DNA from: Rhodamnia argentea
Lineage: Eukaryota; Streptophyta; Magnoliopsida; Myrtales; Myrtaceae
Length of the DNA stretch: 64,000 bases
Reading direction: 5' to 3'
NCBI RefSeq assembly: GCF_020921035.1
Contig: NC_063156.1
Coordinates: forward strand, 12,288,501 to 12,352,500
Shown here: one piece after another, positions 1-64,000 of the stretch
How positions within the stretch are numbered: position 1 is the stretch's first letter
Layout: every line of letters starts with the position of its first letter
Program-made: the position numbers and the translations under genes
The notes under the pieces: generated by a model
What the model was told of the DNA's origin: nothing
Databases searched by the model: none
What the model saw: only the letters and a program-made list of their open reading frames with translations

Positions 1-149
1 TTTTCATTGTTCAGTTTCCATTCTTCATGGTCACTCGAACTATTGTATTTGAAATGTTTATATGTCAAACCATTGTTTGACTGTGATGATGATTTAGACG
101 TCAAATTCTACTTAAAACCATTCACTTGACATGCCAAATATCTGTGCAG

Positions 150-1631
150 ATCTTTCCTTCCAGTGAGAAAATTGAGAATATAAATGACCAGTACTGGACA
201 TTGCGCGCTGAGGAGGTGAGCATGCGATAGGACTCTCTTTTGCTCCTTCCAATCTTTTCATCATCTTAAATTTGGTTGAATTGCTTGAGTGATGTAAAGA
301 TGGTGGTTTGTTTCTTGTATTCTTTTCAGGCTGGCAAAACTTTTATCATTTTAAAAACGTTTAAGCCTGCTTAATTGATATCGTGAATACCTCATAGAAT
401 GGAGGATCCATGACGGAGGACATTTTTCTTTCTTCGCTTCTGGTGGTACTTGAACAAGGAAATGGATGTCATTCAAAGAGAATTGATCTCTTGATTAGGA
501 AGATTATATTTTCACCAATATTTCCTCTTGTCATTTCAATTGTATGAAACTGTACCAGCCCTCATGTAAAGTAATTATCGAGATTGTAGCCTAAAATTCT
601 CATATCAAGAACTGATCTAAGAACGAAATTTTGTTGGTAAGTGAATGTTCCGTGACCCATAGTTATGTGACTTTGAAGAAGCATATGACAGCTGATGAGT
701 GCTTTGCATAGAGCAAACTCGAAACCCCAACCTGATGGAAAATATCGTTTCTAGATTCCATGGGTCCTAAACAATCGTAACACGTGCAGAAAAATGACAA
801 ATGAATTAGGAAAGTAGTTTTGAACTTCAAACTGAAAGGACATCTTGAGAAAGCATGTTACAGGGTGCCGCCAATGACATAATTCACTGAACTACTTGCT
901 CTGAGCTCTTGTTTTCTTTATCTATGGTGGGTTTTGTGGTTGCTCTTCTGACCATCTTTCTCTTTCTTTTGAAGATAGCAACCTTCCTGTTTTTTTCTTT
1001 GGGTCTTCTTTGTCCTTTTTTTTTTAACCGCGGTTTAATATTTGTCATGTATATTTGTTGTTGTAGCTATTGAAACTTAAATTTTTTATTTGCTCAGATT
1101 CCCGAAGAAGAGAAGGACCTTGGGCCGCATGATCGCTTGATTCATGTTTACCACTTCACGAAGGAAACTGCTCAAAATCAGCTGGTATCGAACATTCAAT
1201 TGTTCTACAATTGTTTTTGCTCAAGTTTAAGTTTTCTTCCCTTTATTTTTTCTCTCCTAATTTGGTAAGAATTTTAAGCAGGTGTCTTTGTGTTTCTTTT
1301 CCCTTCCTAATGTGTGCTTTGATCACCAAGTGCAGAACTTTGGGGAACCCTTTTTGCTGGTCATCCATGATGGCGAAACATTAGCTGAAGTGAAAATGCG
1401 CATACAAAAGAAACTGCAAGTTCCAGATGACGCATTCTCCAAGGTCTCCATCTTGTCTCTATGCCTTCTTTATTGTGGTAGAGGTTCCTATGTGGTATAT
1501 AGTGTTTATGTATACCACACACTGAAACAAAATGTGAAAATGCTTAAACAGTGGAAGTTTGCATTTCTTTCGTTGGGTCGCCCAGAGTATCTTGAGGATT
1601 CTGAAATTTTATCAAATCGTTTTCAGGTGCA

Positions 1632-1677
<46 letters not shown>

Positions 1678-2027
1678 GCGCGTGCGCGCGCGCACACACA
1701 CATCACCCATGACAAATGATAGATATATCCTGTTGTCACTACCTGAATCGGATGTTTCAACAGAGGAGAGAAGTTTATGGGGAACAGTACCTTGGATTGG
1801 AGCACTCTGATGCTCCCAAGAGGTCCTATGTGGTGAATCAGGTAATTTCTGTACTTAACGCATTTGCTTTAAAAATTGTGTGGATGAGGTGATATCCCTG
1901 TGTAAGCCAATTTATGCCTGGTTAAAATTCCTGTGGGTTGCTTGTCTTTCCATGTTGGGCATCATGATTTATTTCCCATTTGCAGAACCGTCACACTCAT
2001 GAGAAGCCTGTTAAAATATACAACTAA
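150..2027 (+). CDS. UBP12/UBP13: Ubiquitin carboxyl-terminal hydrolase 12/13-type, C-terminal exons (5' end outside window)
   Basis: Six phase-0 exons can be joined: 150-215, 1098-1184, 1336-1443, 1552-1626, 1764-1841 and 1986-2027 (stop TAA 2025-2027). Together they encode about 138 residues of the C-terminal ubiquitin-like region of the USP7-related plant deubiquitinases UBP12 and UBP13. The product contains DQYWTLRAEE, IPEEEKDLGPHDRLIHVYHF, NFGEPFLLVIHDGETL, KFAFLSLGRPEYL, QYLGLEHSD and the terminal NRHTHEKPVKIYN. Family members deubiquitinate nuclear and cytosolic substrates in flowering, immunity and hormone control. The MATH and catalytic USP domains must lie left of the window. Two oddities against the family as I remember it: the residues normally before NFGEP are missing if the acceptor at 1335 is used, and the loop before QYLGLEH is about two residues shorter. 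This could be a diverged paralogue or a decaying copy. Family identity is firm; functionality is not. Confidence 0.93.
1634..1701 (+). repeat. Compound (TC)n-(CG/CA)n microsatellite in UBP intron
   Basis: About 20 TC units (1634-1675) are followed by an alternating CG/CA tract to about 1701. The repeat lies just after the donor at 1627 inside the intron between the fourth and fifth visible exons. Any protein reading through it is a low-complexity artefact. Confidence 0.9.
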
Positions 2028-3636
2028 GAAGAGCTGAGGATTTAACAGGACCTTCCGTTTAAGGGACTACTTGATGATAATGATGTGGAGGTTGAGAACG
2101 CTTGTTGAATCTAAGTGATGGCCTTGGTCAGCATTGTACATGTAGGCTAAATTATTCTTTAGCACGGGTGAGGAAGTTGGGTGTCCACTCGTTAATGGGA
2201 TCTCTTCTTCATATGCCCTGCTTGAGCTCTTCCTCTTTCTTTCTAAGGGATTTTCTTGTTTCCCAGTCTGTTGTCCTCCTACGTCTGTAATTTAGCAGCG
2301 CATAAGATTTTGGATGAGGGTGTTTAGAGCGGGAATTGTTCCATTTTACTATCTTTTTCCATTTTCGTTTGATCTTTTTGTAGTTCGGTTTTTAAATAGA
2401 GTGGGGGATGACATCAAAATTTCAAGGGGTTGGTTGTACCCAATTTAGGGTTTTGTAGAAAGAGCTGCACCGCATGGCAGTCCTGATTGCTCTGTTCTTC
2501 CACTATAGTGATCATTTGTTTCGTTTAAGGATGCCTTGTACAGGTTTTATCGAAGTGTGTGCTTTTCGATGGTGTTCGTTTTCTTCTGTTTAGGTCGGAA
2601 CCTTTTTCTTTAGAGCTCCTTGGCTTCTGGATTTTCGCCAGTACAATAGGAATCGGCAGTTCGATCCACAGTAAAAAGACATCCTGAAGGAGCAGACAGA
2701 AATTTGTATCCTGTCGTCGTCATCATGGGCCATGAAACTATATGTAGCTGTAATAGATGAAAGAAAGAGGGTGTCACTTGTGACTTGTCCCTCTTCAAAT
2801 GTAAAGTACCTTTGGTTCATTGATGCTTTTTATCTTTCATGTTTTTCTTCTTTTTTCGGGATTTCTGATCTGACAATTGTCCAAAAAGTAGCCCCCATCA
2901 AATCGATTTGCTTGGGTGACATTTTGTGTTCGAGGCATTTCATTTGGAGAGCGTGGTCTTTTCCATCTAGCTTTCGCTACTTCGAAAATGGTCGATACTT
3001 GTCAGGTCAAGAAAAAGTTTTTCATGCTTTGCTTTTTCTAGTCCATTTTCGAAATTGGGGTTATCCGAAGTAAGCTAAAGAAAGTTTATCATGTCTCCTC
3101 GTATCCCAGTAACTCTTGTTGAGATAGTTGAAAACTTTCCAATGAGCACAGGCACAGGGAAATGAACCAATGGACCAAGCATTTGCAGAAGCAGCCAAAT
3201 CAAATTTTTAGTCGATGACGGTAGACGTTCTCCTGGTCTTGTAATCCACCCAGAAGCACTCCCAATGAAGGAACGATTGTTAGATCTTGCTCGGAATATG
3301 TGGGTATATACTTTCAGAAGATGTGGTGGACTCGAATTAGCAGTGCAGTATTCAATGAGATCCGACGGTATGGAAGGGAGGTCGTGAACCATGTGCACCG
3401 CCGATTGCTCGGTTGGTCATTCTCAAAATCACCTCGAGGAAGGAAAAGGGCTAGAGGGTTCCGACCAACCTAGTGATTCGCGCATGAAATGTGAAAGTGA
3501 AAACACAATGTTAAGGTGAACTTCGGAAGTTTTTACTCGCTGACAAAGTGTGTCTATTTTATTCTTATAGAGTATGAACATTTTAAAATTGATACGTGTC
3601 TATATATAAAAAATTTCGGTCTACATTCTCGGTAAA
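2028..3636. other. UBP 3' UTR and intergenic spacer
   Basis: The first few hundred bases after the UBP stop are probably 3' UTR. The rest contains only short, unconvincing reading frames on both strands (for example 2732-3073 + and 3075-3398 -) with no domain I recognise. The stretch 3080-3480 is less AT-rich than its surroundings and might be an old gene fragment, but I cannot identify it. Confidence 0.5.
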
Positions 3637-3709
3637 GCGCCTGTAGCTCAGTGGATAGAGCGTCTGTTTCCTAAGCAGAAAGTCGTAGGTTCGACCCCTA
3701 CCTGGCGCG
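3637..3709 (+). tRNA. trnR-CCU: tRNA-Arg (anticodon CCU)
   Basis: A 73-nt cloverleaf. The acceptor stem pairs GCGCCTG with CTGGCGC with one T:T mismatch. The D-arm has GCTCAGTGGATAGAGC, the anticodon loop TTCCTAA sits between TCTGT and GCAGA, and the T-arm is GTAGG-TTCGACC-CCTAC. Internal A and B boxes are intact. The discriminator base is G3709, and a T5 run at 3715-3719 should terminate RNA polymerase III. The gene is intronless and matches plant nuclear tRNA-Arg(CCU) as I remember it. It decodes AGG codons in cytosolic translation. Confidence 0.97.
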
Positions 3710-3752
3710 TCTGGTTTTTGGGCTCCTCTTCTTCTTCTTCTTTTTTTTTGTG

Positions 3753-3846
3753 TCACTTGACTAGGATTTGAACATACGACCTCGCTTCAGTTCCTGAAGT
3801 GGAAATCCCGTGACTCCCTGATCAACTGCACCAACCTCGAGAGTTC
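3753..3846 (-). mobile_element. tRNA-like head of a short SINE (candidate)
   Basis: Read on the minus strand, this stretch has an A-box-like word (TGGTGCAGTTGATCAGGG) and about 50 nt later a B-box-like word (GTATGTTCAAATCC), as in a tRNA gene. It then ends in a run of A (plus-strand T run at 3742-3750). It does not fold into a good tRNA and lacks a clean acceptor stem, so a tRNA-derived SINE or degraded tRNA pseudogene fits best. It lies about 45 nt downstream of the tRNA-Arg gene. Clear flanking target duplications were not seen. Confidence 0.45.
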
Positions 3847-4196
3847 TATTGTGTGCTTCTTCTCATTGTGCAGTGAGGCGACTGCTACGAATGTATTACC
3901 TCAAAATTAAATGAGACAACTTTGAAGATTCTGCAGCTACGAGGAGTATATGATACAAGGATCAAAACTGAACACCTTTAACACTACAAGGACGTAAAAT
4001 GCGCTTCCATTCATAAGTAATGGCAGCTATTGTATATGTCTTACGTATCAGAACATTTACATAGGAACACATATTACATGTGAGGGAGAGAGAGAGAGAG
4101 AGAAACTGCCCTTTTCCTTCTTCAAGCTTTGTCTCACCACCAATCTGCATGTGCACAGGCTCGAGAGCGATCTTTTGCTTTGTGTGATATCAACTT

Positions 4197-7100
4197 TTAC
4201 AAGGTTCGACCTCCCAGAACATCGGCAACCCTCTGAATGGCTCTAGCCACTCTCCATATCTCATGTTGAATCGGCGCTCGCCCTTCCCCGCCTCTCATTC
4301 CCGCTGATCTCCAGATGGCTTCTGCTACTCCAGGAAAGAAAGATATCTTGCTTCTGTAGTCGCTCGGTCCATAAACCTGCAAGTAATGCCTACACCAATC
4401 AGGACTTGCCAGGTAAGCTTCGAAAACCAAAACCACAGCTCAGAGCTCATTCCTTACGGAGACATTCTATGCTTGTCCCTAAAAGAAAAGATTTTTTTTT
4501 TTTTTTTTAACTCACAAGATGTTTGAACCACCGTCCATAGGGAAGACCATCGGCATCCAAGAAGCCTCTTTCAGCAAGCATCAGCCGATCATTTAATGCT
4601 CGCCTCCTCAACACTCCGAGCTCGCCAGTCATCCGTTCCACGCTCAATTTCTGCAGTATAATTGCACAACTTTGCCTGAGTGGAAGTGTATTTTCCTTGA
4701 TTTAAGATTGCCAATTAAGTTTTAAACACTAACTTCACCTCTGCTTCCAATTCAACCTCTTTGGCCACCGATACAAGTGCTTGAATTGACAAGGTCAAAG
4801 GGTGCACAGAAATATTTCCCTCTAGTAAGTTAATCACGATATCTACATAGCCCTGACCAAAAGCAGAAAATGTTCATGAGTGGCGGGTACAGTATAGGAT
4901 TATTCTAGGAGTCAAAGCAAACATAAGAGTCTACTCGAAAAATACTTTATCTTGCCACTGGTCATTACTGTCACAATAAGAAAATACTATCTAGAACAAA
5001 CAGTTGTCCATGCAGCACGCCACTACAATGGTATTCTGGGTCGATAAGCTATCTACCTAATTAAGAATGGATCTTGTCTCGCTATCCTAGAAGCAATTGT
5101 CAACATCTGAATCTGATACCTCTTTGCTTCTAGTAGAATATTGCAAACTGCCGTGCTAAACCAGAAAAATTTGCCAGAAAGATTAATTATAAGATGATCC
5201 TTCATAAGCATGTAAAAAGAACTGCATACCTGCAACTGGTTCGCATAAGAAAGGTAATTGAAAGGTAATATCAGATCATCCGCAAGACGAAGTGCTAAGA
5301 GCCCCCATACTCCTGCAGCTGGGAGCATCGAAATTATAAGTCAGATTCTTTCCACACACCTTCCAAAGCCTAAAAGAAACTTACCGGCCACATGACGCTG
5401 AAACAAAGGATCTCCGTGATTCGCCATCCAATCGTACGTGTCATAGGCAGTGTGGTAGACAGGAAAATCTGAACCATCAAATTGCAATGAGCCAGACCTC
5501 TTTTGATACCCCACAGAGATTCGTGAATGGTGATACACAACAATATGAAAGATTGTAGGTACCTTTTCCATAGTATATGTCAACTGAAGGAATTCCCGCG
5601 TATTGCAAAAAGGGAGCATAATCTGAATCTATCCCACTGAGCCTTTGGATCTACAGCAAATGGCCAATCTTATCAATTTCCAAGCAATAAGAGTCTAGTT
5701 TAAGTCTACAATGCACAACTAAATTGGTAATTGTCAACATCAGGAAGAAAACAACCAACACACTGAGTAAAAATTTCAGCATCGATTTCATGAATTCCGA
5801 GATCAAACTTTGACGAAAACAAATTATGGGCTTTGAAAAAAATGTCAGTGTCTTCCACATTTAGATTTCTAGCTATTCTATGTGTTAAAGTATCCGACAG
5901 ATTAGCATACATCATTGCCTAATATTCATGTAGTCACCCTCCGGTTAATGCCTTCACCATTGGGGTTCGGACTTTACAACATGAGATCAGAGCCAAATGT
6001 CAATTTTCCCCAAGTTAAAACTTCATCTCACATGCAGAATGTCCATCCCATTCTTTGTTCTTCAACTTCATGTGTTTTCTTCATCCCATATCCTTACATA
6101 GATGTTTGTTCTATTAGCTTTCCTTAACCAAATAGGTCAAGCTTTCAAGTCAGACTTCCTAACACTACACGTGCTTGAAAAGAGGGTCGAGCACACAAGT
6201 AATCCCGGATAGATTTACACAACAACTAGTTTTTCCATAGATATGATGAATGCACAAACAGATCCATACTCAGATTTCAAGTTGACGTGCGGCAATTTAG
6301 ATTGTAGTAAAGACAAGAAAACATTCGGTCTGAACTTTGTTGTACGTGAGAGGAAAGATATATCGGTCGTGTGATGAAACAACCTGCTCGATTAGAAACA
6401 ACATGAAGAAAAAACAAGACTGCAGGCCTTAAAAGCGCAAAGTCATGCAAAAATTTGGAGACATTTCGAGCAAAAATACCAGTAACCTTACATTGTCGCC
6501 GCCATCAGCTTTTGCCCACATCTCATAAACTGTTGCTTCCTTATTGTCAGGATCCTTGACCTGATACCGATACACCAGTAATTAATAGAGTGCCCACATG
6601 CTTGGAAAAGTTAAAAAGGCTTAGCTTCGGAAGATAAGATCTACGCCATCTTCACTCTGTCACACCTTCTTCGTGATCTCAATTAGGAGCTCGTCTAGCT
6701 GCGGAGTTGCACGGGCAAAAAATCCTGGCCCTTGAACAGCACAATCTACGTTCAGGTAGGCTACAGCTTTTGAACCGAGGGTCATGAGATTCTGCTCAAC
6801 CCACTCGGTAGACCCTATCTAAGATCATGCCATCAGAAAAATAAATAACTGAAAGTCCGTGAGAGATTGAAAAACACAAAGATATTTACCAAGCACTGCA
6901 CCATTCAAGTTCTTTTACTTTCAAAAAAGTGTGCAAGACAGCTGTAATGCCAGCTAACAAAAAAGGGCACAAGGCATCTCATTCATCCAAAATGCAAGTC
7001 ACGACTGCCAGGGAAGAGTTTCGACTTACCATACCAAACTCTTCCGCATCCCAGCTACAGAGTATAATACTTCTCCGAGGATTCCAACCCATGTGCATCA

Positions 7101-9214
7101 TAAGAGCATACCTACGAGCAATGTCAAGTAGGGCTGCAGTACCACTGTTTGGGTCGACGGCTCCATATGTCCATGCATCTCGATGGTTGCCTAACAGAAT
7201 GTATCGATCAGGCTCTTCTAATCCCCTTATGACAGCAAAAACATTATGGATATTCACCACTTTTTTCTCCCCCTGAAGAGAAACAGAACAAGAAGAAGAT
7301 GAATCCCCATATCTCTTTCACGCCTATTGATGAAAGTACATGTGGTGACAAATGCAATGCAAGGAAAAGAGTTTGCATCCAGAAAACCTTTAAAATGCAT
7401 GCACTTATCCCAGCAACAGCAGGTGAACTGTCTAAAAGTGTGTGATACTACTGCCTTCTGGTTTAGCTAATGTTTAGTAACACAAGAGGCTGTTTCACAA
7501 CAACCAGCTCAATTGTCGCTGGACAGTGACACTATGAAGTAAGTCATCATGATTTAATGGGGATGACGATCGTAACATGCAATCTTCACCAAAGTCAACA
7601 GCCCAAAATCCTTCAATTCACGGCCACGGATGGTCAGTTTGCATATTTTTAACAAGGGAAGAAGAGATGAATTCGATGTTCAGTCGCCACAACTAATTGA
7701 AAGGAATCTTTCCTGTTTGATTTGAGATTATCTAGAGCCAATCATGACCAAAATACCCACCTACCGCATTGCACAGTACCTCGGAAAATTGAACCTCTAA
7801 ATATCATGTATAAGCATACTTAGGGAAACCTTTGTAGCAATAAAGGGAAAGCAATGTTCTTCTCCAATTCTATGAAACAATATGATCATCGACACGGAAG
7901 GCTTCACTAAGAAGTCCATCAGGAAGCTCGATGCTAAAGCAACATCCAGTGTCAAATCCAAGTCCAAGCACCTAGGCTTAGACCATTGATGCAAAGAAGG
8001 GATCACCAGCAAACAAACTAACAAGAACTTTTTGTATTAAGCCTGACGGACTTTCGCTAAACACCGTTGACCATCCAATTCTTGTAAGTTGATTGAAAAA
8101 AAAAAGAAAAAGAAAGGAATATGTACACTGGCCGTGTAAAAAGGAAAAAAGGAAAACGCCAAGAGTTGTGCTAATCAAATTTCCAAGCAACAATCGCTGT
8201 TCAGACAGCAAAAGTCAAAACCTCCAGCATCACATACATTCCGTATACCCCACATGAAATGAAAACACTAACGAACCATCACCAACCAACCTGGTAAGAG
8301 AAGTTCAACGCCGTCGGGCCGGGCCCCACACCCCGGACCTTAAACCCCAGCGTCTCCGTCCATTCCGGCGGTGCCCGACCACCCTCGAGCGACGCCAGTA
8401 TCATCTCTGCGCATTCCGCAGACACCGGCATGGATGGGATCTTCGGAAACCTCGCCGAGACCTCCTCGTCCTCCAAACCCAAAGCCTCCCCGCCCTCGAC
8501 CCCTGCCCAACCGGGGCTCAGCGGGTCCCCGACGCCCCTCATCACCGTCCCCCTCTCGACCCCCCGGCGGCTCCACGCCGTGCGCCCCTCCGTGTACATC
8601 AGCACTGCCAACACGCCCTTCGACTCCGCGGCGCGCACCACGTCTCCCCTCGACAGGGCCCCCCTCCTCACCACCGCGACGCACCCCGCGACCTCCACCC
8701 CGATCGCGGAGAGCGCCGCGTAGTCCTCCTCGCGGCCGTAGTTCGCGAACACGGCCAGCGCGCGCACCGCCGACCCAGACGGCGAGTAGGCGTGGTAGGG
8801 GACGACGGCGTCGGGGGCGAGCCGGGGCTCGGTCAAGGGGAGGTCGACCGAGGTGCCGTTGGGGAAGTGGGCAGCGAGGGAGGCGCGGACAGGGTAGGAG
8901 AGGAGAGGGGCGAAGCGGGCCACGCGGGTCTCGAGGCCGAGGGACAGGAAGTGGGCCCGGACGAGGTGGGCCGCGTCGAGGGAGGGTTGTGTACCGGCGA
9001 GGTGAGGGCGGAGGGTGAGGGCGCGGAGGTAGGCGGCGAGGGTGGCGTTGGAGGCGGAGGAGAGGAAGGCGCGGTGGAAGTGGGCGGCATTTCGTGGGGC
9101 GTGGGGGTGGCGGAGGGTGTAGAAGGAGGCGAGGAGGAAGAGGGCGAGGATGGAGAGTGCAGTGCAGGTTGGGGTGGGTTTGGAAGGGAAGAGTGAAGTG
9201 GGTCTCATATTCAT
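4197..9214 (-). CDS. AMP1/LAMP1: AMP1/LAMP1-type glutamate carboxypeptidase-like protein (M28B peptidase)
   Basis: Ten exons join in frame: 8291-9214, 7030-7272, 6666-6818, 6492-6560, 5563-5650, 5385-5468, 5230-5312, 4739-4852, 4516-4650 and 4197-4376, giving 690 aa, normal for the family (about 680-705). Residues 14-34 form a type II signal anchor. A protease-associated domain follows, then the M28 zinc-peptidase domain and a dimerisation domain ending in [13 protein letters not shown]. Zinc ligands expected from human GCPII are all present: H338 and D348 (NHRDAW, VDPNSG), E385-E386 (DAEEFG, catalytic and ligand), D414 (LNVD) and H498 (VYHTAYD). AMP1 is an ER membrane protein that affects miRNA-directed translational repression, meristem size and cytokinin level; its substrate is unsettled. 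Start M1 at 9214 has a second ATG two codons later. Exon 1 is strikingly GC-rich, and introns 1 and 4 are 0.8-1.0 kb. Whether it is AMP1 or its paralogue LAMP1 cannot be decided by eye. Confidence 0.96.
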
Positions 9215-9345
9215 TGCTCCGGACAGAAGAGAGAGAGAGAGAGAGAGAGACTAGGGTTTACGGTTTAGAGAGAGAAATGAAGAAGAAGAAGATGATGATT
9301 GATGACGACGACGACGAAGAAGAAGAAGAAGAAGAAGAAGGCAGG
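9215..9345 (-). promoter_or_regulatory. AMP1-like 5' leader with CT and TTC microsatellites
   Basis: In the sense (minus) direction the sequence before the start codon has a (CT)n tract (plus-strand GA at 9229-9250) and a (TTC/GTC)n tract (plus-strand 9298-9340). Such pyrimidine tracts are common in plant 5' leaders. No clear TATA box was identified. Confidence 0.5.
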
Positions 9346-10675
9346 CAGGTAGGCCGGCGACGGAAACCAGAAGGTGGTGCACTGCACACCGTCTCTTCCA
9401 ATTTTTGGACAGCCGCATTTTATTCGATGCGGTTATACATAACCCTTCTTTCTTTCTGAAAATTAAATGATAAAACAAAAAACTTTCCTATCATTACTAC
9501 GGTTTGTGTTTTGAGTTATTATCGTAATAATCGTAGTTACCTCATGAGTCATAAATTTTTTGAAAGAGTGGATTTATAATTATATTTTATGATTAAAAAT
9601 ATATAATAGCCGTTTAAAGACTGTTGAGATTCATTCTTTTAAAAATTTATGATATAATATCGATCTTCTTCTTATGACGTCACGTGTTTCGAACTCGTGT
9701 ACGGATACAGCTATCATGGGATTTAATTGTTTGCTTAATGTTTCGATCGAGGCATACAACATCGTCGGGCTCGAGCGCCGATCGGCAAACCGTGCGACCG
9801 CGAGGATCGCACTTCCCCGGCGGATGGCGGTCGCTCTCCCGATGAAGATGAAAGTCATGCGACGCGGCACGCGCGAAGATAATTTGTGAAAGAGAAGGGA
9901 AGAGAAGAGAAGAGAAGAGAGAGAGGAGATGGGGAATTGCATGGTGGTGGGGCCCACCACACCACCTTATCCCTGCACTTTAAAATGGGGCGTCGCACGA
10001 AAGGAGGAGAGGGTATGTCGGTTAGTGTCCACGTTCGCTTTTCTCACCAACGAAAATAGTATAGTCAATTTCTTTTTCTTTTTTTTGGCCTTTTTATAAC
10101 TTTCTCAAAGCTAGTGTCTATGCCTGCCTGTGTAGAATCAACACACACACGCGCGCGACATGTGATACGCGGTACGATAAGATATAACACGTGATTTATC
10201 AAAAAAATAAGAAAATTATAATACGTTAGAACACATTATATATTAATTTTGAAGTGAGTTTTGATAGATTTATATTTTCATTCCTAATTTATTCAAAATG
10301 CATAAAATTGATTTCGTGAGTATAGAAATGGCACGTCGAGATGCTGAATTCACGTGTCGAGAGAGTGTCGGACAAGACACGCAAGCTCTCGAAGAGACTA
10401 TCGATGCCACGTAGGTGCCAGCACAACATTACAGATGTCACGTCCCAGCACCGTTGGACATCATTACCTTAGAAGTATCTATCTATAAGGACAAAAAGAA
10501 ATAATGGGACATGGAGGAATATTGAGTGGGGCCCACATATCCTTAAAGCAAAAATTTCCCAACTTCTATTTCTTTACAAAACGGTATAGAGGCCAAAATG
10601 AAATGATTGGTTTTGCCTTTTTGTGGGTGGGGGAGGAGGAGGAATGAAAAGGCCCTTAAAAAAGAGTGAAAGTGA
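9346..10675. other. Intergenic spacer upstream of the AMP1-like gene
   Basis: AT-rich spacer without a convincing gene. At 9675-9686 the overlapping words TGACGTCA and CACGTG form a possible bZIP site, about 460 bp upstream of the AMP1-like start codon. The more GC-rich stretch 9740-9960 has short frames on both strands with no recognised domain. Confidence 0.5.
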
Positions 10676-10717
10676 AATTGATGGCTGATACCGGCCAAAA
10701 AAAAATTAATTGATGGC
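10676..10717 (-). mobile_element. Micro-insertion with 10-bp target duplication (variant CCGGCC-A9)
   Basis: The direct repeat AATTGATGGC occurs at 10676-10685 and 10708-10717. Between the copies lie 22 bp (10686-10707) ending in CCGGCC, nine A and TT. Orientation by the A tract would be plus if read as an RNA 3' end. It resembles the GACC-poly-A micro-insertions elsewhere in the window with one base changed. Confidence 0.5.
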
Positions 10718-10798
10718 CAAGAAAGACTTCCGCCAAACTGGACGGATCGAAAATTCTCTTTACTTGAATCGGGCCGGATCGGGCCAATTGCATACTGC

Positions 10799-11085
10799 TT
10801 ATTTCTTTTTATAAGATGATTTAGGATTGGTAGCGCTATAAGGATTAGTCGCAGCTCCCCGGAATCGTGCCTCCTGCTGCATTTCATGATCAACAAATTG
10901 CTTCGCGGAAGCACGGCTTGCGTCGCCGGCTGAAGACGAGATGAGTTCGGGGTAATCGGAAGAACGCCTCACGCTTTCACGATCGACTATCCCCCCCATT
11001 TCACCCCGATGATACGAGCGAAAGCTGCGGAGGGTTGCTTCAAGGTCATGGAGACATTGGACCGGTCGCACTTTGCTAACCTACT
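10799..11085 (-). pseudogene. Unidentified exon-like ORF, possible gene fragment
   Basis: An open frame of about 95 codons on the minus strand ends at 10799. It reads protein-like (CLHDLEATLRSFRSYHRGEM, then DYPELISSSAGDASRASAKQ and KQFVDHEMQQEARF) and ends in KSSYKKK. It opens right after a TAG that could serve as a splice acceptor, and the first ATG inside it leaves only about 66 residues. I do not recognise the protein. It could be the last exon of an unrecognised gene or a processed fragment. Nothing upstream on the same strand supports a promoter. Confidence 0.3.
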
Positions 11086-11159
11086 CTTCTCGGATTTGCA
11101 CATGTGAAGAAGAAGAAGAAGAAGAAGAAAGACCGCTTCTTCTGTTTTTGTGACAACCG

Positions 11160-11203
11160 AGAGTGGAGCACGGTTTGGACCAAAAAAAAGAGTGGAGCAC
11201 GGT
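11160..11203 (+). mobile_element. Micro-insertion with perfect 15-bp target duplication
   Basis: AGAGTGGAGCACGGT occurs at 11160-11174 and again at 11189-11203. The 14 bp between them are TTGGACCAAAAAAA (11175-11188). A poly-A end plus a long direct repeat is the signature of target-primed reverse transcription; the body has been reduced to about seven bases. Confidence 0.75.
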
Positions 11204-11410
11204 GAGCCCGTTCTTTCCTTGGTGGGAAACTATTTTGAATATCATGGGCCGGGTTTGTGTCGGCCCATTGTGGGCGGATCCCACCCGGTCCGAACTCCAA
11301 CAGCTGTCTTGTGGTTGTGCAACATTCGGGTGAAATGCTGTAAATTGACGTTATTTTGTCATACGCATTTTATAATGGAAAAAATACGACTAGAAACTAT
11401 TAATTATATT

Positions 11411-11587
11411 CATTGTGACATATTTATCCCGAACTTTTTTTGTGACACAAAAAATCCCGAAATGTATCCATTATGACAAATTTAGCCCGAAGTTTTTTTT
11501 TTTTTTTTTATAACACCAAAACCCTTAAACTTGTAGCCTTGTTACACATTTATTTTCTATTAAGTTCAAGGTAAATGTGTCACAATG
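11411..11587. repeat. Small inverted-arm phrase element
   Basis: The left arm starts with CATTGTGACATATTTATCCC (11411) and the right arm ends with its imperfect reverse complement at about 11587. Inside, related phrases about unreadable sums such as ATCCCGAA and TGACA-ATTTA recur at intervals of some 40-60 bp around a 15-T run. This is the same architecture as the larger phrase-arm elements in the window. Confidence 0.5.
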
Positions 11588-11652
11588 AGCATAGTTCGAG
11601 ATTTTCCAGCACTCTCCAGGAGCCTCCATGTCGTGTCGTGTTGTATCCTACA

Positions 11653-12403
11653 TAGGGATGAACATGAGTCGGGTGGGTAGGGTTCAAATCTAGACCCCGA
11701 AACCAACCATGTTATAACTAGTTCTCAATTTTTGGAACCGAGAACTAATCCTGTTTATTCTAGAACCTATTTTGGAATTAACCCTATTTTTCGATTCGGT
11801 TCTAAGGTGTACCCGAGAACCTGTTTTCCTTTCATTTCTTTTTCCGATTTCATTTTTCCATCAAAATAATATGAGTATCCATGAAATGATCCAAATTAAA
11901 AGACGAATAATAAAACTCATTATTCGTCAAAAGTAACAATCCCTTATATGAGTAATAAAAATGACAATCTATCAAAAGCAATAATCCAAAATATAATAAT
12001 GAAAGTTACAATCCACCAAAACCAATAATGATCCTACAAAAAGCTAAATTAACAAGTGTAATTCTTCATATTACACTACCATCAAAATCCGCTAAAAATC
12101 TCTTATTTTTGTCTAACAAGTCAAAAAACTCGAAGCCCACTTTGAAACTTGCAAGATTGGTAAGGTTGGCAAAAGAAGCGAGATGGGGTTTTTTTTTTTT
12201 TTTTTCAAAACAGTAGCTAAAACCGATTCTAAAATCGATCCAGGTGATCTTCACCTAGAATCGGGAACGAGACCGGTTTCAACCGATTCCCAAAAATTGG
12301 AACCGGTTTCCAAATCGGTTTGAGCAGGAACCGATTCCCTACTCTATTTTTCAGGTGGTCCGATCCGACTTCCGAGCAAATCCGGTCCGGTTGCACACCC
12401 TTA
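11653..12403. mobile_element. hAT-type MITE, GGTTCCGG family, copy 1
   Basis: A 751-bp element begins TAGGGATGAACATG and ends ACACCCTTA. Its 8-bp flanks, ATCCTACA and GTCCTACA, match at seven of eight positions, as expected for a hAT target duplication. The interior repeats words such as GAACCGATTCC and ACCGGTTTC in both orientations near the ends. There is no transposase ORF. Three relatives lie at 29553, 34520 and 56227. Confidence 0.75.
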
Positions 12404-12745
12404 GTCCTACACTCTCCGACATGCAATCGTCTCGACACGCACATGATTAATTTTAAACATTTTTAATAAATTAGGGACGTTGAATCCCTTAACTCCACTA
12501 AATTCTTCACTATAAAGATGAGATCAATTGCGGAGGAGGAGGAGGAGGAATGTTCAATAATGTTACAACAGCTTAGGACCAAAATGCATGAAGTACATAC
12601 ACATCCTCCCTCCAAGGCATCGGTATCGGTGCGAAATTGGTTGGTGAAGCATCTTCTTTCTGCCCCAAAAGTTAAAAATGTACACCTTCCATTTGTAACA
12701 ATTGATTTCTTCTTCTCTACCAGACGACTTCCCATCAACATGTCT

Positions 12746-15260
12746 TCAGACTCCGGCCACAGCGTTGTAAGTACCATACACAGCAAAGAGCAGCCCGCAC
12801 ATCAAAATGCAAACATCCAGAGCCTTTTGCCAGAGTCTCAGGGAAGGACCCAACAGTAACAAATGGAACGAGGCCGGCAAAACGAACGAGAGAAGCGCGC
12901 AAACGGTGCTCCCCACGAGGGAGACAAAGGTTCCGAATCCCGGCACGCAAGATGCCAATGCCCCCAATCCTAACACCACCGCAGAACGGAGCACGTAAAC
13001 CGCGCAGTTCCCTATCTTTCTTTTCGAGCAAGTGAGCTCGTCGCCAAGAAGCTTCTGGTAACATTTGGTCCTTTTCAACTGATCTTCAAGAATCTCGTTG
13101 ATCGGATGTAACATGATAGGGAATGTGAATGCCAGCCCCAAGCACAAACCAATCTGTTACCGATTCAGCATAAATTAGTGAAGGTTAAGGGTTCAGGTTT
13201 GACAGGCAACACAAAAGATGACTGACAAACCAGCCAGAATGAATCTTAAGGCAATAGGACTTTAGTATGAAGTCCCTACTCAGAATCCTGACATTATCAG
13301 CAAAACTGGATGTATACATCATGAAGACTCATGTATCAAGGACTTGCATCTTTCGAGTCAAGTGTGGTTAACTCACACAGCTTCTCTGTTAGATTGATTA
13401 CATCACAACGGGGCTTGCTTGTTTAACAAACAAAAGAATTCCACAGAATACCACGTCGCCATATGAAATAAAGCACAAGATCTAGATTCTGGAATGAGCA
13501 TGAGCAATAGCAGTACCTCTATCAATTATACATACCCATGAAGCTTAATATTAGGACACATTACCTGGACAGCCACTGTTGTCCAAGCTCGGGGAAGATT
13601 AAGCGTGATAATGTCTTTCGTCTCATCGCCGTAAGCCATGTAACCGAAGAACCCGAACAAAACGTACACAAGTATTATGCCCGTAAGAGCCTTACCGAGC
13701 ACCTTTTGGAACGTCCTTCTCTCCTTCATTGATGCCTCCAATGCCAATGTCATTCCAAACCCCTCGAAACAGAAGACAGCCATTCCTCCCGCAAACGGCA
13801 GACCCCCGATATTTGGGGAGAAAGCTTTTCTATCACTAAACGAAAATTGACCGCCTAAAGCTTGCTGTATATCTTCTTTCACCACAAACCCCATGGCTAT
13901 GACATTGCATACATCGGCAAAGATGCTAAAGGGCGCCAATGCTGATAGAGTGCTTATCCATGAGAGAGCAATCTCAAGCGGCACCAGCAGAAATATGAAA
14001 GACGCAAAAGTCAGTCCATGGCCTTTAAATATGGAAGCAAGATTCTGTCCTATGAATACAAGGTAGGCCACAGCTCCTCCACACTGAGAAATCGTTACGA
14101 GGAACTCAGTGAGGTAGCGCCCAGCTTTTCCCATGCACTTACTACCCAAGTCCCCATAAGTTTTTACATCAGCCGACTCTTCTTGAGATGCCAATTGGTC
14201 TCTGCATTGAACCTGTATATATTAAGAGATAATGTTTCAGAAATTATCTTCTTGATGAAAAGTAAAGATTACAGAAAACAACAAACTAGCCAACGCAGTT
14301 ATGCAATAAAATCATGAAAAATACACTAAACAATATCACCAAGACAAAACTGAGGGATATACAGTCTGGTCCTTTTCGCTCAAGGGGCATGAGGTCTCGA
14401 GTTCAACTCATTCTCAACGAAATCTATTGGGCCAAGGTACATGGAATTCATTCCTCACAGATTCCTAGTCTGACACGGATGGCCTACCCCCACTGGACCA
14501 CGAGGCGGAGTCGATATTGGTGCGTAAAAACATGTCGAGCATATCACATGACTGTCAGTTGTCTCGCACGGCCGGCGGACATACACAAAAGCAACGCAGA
14601 TAGCCCCATTTTGTGGGTCCAATATGAAGCCATCGACAAATCAAGCTCAGAAGACCAGATTTGGGATTGAACCCAATTGGAGCCACACATCTAGCTGCTC
14701 AGGCACACTCGATCTACAAACACTCCCGGACAAAGTTTGCACTTTTAACTGAATAATTCAGGGATAAACCACTTGGATGAAACGAAGAGATTCAAAACAT
14801 AGACAACGTATACAACAGGACACTCAAAAGAACAAGAATTATACATTCGCCTATGAATCAGTAGCACTAATGTCAGGTCAAACGCTCAAAGGTGGTAGAA
14901 AGCAACCCCTGTTGCTATTTTCAGAACAACTGAAAACCCACAAGGCGTCACAAGAGAAAAAAAAGGAATGAAATTTGACAGAGGAAGGACCAGAAATGAG
15001 GAAAAGAAAAGCGGGGAATTACTTACAAGAATAAGCATGCAATAGTAAGTAGAAGCACCGGCGATCATAACCCCAACTGAACCCGCAAGCCAACCGGCGA
15101 TCTTGAAAGCGAAAGGCAAGCCCAGAACCCCCGTCCCGACAATGGAGACGATGATGTTGCCTAGAGTCTGAATCGACGAAGCAGATCCAGCGGCCGGCGG
15201 AGAAACGGAAGACGATTCGAGCAGCGGACTCGACGACCCTTTTCTTCCACCATCTTCCAT
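12746..15260 (-). CDS. ANT1: ANT1-type aromatic and neutral amino acid transporter
   Basis: Three phase-0 exons, 15027-15260, 13565-14212 and 12746-13153, give 429 aa. The product belongs to the AAAP/ATF amino acid transporter family and resembles Arabidopsis ANT1 (about 432 aa) along its whole length. Visible blocks are SIQTLGNIIVSIVGTGVLGL (residues 29-48), KTYGDLG, GRYLTEFLVTISQCGGAVAY, SALAPFSIFADVCNVIAMGF, GGLPFAGGMAVFCFEGFGMT, GYMAYGDETKDIITLNLP, FTFPIMLHPINEI and the C-terminal GLLFAVYGTYNAV. About eleven membrane spans are expected. ANT1 moves aromatic and neutral amino acids, and reportedly auxin. The start at 15260 fits the family; an in-frame ATG at 15335 would add 25 residues made largely from a GA microsatellite. 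Intron 1 (814 bp) holds a SINE-like insertion. Confidence 0.96.
14345..14560 (+). mobile_element. SINE-like insertion in ANT1 intron 1 (candidate)
   Basis: Within the intron, a tRNA-like promoter is visible: an A-box-like word (TGGTCCTTTTCGCTCAAGG at about 14368) followed by a B-box-like word (GGTCTCGAGTTCAACTC at about 14391). A GC-balanced body of about 150 bp follows, unlike the AT-rich intron around it. The 3' end and target duplication were not resolved, so limits are approximate. Its orientation is antisense to ANT1. Confidence 0.45.
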
Positions 15261-15345
15261 CGAATTCGACAGGGATGCTCCAAGTTCTCTCTCTCTCTCT
15301 CTCTCGCTCTCTGCTTTCTTGGAGCACCCACCCAACGTAAAAACC
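15261..15345 (-). promoter_or_regulatory. ANT1 5' leader with GA microsatellite
   Basis: Plus-strand CT repeats at 15286-15314 read as (GA)n in the ANT1 leader, just before the chosen start codon. No TATA box was assigned. Confidence 0.45.
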
Positions 15346-16286
15346 AGCAGCGTCTATCAATTTCGATCCAGAGTCGAGACGAAGAAGGCAAATGGCTTTT
15401 CTAAGAGCACAGTGACCGGACTTCAGTCGGCCACGTGGGGCGTGGCGTTGGGGGAGACAGGCTGGGAAAACCTGCCATAAGAAGATGGATACGGAATCTG
15501 CAATCCCAACAATATGATTGGGACATCATTAACTAGGGTTCACTAGATCTAGCAATTATGATAGCCAGATTGAGGACATTAAGATCTAAAAGACAAAAAA
15601 AAAAAAAAATACTAATAATAAACAAACAAAGGTGTCGCTTGCCATGTTTGCTTGGGCAATGACCGGGTAAGGTAGAGGCCCTAATGAGACGGGTCGAGTC
15701 GGGTCGAGTTGGGGCAGCACATGCAAGTCGGCACAGGATGGATATTTAGAGCTCACATCACGTCTCCGACACCCTATTCAGCCTACGCCCCATGTCCCCG
15801 CAATCGTGGATGAGAAAGTTCGTGTTCGATAGATTATAAATGTTAACTTCTGAAAATTATTATTGTATAAGAGCAATTACATATATGTAGTATTTTTTAA
15901 GGCTCCGTATGTTTCGCAAAAAATGAACGATTCGAAATATATTTTTCTAAAAATGAGTAGCTTATATTGCTTGCAAAATAAACGAACGAAAATACTTTCA
16001 TTGTTCACAAAATGGTTAAACCAAAAATTATTGTCGACCATGAAAATATATTTTATTGGCTAATTATTTCAAGTGATACAAATGACAATAGTTTTTTTTT
16101 TTTTAAATTTAAGTTATTCATTTTTCACAAAACAAATGACATCAATGATCTTTATAGGAAACCCAGCTTTGAACCGATTAGGATGGGTAAAACTAAAATT
16201 TAATTTACTACATTTCATTCTTGGTTAAATAGACTTCTTTAAACAAGCTTTAGTTAAATTGATTGAAATGCAAATAGGAAAATAAA
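15346..16286. other. Intergenic spacer
   Basis: AT-rich spacer between the ANT1 leader and the 908-bp MITE. It contains an A-rich tract at about 15594-15608. No gene, RNA or clear repeat was recognised. Confidence 0.5.
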
Positions 16287-17194
16287 GGGCGGCGCTATTT
16301 TCACTCCCATTTTAGCTCATGCACTCCTTTTTTCAATGAATAGACCGAAATATCATGCTCCCTCTTCAAGTTATTCTTTGTTTTTTTTATCAACCTAACT
16401 AACATAACTGCCTTTATTTTTATTTTTCCTTTTAAATATCAAATTACACCCAATAAAATATCATTATATTATACATCATGCTATCGCTTTTCATAGAGAA
16501 GTTCGTTATTCTTAATTTTATGATTTCATGCTTTTAAATAGAAAAGGTATACAAAATTTTAGAAATTTCTAATTATAACGACTCATGAACAAACAATTAA
16601 CTGTCTATTTTTTATGAAATAGTTTGAAGGAAACTTTATTTCAAAGTTGAAATTTAAAATCCAATATAATTATCAAGCAGATTTTGATCTTATGGATAAT
16701 TTTCAAATGGACTTGTAGGTTTCTAAAGTTACAAATTGCTCATTTATGCTTTTTTTTTAGCTTTTCACATTTTAATATAAATTGCAATATGAGTTGAAAA
16801 ATTGTTTACACATTTTGCACTTTCAAACTTGCGTAAGTTGATCCACTTGCTATGAGATTGAATTTACAATCCATATTAATTTCTTTCTTTATATCAAAAG
16901 TTGCACAACATGAAATTTCATGTTTTTTCCTTTATGTGTTTATCATTTATCAACACATATCTAAATGCAAATATGTTCAACATTGCATTATGCTTTTAAA
17001 AAGTTAATCTTTTCCATTTTGCCATCAAGTTTGCTTTTCTATTTTTATCAAGATGGACTAAAAATAAAGGTAGATTTGTGGATTAGCAAGATAAGAAAAG
17101 AAACATTTAATTGAAGAAAGAGGAGGGTATTTTAGTAAGTTAACTAGCAAAAAGGGGTGTCATAGCCCAAATGGGAGTGAAAATAGCGCCGCCC
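16287..17194. mobile_element. 908-bp MITE with 26-bp perfect terminal inverted repeats
   Basis: The element opens with GGGCGGCGCTATTTTCACTC and closes with the exact reverse complement. Identity is perfect over 26 bp and continues imperfectly to about 45 bp. The flanks GAAAATAAA and AAAAATAAA match at eight of nine bases, consistent with a 9-bp Mutator-type target duplication, though the flank is low-complexity. The interior is AT-rich and has no coding capacity. It is non-autonomous. Confidence 0.85.
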
Positions 17195-17584
17195 AAAAAT
17201 AAAATATATAAATATGGATAATTGAAGTTTTGATACACGTGCATCGAATTAAAACCCCACGTGGCCGTCATTCGACCCATCTCTCAAAATATCTGCAATC
17301 TCGACAGCTTTTCTTCGTGGTGGGACCGTAGTTTTATAAATATTTTGTCATAGCTTCTTGGTAGCACAAAACAAAAAGGAGTATATATGTATGACATATT
17401 TTTATCGACCGTGAGATTGTCAGCTTGTAAGTCATAAAAAATAATTAAAAATTATTATGGGCCCACTCTATTAAGAATTTGTGGACCTCGATATGCTGTT
17501 ATTCTCTCGGTTACCAAAAAATGGTTATACTAGCAAAATTCAAACAAAAATATTCCATACAAAGTATTTTGCCAAATTTTTAAA

Positions 17585-18472
17585 GGAAAATTTCAAAAAA
17601 GGGCCCAAAGTCTTTCTATTTTCTCAAATAACGGCCCCAAGTGAATTTTGTTTCAATTAAGGACATGAAATGTCCTCATTTTTTCAAACAAGAGTCTGAA
17701 GTGAATGTTGTTTCAAATAAGGGTCCGATGTAGCCATGAAATCTTAAAAAAGGTCTAATTTCAAGGGCATTTTCATCTTTTTATTTAATTGATTTTTTTC
17801 TTTTTTATTATGCTCTTCTTTTTTGTATGTTTCCTTTAAAATTAACAAAATAAATAAAAAAAAAGCACAGAGGTGGGAGGCCTATGGCCGCTACCCCACC
17901 GCTGGGGGAAGGGGGGTGGCAAAGGCCGGCAGGATCATCAACGCCTCGGGAAGGGCTGGTGACCGAGTCGACCAAAGGCAAGGGCCTCTGTTCCTCTCCT
18001 AGATTTGGGTGGGGGTTACTCGCCCCCACCCCGACTAGGGGAGGACTAGTGACCCCCGCCCGATCCCGGGCGAAGGCTTGACCCTCTCTCGATTTCGGCA
18101 AGGGCCAAAGGCCCTCGCCGAGGCGTCGGTAACCCCGCAGATCTTCGTTACCCCCATCGACCCCGCAGCAATGGCGGTTCGGCGCCCATAGGCGGGAGGG
18201 GTAGCCTCCCACATGTGTGTATGGCTTTTTTTTTTCTTTTTTTTAAAAGAAAAATGAAAATGGAAAAAAAGAGAAAAAAATAAACAAAAAATCAAAATGG
18301 GAAATGATGAAAATGTCTTAACGGCAGGCCCTTTTTTGAAACTCTATGGCCACTTCAAACCCTTATTTGAAACGTAATATGCTATTTCAGGTCATTATTT
18401 GAAACAATGTTCACTTTGGGATCCTTTTTTGAGAAAATAAGGGGACTTTGGGCCCTTATTTGAAATTTTTTT
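17585..18472. mobile_element. Inverted-arm phrase element with GC-rich core (GGGCCC family, copy 1)
   Basis: The ends are inverted: GGAAAATTTCAAAAAAGGGC on the left, GGGCCCTTATTTGAAATTTT on the right. Each arm carries several variants of a phrase like AAGTGAATGTTGTTTCAAAT-AAGGGTC every 45-50 bp. The arms enclose poly-T/poly-A stretches and a core at 17870-18215 that is very GC-rich (GGCAAGGGCC, CCCTCGCC words). Flanking A/T runs hide the target duplication. A 134-codon frame in the core is a composition artefact. Confidence 0.7.
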
Positions 18473-18964
18473 AAATTTTTTATTAACAAAAAACTTGAAG
18501 CCCCGCATGGCGCTTCAACATTGATTCATGAACCGACGTCATCTCGGTATTTTTCGTAATCGGACCGAGGCAACCTAACATGCCCCATCCGTCGGTTGCA
18601 TGCCAAATCCGGGCCCGCTTTGGTGCCAAAAATCAATTGGTCGTCCTTTTCTTTTTTTGTTTCACCCTTTTACATAGATTTTCACATGTTATAAAGTATT
18701 TGATATGTATTTTGAAGCATTTTCTAAATTTTAAATTTTTTGTATTTTTTTTTTACAAAATTTGGCCAATATATAGGGATGTCCCAAACCATTTGTCTCA
18801 GAGGTAAGTCTTCAACACAAGATCCTCCCTTCTGTTTTCTTATCGCCATGTACTTTTAAGAAACCATTGAGGTATTTAATATCATTTACTATATTTCTAG
18901 TTATTTTTTTAAATAGATCTAGACAAGAAAAATAGTCATTACTCCGCCAAAGTAATTCACAAGA

Positions 18965-19452
18965 AACTTTTCGGATAAAGGCCTGAAGTAGTCATGGGAG
19001 TTTCAAATAAGGGCCTTAACGCTGGCCGGCACCGGTGGCATTTTTTTTTTCCTAAAGACAAATTTTTATTTTTTTCTCATTTATTTATTTTTCTTTGTTA
19101 TGGCCAGCAAAGGCCGGTCTTGTGTGAGGTGACCCTCGCCTAAGCTTAGCTATGGTCGACCCTTGTCTAGTCCTCTTTGGGCATCCCCTGTGGCCGATTA
19201 AAAAAAAAAAGGAAAAGAAATATGAAAAAGTAAAAAATGAAAATGCCCTTGACCAAGGTCAAACCTTTCTTTGAGATTGAAATGCTCACTTTAGACCCTT
19301 ATCCGAAATAATGTTCATTTCAAACTTTTATTTAAGAAAACATGACACTTCAAACCCTTTATTTGAAATAAGGTTTACTTTCAATAAGGTTTACTTTCAG
19401 ACTCTTATTTGAAAAAATGAGAGCACTTTAGGCCTTTAATTGAAATTTTACT
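18965..19452. mobile_element. Inverted-arm phrase element, GGGCCC family, copy 2 (left arm shortened)
   Basis: The left part reads ATAAAGGCCTGAAGTAGTCA and TTTCAAATAAGGGCC; the right part repeats TTATTTGAAA-AA-GTTTACTTT phrases and ends at AATTGAAATTTTACTT. The core at 19100-19190 again has GGCCGG and CCCTCGCC words. The left arm is much shorter than the right, so this copy looks truncated. Confidence 0.55.
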
Positions 19453-19483
19453 TAATTCATAATTTATTTTTACTAGGTTAACG

Positions 19484-19530
19484 AGTTTTCATACTCTCTC
19501 TTTTTTTTTTGGTCGAATAGTTTTCATACT
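19484..19530 (-). mobile_element. Micro-insertion with perfect 12-bp target duplication
   Basis: AGTTTTCATACT occurs at 19484-19495 and 19519-19530. The 23-bp insert (19496-19518) is CTCTC, ten T, then GGTCGAAT. On the minus strand this reads ATTCGACC followed by poly-A, matching the other GACC-poly-A micro-insertions. Confidence 0.72.
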
Positions 19531-20452
19531 TAAAGTTTTGCATAAAAAATAAAAATCCATATATAGATGGTTAAAAGCCCGAGATATGGAGTCATGATAT
19601 GACATAAAGAGCCATGAATCATTTCTCTTAATAACATCAATCGCGAAATTTAGAGTTCGGTTTCTTATATTAGGGACCACAAATCTTTGATTACCCGCAT
19701 AGAATCGAGCTTCTTTCGTATCCTCATCTAAATAGTGTTTTTTTTCCCCTCTACGTAAGGGTCATTTTCATCAAGAGTGATCGGTAATGAGTCTAATATT
19801 TTCAAAATCGAAGTCCTTCTTCAACTCGAACTGTATCCAGTAGCGAACATTTAAGAAAGGCGCTACATGTCGGTGAATCTAGCCGTAGGTTTGACTGAAT
19901 CCGGCGGGCGGCGGACTAAGCTTCTCTAAAGAAGTCCCGGACATGCAACTCGATGTGTGATCGTCTTTATGGGTGCGGACTAAGTCGGGATCAATCCGAG
20001 AAATGGCACAGTCGATTGAAATTACACGTCGATTCATTTCGGTGCAAGTTATATTTCTATCTAGTGTGCTTATCAAACGGATGAAAGAGTGACCCCACCA
20101 TGATCGTTGTTGCATCCGATCTCGAGATATAATTCGACAAAGCCCACTTCTAAACTTACTCGCTCTACGACGCTTGATTGAAAAACAAGCCAGATAGACA
20201 AAATTATCAACTCATGTTAGATTTACCTTGTCACTTCTTAATCGTTAATTTTCCTAACCCCTTGATGTTTCGGATCGATGACTCTATTTTAGAATTACCA
20301 GAAAGTCCTCGACCTTAGATGAACAAGCAATCGTGTTTGAAGGGTAGTTAAGGGATTTCATAAGTAAAAACGAAACCTTTTTTTTATCGGATATATGTAT
20401 CTGTATAGAGAAGTGACGTGGATTTTTTTTTACTAACAAAGTAAAATAAAGA
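19531..20452. other. Intergenic spacer
   Basis: Mixed-composition spacer. I see no gene, RNA or obvious repeat in it. Confidence 0.45.
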
Positions 20453-20915
20453 GTTAATACCACCAAAAATCTCAAATTGATATACATGTGACAAATTTAC
20501 CTTAAACCGGTACGGTTGTGCTAAATTTACTCTTCGTTAGTTTCCGTAAAATTTTACCGTTAAATTGCTAAGTTAGATGACACGTTGCAATTGTCGAGTG
20601 TACATGTTACCCTATATTTGTTACGGGTTTATCAATTTGAAATTTTTCATGATATTAACTCAATTTAACGAAAACTGACAGAGGGTAAATTTGTCACATG
20701 CGTATCAATTTGAGATTTTTTATGGTAAAAAAATTAATTCAGAGTACATTTATCACGGTTATACCAGTTTAGGGTTTTTGGTGGTTAAAAAAACAGTTCG
20801 GGGTATATTTATCACAAATGTACCAGTTTGAAATTTTTGGTGGTAATAAAAAAAAAATAGTGTAGGACAAATTTATCACAGGTGTATTGGTCCAGATTTT
20901 TTCGTAGTATTAATC
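20453..20915. mobile_element. Inverted-arm phrase element (GTTAATA family, copy 1)
   Basis: It opens GTTAATACCACCAAAAATCT and closes with an inverted counterpart ending GTATTAATC. Both arms repeat the phrase GACAAATTTACC / GGTAAATTTGTCAC with CCGGTAC or GTACCAGTTT words at 60-70 bp spacing. A related copy lies at 60619-61135, sharing the centre word AAATTGCTAAGTT. Confidence 0.65.
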
Positions 20916-20948
20916 CTAAAATTAAAAATTAAATGGTTGGATACATTT

Positions 20949-20979
20949 ATTCTTCTTCTTCTTCTTCTTCTTCTTCTTT
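20949..20979 (+). repeat. (TTC)n microsatellite
   Basis: About ten TTC units in the upstream region of the myosin-binding protein gene. Confidence 0.85.
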
Positions 20980-21423
20980 TTTCCCCTTTTTCGTACATGG
21001 ACTATTAAAAAAAAACTAATTAAATTCACCAAGCAACAAGGAGCACCGTCCATTCCATTTCATCTTTCTTCTTCCCCCACCTCTCCATCCTTTTCTTTTA
21101 CCCTTTCCTTAAGATTTTCCAGGAAAACGTAAAGAAAAATCTATTTTTTGCCCTCGCTAACCAACCCGCAATCCTTTTCTTTTCCCGGAAAAAAAACAAG
21201 AAACCTATATTTGCCAGTTGCCACCCTTTCTTCTCTCTCTCACTTTCTCTCTCTACAACAATGCACCGCGTCGATCGAGGAAAGGGCTAACGACGACTCA
21301 GTAATCCCGCGCAGAGGAGGACAAAGGAGACGAGATGGGTCCGGCGGGGTAAAAAGTTTTCCAGTTTAGGGTTTCGCTTTCCCGCTCCTCGAGGGAATAT
21401 CAGGGGAAGAAAAGAAGGCGAAG

Positions 21424-21462
<39 letters not shown>

Positions 21463-21731
21463 CTCTGTTTCATATTCGCTTCCCTCCAAAACGGCCTCGG
21501 TCGGGGGTTTTCCCGGGTAAATGAACGCGTCGGCTCCCGAGAAATTTGGTGGGGGCGGCGTAAATCCATGTTCCGGTGAAGATTTCGCCTCCGGCGGCTG
21601 GTGGTTGGTTCCGTTGTTCCCTCGGCGATCCGGAAAAATAGTAGAGAAAGATCGTTCCTCTCGGTTTCGCAGCTCTCTGCCCCGTCGAGTTCTCGATTTG
21701 GCCTGTTCGCCATGTGAGTGAACGAGATATC

Positions 21732-21802
<71 letters not shown>

Positions 21803-22144
21803 TGACCGCGATATTCCGTATGCGGAAGCGCATTGAAAGCTCCTCCTGCAAACGCATTTTCGAGCGGATCGAGTTTCGAGTTTGGGGGAAAATGACCGTT
21901 GTTGAATTTTCCTTATTTGAAATTCCACATTGAGGATAAAAGCTCTGGTCTTGTCCTTTTGCTTTTTTTTTGTAGGAGCTACTCGCGTGGCTTTTTTGCT
22001 TAAGAACATCTGTTTTTCGGAGTTTTGAAAGACAGGGGAGTCCGTTCGTTGAAGTATATTGGAGCTCAATCCAGATTCTTGTGTTTGATCTACCTTGATT
22101 CAAGAACCGTCTTTGAGTAGCTTGAATTCTCATGCTGTTTGGCT
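20980..22144 (+). promoter_or_regulatory. Upstream region and long 5' leader of the myosin-binding protein gene
   Basis: The stretch holds two long CT microsatellites, 21426-21460 and about 21737-21798, both pyrimidine in the sense strand. A GTGAGT donor at about 21715 and a T-rich GTAG acceptor near 21975 suggest a 5' UTR intron spanning the second repeat; this is inference. A 255-codon minus-strand frame across this area is driven by the CT repeats and is not a gene. Confidence 0.5.
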
Positions 22145-25100
22145 ATGGATTCGGTAGAGACATTGCCTTCGAGAGATTCAGATTGTTGTCATGGCTCTAG
22201 TGATGGTCGATTTTCAGCTGGTAGTGCTTGGTTTCGCAATGTTAAGCGTAAATATGATGAGCTGCAATGTAATAGGAGATTCTTGGTGCCCGGGGTTGAG
22301 TATGATTCTGTTGCGAGAATTGAAATCGAGAACGAGATCGTGGCACTGCGCGAGATGGTTTCTAGCCAACAGAAAGCCATACAGGATTTGACGATAGAGC
22401 TCGAAGAAGAGAGGAATGCCGCTTCATCTGCGGCAAGTGAGGCCATGTCCATGATTCTGAGGTTGCAGAGGGACAAGGCGGAAATCCAGATGGATGCGCG
22501 GCAATTCAAGCTCTTTGCGGAGGAGAGAATGGGACATGATCAACAGGAGATCTTGGCTTTGGAGGACCTTTTGTACAAGAGAGAGCAAGCGATACAATCA
22601 CTTACGTGCCAGGTCCAGGCGTATAGACATAGAATGATGAGTTATGGGCTCACTGTGGCTGAAGCCGATGGCGAGCATAGCCTCCAGCATGCCGATAGTC
22701 AAGGCATGACTGAAAATTTTGATTTTCCATCGTATGAATATCCTCCTTTGAAATGCCACTTTAATGAGACATCTGGTCCATGGGAGGGTGAGAATGAGGT
22801 GATTGATGTTGAAAAGTTTGCACATGGTGAGACTCCCCAGGGCCGTAATGAATTGAAGGATTTGGAATTCCGAATTCACCAGATGGAGCAAGATCCCAGC
22901 AACAATCAGATGGATGGGGATTTTCCTGGCCTTGAGAACATCCCAGAGAAAGTTATAGTGGGCCAATCTCCTAGGCAACCGCGACATTCGAGGAGGTCTT
23001 CTAATGATGGTTTGGGTACATTAAATGGAACTAGTAGAGACACTCATTCGGACTTGCCTCTTGCTTCTCCGAGACTCACAAATAGCTTCCAGAAGATGGA
23101 GTGTGTTTCTGAGACGGAGAATTTCTATCAGGCAAAAAAGCTGAATAACACACCAGAAGCTGATGATGACATAACCGACAGGATTTGTACAATTGATTCA
23201 ATCTATACGGGCTTGACGCCGACAAAATCTGCTCATGATCCAATCCATACAGGCTTGACGCCCACAAAATCTGCACATGGCAGTCTTCCAGAGGACATAG
23301 TTACACCAAGATATACTTCCAACTGCATCAATGAGGATCAGGATCCGGATATCACAAAGCTCTACATGAGGCTTCAAGCACTTGAGGCTGACAGGGAATC
23401 ACTGAGGCAGGCAATTGTCTCGATGCAAACTGACAAAGCACAAATGCTATTACTTAAAGAAATAGCTGAGCGTCTGTGTAAGCAAAAATCACCAGAAGAA
23501 TGCATGCCAGTTAGGAAGCCAGCTCGTTTTGGATTCTTCTTCTCTGTTTTCAAGGTAATGTTTCTTTTGTTTTGGTGGTTGCCCCCCGGGGGCGGGGGTG
23601 GTTAGAGGGTGGTTGTTTAACACCAATATATTGTTAACTTTATTCTGATTGATGATTCATGCTGAATGAAGTCTTTTGAATACTTATAGAAAACACTATC
23701 ATCGCTATTTTCTGCTCCACTTTTTGGGGTAGTGGCTTTCACTTAGCTAACTGATTGTGGTTCCTTAAAGAAAGGGCTGTAGGGAAGACGAGGAATTAAC
23801 TGCATTGCACTTCTCAGTTCTGCAAGATGTAGAGGGAATTGAAATGCTGAGGCTGTTGAAAAATAAGACTAGTCTGTCAAGGAAAGTATCTTACCATATG
23901 ATTTTTGCTTGGTGATTCTCCCTAAAGGCAGAAGTAGGCAGTTTGTTGGGATATTGCTTCTTCAACTTCTGCCTTTAGTTTGATTTTCCTTTGCCTTTCC
24001 CACATCTGACCTGTTTACTTAGATTTGTTCTATCATATTGCATAATCAAGTAGCTTTGCCTGTCGGTCAACCAGCGATGCTGTTTCAACAATGAAATTGA
24101 CAATTTTGTCCTTTATGTTTCTCAATTTATTTCCGTCGTTTACAAAATCTATGCGGAAAGTTGTTCTGGTTGAAGCTGAATATTTGTTTGATCTACTTCT
24201 GACGTTTTACTTGTGGTAGATTGTTCGGTAAAGATCTTGTTGGGTTTTTTTTTTTTTTTTTGAGCTAGTATTGGAAATTCTTCATGCAGCATTGACTCTT
24301 TGGAAAGGGAACTTCTTTTACTTTCCATGTTTGGTGCTGCTTTCTCCCTTGTCATAATGACTCTTATAACTCTCTCTTTGCTTTATTTGCAGTGGATTGG
24401 GTCCTTCCCCTTTTGGAGGAAGAAGACTTGTAGAAGCAAGTGAGTACTATTCTTTTTGGTGCTAACACCATGCTATGATACCTGTTTTCCTGTATTTCGA
24501 GGTGGCAGCTTCTCAATTCAGACATTTATGCTACGTTTTGTTTGTTTTTGGTGCAAAATTGCTTTAATTCTGGATTTCCTGCTGAGAAATATGCAGTGGT
24601 ATGAATTTTTGAATGAATTAATAGTACAGATGTCTCTCATGTTGATATTATATAGATAGAACTTGTAAATCACTCTGCTGTTGTGCATTAAGGATTGATT
24701 CTAGCTATCACCAGATGCGGAGTTAATTCGTCAAAATTTGGGAAGTTTGTTTGTTATTCACCTCATAGAACACAAATTTTATAACTTGTTGCGGAGGAAA
24801 TGGTCCTGCCATTAGGGAGCAAGCTTCCCAGTTGGTTTTTCTCCGAATAGAGGGATGTACTTTTGTAGGCCATTTCTCGTCGGCTCTTTTCCAAACACCT
24901 CTAGTAGTGACAAACTTCATGACTAAAAAGAAATTATCTTGCAATTAGGATCCGTGATTTGAAAATATTCATACTTCCAGTTTTATGTTAGCATGCTGCA
25001 CATCTTCGTTTATCTTGACATAATTAATGACCAATGAGTTCCCCTGCCTGTGATCTCTCATCTTCTTCGTTTAAAGATCCTTTATCTTCGACTCGTCACT

Positions 25101-25238
25101 TGCAGGTACCTGTTTGGGCTATCGCCTGATTGTGTGGGCTTGCTAATTCTTTTACAAGACAGACCCCAGATGAAGCAGTGGAGATGTCTGACACGGTCAA
25201 AAAGGGTGGCGTCAACTTTCAAACTTCCATATCCATAG
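22145..25238 (+). CDS. GTD-binding (DUF593) domain protein, probable myosin-binding protein
   Basis: Exons 22145-23554, 24393-24439 and 25106-25238 give 529 aa. The GTD-binding domain (about residues 64-155) has the typical coiled-coil ENEIVALREMVSSQQKAIQD and ILALEDLLYKREQAIQSLTC. Such domains bind the globular tail of class XI myosins and help recruit them to motile vesicles. A second coiled coil (about residues 395-450, LYMRLQALEADRESLRQAIV) precedes a hydrophobic FGFFFSVFKWIGSFPFW segment and the family-typical C-terminus KYLFGLSPDCVGLLILL with QWRCL. The second intron uses GTGAGT at 24440; failure to splice it would stop translation at 24441-24443. The first ATG in frame is 22145. A 42-bp tandem duplication lies in the variable linker (23197-23280). 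Which MYOB number it corresponds to is not decided. Confidence 0.92.
23197..23280 (+). repeat. In-frame 42-bp tandem duplication in the myosin-binding protein
   Basis: Units 23197-23238 and 23239-23280 differ at only about six positions and encode two copies of a 14-residue block containing TGLTPTKSAH. Length 42 keeps the frame. It lies in the low-conservation linker between the two coiled coils. Confidence 0.9.
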
Positions 25239-26619
25239 CAAGCCTCTCCTAATATGCAGAGAAACCGAGAACAGTTGAGGATGCCGAGTCTAAGCATCCG
25301 TCTTCTTTTTATGCATTTGTTGCTGCAGCATTGGCTGTTTCAGAGATAGCATGTTCTTATTCAATTTTTTTCATTCGATATGATTTTTCGGCTTCACTCG
25401 ACAAGTGAAACATGGTCGTACGGTGCGCTCTGATATTTTTCTCACATTCAAGGTGAGGAGGCAAATACGGGCTATTTTTCAGCATATTGTTGCAGTTCTG
25501 GGAGTAGACCTTATTGTGTTCCTGCTCCATTTTACTTAAGCCTGCAGATTTTCTATCTCGTCCAGAACACGCATCAGCCGATCTCCTTCGCTGCGATCTC
25601 TGGGAGGATCAAATGTTTGCCTGCTTGACGATATCCATCTCAGTTTGCAAGACCTTTGGAGTTTAGGTATTCCTGTAATTGGGTCATCTTCTTGGTTAGG
25701 CTGGATGCTTGATGATTGATTGGCTTTTCATTTGGGTGGGGAGCAAGGGCTGGCTACAGAGTGGGCCAAACATAGAAGTAGATATTAGATGGTTTTGTGC
25801 CATCATTATTCATTGCTGAAATTAGCAAAGCAAAAGAACGCAAATGTTCCTGCTGGAAGTCTTTTACACTGGATTTTCGTTTCGAAATAAATGTCGGTCT
25901 TTGATTTAGTAATCAGGTTTTTTGGCTTTTTTTTACCTGTACTTTTGAAATCTTCTTTTTTGGGCAGAAAATCTACAATCTTAAAGGCATATATTATAGC
26001 ATCTGGATTGTTATCCTATAATACCATTTTTACTTGGTCGGAAGTTCCAAAGCTGTAGATTGGAAGAGGTTTTCCCCTCCAAGCAAAGGTAAACAGCAGC
26101 CATGCCAAATTGCCGATCAATCTTTGTTTGATCTATCAGCCCAAGACTTTGTGCGACCTTTCCGCTTGTTTACTATCGTTTGACATTTTCGTGATAATAT
26201 ATGACGTAGTACTATCCACCGTCAACTGTTTAGCTGTTGAATGACACTGATGGTTTGACCTTTTTCATGCGTTTGGGAATGCTTTACCAAAGCGACTATT
26301 GGGACTTTGGAAATGCCTCGAGTGAAAGTCATGGGGTTTAGCACATTTTTCAAAGTGCTTTGAGGTCAAAGTTGCTTCGTCAAAAGCTCAAAATTCTTCT
26401 GGCCAACAAAATGGGAAGCTCAAAATTCAAAATCTCTGTTTACTTTGGATTTGGAGCTTTGTCAGTATTGCCTAGTCGGGTCAATGAATTTCCTAAAGTT
26501 CCTGCCCTGTCCTCTTTAAATTATCCAACCTTTAACTATACCCCCGCCCCGCTAGAGGGAGAGAGAGATGATGGCAAAGCTTGCATCCGTTTAGGCGGTT
26601 CTTGGCCAGGGTTGCTTTA
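25239..26619. other. 3' UTR of the myosin-binding protein gene and spacer
   Basis: The first few hundred bases are plausible 3' UTR. The rest contains no recognised gene. The frame 26360-26620 has no domain. Confidence 0.5.
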
Positions 26620-27225
26620 GCAACTTTTTTAATTGCGTCAATTTAATCATAAATATTTTGATGAATTACCAATTTAGTCTTAAATCTTTTATCGATTTGC
26701 CAATGTAATCATTCCAGGCAATTTTAGTAGCAAATCATTGATATGGACGCTGATTATCCTACGTGGTGTGGCCGATCTTGATATGGATAATTTTTGCATT
26801 TATATATATTTATAAAAAATTGCCTTTTTTTACTTGTTTTTCCTTTGGCCTGTGGCCGATACTCAACCATGGCGGCTATCGGCCACAATCGAGGTTCGCC
26901 CTTGCCGGATTCGACAAAGGCGCTCCTCGCCCGAGCCGCAAGGGTCGAGCCCTTGCCTGTGGCCGATTGCCGACCATGGCCGAGTACCCGCCACATGCCA
27001 AACAAATATAAAATTAAAAATTAAAATTAAATAAATTGGAGATTGTCCACTTCAATGCAGGCTATGCCATGTTGTCAACGATTTTTGGGCAAAATTGATT
27101 GAAATGACAAAATTGGCAAATCGATAAAAGGTATATGATTAAATTGGTAGATCGACAAAAGGGTTAAGACTAAGTTAGCACAATTGAAAGGGTTATAATC
27201 AAATTATCTGTTGTACAATAGGTTT
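26620..27225. mobile_element. Inverted-arm phrase element with GC-rich core (GTCCTAAAC family)
   Basis: The left arm repeats AATTTAGTCTTAAATC-type phrases; the right arm has the reverse complement (TTAAGACTAAGTTAGCA, AATTGGCAAATCGATAAA). The core 26850-26995 is GC-rich, with GGCCGAT, CCATGGC and CCCTTGCC words, bordered by T-rich and A-rich stretches. Overlapping frames on both strands in the core are not genes. The outer ends are degraded, so limits are approximate. Confidence 0.6.
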
Positions 27226-27859
27226 ATGAGTTTTTTGAGAATTACCCCAGCAGAACCCGATGCAAGAGCATCCGACAAATCGAAACAATCCTTCACCTCT
27301 GATGTGATTCCATTGGCAAGTCCAGCGACATCATTGTTTATTCAAGCTAAAATTAACTATGGTTATAGCTTGCTATGCTGGGTTGAGAATAAAGATGTCG
27401 ATATGTAAACTATCGGTTAGAGAGTTACCAATTCACCGAAATAATTGTCGATTTCGAAGCACATCCACAACATACCAGTGGGAGGTTGTTTAGAGCTATT
27501 TCCTTTGTCATTTGGAGACTTCCTATGATAGTTACTTGCTTATTCAACCTAGTAAACAAATTTGCTAAAAAATCCAAGTGCAAGTCTCCATGCCTTTAAT
27601 AAATTTATGGATTCTTGCTATCATTAATGCTTGTTCTAGTTATTAGGAGTTTAATTACTTTCTAGTTTCCATGTCTCTTTAATATTCTGGTTGTTCTCAT
27701 GAGTTGTTAATGTTTGTCTATTTTCTATGTCTGAGTCCTTCTATGTGATGAGGAGAATTCTCCATTCTAATGTAGATTTGTTGATTGAATGAGAATTTCT
27801 CTTCATGAATTGAATTGTTAAACCCTCGAAAGAGTGGATTACTCCTTGGTGGTGAACCA
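27226..27859. other. Spacer between phrase elements
   Basis: AT-rich sequence with no recognised gene or repeat. Confidence 0.4.
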
Positions 27860-28212
27860 AAGATTGAAAAAATTATCCAAAAAGTCCTAAACTTATTACA
27901 CTTGTGTCAATTCAGATTGTGCAATTCAGTCCTAAACCTTTTGACAACTTGCGAATCCAGTCCTAAATTTTTCAATTATGACAATTTGGTCATAAACCTT
28001 GCCAAACTAGTCTTAAACCTTTTCAAGAATTAGTAATTTAGTTCTTCCGGCCAATTACTCAAATAAAAGATTTAAGACTAAAATGGCAAACTTTCAAAAG
28101 ATTTAGGACTAAATTGAAAAAATTTCAAAATGTTTAAGACTAAATTGACATAATTAAAAGATTTAGAACTGAATTCGTAAGTTGTCAAAAGGTTTTGGTA
28201 ATTTCCCCCACC
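27860..28212. mobile_element. Inverted-arm phrase element (GTCCTAAAC family), no core
   Basis: The left arm carries four variants of CAGTCCTAAACCTTTT at about 36-bp spacing. The right arm carries the reverse complement (AAAGATTTAGGACTAAATTG). They meet near 28045 without a GC-rich core. End positions are approximate. Confidence 0.65.
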
Positions 28213-28297
28213 GAAAACTCTTTAGTCCCGATTGGTGGTTTAACCTTTAGACTTTGGTGGTAAGCTTTTATCCAATCTAACCTTTATCCTTGGCTGA

Positions 28298-28735
28298 GGA
28301 GAAATTACCAAACAAGTCCTAAACCTATTCTACTTGTGCTAATTCAATCCTAAATATTTCAATTGTGTTAATTTAATTCTAAATCTTATGATGATTTGCC
28401 AATTTATTTCTAAACCCTTCAATTGTATCAATTTAGTCCTAAACGTTTTGAAATTTTGCCAATTTAGTCCTAAATCCTTTGAAGTTCTGTCATTTTAGTC
28501 ATAATTCTATTATCGGAGTAACTAATCGGAATGACTAAATGGACGATTCGTTAATAGGTTTAGAACTAGTTTGGTAAATCATTAAAAGGATTGAGACTAA
28601 ATTGGCATAATTGAAAGATTTAAGATTAACTTAGCAAATTATCAAAAGGTTAAGGACTAAATTGACATAATTGAAAGGTTTAAGACTGAATTTGTATAAA
28701 TGTAATATGTTTAGGACTTTTTAGATAACTTTTCC
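28298..28735. mobile_element. Inverted-arm phrase element (GTCCTAAAC family) with 9-bp target duplication
   Basis: The 438-bp element starts GGAGAAATTACCAAAC and ends with the inverted match AGATAACTTTTCC. Flanks CTTGGCTGA (28289-28297) and CTTGGCTAA (28736-28744) differ at one base, supporting a 9-bp target duplication as in Mutator-type transposons. Its arms are tandem CCTAAACCTTTT-type phrases and their complement, with no core. Confidence 0.75.
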
Positions 28736-28744
28736 CTTGGCTAA

Positions 28745-29552
28745 TGGTGCGTCCTTATGTCTTGGTGGTGATCGTATTCTATATTCCTTTACTGTTTCGT
28801 ACACTCGTCCAAACACTTATCCCCGAAATTCCCCCATGCATCATTCTTCTTCATCCATACACCTCACCGATCGCAAACACATAACCTGTGGAAAACCCCA
28901 GCAACGGAATCACTCGCCCAAGCACGCATCAAAACGTGAGCAATATCCGCGAGCACAGGGGATGTCAATTGAAGGAGCATATGTTACAAACAAAGTAGAT
29001 GGTTCACAATTTGCCTTTAGGCGTCGAAATCCGCTACAGTCAACCTGGAGAAGATCGTAGCGGCAGTCTCTTTCCATTTTTGGCTAAACAAAGTAATCGT
29101 CGCTGCGCAGCAAAAGCATGCTATTCTGCTGGAGTGTATGCTTTGCTACATAAGACTTCAAATGGCCAAATTGAATCAGAGCGGTACGTGGAATACAGAG
29201 GAGCCCATGAACAAATCTATCAAGCTTTTCCATTGCTTTCTATATTTTCTAGTGAGTGAAAACTAAAGTTTCTTCGATTGTACGTCTCTAGAGAGAGAGT
29301 GGTTATAGTATTATAATCACAGAAAAGGTTACTAATCGTAGGGAGGATTACTTGTAATTGCATAAGTACAGACTCCACGAGCAGAAGGAAGTACTTTCAG
29401 ATGCTGTAACATCTCAAAGATTACACCGTGGACTCGTGTCTTGTTGGGACTATTAGTGCAAGGAGAGTGGAGGATCCAAGGGAATGGATTCGACCCATCA
29501 TACATCGGATTCTTCTGTCTTTTATTTCTATGATGATTTATTTTGTGTGAAT
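28745..29552. other. Spacer with unidentified short ORFs
   Basis: A frame starting at 28999 (86 codons, +) looks moderately protein-like but matches nothing I know and has no neighbouring exons. No other feature is evident. Confidence 0.35.
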
Positions 29553-30246
29553 TAGGGGTATGCAACAGGACCGGACTGCCCTAAAAACCGGTCCGTTTTC
29601 AGTTCTCACGTGAACAGGTTCGGTTCCCGATTCTAAATTTTTTGAATCTGTTTAAATAGGTCCGATTCCCGATTCCAAGTGAAGACCCATTCAAGAACCG
29701 AACTGGTTTTGAAACTAGTTCTTAGCTACAATAAAAGAAATATAATTTCTCTAAGATGAGTCTAATTTTACCTTGCCTTATTTGTTTCTTCTCCATTCTT
29801 TGTTGCCTCTCTTTATTCTTTAGAGCAATATTTTCATAGTTGAATAGAAAATTGAGTTTAAAATTTTATTTTGATGAATGAGGAATGGAGTTTTATAATT
29901 TATGTTCTATGTTATGTGCTTGAACTTTTTATTGTTTATAATTGTATATTGCTATGTGTTTGAACTTTTCATTGTTTATAGCTATATGTGACCATGTGTT
30001 TGGTAGATATGGATTCATGTTGATCATCATTTACTTTGAGCCGTTTTGTCACTCCTATTATTTTGCTGTAAAAAAATGAAATAAAAAAAAGAAAAAAAAA
30101 AAATGTTTTGAGGTAGACCTTGAAATCGGAACAGAAAAACAGGTTAGGTTCTTTAATGGGGTTCCAAAACTGAGAACCCATTATAACATGGTAGGTTCCA
30201 GATTTCAAGTATAGAACCAACGCACCCCCGGAATTGATCACCCTTA
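29553..30246. mobile_element. hAT-type MITE, GGTTCCGG family, copy 2
   Basis: It starts TAGGGGTATGCAACAGGACC and ends GATCACCCTTA. The interior has GGTTCGGTTCCCGATTC and its inverted counterparts near both ends. The 8-bp flanks GTGTGAAT and CCACGAAT agree only in the last four bases, so the copy is older or its duplication has decayed. Confidence 0.6.
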
Positions 30247-30422
30247 CCACGAATTGAAAATTGAAGTTCTGCATAAACATGCATCTTTTGAAAAAAAAAA
30301 ACACGAAGTAGAGTCAAACAAGTAGCCCAATACTTAAATTGTGGAAAAGTTTACAGGTTTCGCTCAACAACCAATTTGCCAACCCCTTTAATATTGCGTT
30401 TCGTCCCTTAGGAGATCCTTAA

Positions 30423-31125
30423 GCTGTATTTGGTCGTTCGAATTCGGGTTGAGACAGGATATAATGAGATAAAGTAAGATTAGAAATTCCCGTAATAATC
30501 CTCCTCGTATCCTGCTAATAGACGTGTTCGATCCGGGTTGCCTTTTGGTTGGATGGCCATTCACTTCATTCCCATCGTCATCGTCATCGCCGTCACCCCC
30601 TCTCTCCTCCATTTTCAAACTTTCACTCACATCTTCTTCTTTCTCCGTCTCCGTCTCGCCCTGTTTCTGAGATGGGATGTGACTTTCACTTGGCATGAGG
30701 ATCGATCCCGGGTGGATGACCCTCAAGCTCCTGAAGAACCTTCTGTTCCATGTCGAGACCATGCTCATTTCTTCACTTGCCCACCCGGGTCAACAAAAAG
30801 AACGTGCAAGTTGTTCCTGGTCATACTTCCCCCCTTGTGATCTTTGCAAATCCTCCTAACAATCTGCTATCGGCTGGCCGACGATGACGATAGGCGGTGG
30901 TAGGAGGCGACGGTGATCCCGCAGTGGTCAGAAGCGACATGTTCTTCTTGTTTTGTTAAGTTATTTTAAACGTTTTTTTTAATCTAATCTGGGCTTATCC
31001 CACTCATGCCCCATATGTTTTATCTGGCATTGTATCCGAATAAATCGGGGATAATCCGTCCCGGAGGATGTCGTCAAACATTGGATAGGATAAGTTGTTA
31101 TCCTATTCGGACTACCAAACGTAGC
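30423..31125. mobile_element. MITE with GCTGTATTTGGTCGT ends, copy 1
   Basis: The left end GCTGTATTTGGTCGTTCG and the right end, reverse-complemented GCTACGTTTGGTAGTCCG, form imperfect terminal inverted repeats of about 25 bp. A second copy lies at 59359-59913. Both interiors share TATCC/GGATA-rich subterminal words. The frame 30388-30768 on the minus strand crosses the left end and is not a gene. Confidence 0.6.
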
Positions 31126-31863
31126 ATCACTGTTATGGAATGACCGTGTCAATATGTCAAGTTAAACCAAAATGGCTAGAATGCCATTATTAAATTTGCC
31201 AAAACGTCATACCTCGGTCACTGCTCGGTCCCCGCCTATAAGCTGGGTAGCCTGCAGCGGTGGGTCGTGACCGGTGCACCCGCCTCAGGTGATCCCCTAG
31301 GCGAGGGATCTTGAGCCCATGGTTGTGACCTGAGGGTGGCAAATGCGCAGCGCCGGCTCCGGGCACGGTACAAACCTACCCGAAAAGAGCCGTGCTCTCA
31401 CCGGTACAACTTCTATAAAATTTCATGCCCTACTTGTGATCCAACTTTCACTCCCAACTATTACATTCATTCTGCAAATTTGAGCACCCCGGTTACTCGC
31501 AATATCGAATCTCAATCTCGCAATCTCTATCCAATCCTCAATCGTCTTACCATACTCAATCGTCTCACCATACTCAATCGCCTCGATTACCTATTGTCCG
31601 TTTACAATCCTAACTCTTTGAGCACTCCTCATCAAAAGGCTTAGAACCTATTTCTGAAATATCAGATTACATTGAAGTATAAACAGGACAATAAATTGCA
31701 CTTATTATGTGAAACACAACCATGCACGGGTTGAAAGTCTCAGGACCATGAGATTCAAAGTACATATAATTCTTGCAAAGACAAAGTACTGAACAGCCTC
31801 CAGCTACATTGTGTTTACACAAAATGACTCACTAAGAAGCCAAAGGAAGTACGCCCGTTCTCT
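31126..31863. other. Spacer downstream of the VQ gene, with an 18-bp triple repeat
   Basis: At 31537-31590 three 18-bp units beginning CTCAATCG follow each other. A GC-richer stretch at 31200-31330 contains GGCGAGGGATC-like words similar to the cores of the phrase elements. The last 150 bp are probably the 3' UTR of the VQ gene. Confidence 0.45.
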
Positions 31864-32199
31864 CTACCTGCAAAAGTACTCGATGCTAGACGATGGCGAC
31901 GGCGAGGACAACCACAATAGAGAAGAAGACGGAGAGACATCCGACAGCAGCGCCGCCCCCTTTGCCGTTTGGTCATTCTTCCCGGTGAGCCTCTGTACCA
32001 CATCCATGAACTCCTCCGGCCTCACATGTATGACCTTCGGCGACCTCAAGTACACTATGACCGGAGCAGCCGAACGGCTCGTCGTCGTCACTCGAGCCTT
32101 CTTCTTGATCTTGGCCGACTCCTTGCTCACTGCTAGCTCCGCGGGCTTCGGACCTTGCAACCGCACCCTCCTGCCGCCGCTCCCTCCCACGAACTCCAT
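31864..32199 (-). CDS. VQ motif-containing protein
   Basis: A single-exon gene of 111 codons, normal size for small plant VQ proteins, which are mostly intronless. The motif FMDVVQRLTG (residues 64-73) matches the FxxxVQxLTG core, preceded by VIVYLRSPKVIHVRPEEF. An N-terminal basic stretch KIKKKARV (about residues 30-37) could serve in nuclear localisation. VQ proteins bind WRKY transcription factors and MAP kinases and modulate defence and development. The start at 32199 is the first ATG in the frame; upstream there are only GTG codons. The C-terminus is serine-rich (SDVSPSSSLLWLSSPSPSSS). The subfamily number cannot be assigned by eye. Confidence 0.93.
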   Translation of the reverse strand: MEFVGGSGGRRVRLQGPKPAELAVSKESAKIKKKARVTTTSRSAAPVIVYLRSPKVIHVRPEEFMDVVQRLTGKNDQTAKGAALLSDVSPSSSLLWLSSPSPSSSIEYFCR

Positions 32200-32360
32200 C
32201 CACAGTGGCGGGGTCCTAACTTTAGCCAAATAATATCGAGGAAGAGACCTGGTTACCACCTCCCTCTCGCTCTCTCGCTCGCTCGCTTGTCAATAAGCTT
32301 TCGACTTATTCTCTGCTCCGTGTTAACTGCATGGGAATTGGATCAGCTGATCCAACTTGT

Positions 32361-32369
32361 CTATATATG
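32361..32369 (-). promoter_or_regulatory. TATA box of the VQ gene
   Basis: On the minus strand the word CATATATAG lies about 165 bp upstream of the VQ start codon, which would give a leader of about 130 nt. Assigned by position and sequence only. Confidence 0.5.
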
Positions 32370-32399
32370 CAAGGCACCGCCGAATAACTGGTCTCCACT

Positions 32400-34204
32400 T
32401 TGAAGTGGTCCGGGCTAATCTTCAGTCATTATTCTGTTGCCGCACTTAGTTAATTCTGCCGGCTGCGAACTTTTATTACGTAAAATATTGTCTGAAGAGT
32501 TCTTTGACGCGGTTGAACCACCGCAAGAGGACGAACGAGAGGTGACATGACAAGGTCAAACCTATGGTGTCAAAAGTTCCAGAGATTTTAAAATGTCAAC
32601 GCTGAGCTCTTCCTTTGTGTGTGTGTGTATATATATATTCAAGGGTTTTACTTTTTTATCGTTGAAACTTTGGACTCAAGAGGACAGAAGATCTGAAACG
32701 TTTGAATCGGCACCGCACCGTCTTGGGTTTTTGTTTAAGGCAGCGGGAAAAGTCAAAGGTAAATACAACCACCGAAATAGAAACCTTCACGTGAAAAATT
32801 CAAACGTAAAGAGTTCTAAGTCCGAGGTTTGTCTATCGACACGTGATCAAACCCTTGCGAGAAGGTAATTTTGCCCATCCGGGATTGTTGAAGAGTCAAA
32901 GAACATTCATCCGCAGATTCACGTAAGGTGATTAAACTATTCATAAGGTGTTAGGCCTCCGTCGGTTTCATGACAAAGGAGTTTTCGAATGCAATCCCGA
33001 TAGACCTTCGGTTCTTAACGTAGTCAATGGCCCTGGTTTGCCTTGAACCCGTGGCCGGGCACCGAGCGATCTATGTGTACATCGGCACATAGGTCGTGGC
33101 CTAATCTATGACGGAGATGACTTAACAAAGATGGTTTATGATCGAGACTGGCCAAATGATACGTTGAGGCTCAGATTCGGACCATGTGATCAGGTAGTGA
33201 TTAGGTTCGTGCCATGATATGACTATACATGACCCGAGCAAGCCATGAGTGTGACTAGGATAAGCTTGCATTGAGCCCGTACATGCATGAGAGGCTACCG
33301 ATGTTCTTCCATGAGCGAGCCGAGGCCGAGGCGAGCGAGCCGAGCGTCCGATAAGTGGTTGGTTCGATACTAGGCAGTGGCATGGCCGAGTGTGTGTTTA
33401 TATATATGTGTGTGTATGTATATGTATGTATGTGCGTGTGTGTCTTTTCATGCGGTTTGTGTCTAGCAGATGATTAAACTATAATTAGCATCTCGTACCT
33501 CTCGTTACGGCTATTTATAGATCAAAACCCAAACTATCAATGAAAATATGGGCTCAAACTATAAAAGCCTTTTTGTGTCTAGAAGGTGCTGCCCCCTTGG
33601 CACCTTCGTCTGGGCAGTTCCCCTAGAACCCACCGGCTCATCATGGAGTGTGACCCACGTACCTCCCTATCAATGGGGAGTATGAACCACACCCTAACAA
33701 TCAATTAGTAACCAGCACCAGCGACCTTTGAGGCAAACGGCGACCAGCAGAGTCCAAGACCAATGGTGGCAACGGAGACGTTGATCTAGCTGGTTTTTTT
33801 TTTTTTTTTGGGTAAAAAAGAAAAACAGCTCGATCAAAAATGCGGAATTGAAAACTTTATACTTTGCTGGTTGCTGTACTTTTCAGGAAATTTTATTCAA
33901 TCCCACATTTTGACTCTCTCCGAACAATAAAATATGAATCCCATTCCTTGAGAAATCTAATTCCGCACTGAACTAAACTGAGTCAAAATATTCCATCTTA
34001 CCATTCTAAACAACGGTTGTAGAGCCAAGTATATACTACAAGCATCTACTTCTTTCGTGAACTTCGTAGCTAGATGTTTATATATTCAATCTTTGAGTCG
34101 TGATCGCTTGGATGAATGTCGATCTTTTAAGTACCTAAATCGCGGTACGTTATTAGAAGCATCTTGACTCGTTAAACGTGGCACCACTTTAAATTTCCAT
34201 AGTC
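32400..34204. other. Intergenic spacer with TG/TA microsatellites
   Basis: Dinucleotide tracts lie at 32617-32638 (TG then TA) and about 33395-33442 (TG/TA mixture). A T15 run lies at about 33794. No gene was recognised. Confidence 0.5.
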
Positions 34205-34429
34205 CTAAACCAAATGCTTCGAATTTGAGCAAAAAGAGAATGCGTCTCTTTGGTCAACGGAGCAGGAGTTGCCCGAGGTTGACTCGAGGAAATTATTAAG
34301 AGGTGGATTGGACTGGTCCACGAACGAAAGATCCTGTCCAAAGGGCCCATCATTAATGATGTCATGCCGATTCATCGGTGGTGGAAACTGGAGACCATTC
34401 AACCGTCCTCCATTCCTTTCTCTTAGCAT
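34205..34429 (-). pseudogene. Unidentified C-terminal-exon-like ORF
   Basis: A 74-codon frame beginning with ATG reads like the end of a regulatory protein: GLQFPPPMNRHD, then LNNFLESTSGNS, then DAFSFCSNSKHLV and a stop. I do not recognise the family. The sequence just upstream on this strand has stops in all frames within 100 bp, then the hAT MITE at 34520-35166. It may be the remnant of a gene interrupted by that element. Confidence 0.25.
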
Positions 34430-34519
34430 TCCCTAAATCCTCCACAGTCCGGTTTATTATGCTGTTGGGTTAGCTGGGGAGGACAGAAGTTGTCCCGAAG
34501 ATACTATGTCATCGAGACT

Positions 34520-35166
34520 TAGGGTGATCGGTTCCAGAATGAGCCAATTCCCATCCTAAAACGGGAAACTGGATCGCTAGGACCAGTTCTCGTTTGTGAA
34601 ATTAAGAACCACCCATTTGGTCTTCGATCCACCTGAGAGTTGACCAACCAGTCTGGTCTGGTTCCTCGGCGGGTCCAGGAACCGGCGGTCTACTCTCCTC
34701 TTTTTCCCGCTCCCTTCAAGACTGCAGGTATTATTGCTTCGTGCAAACTACTATGCAGGTGATGTTAATAGAAAAAGCTTGTGATAAACTAAGTATGATG
34801 ATCATGTCTGTGAACATAACTATTATGATAATCAAGAACCAAGTTTGTGATTTTGCCACAAATTTTGACAATTATAACTATGATTGTTAGTTTGTCGCAA
34901 AGCTCTCAAACTTCACTTTCGATTAGGGACATGGCAATTAGGTTTTCGGATGTGGGAGAATAAACACGAAGAATGAGAGATAAGGATGTTCACTTTTGTA
35001 CCAATAAGAATAAAAAAAAAACAGAAAAATAAATCCAGCCCGAGTGGTCTAGATGAATGGATCTACACCTGAAATCAAGAACCGGACTAGTACCCGTGGG
35101 AACTGCCCAGAACCGGCCAGTTCGGTCTGATCTGGGTGGTTCTGGATTTGATCCATGCTCACCCTA
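34520..35166. mobile_element. hAT-type MITE, GGTTCCGG family, copy 3
   Basis: It begins TAGGGTGATCGGTTCCAG and ends ATGCTCACCCTA. The interior has TGGTTCCTCGG, AACCGGCC and related inverted words. The flanks TCGAGACT and ATCAAACT are only loosely similar, so the target duplication is not clean. Confidence 0.6.
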
Positions 35167-35434
35167 ATCAAACTGCCATGACCACACTAACCAAAGGTCT
35201 CGATGGGCCCTTCCACTTCCAGATTACTTCTCCATAACTTCAATGCCGGCCTTGGGCTACGATCCCTTAGACGATAACTTCCCCAACCCACCCCCCGTTT
35301 TCTTTCTTGCAGACAATGTCACCATCAATTAGGTGAAGCTTCTTATCATCGGGGTCACCCGATAACAAACCTCTACGAAACTTTCTCCACCTTTATGGCA
35401 AGTTTCTCGGCAGAACGTTGTCTGAAAGACCCTT

Positions 35435-35671
35435 TCACACGTGCCCGGACCGGATACGGCTCGGCAGATCTTGTCGGAAAGTTTGCTCATCGGCATCCAA
35501 GGCTAACGGTTTCCACGCGGCATTCGTTACGAGAACGAGGTTTTTCTTCCAAGCCGCGGAAGCAAATGAAATGGGTTCACTGTACGTGATATTTCCTTGC
35601 AGAAATCTGGGAAAGACCCTGTAGAAACGGATGAATCTCATCCGGCCTTTTTCAAGATCAAGGACCGCCAT
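35435..35671 (-). pseudogene. Unidentified exon-like ORF
   Basis: A 78-codon frame with an ATG start (MAVLDLEKGRMRFIRFYRVF onward) and balanced codon use. Further down the same strand, to about 35200, short open stretches such as DDKKLHLIDGDIVCKKEN occur in other frames, interrupted by stops. That pattern suits a decaying gene. I could not name the family. Confidence 0.3.
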
Positions 35672-36319
35672 TTAATGAAACTTTTCAGCACGACAATTAC
35701 CCAAGTAATGCCTTTTTCTTCTTTCTCATGTGGCCCAAGTGCATGATCCTCAAACCTAACACTCATCCATCTTTTTGTCTTTCTGATCCATGCCTCGCTT
35801 TCCTTTGCCTGCCTTTTTCATGGAGGTCTAATAAAGAATGAATTTCGAGCGGTTTCAGTAAATCCAGTCTATATATACAATTATACACACTGGAGCAAGC
35901 AACAGCCATCTAGATATGTAGAATCAGGTGAAAAAAACACGATACACTTGCGCCAATCCTTCCTAGAAAGTCATTTGTAAATTTCACTTATCGACATTTT
36001 GTGCTTTCTATAAGTTGAAATCTTACACGTCACACTCTTAGGTTTAGGAAGATCTACGCTTTATATATTTCGTGATAAGTTCTAGGACTTCCGGTTGCAA
36101 TTATCCCTAATAGAAACTATTTCAATATCTGGCGCGAACCCATATAAGATCCGTATAAAATTAGGTTTGATGTTTTAAACTCTTTTCAACTTGTTTTGAG
36201 AATTTTAAGTGACCCATATTCAATCTGATTCACTAAAAATGAGTTAAAAAATGAGTTCCCAACCAATATTGCCACCCCTACTTAGAGGATTAAAATGCTT
36301 CCTAGCCCGTTTAATTAAA
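35672..36319. other. Intergenic spacer
   Basis: No gene or clear repeat was recognised. Confidence 0.4.
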
Positions 36320-36372
36320 AATCCAGATCATTCTTTTTTTTTTTTTTTGGTAACCGAATCCAGATCATTCTT
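36320..36372 (-). mobile_element. Micro-insertion with perfect 16-bp target duplication (variant GGTAACCG)
   Basis: AATCCAGATCATTCTT occurs at 36320-36335 and 36357-36372. The 21-bp insert is thirteen T followed by GGTAACCG; read on the minus strand, CGGTTACC plus poly-A. The capping word is related to, but not identical with, the GACC caps of the other micro-insertions. Two T of the repeat may belong to the T run. Confidence 0.7.
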
Positions 36373-36478
36373 CAGCTCTTTAACTTCCAAGAAAAGTGGC
36401 CCTGCTGCTCCTGGTCAACTTGGATCGTTTTCGATTAAAAAAGAAGAAAATTTGCATCTTTGTATGTTTACTATTATG

Positions 36479-36795
36479 GAAAATTATTAAATCAGTCCTA
36501 AGCTTATTATACAAGACCACTTCAGTCTTAATTTTTTTTTTAATTTTATGAATTTAGTTCTAAATTTTGTGCGATATCCCGATGCAGTCCTTTCGGGCCA
36601 ATTTTTTCTGGTGGCGGTTCAGTCATCTATAGTCATCTTACGTGGCACACACCACCACTTCTGTAATTCCTAGCGAAAATTGATTGGAAGTACTACATTG
36701 GTATCTCTCGCACGGGTTTATAACTAAAATGACTAAATGAAGACTGAATTGATATCTGCACAATTAATTTATGGATGGTTGGAAAAAAATTTCAC
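36479..36795. mobile_element. Inverted-arm phrase element (GTCCTAAAC family), degenerate
   Basis: The left arm has CAGTCCTAAGCTTATTATAC and AGTTCTAAATTTTG; the right arm has the inverted AATGACTAAATGAAGACTG and a terminal match to the left end. A short centre contains ACGTGGCACAC. The limits are approximate. Confidence 0.5.
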
Positions 36796-37467
36796 TACTA
36801 TTAATCTTCTTAAATGCAGTACCTGGATCCGAATTTTTACACACTATGCAGTAAGGGTTTGTGGATGCGAAGGAGGGAATAATACGCTTCTCTTTAAAGC
36901 CTTTAAGCTTATGCATGCCGGGTTTAGAGATGGGAGCTAGCTGGGAGACATCCCAAACCCTATCCACTAACTTTTGAGTCTAATTCATGTTCAATCCGAG
37001 CATTTTGCCGTAACAGCTCTCGAGTTCGGGTTTCGAGTCATCCACGAGTCCAATTCCGAACTCGTTCAATACCCGTTGAGATTATGTAGGTGAAATTTAG
37101 CTATTATCGTGTGGTCCTAGATTGCAACCCATCTATCTAGAGCTTTTTAGGGTTCGCGCCGGTCATTCTATCAGTCCCTACTCATTATCAATTAGGATGG
37201 TCGGTTCCACAAAATGGAAATCGGCACCCCACCCATTGAAATGGGAGAGTGATTGAGATAAATCGTCAATTTTCTTTCTCTTTATTTTTTGCATGTGGAA
37301 CTCTTTTTCGTATCTCAATTATCGGGACGATTTTAAAATGAAGTTTTTACATCAGACGAAATCGCAATTCAAATCAGAATAATTTTCCTTTCCGCTGATA
37401 ATTGAAGCATACAACGGCGGTGTTGAGGGACCGGGGTCGCCATCCATCGCCCGCGATCCCCAAAATT
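36796..37467. other. Intergenic spacer
   Basis: No gene or clear repeat was recognised. Confidence 0.4.
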
Positions 37468-37659
37468 CCACGTGGAGGGCGCTGCAGCAATCCGGGTGGG
37501 CACGTGTCGAGCCATGTGAGGTCAGGCGCGTATCGCCAATCTTCCACTGGCGGTGACGTGTCGAGACTCGGGCTCTGTGCCGGACACGTGGCGGAGGAAG
37601 GACGGCTCGTCAGGAGGAAAAGGCCAGGAGGCTGCGGGTGCGCACGTCCCCATCACGTG
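37468..37659. promoter_or_regulatory. Cluster of ACGT-core (G-box/ABRE-like) sites
   Basis: Within 192 bp there are four CACGTG palindromes (37469-37474, 37501-37506, 37585-37590, 37654-37659), plus GACGTG at 37555-37560 and an ACGT at 37644-37647. Such words bind plant bZIP (ABF/GBF) and bHLH (PIF/MYC) factors. The stretch is GC-rich in an AT-rich surrounding. No flanking gene was found, so the target promoter is unknown. Frames on both strands across it look like noise. Confidence 0.55.
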
Positions 37660-38134
37660 ACCTCTACCGCGGATTGGGCGGCACCGCCCTGTCGCCGGTC
37701 CCAAAGGAGCTTCATGAAGGAAGCGTGGGATACATATTCCTTTTTTTTGAAATTTAATATTCTGAGCCAACCCAAACGTCGTTTTCGATTCGCCGAGTAT
37801 TTTAAATCTATATATATTTTTTAGCAAAAAAAAAAAATTGGCGATTTGCATCTTAAACTTAATTTTAATTTGCGACATCTATTCGAGTTTAGAACTTATA
37901 ATTGTCCTTCGAGTACTAAAACACAACTAGCGGTCGGTTAATCCATTGCCGCAGACTGTTAAGATGAAATACTCGATAGATTTGGTATTAAGTCTTCCTC
38001 GTTGCATGGACAACCTAAAATTATTTTGTTCCAAAAAAGACAAGGCATAAAAATTTAGCCCTAGGGTGCATCGAATTCCATGCCGATAACAAATTCACGT
38101 CAGCAAATTGACGAGAAAAATTATCTTTAAAGCG
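37660..38134. other. Spacer
   Basis: AT-rich; no feature recognised. Confidence 0.35.
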
Positions 38135-38400
38135 GAAGCGTTCTTTAGTCCGAGATCGGGGAAATTAGGAAGCGACTCAAAGCAATTTTTGGACGAAGGG
38201 CTAACGGGAGGAAGATTTGATAGTAGAGTTAAAGTTGATTATTTTAAACAAAGAGAAAAAGTTTTGAGATAGATTTGAGACTGAATCTAAAATCAAAGGT
38301 TTGTTATATATATATAAAAGTTCAGGGCAGATTTAAACTGGATAAAAGAAAAAGTTGGAGGTAGAATTATAAATGGACCTACGGAGTTCTTTTACGGGAT
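38135..38400. mobile_element. Half of a phrase-arm element related to 62628-63328
   Basis: The stretch at 38188-38220, starting TTTTTGGACGAAGGG, matches 63067-63099 closely. It is followed by right-arm phrases such as AGTTGGAGGTAGAATTATAA. No inverted left arm is visible, so it appears to be a truncated copy. Confidence 0.5.
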
Positions 38401-40972
38401 TTAGGCAAAAAAAATTTAAGAACACTCGCTAAACATGTTTGGGGAGCGAATTTCCGATTTCCAAATTAGCGTTTGCGTTTGTGTGTATCACGAGGCCAGA
38501 CAACATCGATAGATATATTATTTTATTTATAATTATTTAATTTTGTATTTTTTAGGATACTTTTTAATAATATATTTTTTTGAATATTTCTACTAATGAT
38601 ATATCTATTTTTTTTTTTTGGGGGTCCGAGGTATATCTGGTTGAAATCTGGTGATCATGTGATGGGTCTCATTCTGGCTGGCATCATTGGGAAGCATCAG
38701 TGTCTAAAAAGGAACCAACCGCTCACGACGCAGTCTCGGTCATGCTCCATGTCGAAAATTACAAAAGCCAAAAAAAAAAAAAAGACTCACCAATCATCAA
38801 ATAATTTTTTTTTCCAAAAAAAAAGGGGTCAAGAAAAAAGGCCACTTATCCAAAATGCAGCAAAAAAAAAAAAAGAGAAAAAAAAAAAGAAGGAGTACGA
38901 ATATTGACCGGGAAGAAGAGAAAAACAAAAAAGGAGAAAGGCGAGGACACGTGTCGGGCGTCGGTTGTCCGACGGTGACCAGTCATCCACCAGCGGAGAC
39001 AGACAGCTCCTGATCAGGAACCACCCACCAAGCACCACCAACGATGTCCTTTTTTCGGCCACTTTGTCCCACATCAATGTCACCTCCCGACAGCTATCAT
39101 CGCCGGAGCAGCCGCTTTCCCTTTGCTGCCCTCCTATTTTAGATCAATCTACCATTTGGACCTCCCTCCCCGTGACATTGGGTCATTAAGTGGGAGAGCG
39201 ATAATTTCACCAACAACCACTTTTAATCTATTCAATATAATCCTTCAATTTTAATCTAATATAAAATGTGATATTTAAACTTTTGATATATATTCAATCC
39301 AGTCATTAGAGACAATATTAAATATTGTCACCGAACTTAAATTGATAGAATAGCAACATTGAACTCGGGGACCGAATCGAATACATACAAAAAGTTTAAG
39401 AACCACATTAAATAAAATTAAAAGTTCAGGGGCTATTTATGTTATGTCCCGTAAATTAGAAGAAGAAGAATGTATTTCGTGTGTAGGGAGAGTAGTAAGC
39501 TAATCAGAAGTGAGATTTTAGAATTCAAATGGAAGTTGGTAGGGACGCTATTATGCGGGTAATGCGATTGATCAATTATGCTATGTCATTCATGTAATCA
39601 AAGTATTTTCTCGAGAAGAAGTCCTCTTTGGTGCAAAAGATTTTTATCCATCTATAACCGAAGCTCAATCTTCTCATCTTTTTTTTTTTTTTTCCTCCCT
39701 TCTTTCTCGTGTTCGTTACAAGTTTGTCCGAGTCAAGCTCCAGTAAGTATGTTAGTCTCTGAATTTTTTCTTTCTAGCGGATGCTGTAATAAAGTCGCTA
39801 ATCTTCTTTATTCGACCACTCGATATGGTAAACTTTCATCCCCTTGTAATCGATGCACTTCGATCAAGATTTCACCGATTTTATGGAGAAATGCCGTATG
39901 GAGGATCGTTACGTGACCGTTTTTGCATTTCGCGGGACAAGTAGTTGAATTCTAGTTAAAGTTCATAAACCACAAAGAAATGAAAGCATCATGCATCGAG
40001 TAACTGAAATCGAAGTTCAATGACCTCACCGATGAAATTCGGCCTCCGATGTTCCCAACCTATACGTAAATTGAACCGATAAGTGTTCTTTACTTATATT
40101 TTATCCTATTTGCCGCGATGGAGATACATAATCATCTAAATCAATAGACCGCAAATTTTCTATGCTTGAATGCTATTGAGTTTGGAGAATGCCTCTCTTG
40201 GGGTGCGAGGAAGGCGCACCTAATAAGCTGGGATTAGATTTGCAAAGGGAAGGATCAAGAGGACTCCGAGCGCACATGATAACATATATGGAGTAGAATT
40301 TCTGATTTAAAAGTGCTTCTAGAGCACAAATCTGTTTGATAACTCAATTTCTCGAACGGAAATTCGTTTGGTTACACAACTTCATTTTTCTACTTTCGAA
40401 ATACATTTTTTTTCGCTCCATAAGTAATTTTGGAGCCACTTGAATAAGTAAACAAAAAAAAAAAAAATTCTACTTCTCTCTCGAAATAGAAAAAATCAAC
40501 GTCTGCTCAGAAGCTGAAGTAGAAAAATCAAATTCCCGGCCAGAGCAGAAGTGTCGCCATGCGCACGCTCCTAAGCTTTCGAAAAAAGGGATGAAAGGGA
40601 CAAAGCCTCTTTTGTGGGCTGGAGATTCCTCATGGAAAAGGATAAGATCATAGACGATGGTGCAGCATAACAAATGATGCCCCGTGCCTAGCCGCGGTGT
40701 GCAATACCGTTCGGAAGGGGAACGGTGAACAGCTGGAACGATGTGAACGAAGCTGTGAAGTGGATGGTAGGGAATCCCAATCGTTGGATGATGATGGAAA
40801 AAACCCTTTTGGATCCCGTTCCTTTCCTTAAAAAAAATGACCGGGTCTTTCGAAAGATACTTCTCTCTAAAAAGTAATTATTTATATCGCTCGAAATAAT
40901 TAGTCGACGAAAAAGTAATTGCAAATATCTTGCTTATATTTCACGGCGGTTATAGCTCATTTATGAAATCCG
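38401..40972. other. Gene-poor spacer
   Basis: This contains A/T homopolymer tracts (38770-38890, 39680-39695), a single CACGTG at 38948-38953, and a possible small inverted-arm element at about 39215-39450 with ATTCAATCCAGTCATT / GGGACCGAATCGAATAC arms. A possible weak micro-insertion (T12 then GGGGGTCCGAG) lies at about 38607-38630. No gene was recognised. Confidence 0.4.
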
Positions 40973-42150
40973 ATGATAGTTTGGACTCAACACGATGCAG
41001 CTCGTCCTTATTTAACCTCGTTTTTATAGCATATGTTTGATGATAAATCGCAACAATAATAGCAATTATTCGATATGACAATGATAATGAGATCTCCTCT
41101 TAGAAGACCAAAAAATGTGGTCGGAAATAGCTTGGTGGGCGTGCATTCTCGTAGCTGTCACATGGAACAATCATGTGGGAGCATGCGGGGCATTGCCCTT
41201 TCAACATCTACTTTTGAATACGCAACATCTATCAAGATTGTTTCTAATGACGGAACTAATATATAAATGATATGAAAAAAAAAAAAAATGAAACGAGATG
41301 TTTAAATACGTAGAAAATATTTAGCCAGTTCGACGACCCCGATAAAAATATGCCGGTCTCTAGAAAAAAAAAAACCTTTATATATACATCTAAATGAAAA
41401 AAACAAAAAATTATTGCAAATAAAGATGGTGTACAATATTGAGTCATCGGATGTTCATAATATAAATGTCGGTCAAACGAAGACAAATGATTATTTCGAC
41501 CGTAAGGCTTCATAAATTCTTGTCGATCCTAAGCTAATGACTAAGTCTAATATTTTGCCACTACTTCCTCTATTAAAACGAAAGCCGTTCAAGCCCATGA
41601 TGCATCGTAAATCTTATAATGATTTGTTAGGTTTCTAAGTTGACACGAGATGACACGAGAACTTGTCTATTGACAATAAATATTGTCAATACATATGTCT
41701 ATATATACGATATAATTCGAGCATGAAGACAAGCAAGGGGAAAATGGCAATGAGAAGTAGATTGGATAATCTTTTGGAGAGGGTGATGACAAGGGAAAAG
41801 TCGGGAGGCTAATTAGTTCTATGCTTTATGGTACAGCAAGGTACGTAGCAAGGTCCAAAACAGAATTTTTTTTTTAAATGGTCCAAACAGCAAAATCACA
41901 ATGCCAAAATTTGTAATGTCACTCTCAGCCACATCTTTCGTTTTAATTGCCAATAACGTCTCAGCTAGGGGAAAGCTGGAAACACGAAGATGTCCTTCGT
42001 CTCTAGTGCATTGTATGCCCCCGAACAGGTCCCGTTCATCTGTACTCGGGGAGTTGATGACAATTCGCAACTTTTATCGTGACACCGAAGAAGAGGTCGA
42101 ACCAATACTTAAATTCTGTCCTATTCAATCTTGATTGTACATTACAATCC
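40973..42150. repeat. Local direct duplication, copy A
   Basis: Three blocks (40973-41050, 41089-41205, 41560-42150) match, in the same order and strand, 43252-43320, 43465-43565 and 44262-44850. Shared words include GATCTCCTCTTAGAAGACCA, TGTCACATGGAACAATCATG and CGTCTCTAGTGCATTGTATG. Identity by eye is roughly 80-85 percent. Copy A lacks the phrase-arm element found in copy B and so shows the empty site TACTTCCTCT at 41562-41571. No coding function was recognised. Confidence 0.75.
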
Positions 42151-42188
42151 TATACTTTTTTTTTTTGGTCGGGTACAATCCTGTACTT
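42143..42188 (-). mobile_element. Micro-insertion with 15-bp target duplication
   Basis: TACAATCCTATACTT (42143-42157) and TACAATCCTGTACTT (42174-42188) differ at one base. The 16-bp insert is nine T and GGTCGGG; on the minus strand, CCCGACC plus poly-A. Confidence 0.72.
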
Positions 42189-42231
42189 CATTTGCTAAAG
42201 TTCCTTCACTAAGGTGTTAGTTTGCCAACGC

Positions 42232-42277
42232 TAAATCATCTAGTATTTCTGTTTTTTGGTCAGATAAATCATCTAGT
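42232..42277 (-). mobile_element. Micro-insertion with perfect 13-bp target duplication
   Basis: TAAATCATCTAGT occurs at 42232-42244 and 42265-42277. The 20-bp insert is ATTTCTG, six T and GGTCAGA; on the minus strand TCTGACC, A6, then CAGAAAT. It lies only 44 bp from another micro-insertion. Confidence 0.7.
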
Positions 42278-43251
42278 TTAAAGAGTAATATATAGAGTTT
42301 TGCATGTTGCCCTCCTAATTGGGATTGTATAAGTACCGGCATGGATGGCCTGTCCTTAGCTAAATCGAAAAGATGAACCGTTTGGTCAGGTCCTTCTTTA
42401 CTTTCTTTGGCTATGACGGGGGTTCGGAACTCTTTTACCACCCAACTAATCCTTGCCAAGTATCAGCATTCTTGATATGTTGTGTTAAGGAGCACGTGCC
42501 AGGGTATTAAGCGAAAGAAATCATGCAAGTGTAGGACGGCCGGTGACGACGACGTGGCGGTGGCTGGTGATGACCGGACCTCCACATCATCAATTTTCTA
42601 GCGAAATTTAATCGGAAGGATTACATTAAAATTTCACATAAATGTCTAGGACTAAATTAGCAAAATTCGAAAGTTTGTGATTGAATTGGCATCCGTACGA
42701 TAAGCTTAGAATTGACGAGACAATTTCCACTTGAAATCTCGGTGTCTAAAGACGGACCGTTTTTCTTGACTTGAACTAATGTTATGTGAAGTTAATCCCA
42801 AATAACACCGCTAAGTACAATAGCAAAGAAAAAATAACATGTCCAAGTTTGTAACTACGACTCTCGTTATAACATGTCCCCCCGGTTTTTCAATGAGGCT
42901 TTTGATTACATTTGGGCATTGGATTTCAAATGATAAAAACAATAGACAGGCGAGGCTTTTAATTTGCTGCAAAAGAAGAATGAGAATGTTTGTATTTCTA
43001 AAGAAATTTCCCATAAATTCACTTACAAAAAAAGTCATAAGGCCATTTCCTCCATCAATTTACGAAGAGATTTCTATTCACTTTATCTAATCACAGTTAT
43101 CTTTATCACGAGTCTTCCCTACGAGTTCTATTCTTCATATTTGAACATTTGCCTTCATTTTCTTAGTAAAAATCGTGTTTTTATTATGCGTTAATGAATT
43201 ATTTTTTTTAATAATTTGATGGGAAAATTGTCCACAAAGTTATAAACATAG
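42278..43251. other. Spacer containing half of a phrase-arm element
   Basis: The stretch 42585-42735 reads as a right arm of the GTCCTAAAC family (GTCTAGGACTAAATTAGCA, GATTGAATTGGCATC), without its left arm. No gene was recognised. Confidence 0.4.
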
Positions 43252-43311
43252 TTTGAACTCATCACGATCCAACTCTTCCTGATTTAACCTTGTTTTTATA
43301 GCATATATTTG

Positions 43312-43348
<37 letters not shown>

Positions 43349-43361
43349 GAGTTATTTAATG

Positions 43362-43404
43362 TGACGCCATTTTCTGACCAAAAAAAAAATTATGACGCCA
43401 TTTT
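43362..43404 (+). mobile_element. Micro-insertion with perfect 12-bp target duplication
   Basis: TGACGCCATTTT occurs at 43362-43373 and 43393-43404. The 19-bp insert on the plus strand is CTGACC, ten A and TTA, in the opposite orientation to most of the other copies. Confidence 0.72.
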
Positions 43405-43728
43405 GATTTTGGCTAAGTTACAATTATGATACCACTCCCCCCAATTTAAGATAACTATTTCCGAGATCTCCTCTTAGAAGACCAAAATGTTGGCAAAAAT
43501 AACTTAGGGGGCATGCATTCTTATCGTTGTCACATGGAACAATCATGTGTGAGCATGCAGTGTTCAACCACAAGACTTAAGATATTCTCATCTAGAAATG
43601 CATGTCCCAAGCTAACATTCCACAAATATGAAATAACAACATCACATGAACAAAGTGATATAGTTTTGATTCGGTAATCTTGTACAAAGTAAAGTATAAC
43701 GACTAATAGATTGATACTTACTTCCTCT

Positions 43729-44266
43729 GGGAAAAGTACTAAAAAAGTCCTAACCCTTTTAATTCGACCAATTTAGTCCTAATCATTTTGCATTAGTGCC
43801 AATTCGGTTCATTCCGCCAACTTTGGTTGGAAATTGCTGACATGGATGCGGTCGTCCTATGTGTCACGATTGGCGCCGACATGAGCAAATTCTACAAATT
43901 TGTCACATTTTTCCTGATTTTTTTCTTTTTATATTCATTTTGGCCAGTGAGAGCCGCCAAGCCCCCCTTGCCAATTTCGACGAGCGTTGAATCCTCAAAG
44001 TGACCCTCGCCTTCCAAAATGGAAAAAAAAGAAAGATAAAAAAAATCAGAAAAGTAAAAAAAAAACTGTAAAATTTATTCATGTTAGCACCGCTCATGAC
44101 ACGTAGAGCTGTTGACACCTATGTCAGCAATTTTCGACAAAAGATAGTCCGATGAATTGAATTGGCACAAATACAAAAGGTTTATGACTTAATTAGTCCG
44201 ATTGAAAGTATTATGACCGAATTGGTAGCAATGCAATAGGTTTAAGACTTTTTTGGTGCTTTCCTC
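43729..44266. mobile_element. Inverted-arm phrase element with clean target duplication (GTCCTAAAC family)
   Basis: The 538-bp element has inverted ends GGGAAAAGTACTAAAAAAG and, reverse-complemented, GAGGAAAGCACCAAAAAAG. TACTTCCTCT flanks it on both sides (43719-43728 and 44267-44276) and occurs once in the duplicate copy at 41562-41571, which is the pre-insertion site. Arms carry AATTTAGTCCTAATC phrases and the core (43940-44010) has GCCGCCAAGCCCCCC and CCCTCGCC words. There is no coding capacity. The 9-10 bp duplication suggests mobilisation by a Mutator-type transposase. Confidence 0.85.
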
Positions 44267-45050
44267 TACTTCCTCTATTAAAAAAAAAAAAAAACCGTTC
44301 AAGTCCATGCATCATGAATATTTTGATGATTTATTAGGTTTTTAAGTTGACACGATATGCCAATATATAAATATTGTCTGTATATATGTCCATATATGCA
44401 TATGATTCGAGCATGAAGATAGGCAACGGGAAGCTGGCAATGAGAAGTAGATTTGGACAATCTTTTGGAGAGGGTGATGACAATGCAAAAGTCGGCAGGC
44501 TAATTAGTTCTCTGCTTTATGGTACAGCAAGGTACGTCCATGGTCCAAAAGAGAATTTTTTCACCAAAGAAGATAGTACCAAACAGCAAAATCATATTGC
44601 CAAAATTTGTAACGTTACTCTTCTCAGCCACATCTTTCATTTTGATTGCCAATAGCGTCTCAGTCGGGGGAAAGCTGGAAACATGAAGATATCCTTCGTC
44701 TCTAGTGCATTGTATGTCCCCGGACTGGTCCCGTTCATCTGGACTCGAGAGTTGATGACAATTCGCAACTTTTACCCTAACGTCGAAGAAGACATCGAAC
44801 CAATGCTTTAATTCTGTCCTATTCGACCCTGATTTGACATTAAAAGTATATTGACTTTTCTTCGATAATCAAATACATATTGTTTGTAATATATGATTCC
44901 ACTTGTAAAGCGAGTTCAATTCTTCACAAGAATGCCAGTTTTTACTTTTTGCCCGTGTATTATCATATGAACATACCGCATCAATTCGAGAGGGTACGCA
45001 TGTAGAGACAAAAAGAAAAAGTTTGTGTAAATGAGGCCGTGCATGGGAAA

Positions 45051-45692
45051 AGGATACTTTTGGTGCCAAAGTTGTGTACGGAGATCACTTTGGTGTTAAA
45101 AGTTTCAATTGGATCACTTAAGTGCCAAGTCGGAGACAAAATGATCACTTTGGTACCTCCGGCAGAAATTAATACGTGGCTTTTCAATTAAAATTTTAAT
45201 GTAAAATGACATTAAAAAAAAAAAGAAGTGCACGTGGATTTCTACACTTTAAAATAAATTAAAATAAATCAAATTTAAATTAAAAAATCAGGTAAAACCT
45301 AAATTTGTTTAAAACACAAAATTTATTCAAAATAAATTAAAATAAGCTTTAAAAAGCTTAAAATTTAAAAAGAAAAAGAAAAAAATTGGAGGAGGCAAAG
45401 GATGAGGCGGCGAGGGCTACAACAAGCCCTCGCCGTCGTTGTCCCACCATCGCTAGCAACGGCTAGCACGGGTCATCAAGCCTCGCCCAGGGGCCGCCGC
45501 TTGCTTAGGACCGAATTGACACTATTAAAAGTTTTAGGGTTGAATTGACCGAAAAATCAAAAGGTTCAGAGTTTTTTTTGGTCGGAAAAAGGTTCGGAGT
45601 TCAATTGACAAAATTAAAAGGTTTAGGACTGAATTGGCCAAAGTGCAACAAGTTTAAGGCTTTTTGGATAATCGTCCCTAATTTGACAGAGT
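45051..45692. mobile_element. Chimeric inverted-arm element (two different arms)
   Basis: The left arm opens GGGAAAAGGATACTTTTGG and repeats GATCACTTTGGTG-type phrases. The right arm instead belongs to the GTCCTAAAC family (GGTTTAGGACTGAATTGGCC) and closes GGATAATCGTCCC. The core at 45380-45500 is GC-rich (GGCGAGGGC, CCCTCGCCGTC). The terminal few bases still pair as GGGA/TCCC. A micro-insertion sits inside the right arm. Confidence 0.5.
45559..45601 (-). mobile_element. Micro-insertion with 15-bp target duplication inside a phrase arm
   Basis: AAAAGGTTCAGAGTT (45559-45573) and AAAAGGTTCGGAGTT (45587-45601) differ at one base. The 13-bp insert is six T and GGTCGGA; on the minus strand TCCGACC plus poly-A. 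Because the host is an arm of phrase repeats, the direct repeat alone is weaker evidence here, but the GGTC-capped T run fits the series. Confidence 0.6.
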
Positions 45693-46710
45693 GGGCCATT
45701 AGAATTCTCAAATCAAAGATGGATGAAATTGTTTGCGTACATTTTTTTTACTATATTGACGGTGCGAGTCTTGTTTGTCAAATTTACGTATGTGGCTGAA
45801 GCGAGTGAGGAACTGATTAAAAAGCTAATTTAGCTCGTCCGAGCTCTCGATAAAGCTTATTAACAAATAATTGGGAAGCCCCTTTTAAGAAACTTTCTTA
45901 GGATAACTTTCGGGGATATACACCATAAAAACTTGGCTGGTAAAATAAAATATTATCACCAACCAAAGTGATGGAGGAAAATATTGCCCAAAAGAAAATT
46001 CTTCCGGATCCATAGGATCATCATAGAAGACTTCTGCCTACTTCTTTTCATATTACATGTAGCAGCTTGATGTGTGTGTGTGTGTTAGTACACATTTAAC
46101 TGAGTAAAAAGATCGAAAACCATTTTAGTGGACCATCTTAGCCTAACTCCTCCGTAGGGAAAAGAAGAAGAAGAAGAAGAAGAAGAAGATGATGATGATG
46201 GCAATAATGACGAGATGAATACGCAAGACGATGACAAGACGACAATTATCGTGTTACTCCTGATCCGGATTCCTCGCTTTAAAAGATAAATGTGCCGGAA
46301 AATAGTAACGTATATCCGAACAACAACGTAGCCTCCTTGAAATTATTCCAAATTATTAGAAGGAGAAAACGTCCCACACGGTTTTGAAACAACGTTCCAA
46401 GAAAACGAATTGGTCGATTCCCCGTTGGCGAGGCAATCTGAGACCAAACCAGCACCACGCAATCCCCTCTCGAGCCAAAGCAAGAACCAAATTCAGGGTC
46501 TCTGTCACCTTTTGGCTACATGCCACATGACACATGAGCCACCCAAGTAAAGGTTAAGCCACATTTAATGTTAAAAGTTGGGCTAAGTGACTAACTCTCC
46601 CGTCCCCGTTTGATAGCCGACGTGACGATCGCCCGTCCAACTCAGCCGCGGAAATTTCGCGTGAGAAGGAGAGAATTATGACCAAATGCGTAAGTACGTG
46701 GCGTTTTCGA
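45693..46710. other. Spacer with AAG/ATG microsatellite
   Basis: The AAG units at 46162-46189 run into ATG units to 46200. TG units lie at about 46070-46085. No gene was recognised. Confidence 0.45.
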
Positions 46711-47302
46711 GGATAAGAACAGTAAGAGTGTCATAACTTTCGTATAATGCTTACTTGAGTACCATAATATATTTTTTTTTACTCACTTAAGTGTCACGGA
46801 TTTGAAAAATCGATTATTTAAGTGTCATCGGCAATTTGCCATGCCGGAAAATCCGACATAGACAACGATCGTCCTACATGGCGCTGCCGTTAATAATATG
46901 GATAATTTTTAAAAAAAATTTTGATTTTTTTTCTTTTCCTTTTTTTTTTTGGTTACGGCGACCCCCATCGGCTGGGAAAGCAAAGGCCTCAAAGGTCATC
47001 GCGGCCTCGCCGGCTGTAGATGGGCAAGGGCTTCGCGGCCTTAAGAACAAAGGAAAAAGGAAAACAAAAATAAAAATTCCAAGTAAAAATAAAAATAGAA
47101 AACCACATTGAATTTCTATTTATTTTTAAAGATTCCACGTCAGATAAAAATTAATTAAAAAATTCACATAGGTTGATTTGCCATAAATAGCATTCAAATG
47201 ATTGATTTTATTCTGATGCGACACTTAAATGAGCAAAAAAAAAAGTTATGGCAGTTAAGTGAGCACCGCACAATAGTTATGACACTATTATATTCTTATC
47301 CC
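46711..47302. mobile_element. Inverted-arm phrase element (GTGTCATAACT family) with GC-rich core
   Basis: The left end GGATAAGAACAGTAAGAGTG and then GTCATAACTTTC match the reverse complement of the right end. Arms carry CACTTAAGTGTCAC-type phrases. The core 46955-47040 has GGCGACCCCC, GGCCTC and CGCGGCC words. The outer flanks CGTTTTCGA and CATTTTCGG match at seven of nine bases. Confidence 0.65.
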
Positions 47303-47673
47303 CATTTTCGGATATCTAACTCTCTTTATCGGTTCTGGTCAATCACCTATTGAGAGTAGATCTATCAAAATGGGTCAATATAAACCCATTGGTGACTGAT
47401 ATGTAACCGGATATACCATATATGATGGACTGAGTTGTTATATTAGTTAGTTGTATTAAATAATGAGTCATAAATGAATTGAGATAGATCGTAAATGGGT
47501 TTACAACTTACTTACTTTCTATTTATTCTCTCTCGTCTCCACCCGATCTCGCGCTCAATTATTTCGCACTTTTACGTCGGTTTGTGAATAAATTTCCACT
47601 AAATATTGAAGCATTCTAGGAATAGAGGTGGGGTATGAGTTGCTAGATTTGCATTCTAATATAGTAAAATCTA
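47303..47673. other. Spacer
   Basis: No gene or clear repeat; TATATGAT/GGATATACC short words only. Confidence 0.35.
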
Positions 47674-48603
47674 GGAAAAATTCTAAATAAGGACCCGAAT
47701 TGCTCTCATTTTCTCAAATGAGGGCCTAAAGTAAACGTTGTTTCGTAAGGGTCTGAAGTGACCATGGAGTCTTAAAAAAGTGCTTGGCTTAAAGGGCATT
47801 TTCGTCAATTTTCTTTTTTGATTTTTTTCCTTTTTTCTTTATTTTTTTTATTTTTTAAATTGAAAAAATTATTGGAAAAAAAAGGACACAGGCGGGAGGG
47901 GGGCCCTCTCGCTTGTGGCCGTCGTTCTATCGCCAGTGGGGTGTCAACGAAAGCTGACGAGGGCTGCCGATGCCTCAGCAAGTGCCTGTTGGCCCTGGCC
48001 AGATTAAGGAGAGGGTCGGGCCCTCTCCATCTTTCTTCACTTTCCATCGTTTTGGTATTTCTCCTCTCCTTCAACTTTATTTTCCTCTCGGAGAAGTTCT
48101 TGTTTGGCTTCACATAAGCTCTGCCCCACCTCCTGGATCGCGTGATGGCCATCAATCTGAGACGCCAGTTCTCCTCTCTCGCGGGTCTATCCGCTCCGAA
48201 GCTAGCCCTTGCTCGTGCCAGATTTTAGTCACTGGCCCGCTCCATCATCACCAGAACAAGGAGGGGGTTGTTGACCTCGCCTAGATCCAGGAGAGGGCCA
48301 GCAGACCTTCGCCTTTGGTCGATGTGGTCGTCGACCCTCGCTGAGGAGTCGGCAACCTCGTCGGCCATCGCGTACGCCCCACCGGCGGTGGCCTCCCGCC
48401 TATATGTGTGTTTTTTCCTTTTATTTTTTTAAAATTTTTAAAAAACATAAAAGGGAAAAAAAGAAGAAGAAAAAGAAACAAATCAAAAAAAGGTTAGATG
48501 ACAAAAATGCTCTTGAAATCAGGCCATTTTTTGAGACTTTAAGGCTACTTCATTCCTTTATTTGAAACAAGGTCCGCTTTAAACTCTTATTTGGAAATTT
48601 TCC
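47674..48603. mobile_element. Inverted-arm phrase element with GC-rich core (GGGCCC family, copy 3)
   Basis: The 930-bp element has ends GGAAAAATTCTAAATAAGG and TTATTTGGAAATTTTCC. Flanks TAAAATCTA (47665-47673) and TAAAATTTA (48604-48612) match at eight of nine bases. Phrases such as AAAGTAAACGTTGTTTC repeat in the arms. The core 47885-48410 is GC-rich; frames of about 100 codons there on both strands are composition-driven. Confidence 0.75.
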
Positions 48604-49153
48604 TAAAATTTATATCGAGCCTCGCCAAAAGCCACGATTGTATCACGTATTTTTTGTGTGATAATTGATTCGGTCTACCACGTAGTCCTTGTAACGAGTA
48701 TAGGGATGCGATGGATGACGGGAGGGATGAGCCTTTGGACGTGTGTTCACTTTAGAAGTTGTTGGCTTCTTGGCTTTGGGGTCATGATCATGAAGGGGTA
48801 GGCGTAACACGTGCTTGGCAATAAGTGAACAAGTGGAGGGGTAGTCCCGTAACTTCACCTTCTCTGCCCTCCTAATTGCCCCCTCTATAAAGAGGAGGGG
48901 ACTCCACTCATCTTGGAGAGAGCGAGGCAGTTTACAGGAAGCGGCATACTCTCTGCCTTTACCAATTCATCCTTCCCACGACTCATCACCACTCAGGTAC
49001 GGAGACGTTATACATTGCATATGTACAAGATGCCCTTCTAACGATCAGTTAAATTTGAGTAGCTTTGACTAGGAACATCATCATTAATGTCGTTGAAACC
49101 GCTAAAAGATTAATTGAGAGGTGTTGATGAAAATCTTGCATGTGGCGATAGCC
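48604..49153 (+). promoter_or_regulatory. Promoter and 5' leader of the ABCG22-type gene
   Basis: A TATA box (CTCTATAAAGA) at 48884-48894 predicts transcription from about 48915. A possible leader intron runs from a GTACGG donor at about 48998 to the AG of GCGATAG directly before CCATGG (49152). That would remove upstream in-frame ATGs at 49121 and 49127. The intron is inference. Confidence 0.5.
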
Positions 49154-50890
49154 ATGGCGATGGAGAGAACAAGCTCCCCCGGGCTGGCGAGGACGATTTC
49201 GGACCAGCTGCTGGAGACGGTGGCGGCGGCCTTCAAGTCGGGGACCCCCTCGGGCGAGGCCGCTGGGGGGCAGCAGCCTTCCGGCGGGGCGTCGTCGTCG
49301 GAGACAGGAGGGACGCTGTCGAGGAAGTCCAGCCGGAGGCTGATCCTGGCGTCGCCGGGGCGGGGGAGCACGAGCCGGAACGCGCACATCCGCAAGTCCC
49401 GGAGCGCGCAGCTCAACAAGGTCGAGCTCGACGAGGTCAGCAGCGGCGCGGCGCTGAGCCGGGCCTCCAGCGCCAGCCTCGGCTTCTCCTTCTCCTTCAC
49501 TGGCTTCAGCATGCCCCCCGAGGACATCGCCGACTCCAAGCCCTTCAGCGACGACGACGACATACGTAAGTTCATACTCGAAACGTGCCCGATTTCCTCT
49601 TTCTTTCAACCTTGCTCCATAATTTTATGCTTCCCAAGATATAAATTTAAGCTGTGGTCCATGAAATCATCTAGCATGTGGATGGCCGTTTTTTCATTTA
49701 ATTTCGGAAATGATTGCCGTGAAGGCGAGGTTGCTTGATTCTGGAAAACCCCGTGACCGGAAAAGCATTCATTTGACCATGCATGGGATCATGGCTTATA
49801 ATGTGTGCGTGTATGTCTAGTCTTCATCTAATTATAAGGCCCGTATTTTGAATACCTAGGTATCTAAGTACAGGTGAGCTATGGTTAATTATGCACTTAG
49901 ATCTAAACTGACTATATTGCAATGAGAACATTGAGTGATCTAACGAAAGATGAATTAAATTCAAAGTTTTTATGTGGTAAGCTAAGTTAAAAATTGGACT
50001 TGGAGGGTCACATTTTCTCCGTTGAATTAGCTTAAATTTCCATGAGTTAGTCACCGTTCGCTATTTGCAGATTAATTCCTATTAAGAGCCCTAATCGGTA
50101 CTCTTCTCGAAAAGAAGGGGACAAAGAAAGTGGCAAGCTAAATCGTGGCCACTATCCACACGTGGAACAGTAACTTGTTAGGCACCGAGCTTCGACATTT
50201 TTGGTGAACGACGTGTCGTGATTTTGGCATCGAAATCATGATTGTTCAAGTGGGTTTGTCGTTCGTAAAGTAATGCGGCCACTTTGAGTTGATGATCCGT
50301 CCCGGTTCTATTAAAAAAATTGTATAGAGAATTGATATATATTGCACCAACAAATACTAGACCTATCTCTTGTGACCACTTTCATGAACTATTGAATTTG
50401 CATCGCTAAAAGAATCGAAAAAGTCCTAAATCTATTACATTGATGGCAATTCAGTTCTAAACCTTTTAATTATGTAAATTTAGTCCTAAACCTTTTGTAT
50501 CTGTGTTAATTGAGTCCACCGATCAATTTTGATCGAAAATTACTTGGGTAGACAAGAGATGAATTTTGCACCCGTAGGCGATTTGACACCCATCAAGAGA
50601 TGAGCCCCAACTTGCAATCTCCACTCTCTCTCTCTCTCATCCCCTGCATGAGATGACCTCCCCCACACCCAAGTGGATCATATTTAACATCTAATTATGT
50701 GCTTATCACTTTGTAGTATAGTGCATGTCCAAGTTGGTAAGGAGAATAGAAACTCTTCTCTCTGCCTTTTAACCTTTTATGATGAGAGAACACAATCTAA
50801 GCTGAGCTGCAAGTTTATGAAATTTACCGCTAATCTCATGGGTTAGGACAGATGCGAGTAGAAAAGCCGGATGGATCATTGAAGTAAAGT

Positions 50891-50925
<35 letters not shown>

Positions 50926-53900
50926 CTGGAGGTGTGAAGAAGCTAATCAGTGACCTGCAATTAATTGATATACATGTCTAACTAAACTAGCTTTTCCTTC
51001 TCGAGTTAACTTATTCGTCCCGGTTAATCCGGTTGTCTAGATACATGCGGTCTCATGTGATCTTCAGGGACGACCTATGTTGGATTAGAAGTTACTACAA
51101 TATCATTTGCATCATTGGTCATGTGTTGAGACCCACGTGATCAAACGGTTCCGAGACGAAGCATCCGAGCATAAAACATGTGGATTGACCTTCCGTCCTC
51201 GTCCGCACCACACAATAGTAAATCGAGTGGTTTAGGTTTGGGACCATGTGGCGACAGTAGTAAATCTTTTAGCTAAGATGTTTGAATTTTCGTGGTACCT
51301 AAGCATGACTTTTCTGCTCTTTCTCCTACTCAATTTCAAGAAGTAGGTCACGACCCTTTGAAAAGCCCCCCAAACCAACCGGGGGTCAAAGTTCTTTTTT
51401 GTCTCGCCGGTTCACTTATCTCTATCATCTCCACCTCACTGAACCTGAAAGGCTAAAACGTCTCTAGCTCTCTTTGTGTTCGGTTCACTTGATGAATTCA
51501 GTTCTTGATTTACCAGGAATGCTAAAAGATACTAAGAAAATTTTATCAAAACCAACTTTAATTAGGTGCCATGGACACTGATCACGTCGACATCCTATCG
51601 TACAAAAGGAGCCGGTCGGCTTTTTATGGTTCGATCGAGCTCGTGAGAACAGAACTCATCTTTGTAAAATTCTTTGTCATTATAATCAACCAGGACCAAT
51701 CAAGTCCATAATCAGAAAACTTTTCGGGCTAAAAGGCCTGCTTCTTTCGATCAGCTGCACTATCTAGTGATCAGTACTGTATGAAACAAGTTGGAAATGG
51801 AGTTTTTTTCTGAATTATGATGGTGAACTAATAAGGCCACAAGTGCAGCATGAGTTCAGTAGATTTATGGTACAAATGTAAGACTTGTAGGTCGAAAGGC
51901 GTCGCAACATACTGCGGCATAACTCCTTTTTTGATGAATTCCTCACTCACGTAAGAAATCTTCATCCATGTCTATTGCAGCTGAGGATCTGGAAGCCGGG
52001 ACGCAGAGACCAAAGTTCCAGGCTGAGCCAACGCTGCCCATCTATCTCAAGGTGATGGTACTCGCCGTGGAGGCTCCCTAGACTCTCTCTACCTCTCTGC
52101 CTCTCTCTGCTCTGAAAGCGCATCTACAGGAGTTTTCGACCTGGTTTCTGCTTATGGTGCATCGATTGATTTCCTACATCTATTTGCAACAGGCGAGCAA
52201 TGGGAGATTTTAGCTATGCACGGGGCCTGTTAGAAACAAATTGGCTAAGATGGTCAGGTTCAGTCTTGTACTGAGTTCCATCTCATGCGACATTTTTGTA
52301 CAAGACTCTCTCTTCTTTCCTACGAAATAAGCAGCATAACATATCTCGAGACTCGAACTATTTGAGAAAATGCAATTGGGTCGTACCTCGGTGAGGCTTA
52401 TCTAGTTTACAAAGTCTGAAGGAAGACCAGATAGCCCATCTTCACTTCGGTTTTGAGACCAGACTCTGGCGAGTCGGTCTCGGCACATGAGTCAAACTCA
52501 CAGGCCGATGCCAAGGCAAACATTAAAACTAGAGCTGCTGAGGAAAGAAGAGGGGATGAAAATTTTTGGGCAATGCATGTAATAGTGTCCTAGCATAACA
52601 CGATTGCCGGTTAGATCCTGGTACTCATTTTACTGAAGTGAAATTTTCTTCTTGTTCTCTTTGTTACAGTTCACGGACGTGACATACAAGGTAATCCTCA
52701 AAGGAATGAAGGCGAAGCAAGAGAAGGACATACTGCACGGGATCACAGGATCGGTGAATCCGGGAGAAGTTCTCGCGCTGATGGGGCCTTCAGGAAGTGG
52801 GAAAACCACGCTGCTGAATCTTCTAGGTGGCCGGATAATGAAACCCACTGTTGGTGGTTCAATCACCTATAATGACCAGCCATACTCCAAGTTCTTGAAA
52901 AGCAGGTATCATACTAGCAATTTTCCTGCCATGAACAGAAAATGAACAAGTGCCTGCAGTAGTACAGTCCTAACATTATTGCGTAAAATGCTGCAGAATA
53001 GGATTCGTAACTCAGGACGATGTCTTATTTCCTCACCTTACCGTGAAAGAGACTCTGACTTATGCGGCTCTCCTACGACTTCCGAAATCGTTGACAAGAG
53101 AGGAAAAGGAAAAACGGGCAATGGATGTCATCTATGAGCTAGGCTTGGAGAGGTAAATTTCTTCTCCTGCTAATTATGTAGATGTCTAGTGCCAATCAAT
53201 TACAGGATTTGAAGCTACTTAAAGTTAATACTGACTCAAACTATTGGGAATAGGTGTCAGGACACAATGATCGGCGGTTCCTTTGTTCGTGGAGTATCAG
53301 GTGGAGAGAGGAAGAGAGTCTGCATAGGCAACGAAATCATAATCAATCCTTCTCTTCTGTTTCTCGATGAACCGACCTCCGGATTGGATTCCACAACCGC
53401 ATTGAGGATCGTTCAGATGTTACAAGACATAGCGGAGGTACGACAATTTACTGATTACTTTCTTTTTCCCCAACTGCCCTGAATTACTCTGCCCATTTCG
53501 ATGAAGAGGATATGTATTCCTATGCATTTACCTTCAATATAGCAGCATTGCCAGCTACCAGGAAGGAGTTTCCTGATTTTCATGGTCCATGCCTTAGAAA
53601 ATTGCAATATTTATAACTAGGAATCATTTTGGTTCAGGCCGGGAAGACGGTGGTGACTACGATACACCAGCCATCGAGCAGGCTCTTCCACAAATTCGAC
53701 AAGCTGATCCTGCTAGGGAAAGGGAGTTTACTCTACTTCGGCAAAGCATCAGAAGTGATGATTTACTTCTCATCAATAGGATGTTCTCCTTTAATCGCCA
53801 TGAATCCCGCAGAATTCTTGCTAGACCTAGCAAATGGGAACGTTAACGACGTTTCTGTGCCATCAGAACTAGAGGATAGAGTACAGATGGAGAATGCAGA

Positions 53901-55268
53901 AACTCAGACAAGGAATGGGAAGCCATCTCCAACCGATGTTCACGAGGTAACACTTCGGTCATACTTTTATGAACTTCGACTGACATGAAACTCAACAGGT
54001 GAAAAAGTGTGATCGACGTATTCATATGATTGCCTGCTGCCCTTTCTTGCCAATGCAGTATCTAGTGGAGGCCTATGAGACGCGGGTAGCGGAGAGCGAG
54101 AAGAAGAAGCTCATGGCTGCGCTCCCGCTGGACGAAATGCTCAAGTCGAAGGTGTCTTCACCCAAGCGGAACTGGGGAGCGAGCTGGTGGCGACAATACT
54201 CTATCTTGTTCTGCAGAGGGATCAAAGAGCGACGGCACGAGTACTTCAGCTGGTTAAGGGTAACACAAGTCCTATCTACTGCAATTATTCTGGGACTGCT
54301 CTGGTGGAGATCGGACAGCAGTAGCCCCAAGGGCCTTCAGGATCAGGTATAGTAGTCGTACGAGCATACAAATTTTTATCGCCTACGCACTGGGAAAATA
54401 GTTCAGCAAAACCATGGTCATGGAATCAACTGTAACTGAAGCGTATATGTTCCTGCATCGCATTGCAGGCGGGGCTGCTTTTCTTCATCGCCGTCTTCTG
54501 GGGATTTTTCCCGGTCTTCACGGCCATCTTCACGTTTCCTCAAGAGAGAGCGATGCTGAGCAAGGAGCGAGCGGCTGATATGTACAGGCTCAGCGCGTAT
54601 TTCTTGGCTAGGACCATGAGCGACCTCCCGCTAGACCTGATACTCCCCATACTTTTCCTGGTGGTCGTTTATTTCATGGCGGGCCTCACGCTGGATGCGG
54701 GGTCCTTTTTCCTGAGCTTGCTGGCAGTCTTCCTGTGCATAGTCGCTGCTCAGGTACTTTGAAATTCCTTTAGGCTCACAATCGAATACTTCATCAAGGT
54801 TCGTCTCACGGTCTCATCACCAATTTCACTGGAATTTGGTGGGTGATGGCAGGGACTGGGACTAGCTATCGGGGCGACATTAATGGACATGAAGAGGGCG
54901 ACCACATTGGCCTCGGTGACAGTCATGACCTTCATGCTCGCTGGAGGGTACTTTGTTAAGGTAAGCAAATCCCAAAATCGCTGCAGAGAACATTGTCACC
55001 CATACGTTTGTTGAAGACAGATACGTGACGCATTGCCCTTTCGCAGGAAGTTCCAGTGTTCGTGTCCTGGATCCGCTACATGTCTTTCAACTACCACACT
55101 TACAAGCTTCTCATCAAGATACAGTACAAGCACAAATTATCGAGCGTAAACGGGATGATCATAGACGATGGTCTGAAGGAAGTGACTGCGTTGGTGATTA
55201 TGGTTTTTGGTTATCGCCTTCTGGCATACATTTCATTGCGAAGAATGAAACTGCCATCGGCAGCTTGA
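49154..55268 (+). CDS. ABCG22: ABC transporter G family member 22-type half-size transporter
   Basis: Eleven exons join in frame: 49154-49565, 51981-52051, 52670-52905, 52997-53152, 53254-53437, 53638-53946, 54059-54346, 54469-54753, 54853-54960 and 55047-55268 (ten listed coding exons; any leader exon is additional), giving 756 aa. The N-terminus ([54 protein letters not shown]) is characteristic of ABCG22. Walker A is GPSGSGKT (200-207), the signature is VSGGERKR (306-313), Walker B is LLFLDEP (326-332), and H-loop TTIHQPSS follows. The C-terminal half has about six membrane spans including [18 protein letters not shown] and [24 protein letters not shown]22 acts at the plasma membrane and affects stomatal behaviour and drought response; its substrate is not firmly known. 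Start 49154 has a strong GCCATGGCG context; 49160 is an alternative. Intron 1 is 2.4 kb. Confidence 0.97.
50411..50560. repeat. Left half of a GTCCTAAAC phrase element in ABCG22 intron 1
   Basis: Phrases AAAAAGTCCTAAATCTATT, CAGTTCTAAACCTTTTAA and AGTCCTAAACCTTTTG follow at about 35-bp spacing, as in the left arms elsewhere. The inverted right arm is absent. Confidence 0.55.
50893..50925 (+). repeat. T33 homopolymer in ABCG22 intron 1
   Basis: Thirty-three consecutive T. The exact length may be affected by sequencing or assembly. Confidence 0.9.
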
Positions 55269-55744
55269 GATGAACCTGGAACAAATTTCTCCAGGCATAA
55301 CAAAAAATGCAGAGAATCTGGAGAACCCCTCCAATGCTCCAAGAGATTTTGGGAAGGATTAGGAGTTTCCAGGTTCGACTAAGGTCACCACCGGCAAAGA
55401 CGACCAGTTGCAGGCGCTGAGGGTATATCCATGCCTCATAAATTGTGAAATAGCACCATCAAGAACATCCATTAAAGCACATTTTGGACCTAATTACAGA
55501 CACCTGTAGCTCGGTTTTGTTGGTTCTTAGTTCAGTTAAAAGTTGCGACGGCATGATGATGATCAAGATCGACCATTTTCTCCCATAAAAACACCGGTAG
55601 CCTAATGTAGTTTGTGATTGCTGATGCATAGAATTGAGTGGAGGTTCAAAGTTAAACGGAAGAACATCCCTTATCATACGTGCCCAAACTGTAGTCTCTG
55701 ACTGAGGATGACCAAGATAACAATCTTATCATTTGCTAAAAACT
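55269..55744 (+). other. ABCG22 3' UTR and spacer
   Basis: Sequence after the stop codon with no further coding signal; probably 3' UTR for the first 200-400 bp. Confidence 0.5.
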
Positions 55745-58700
55745 AATTTTTCCATACCGGTAAATTTGTAAAAAGTTGATAAGTGTAACACACACACACA
55801 CACACACACACAAAAGTAAACAAATTTTTCGATTACCTTATAATTGGGTTGATTATTCATAACTTACCGATACATTTATGAAATTATCAACTCTTTTAGT
55901 TGTTTTTCTTATCGACGCTTTAAACATACCAATTAGTACTTGAATTTATCAATTTTTGGATTCGAATGAATTTCCAAATTCTTCGTGATTAACTTTCCAT
56001 TTTCCTTTGCTACCAACTCTCATTTAAATTACTAACTTTCATTTTTACTCATATTTATGAACTTTTGTTATCATTTACCAAATTTATCAACTCTTATACA
56101 AAAATTACAAAGCTTCACACGTACCTGTTTTTTTTTTTTTTGGAATTTTATTTTATCAATTAGTTTTGTGTTGAATTAATTATCAGCGTTTATGTTTTTC
56201 TAAATTACCTACTTTTCTTATCTCTACGGGTGAGCAAAAAAAACCGCCTGGATCGGGATCGCCTGGACCTGGCCGGGACCAATGGTCCGGTTCCCGGTTT
56301 TAGAGGGATCCGGTCCGGTTCTTGATTCCAGGGCCTAGGACCGGACCGGACCGATCTTTTTTTAAAAATTATTTTTAAAAGTAAATCTAATGTTTACTTG
56401 TTTAGGTTTAGGGTTTGCTTTGCTTCACTTCAGGCGCAGACCTCCTTTCTTGCCTCTCTAGTCTCCACTTCTCTTGCGACTCGCAATTCCCAATAGTCGT
56501 TCCTATCTCTGTGCCTCACCCTAGGAGCCCGACTGCTCAGCCTTCATCTCTCATGCGTGCGTGCATCTCCGCTCAATGCCTCCAGTGTTGCTCAACTCGC
56601 TTAGTCCCATCTCACGCATGCGCCTCTCGCTCGACTCGCTCAGTCCCTCTTGCCCGTGTTGCATTCCTCTTGCTCGACGCCTCTCGCTCAAGATCTCAGC
56701 TTGAGTCTAAACTCTTGCCTCCCTCTCTCGCTCCGTTTTAGCCGATCGCGGCCGCAATCGTATCTCGTCAAGGTAAATGTTCAATGCTCTCTTTTCTTGG
56801 CTCCTATTGAGATTTTAACGGGTGCATAATTTTTTCACGAACATAGGTTCCTTGGAACCTCTCGAGAACTGGACTGGACCATTAGAGGGTGGTCGGTCCG
56901 GTTTGCGCTTCCCAAAAATGGGAACCGGGATCACCGGTTCGGTTCCTTGTTTTTTATGGGAATCGGACCGGACCGAGAACCGCTCACCCCTACTTATCTC
57001 TATAAAAAAAAAAAAAAATTCTCTCTTTATCAATTTTTCTTCCCTTTCTTATCAACTCCTTAAATTTAGCAACTATTGTATGAAATGACTAAGGCTTTTT
57101 TTGTGCAACTTACCAATTTAATCCGATTATGTTACCAACTAGTTTTGGGTTGGCAACTCTAATTTAAGTTACTTACCCAAGATCATTTTTTCAAAACTTT
57201 ACGAACTCTTCTATTGAGTTACCACTCTTTTTTGCATTGATTACCAACTCCAATTTCCTGAGATTACGTTATCAACTAGTTCTATAATAGTATCTCTTAT
57301 TTGAATTAGTTATCAACATTTAATTCTTTTTTTAACTACCAACTTCGTTTGCATCTTAAAACAAAAAGTTCTCTTATCTTTTATGCACTTTTATTTATCT
57401 TTCTTACCATGGCATCGAATTCAATAACTACAATAAAAAATTACCAACTTTTAATTACTAACGTCCCTTATATCTTATAACAAAGGCCCTACTCTTCTTT
57501 ATGAAAAAGTGGTTAACAAAGAAGATATTATATGGAATTATTAAGCATTTTTGTGTGACTTACCAACTTTTCTCCGATTATGTTACCAACTAGTTTTGGG
57601 TTTGCAACTCTCATTTGAGTTATTTATCAACGATAATTTCTTTTCTTCGGAATTAGCAATTAAGTTACCACTTTTACTTACCTCACTCACTATGCCTAAT
57701 TTTCTAAGTTTATGTCATCAACTAGTTTTACTATAATAACTCCTATGTAAGGTAGTTATCAACATTTATTTATTTTTTCAGTTTACAACTTCTCTTATAC
57801 CATAAAAGAAAAGTATGTATTATATTTTACCAACTTTTATTTACCTTTCTCAGTATTGCCTTATATTTACCAACTCCCTTATTAAGTTACTGCCTTTATA
57901 TGGGCTACTAACCATCAATTAAGTAACCTCATAATTAAACAAAAAAAAAAAAGGTTGTTAACTCAAGTAAGAAATGGTAATCCTAAACTAACTGATAACT
58001 CGCTTGAAGAGAAGTGGATAAATCACTTCAAATAAAGTCAGTAGTGTGACATTAGAATTGGTAAATTTGATGCATAGTTAAGAAAGACATATAAATGTGG
58101 CTACAGATTTGAAAAATTAAAAGAAAAATAAACGTGGTAACTAACTCAAATTATAGTTGGTCCGAATTACCTAGTAACTTAAGCGGAGTGAAGAGTTGTA
58201 AATGATAAAAGTATGTAATTTCTAATTAAGGAATGTAATTTATCTGGTAACTTATTTGCTAACTCAAATAAAGGTACGTAATTCCTAAAAAAGAGATGGT
58301 AAATCAACGACGTTGCTGAGAATGCAAATAAAAATGTGTAAATGTAATTAAATTTGGCAAATAAAAAAACGAAATAAAACGTCAGTAAGTAGCTCCAACG
58401 AGGGTTGGTTACTCAATCCTATCTCACGATTTAATAAAAGAAAAAATGGCAAATCACACTGATTTAGGTTGATAATCTCTAAAGAGAGTAGTAAAGGTAA
58501 ATGACTACTATCCAAGACAAATAAGTTTGGTAACTCAATAGAAACGTTGATAATTAAAATAAATTCAACATTAATAATTAACTCAGGTATGGGTTGGTAA
58601 CCCAAAATTAGTGTTAATTTAAGCTAAAAGCACATGTTGTCTATCTTAGATTGTTAATTTCATTCAAAAGCTAGTAAATTGGAATTGTTAGTCATTATTC

Positions 58701-58860
58701 GAATAAAAGTAAGTAAGTTAGTATAAAAACTGACAACTAGCAAACTCATAATAAAAAAAACACGGTAATCTGGTAGTTACTCGGAAAAAAGAGTCACTGA
58801 TCATTTTTTCAATAGTTCTTTTTATAATTACCTACACTTGTTGAAATTTATCAACACATA
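55745..58860. repeat. 3.1-kb AT-rich phrase palindrome
   Basis: From about 55745 to 57940 the strand is full of variants of TTACCAACT, TTATCAACTC and CTAGTTTTGGGTT. From about 57950 to 58860 the same vocabulary appears as reverse complement (GTTGGTAACTCAA, GGTAACCCAAAATTAG, GTTAACTCAAG). Within the left arm, 57115-57190 and 57555-57635 are close direct repeats sharing TCCGATTATGTTACCAACTA. A hAT MITE (56227-56992) is nested inside and a CA microsatellite lies at 55789-55812. No coding frame of note is present. Limits are approximate. Confidence 0.65.
56227..56992. mobile_element. hAT-type MITE, GGTTCCGG family, copy 4, nested
   Basis: Ends are (TA)CGGGTGAGC and GCTCACCCC(TA). CTTATCTCTA occurs on both sides (56217-56226 and 56993-57002); counting the TA as element ends leaves a perfect 8-bp CTTATCTC duplication, as expected for hAT. 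The interior near the ends repeats GGTCCGGTTC / ACCGGACCGG. A 108-codon frame at 56415-56741 lies inside and has no recognised domain. This is the best preserved copy, implying a recent insertion into the palindrome. Confidence 0.8.
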
Positions 58861-59358
58861 AGATTTGTTTATTTGGGATGAATCAATAGAATTCTGCCAC
58901 CTAAAGATGTTCAAAGTCAGATGAACATTTCTATCTTTTTTTCTCGATAAAATACCCGAATGTATTCTTTGTATATTTTGTAAACCATTGACGAAGGATT
59001 CTTCGAAAAGTTAAGGATTGGACAAGGAGAAGCTCACTTTTGCAGAATTTTTGGCATTTACTCAAGGAAACATAGTTTCCACTTATGTTGTTACAAACTT
59101 GTAGTAAAACAATTGCCGGTTCTTAATTTTCCCCACACAAAGCACAGGCAATTATGCAGTGTATATTTGATAATCTAGTAGCGCGTGCAAGAACCTGACT
59201 GTATATAGGCTTATTCTATTCTATTCTGTTTTATGACTCTAATGAATCGACTAAGTCCATACATTCATAGCTCATTGATTAAGAACTTGTGAGTGCGAGG
59301 TTAGAAATTATACTACAAAAGTAGAGAGAAAAAGTGCATTTTCTCCGAGACCTTTAAG
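58861..59358. other. Spacer
   Basis: No gene or repeat was recognised apart from short TATTCTATTC words at about 59213. Confidence 0.4.
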
Positions 59359-59913
59359 GCTGCATTTGGTCGTTTGGATTTCTAGTCGGGATAAGATCGA
59401 ATATAATAGAACAAGAAATCCAAGAATTTGATCATATCATATCTTCTGTTTGGTGAATTGTGGGTTTAAAGTATGATAACTTTATATCTTAACTTATCAA
59501 TTGCTTGGGCGTACATGATGTTCTTAAGAACCCAACAGTCCATTCCAAGATAACTTTCTCGCGTTAAATCTGTGAGCTGATGGGGCCAAAGAAAGGGAAG
59601 ATGAACCAGATTGAGACCAACACCACTATCCTTGCCTCCGCTAGGGAGGTGGCCCATCTCCCGAGAAGCTACCTATCACAATCGAAGAGGCGGACAACCA
59701 CCAGAGAGGCGGATGGGGCTTGATGAAAGGGTAGTAGCTTAAGCGTGCAATTTATAGTCTTATGGATAAAAGAAATGCTATCCGACTCTATCCCATCTCC
59801 TCTCCTAGGATAATTTTATCCCCCTCATATCCTCCTTATACCCCATTTATCCTATCCTAGACAACTATCAAACACAGGATATGATAAATTTTATCCGTAC
59901 GACCAAACGTAAC
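59359..59913. mobile_element. MITE with GCTGCATTTGGTCGT ends, copy 2
   Basis: The left end GCTGCATTTGGTCGTTTGG and the reverse-complemented right end GTTACGTTTGGTCGTACGG pair over about 20 bp. Subterminal TTATCC/GGATAAG words recur, as in the 30423-31125 copy. No clear target duplication and no coding capacity. Confidence 0.6.
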
Positions 59914-60343
59914 CCGAGATTGCATCAATGTTGAATTATAAATATTAGGTTCATTATTTGTTTTCCAGTCGTGCGGTTGAACAATTTACCCAGCATTATC
60001 CTTAATCGTAATGTGTTAAAATCGAAGTAAAAGCGAGCATCATAGTAGCAAAATGGCAAGACTCCAAAATTAACGACGATTGAAAGAAAACTGAAATGAT
60101 GCATCTCATCTTTAACGCAGAAAGAGAGAGGGAGGGACCGTGCGTCTAATAAAATCTCAATTGAATTAAAAAGCATTTACTTTGATTATTTTTGGGGAAA
60201 CTCTAACAACATTCATTTAATGCTATGTCCAGAAGGCCATCTCACATTCGAACTAATTCAACAAAAAAAAAAAAAAATGTAAACAGCGGTTTTCGAAAGA
60301 GGCAGGCAAGAAAGAGAAGGGGAAAAGAAAAATTCCAAGTTGA
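59914..60343. other. Spacer downstream of tRNA-Cys
   Basis: No gene was recognised. An A14 run lies at about 60262. Confidence 0.4.
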
Positions 60344-60415
60344 AGGGCCCAACCGGGATCGAACCGGTGACCTCTTGATCTGCAGTCAAATGCTCTACCA
60401 CTGAGCTATGGACCC
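60344..60415 (-). tRNA. trnC-GCA: tRNA-Cys (anticodon GCA)
   Basis: On the minus strand the acceptor GGGTCCA pairs with TGGGCCC (one T:G wobble). The D-arm is GCTCAGTGGTAGAGC, the anticodon loop CTGCAGA carries GCA, and the T-arm is CCGG-TTCGATC-CCGG. The A and B boxes are intact. The discriminator is U (complement of 60344), as expected for cysteine tRNA, and a T5 run follows (plus-strand A at 60328-60332) as a polymerase III terminator. It is intronless. A 78-codon frame over the locus is a shadow. Confidence 0.97.
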
Positions 60416-60618
60416 CTTTGATGCTTCGGGAAACCCAATTTTTTATAATTATACAGACTCTCCAGCTAGATATAGAACTTCGGCTTCGTTTCATGGAAGG
60501 GCGACACTAACTAATTTTTCTTAAGGGGAAAAAATTCTGATTTTTCTTGTCAAAAAACGTATTTCTCATACCAGAATTACTTGCCCAATGAAAAGGACCA
60601 TAAATATTTTTATTTTGG

Positions 60619-61135
60619 GTTAATATCGTAGAAAACCCTAAACTGGTACATTTGTGACAAATTTACCATAAATTATTTTTTTGACCACCAAAATCCCCAA
60701 ACCGGTACACTTATGACAAATATATCCCAAACTGGTACACCTGTGACAGATTTATCTTCCGTTAGTTTTCGTTGAATCTAACCGTCAAATTGCTAAGTTG
60801 GATGGCATGTGGCAATTCATGGGTGTATCGGTTTAGGATTTTTACCTATGTTTGTCACAAGTTTATCAATTTAGGATTTTTCGTGTTATTAATCCAATTT
60901 AATGGAAGGTAAATTTGTCATATATATACCAGCTTGAGATTTTTCTTGATAAAAAAAATTAGTTTAGGGTAAATTTGTCACAAAAGTATCAGTTTAGAGT
61001 TTTTGGTAGTCAAAAAAATAGTTTGGGTAAATTTATCACGGGTGTACCAGTTTGGGGATTTTTGTGGTCAAAATTTTTTTTTTTTGAGTAAATTTGTCAT
61101 ATGTGTATCAGTTTGAGATTTTTCATACTATTAAC
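60619..61135. mobile_element. Inverted-arm phrase element (GTTAATA family, copy 2)
   Basis: It opens GTTAATATCGTAGAAAACC and closes ATACTATTAAC. Arms repeat GGTACACTTATGACAAAT and GGTAAATTTGTCACAAAAG phrases. The centre shares TAACCGTCAAATTGCTAAGT with the copy at 20453-20915. Confidence 0.65.
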
Positions 61136-62627
61136 CATTTTGTTTTTTATAGGCCAAATGCCAAAGTAAGCATGATTTTATAACTTGAGCACAAAAATAC
61201 TCACCCATTAACTTTTCTTCTAATTAAGCTGATGGGATAGCTGGCATGGCAAACAAGGATCACGTGTGCGGATGACGTGTCACTTGAGCGAAAAATAGAG
61301 TGATGGCGTGTGCAACACGATGTCATTTTATGGCAAGTCTAACCTGTTGTTTAGCTTTGTAGCTTCAAAACGACATGGTTCTGTGCGCGTCGAGATCTTA
61401 ATTTTCGCTAGGATTGTATGTCATTGCACATTTCGCTAGGATGGTTTTTTTTATTCTTATTCTTATTTTATTTTTAGCATTTTGCCTCGTTGGATAGTGA
61501 GGACCCAAATCATTTAATCCGCATCTCAACTCCCTGATTTATGTCGGAAAAGAAACAAAATAAATAGGCAACGAGTAAGAGCAATATCATGCAAAGTTAG
61601 TAAGTGTTTTCCCTCACCTGGTCCTCCCTCCTTACATCATTAGTCAAATCAAGACGTCAATTATCTTTCTTCCGAGGGTAAAATGGATGAGCAAACTAAA
61701 ATTTTTATCCTAACTTTTCTTCTCCTGGACAATCACGTTCATATATTAGAATTCGTTGTTGGAACTATACGAGTCCTTAAACTATTTCGTTTGAATTTTG
61801 GAACGTAAAATTCGAGAGTATTTTCTGGAATGAAGGAAAGAAAATGTTTTTTCTCAACTTAGATGGGTGGTTGTGGAGAAAGTAAACTTCACGTCAACTT
61901 CGATTGGCTGCTGTCGGGTAAGTAGATAGAGTAGCTTCCCGTGCTTGAGACGAGTCATCGGAGTTTCTACTCTTACGTTATCGACATGTGCTTCACACAA
62001 TGTCTATAACCGACTTACCGATAGCGTACCCCTATTACATCTACTGTGTGAATTTGTTATTAGTTGTTGTTCCAATATAGTGTATACTTATTGTGTGAGA
62101 CAATATTTTACTTGAGTGTTATACAAAGTCTTGAGATTCTCTATTTACAATTTTATCGTGCCGTCGCCACGACCACTACCACGAGGCTTCCACACCCAAC
62201 ATTTGAAGCTGTCTCTTTAAAGGAAGGATGAAAACCGAAAATCAAACAATTTAAAACGGTCCACACACCTGACTTTTAATGTCCAGAGGTGAAATTGCAG
62301 TTCACGCAAGACAATGGCGCATTGCTATCCCTCTTGAAAAGATTCTGAGGTGATCCGAGTGCACATGAGTTCAATGTATCTGAACCTTCGATGTAGGTGG
62401 ATCTCACGTGAAATCCACATGATATGAAAAGATGCCTCATTCTTCTTGCACTTGATTTGGAAGAAAGGGAGGGGAAGGAAGAAGAGATGAGAAAATGCAT
62501 CAATTTTTATATTTTTCCTCGACTTGATTTTTGCCAAAATTTTAAAAGAATTTACTATTTTCCACCTAATTTTCCATCAACCTTTTTTTTTTTTGAATTT
62601 TCAAACAAAGCCTATGAAAACGAGCTT
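61136..62627. other. Gene-poor spacer
   Basis: No gene or RNA was recognised. Short frames at 62276-62537 (-) lack any domain. Confidence 0.4.
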
Positions 62628-63328
62628 AATACCCTAAAAAATCTCCAACTTTAGTTCTTGTCCCAATTTTACCTTTTTGTATCATAAAAATCCTCCAACT
62701 TTAGGTATACTCCTAATTCTACTCTAATTTTTTTTATCCTATAAAAAACCCCAACTTTGGGTGTAGTCCCAGTTCTACCATAATTTTTTTTTGGTTTAAT
62801 AAAGGTACCAATTCTACCGAAAATATTTTTTCTCTCATAAAAAAGTCCAGCTTTATTTCAATTTTATTCTATTTTTTTGTCTCATAAAAAATCACTAACT
62901 TTTACTTGTGTCCTAAATCTACCTCCATTAACCATCTGTCAAATCGCCCTTATTGATTTTGCCTTTGATCTATTGTACTTGGAAATGTTCCCTCTCTCGT
63001 GGTCAGAGAGCTCGCACTCGAATAGCTCATGCTTGGGAGTTTTCCATTTCTCGGTTGTCAACGAGAATTTTGGACGAAGGGTTAATGGGAGCAGATTTGT
63101 GACTCAAATAAAAGCTTCGGATTTTTTATGAGATTGAAAATCTAGGGTAAAATTGGGAGTGGACGGTAGAATTGAGACAAGACCTAAAGTTGAGAGCTTT
63201 TTATGGGACAAAAAAAAATGTTTGGAGCAAAATTAATACTTGACCTAAAGCTGGAGGTTCTTTGTGAGACAAAAGATATAATTAAAATAAGAGCTAAAGT
63301 TTGGGGTTTTCTTTTATGATATCAGGCT
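62628..63328. mobile_element. Inverted-arm phrase element (CTCCAACTTTAG family)
   Basis: The left arm repeats AATCTCCAACTTTAG, CCTCCAACTTTAGG and CCCCAACTTTGGG about every 55-65 bp with ATTCTACC words. The right arm has the complement (CTAAAGTTGAGAGCTTTTTA, CTAAAGCTGGAGG). The centre (about 62940-63070) is less AT-rich. A half copy lies at 38135-38400. Confidence 0.65.
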
Positions 63329-63481
63329 TATGAAAATAGTGTTCATGCTTCGTTATTGCAACTCGCATGGGCACAAACATGAGTCAGTCGAAAGCATCCT
63401 TCAACTACACGTTACCCATTGTGCTTGAGATGTGCATTTAAAACTACAAGAGCGGCCAAAGAAAAACAACACATAGACACC

Positions 63482-63508
63482 CTTTCTCTCTCTCTCTCTC
63501 TCTCTCTA
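63482..63508 (+). repeat. (TC)n microsatellite
   Basis: Thirteen TC units lie about 200 bp before the putative start codon at the right end, a typical position for a plant leader. Confidence 0.85.
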
Positions 63509-63538
63509 GCTGGTGCTCCAGATTTGAGTAAAGGAGCA

Positions 63539-63746
63539 CGGCCTCTGCATCTCTCAAGGCCAGATCGGGGATGGGGAGTTTCAAGCTTCAGCTCGGAGAA
63601 TGGGTGCTTGGATCGTGTACATGGTCATGTTCCTATTGTTCTCGGCCTCTGCATCTCTCAAGGCCAGATCGGGGATGGGGAGTTTCAAGCTTCAGCTTGG
63701 AGAATGGGTGCTTGGATCGTGTATATGGTCATGTTCCTATTGTTCT
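63539..63746 (+). repeat. 104-bp tandem duplication
   Basis: Units 63539-63642 and 63643-63746 differ at only about two positions. Each contains ATGGGTGCTTGGATCGTGTA, so the duplication copied a potential start codon (63600 and 63704). Confidence 0.9.
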
Positions 63747-63838
63747 CCTGCGCCTGCATCAAGCTCCTCCACCTCCTCCTCGCCCCATCTTGTACTTCAC
63801 CTCCTGACCCAGAGATCTCAGTCAAGGAAAACAATGGT
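63704..63838 (+). CDS. Putative first coding exon of an unidentified gene (continues beyond window)
   Basis: From ATG 63704 the frame encodes a hydrophobic, signal-peptide-like start (MGAWIVYMVMFLLFSCACIK) followed by LLHLLLAPSCTSPPDPEISV and KENN, then a possible donor (GGTTAGC at about 63836). T-rich, intron-like sequence follows to the window edge. A CT-rich leader lies upstream. The family is unknown. The alternative ATG at 63600 leads into another frame after the repeat unit. Splice position and coding status are inferred. Confidence 0.35.
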
Positions 63839-64000
63839 TAGCTGATTCCCAATTCCCATCTCTCTTTCTCTATCTGCAAATCTCATTTGTAAATCTTATG
63901 GGGTTGTTCCTCGGCTGCTTTTCTCGCCACTTGGTTTTTGGGTTCTTTTAGTTTGTGTAGGGGATGATTGATCCGCCATCTCTAGTGCTTGTCTTCTTTG

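Follow-up and report, generated by a model that had tools for sequence, protein, structure and literature searches.

SINEs have a poly-A tail, target duplications and a real RNA body, and they use LINE machinery. The micro-inserts considered here share with them the poly-A, the duplications and the LINE machinery but lack the RNA body. In the same way, the retrocopies made by L1 in dicots, as presented in the available passages of PMC4838847, resemble the micro-inserts in poly-A, target duplications and LINE machinery, whereas they have a real RNA body and the micro-inserts hold only the last L1 nucleotides. The mammalian 5'-truncated L1 copies treated in the available part of PMC2837659 are alike in poly-A, A-rich target, similar duplication length and an intact 3' end with the 5' part missing. 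However, that part gives human truncated L1s an average length of about 900 bp and also finds 5' microhomology significant at their junctions, while the main class here has 7-8 nt.

Among plant elements, L1 LINEs of Ta11 type have an ORF2 that ends with an archaeal-like RNase H (PMC5348765, in the passages available). Likewise, an RNase H-like domain (RVT_3) follows zf-RVT in all three GACC-type source elements scanned (L091, L092, L105). In contrast, a second L1 kind, ending in TTACC, yields the same micro-inserts with RVT_3 found in neither of the two elements scanned (L096, L104); the available passages of PMC5348765 are silent on 7-nt copies. A literature search over titles and the beginnings of abstracts, with subscription journals mostly outside its coverage, returned no such class of micro-inserts, which is weak evidence of novelty.

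Repeat-flanked inserts in the window and in the genome

The window, a stretch of 64,000 nucleotides from Rhodamnia argentea, contains eight micro-inserts enclosed by direct repeats. A preliminary description had located all of them correctly, with repeats of 10, 15, 12, 16, 15, 13, 12 and 15 bp that are perfect at six loci and have one mismatch at two (42158 and 45574):

10676-10717, plus strand: micro-insert TGATACCGGCC-A9-TT at 10686-10707, flanked by 10-bp repeats AATTGATGGC
11160-11203, plus strand: micro-insert TTGGACC-A7 at 11175-11188, perfect 15-bp repeats; the body is the last 7 nt of the L092 L1
19484-19530, minus strand: micro-insert ATTCGACC-A10 at 19496-19518, perfect 12-bp repeats; TTCGACC is the end of the L100 L1
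36320-36372, minus strand: micro-insert CGGTTACC-A13 at 36336-36356, perfect 16-bp repeats; the second L1 kind ends in the same TTACC (5 nt)
42143-42188, minus strand: micro-insert CCCGACC-A9 at 42158-42173, 15-bp repeats with one mismatch; CCGACC (6 nt) occurs at L1 ends
42232-42277, minus strand: micro-insert TCTGACC-A6 at 42245-42264, perfect 13-bp repeats; TGACC (5 nt) as in the L093 L1
43362-43404, plus strand: micro-insert CTGACC-A10 at 43374-43392, perfect 12-bp repeats; TGACC (5 nt) as in the L093 L1
45559-45601, minus strand: micro-insert TCCGACC-A6 at 45574-45586, 15-bp repeats with one mismatch; the body is identical to the final 7 nt of L1s L091, L094 and L107

The tail of the 45574 insert is A8 when the As common to the repeat are included and A6 otherwise. 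A 7-nt match to an L1 end is present in only three of the eight inserts (11175, 19496 and 45574), the match being 6 nt at 42158 and 5 nt at 36336, 42245 and 43374. The weakest locus is 10686, with a GGCC cap (CCGGCC) and a body of 11 nt that has no match worth naming among the sampled L1 ends; taken singly, it could still be a chance arrangement.

Scanning both strands of the window for runs of at least six As gave 233 runs. Seven are GACC-capped and six of these have a flanking repeat, the exception lying at 41107. Flanking repeats were found at 13 runs, namely the eight loci and five others:

18274: low complexity
60951 and 61012: inside a dispersed repeat
29643 and 16104: 32 and 44 bp, respectively, enclosed by 10-bp repeats

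When the window was combined with 20 arbitrary 10-kb stretches (264,000 bases, including 2,500 N), repeats flanked 8 of 12 GACC-capped runs and 15 of 814 other A-runs (Fisher p 4e-11), so that runs with arbitrary caps are not equally often repeat-flanked, a possibility that had been raised beforehand. The 20 stretches by themselves offer few cases (2/5 GACC runs versus 12/588 others). The window is above average in this respect, with seven GACC-A6 runs in 64 kb versus five in all 20 stretches.

Genome-wide, GACC-A10 occurs 4,305 times and the reversed pattern 304 times. The corresponding counts are 1,886 and 133 for TTACC-A10, 1,001 and 3 for CCTTACC-A10, and 1,101 and 8 for TTCGACC-A10. Repeats flank 33 of 67 GACC sites in their real pairing, a number that falls to 0.15 of 67 on average after swapping flanks between sites; they flank 25 of 40 TTACC sites and none of the 40 after swapping. 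The repeats thus vanish when flanks are exchanged, and the association of inserts with flanking repeats is beyond chance. Chance, or slippage of poly-A between pre-existing repeats, can mimic the pattern, as the five further window runs illustrate together with L045, L046 and L076, three of the 33 GACC duplication sites, whose bodies of 13-16 nt are part of another dispersed repeat. As an account of the family as a whole, this explanation is refuted and its probability is practically nil: the swapped-flank and cap controls, a cap excess of 14- to 330-fold and the existence of empty paralogues all stand against it.

No duplication above threshold was detected at 34 of the 67 GACC sites and 15 of the 40 TTACC sites. 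About ten of these GACC sites look decayed by eye (L003, L005, L034, L036, L043, L048, L057, L067, L070, L072), and one TTACC site, L115, is a longer L1; the remaining ones have no explanation.

L1 elements as the source of the inserts

Twenty L1 elements, picked via their zf-RVT domain, were sampled for their 3' ends. Eight end in GACC-poly-A and one in GAC-poly-A, while six end in CTTACC, CTTTACC or TTACCC followed by poly-A. In the remaining five (L089, L090, L095, L098, L102) the end is of another type or unclear, so the ACC end is not shared by all L1s. In L104, L105 and L106 the RT domain (PF00078) and zf-RVT lie in a single open frame, as judged from their position and the equal length of the frame. 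The 3' UTR spans 19-31 nt in seven of the nine GACC/GAC elements and 247-403 nt in all six TTACC-type elements.

Copies of 15 nt (L149), 16 nt (L150), 33 nt (L161, 100% identical to L104) and 168 nt (L162), with exact duplications of 13-16 bp, bridge the micro-inserts and ordinary truncated L1s. Together with longer copies they form a 5'-truncated series of many lengths, although 7-8 nt dominates. L1 coding similarity upstream of GACC-A10 was absent from all 69 sites searched; the same search does recover 130-nt pieces from real L1 ends.

Two inserts, 45574 and L136, have an empty paralogous site with one target copy in the same genome (about 74-77% identity). The first of these is located in the window:

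28600-28728, minus strand: empty site of the 45574 insert, a paralogous dispersed repeat with a single target copy, 74% identity, gapless at the junction

Two other candidates were rejected: the duplicate near 44 kb loses similarity just ahead of the 42158 insert, and the alignment of L006 to 57262-57401 has too many gaps.

It is almost certain that the inserts originate from L1 via target-primed reverse transcription, and at least two L1 kinds contribute. The preliminary description had already proposed target-primed reverse transcription driven by LINEs and ending very early, an account that the swapped-flank control, the longer L1 copies and the two empty sites bear out; the longer copies with the same caps that it suggested looking for exist and are L1 LINEs, and empty sites, which it called for in related species, are present as paralogues. 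However, its single RNA family with a shared cap has to be given up: the letters upstream of GACC vary among the L1 elements of the genome, TTACC at 36336 belongs to the second L1 kind and no source was found for CCGGCC at 10686. An earlier candidate source, tRNA 3' ends (N-CCA followed by poly-A), was abandoned after the L1 ends were found.

The uniform anatomy of the inserts would also fit an independent family of minimal SINE-like retroposons with its own source gene, a reading to which the wording of the preliminary description points. This is highly improbable, since the inserts have no common body beyond the L1 end, their letters fit different L1 ends and the bridging copies run on into L1 sequence. 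The bodies, of 4-10 nt, contain no SINE-type RNA body with an internal promoter, and 24 unresolved sites, compared with one another, have nothing in common but short stretches or other dispersed repeats.

Body length and the position of the stop

Among 66 collected inserts, bodies of 4, 5, 6, 7, 8, 9 and 10 nt number 2, 4, 6, 30, 17, 6 and 1, respectively, 47 of them thus being 7-8 nt long. A copied length of 6-10 nt had been expected; the bodies are indeed very short but, instead of spreading over this range, they peak at 7 nt. When compared with 14 L1 ends, 37 of the 66 inserts match over exactly 7 nt and 45 over at least 7 nt. Five match over just 4 nt and five have 3-4 unmatched letters; the limited set of 14 ends is perhaps the reason for these weak matches. 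The cap-based collection is blind to bodies below 4 nt, and a cap-free scan yielded two weak bodies of this kind among 21 matches, a small sample.

The rarity of longer bodies bears on a retention bias, according to which L1 inserts arise at all lengths and the long ones are lost through selection or deletion while the tiny ones remain. Inserted DNA is known to be lost from plant genomes, and many long copies are clustered in one region (C6:150000-830000), as such a bias would allow. However, harmlessness gives no basis for telling 7 nt from 15-50 nt, yet 7-8 nt dominates: the next five L1 letters, making up 12 nt of L1 end, are present at only 184 of the 1,001 CCTTACC-A10 sites, and 3 of 16 inspected sites among these 184 have bodies of 12-50 nt. 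This long-to-short ratio concerns the CCTTACC type alone, the corresponding 12-nt end of the GACC type being TTCTTTTCGACC-A10. Furthermore, duplications are perfect in 46 of the 66 inserts, which leaves little time for trimming. Retention bias is therefore quite unlikely.

While A-runs vary from 6 to 18, the body remains close to 7 nt; the stop thus keeps a fixed distance from the poly-A junction and not from the priming point. This fixed distance would also be expected if a nuclease, for example, cleaved the L1 RNA about 7 nt before the poly-A and the enzyme ran to the end of the tail fragment; extra letters past 7 nt would fit run-off at a template end. Such a short template requires, however, an identical cut in two L1 kinds with different upstream letters, and it is unlikely, if less so than the loss of long copies. 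We infer instead that the 7-nt peak reflects an enzymatic stop.

Three causes of this stop were considered and rejected. The 3' ends of five L1s fold no better than shuffles (z from -0.97 to 0.61), which argues against a stable RNA hairpin. Microhomology at the 5' junction, unlike in the junctions covered by the available part of PMC2837659, is not evident (11/27 versus 9.1 expected). A ribosome at the stop codon does not agree with a common 7-nt stop in two L1 kinds with unlike 3' UTR lengths.

A proposed abortive phase of L1 integration

Each insert would be an L1 copy with extreme 5' truncation, and its anatomy suggests how it may arise. The L1 protein would nick an A/T-rich target. Target duplications measure 11-19 bp (n = 66), within the range of roughly 7-20 bp that marks L1-type insertions, beginning with A in 94% and having A as second base in 80%, with T two bases upstream in 50%. 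The nick site is therefore A-rich as for L1 (TT/AAAA type), the exact nick being ambiguous owing to As common to tail and target; the full TTAAAA motif is not evident at the duplication starts of these 66 inserts. The poly-A tail of the L1 RNA would then anneal and prime reverse transcription, and the poly-A lies at the 3' end of the insert, next to one target copy. The enzyme would copy the tail, continue into L1 sequence for about 7 nt and in most cases halt there, often with no extra letters and sometimes with one or two added after the stop. Cutting of the second strand about 15 nt away, followed by host repair sealing the gap, would generate the 11-19 bp duplication.

The two L1 kinds would behave alike despite their differences in RNase H and 3' UTR length. 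It may be that the L1 complex holds on to the RNA immediately upstream of the ACC-poly-A end and that most attempts finish before release, the escaping minority giving ordinary truncated or long copies. The inserts thus probably result from target-primed reverse transcription that aborts early, at a nearly fixed point; confidence in this whole is lower than in the L1 origin, because the cause of the abortive stop is less certain. This suggests that many L1 jumps halt almost at the start of copying. A broader proposal, to which we give slightly less than an even chance, is that plant L1 reverse transcription has a built-in abortive phase, from which escape is needed after a body of about 7 nt; most attempts would fail and be sealed into the chromosome, and the genome would preserve thousands of unsuccessful jumps like fossils, each too short to be picked up by repeat annotation.

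If most L1 entries stop at about 7 nt, counts of annotated copies miss the main LINE product, by about 4:1 for the CCTTACC type. A sharp stop would offer a handle on how target-primed reverse transcription moves from initiation into elongation, a poorly known step that would become open to testing by nothing more than a sequence census. As a failed jump would rebuild its own target, it could also seed tandem arrays (L081). Through the inserts the genome gains short tracts of poly-A and duplications of 11-19 bp, and the presence or absence of an insert could be used as a marker.

Micro-inserts and their target duplications

The eight micro-inserts of the preliminary description, each a body of a few nucleotides followed by poly-A, are all present in the window with their direct repeats. 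In a set made of the window and 20 arbitrary 10-kb stretches (264,000 bases, 2,500 of them N), repeats flank eight of the 12 A-runs of at least 6 nt capped by GACC, i.e., immediately preceded by these letters, versus 15 of the 814 A-runs with other caps; for the 20 stretches alone, the values are 2/5 and 12/588. A scan of the same set for A-runs of at least 8 nt, whatever their cap, gave repeats around 21 of 245, versus one to three with swapped flanks (flanks taken from different sites). Ten of these 21, six of them inside the window, combine a body of 6-9 nt with an L1-like cap (GACC, TTACC, GAC or GACCCCC). Among the other 11, one is the 10686 locus and ten have other caps or are located in low-complexity or dispersed repeats.

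The insert at 45574 lies in a dispersed repeat, one copy of which (28600-28728) carries a single target copy and is ungapped at the junction. The insert of stretch L136 has several empty relatives within the window, such empty sites being paralogues of about 74-77% identity and not alleles.

The window spans C7:12288501-12352500. The whole genome (346.66 Mb, 74 contigs), which is taken to be a plant's, contains 4,305 GACC-A10 and 1,886 TTACC-A10 sites, versus 304 and 133 for the reversed patterns. Among the first 69 GACC-A10 places listed, all at the start of C1, two belong to the tandem array L081 and were excluded from the duplication count; 33 of the other 67 exceed the duplication threshold, three of them belonging to a different dispersed repeat; swapping the flanks leaves 0.15 on average. 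For TTACC-A10, 25 of 40 sites exceed it, versus none with swapped flanks (first 43 places listed, excluding three in stretches L036, L065 and L081). Extrapolated from these first few Mb of one chromosome, the total number of inserts that have at least A10 and a duplication still visible is around 3,000.

L1 elements and copies of intermediate length

Twenty L1 elements were picked from the zf-RVT list by their long open frames or good scores, and the sequence 3' of zf-RVT was examined. Eight end in GACC-poly-A (TTTCCGACC, TTTGGACC, TTTTCGACC, TTATGACC, TTCATGACC, GGTTGACC) and one, L106, in TTATGAC-poly-A. In six others, poly-A is preceded by CTTACC, CTTTACC or, for L108, TTACCC; five (L089, L090, L095, L098, L102) have other or unclear ends. 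The two kinds differ in their 3' UTR, which spans 247-403 nt in all six TTACC-type elements. Among the nine GACC/GAC elements it is 19-31 nt long in seven; L093 lacks a stop codon ahead of its tail, and in L100 the stop comes early. Furthermore, an RNase H-like domain is found in all three GACC-type elements scanned, and no Pfam match 3' of zf-RVT in the two TTACC-type elements scanned. In L104, L105 and L106, to judge from position and the length of the frame, RT lies in the same open frame as zf-RVT. As the sampled ends differ, the letters that vary upstream of GACC among the inserts fit different L1s and need not be noise. The cap variants GAC-poly-A and GACCCCC-poly-A are represented by L106 and by two sites of stretch L026, near 293 and 7014, which resemble micro-inserts with such ends.

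Longer copies were sought with ACTTACCTTACC-A10, in which the terminal 12 nt of the TTACC-type L1s precede the tail. Genome-wide, 184 sites carry it versus 1,001 with the terminal 7 nt, a ratio that is an estimate because the 12-nt pattern misses subfamilies diverging further upstream; in line with it, 18 of the 21 CCTTACC sites in the TTACC-A10 sample are micro-inserts. Sixteen of the first 18 ACTTACCTTACC-A10 places listed were read with about 320 nt upstream (L115 is among the two left out). Exact target duplications of 13-16 bp enclose bodies of 15 nt (L149), 16 nt (L150), 33 nt (L161, identical to the end of the L1 L104) and 168 nt (L162). L153 has a candidate 11-bp duplication at 225 nt, and in the remaining 11 sites the L1 match spans 86 to 321 nt. 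At G000:C6:150000-830000, L1 copies cluster on one strand; the matches listed there include many zf-RVT and ACTTACCTTACC-A10 places, both on the minus strand.

The length peak and its possible causes

Body length was analysed in 66 non-redundant inserts with GACC, TTACC or TTTACC caps, using a filter that kept only bodies of 3-12 nt. The body measures 7 nt in 30 inserts and 8 nt in 17, and this peak occurs in both the GACC and TACC groups. Comparison with 14 L1 ends gives agreement over exactly 7 nt in 37 inserts; 43 have no unmatched letter, 14 have one, four have two and five have three or four. The A-run of the same inserts varies from 6 to 18, so that the position of the stop depends on the poly-A junction and not on the priming point. 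L1 coding similarity was found upstream of none of the 69 GACC-A10 sites, about 40 of which have only about 130 nt upstream; the same search detected 130-nt pieces of real L1 ends. Among the 40 TTACC-A10 sites, one (L115) belongs to a longer L1.

The inserts derive from two kinds of L1, with target duplication, poly-A and early 5' truncation peaking at 7 nt. We infer that this peak arises because target-primed reverse transcription stops there; the strongest rival explanation is a template already cut short before reverse transcription. RNA folding does not account for the peak (for the 3' ends of five L1s, folding is not better than for shuffled sequences), nor does 5' microhomology: 11 of 27 target duplications end in the base that comes next in the template, versus 9.1 expected. 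The ACC before poly-A, common to both L1 kinds, suggests that an L1 protein may recognise such an end. This protein would grip it and most complexes would fail to release it, leading to an abortive phase. Other L1s of the genome with different ends count against this proposal.

A dominant 7-nt L1 product was not found in searches of an open-access collection of papers, whose coverage leaves out most subscription journals. The L1 machinery and the insertion mode being already known, the inserts are filed as a variant of L1 truncation, not as a new kind of element.

Tandem hotspot L081, and other features of the window

The hotspot L081 (G000:C1:3966880-3967300) holds five or more micro-inserts in a row over about 190 bp; their caps are of both the GACC and the TACC type, and after every insert comes a copy of about AACTCTTTATT. 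Insertion rebuilds its own target, and therefore such arrays may grow by repeated insertion. In the window, the inserts at 42158 and 43374 lie near the edges of a tandem segmental duplication (41089-42144 / 43463-44842; about 2.4-2.7 kb apart, about 82-85% identity in matching blocks). Other features are:

3637-3709, tRNA-Arg (CCT) gene, predicted by ARAGORN
20458-20886, 60606-61136 and 27911-28735, 50408-50497, minisatellite-like dispersed repeats of two families, units of about 30 and 60 bp
60342-60416, tRNA-Cys (GCA) gene, predicted by ARAGORN
63539-63747, nearly perfect (98%) tandem duplication of 104 bp

Both minisatellite-like families recur at other genomic loci and host some micro-inserts. 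The window also encodes a Zein-binding domain, whose family is plant-specific.
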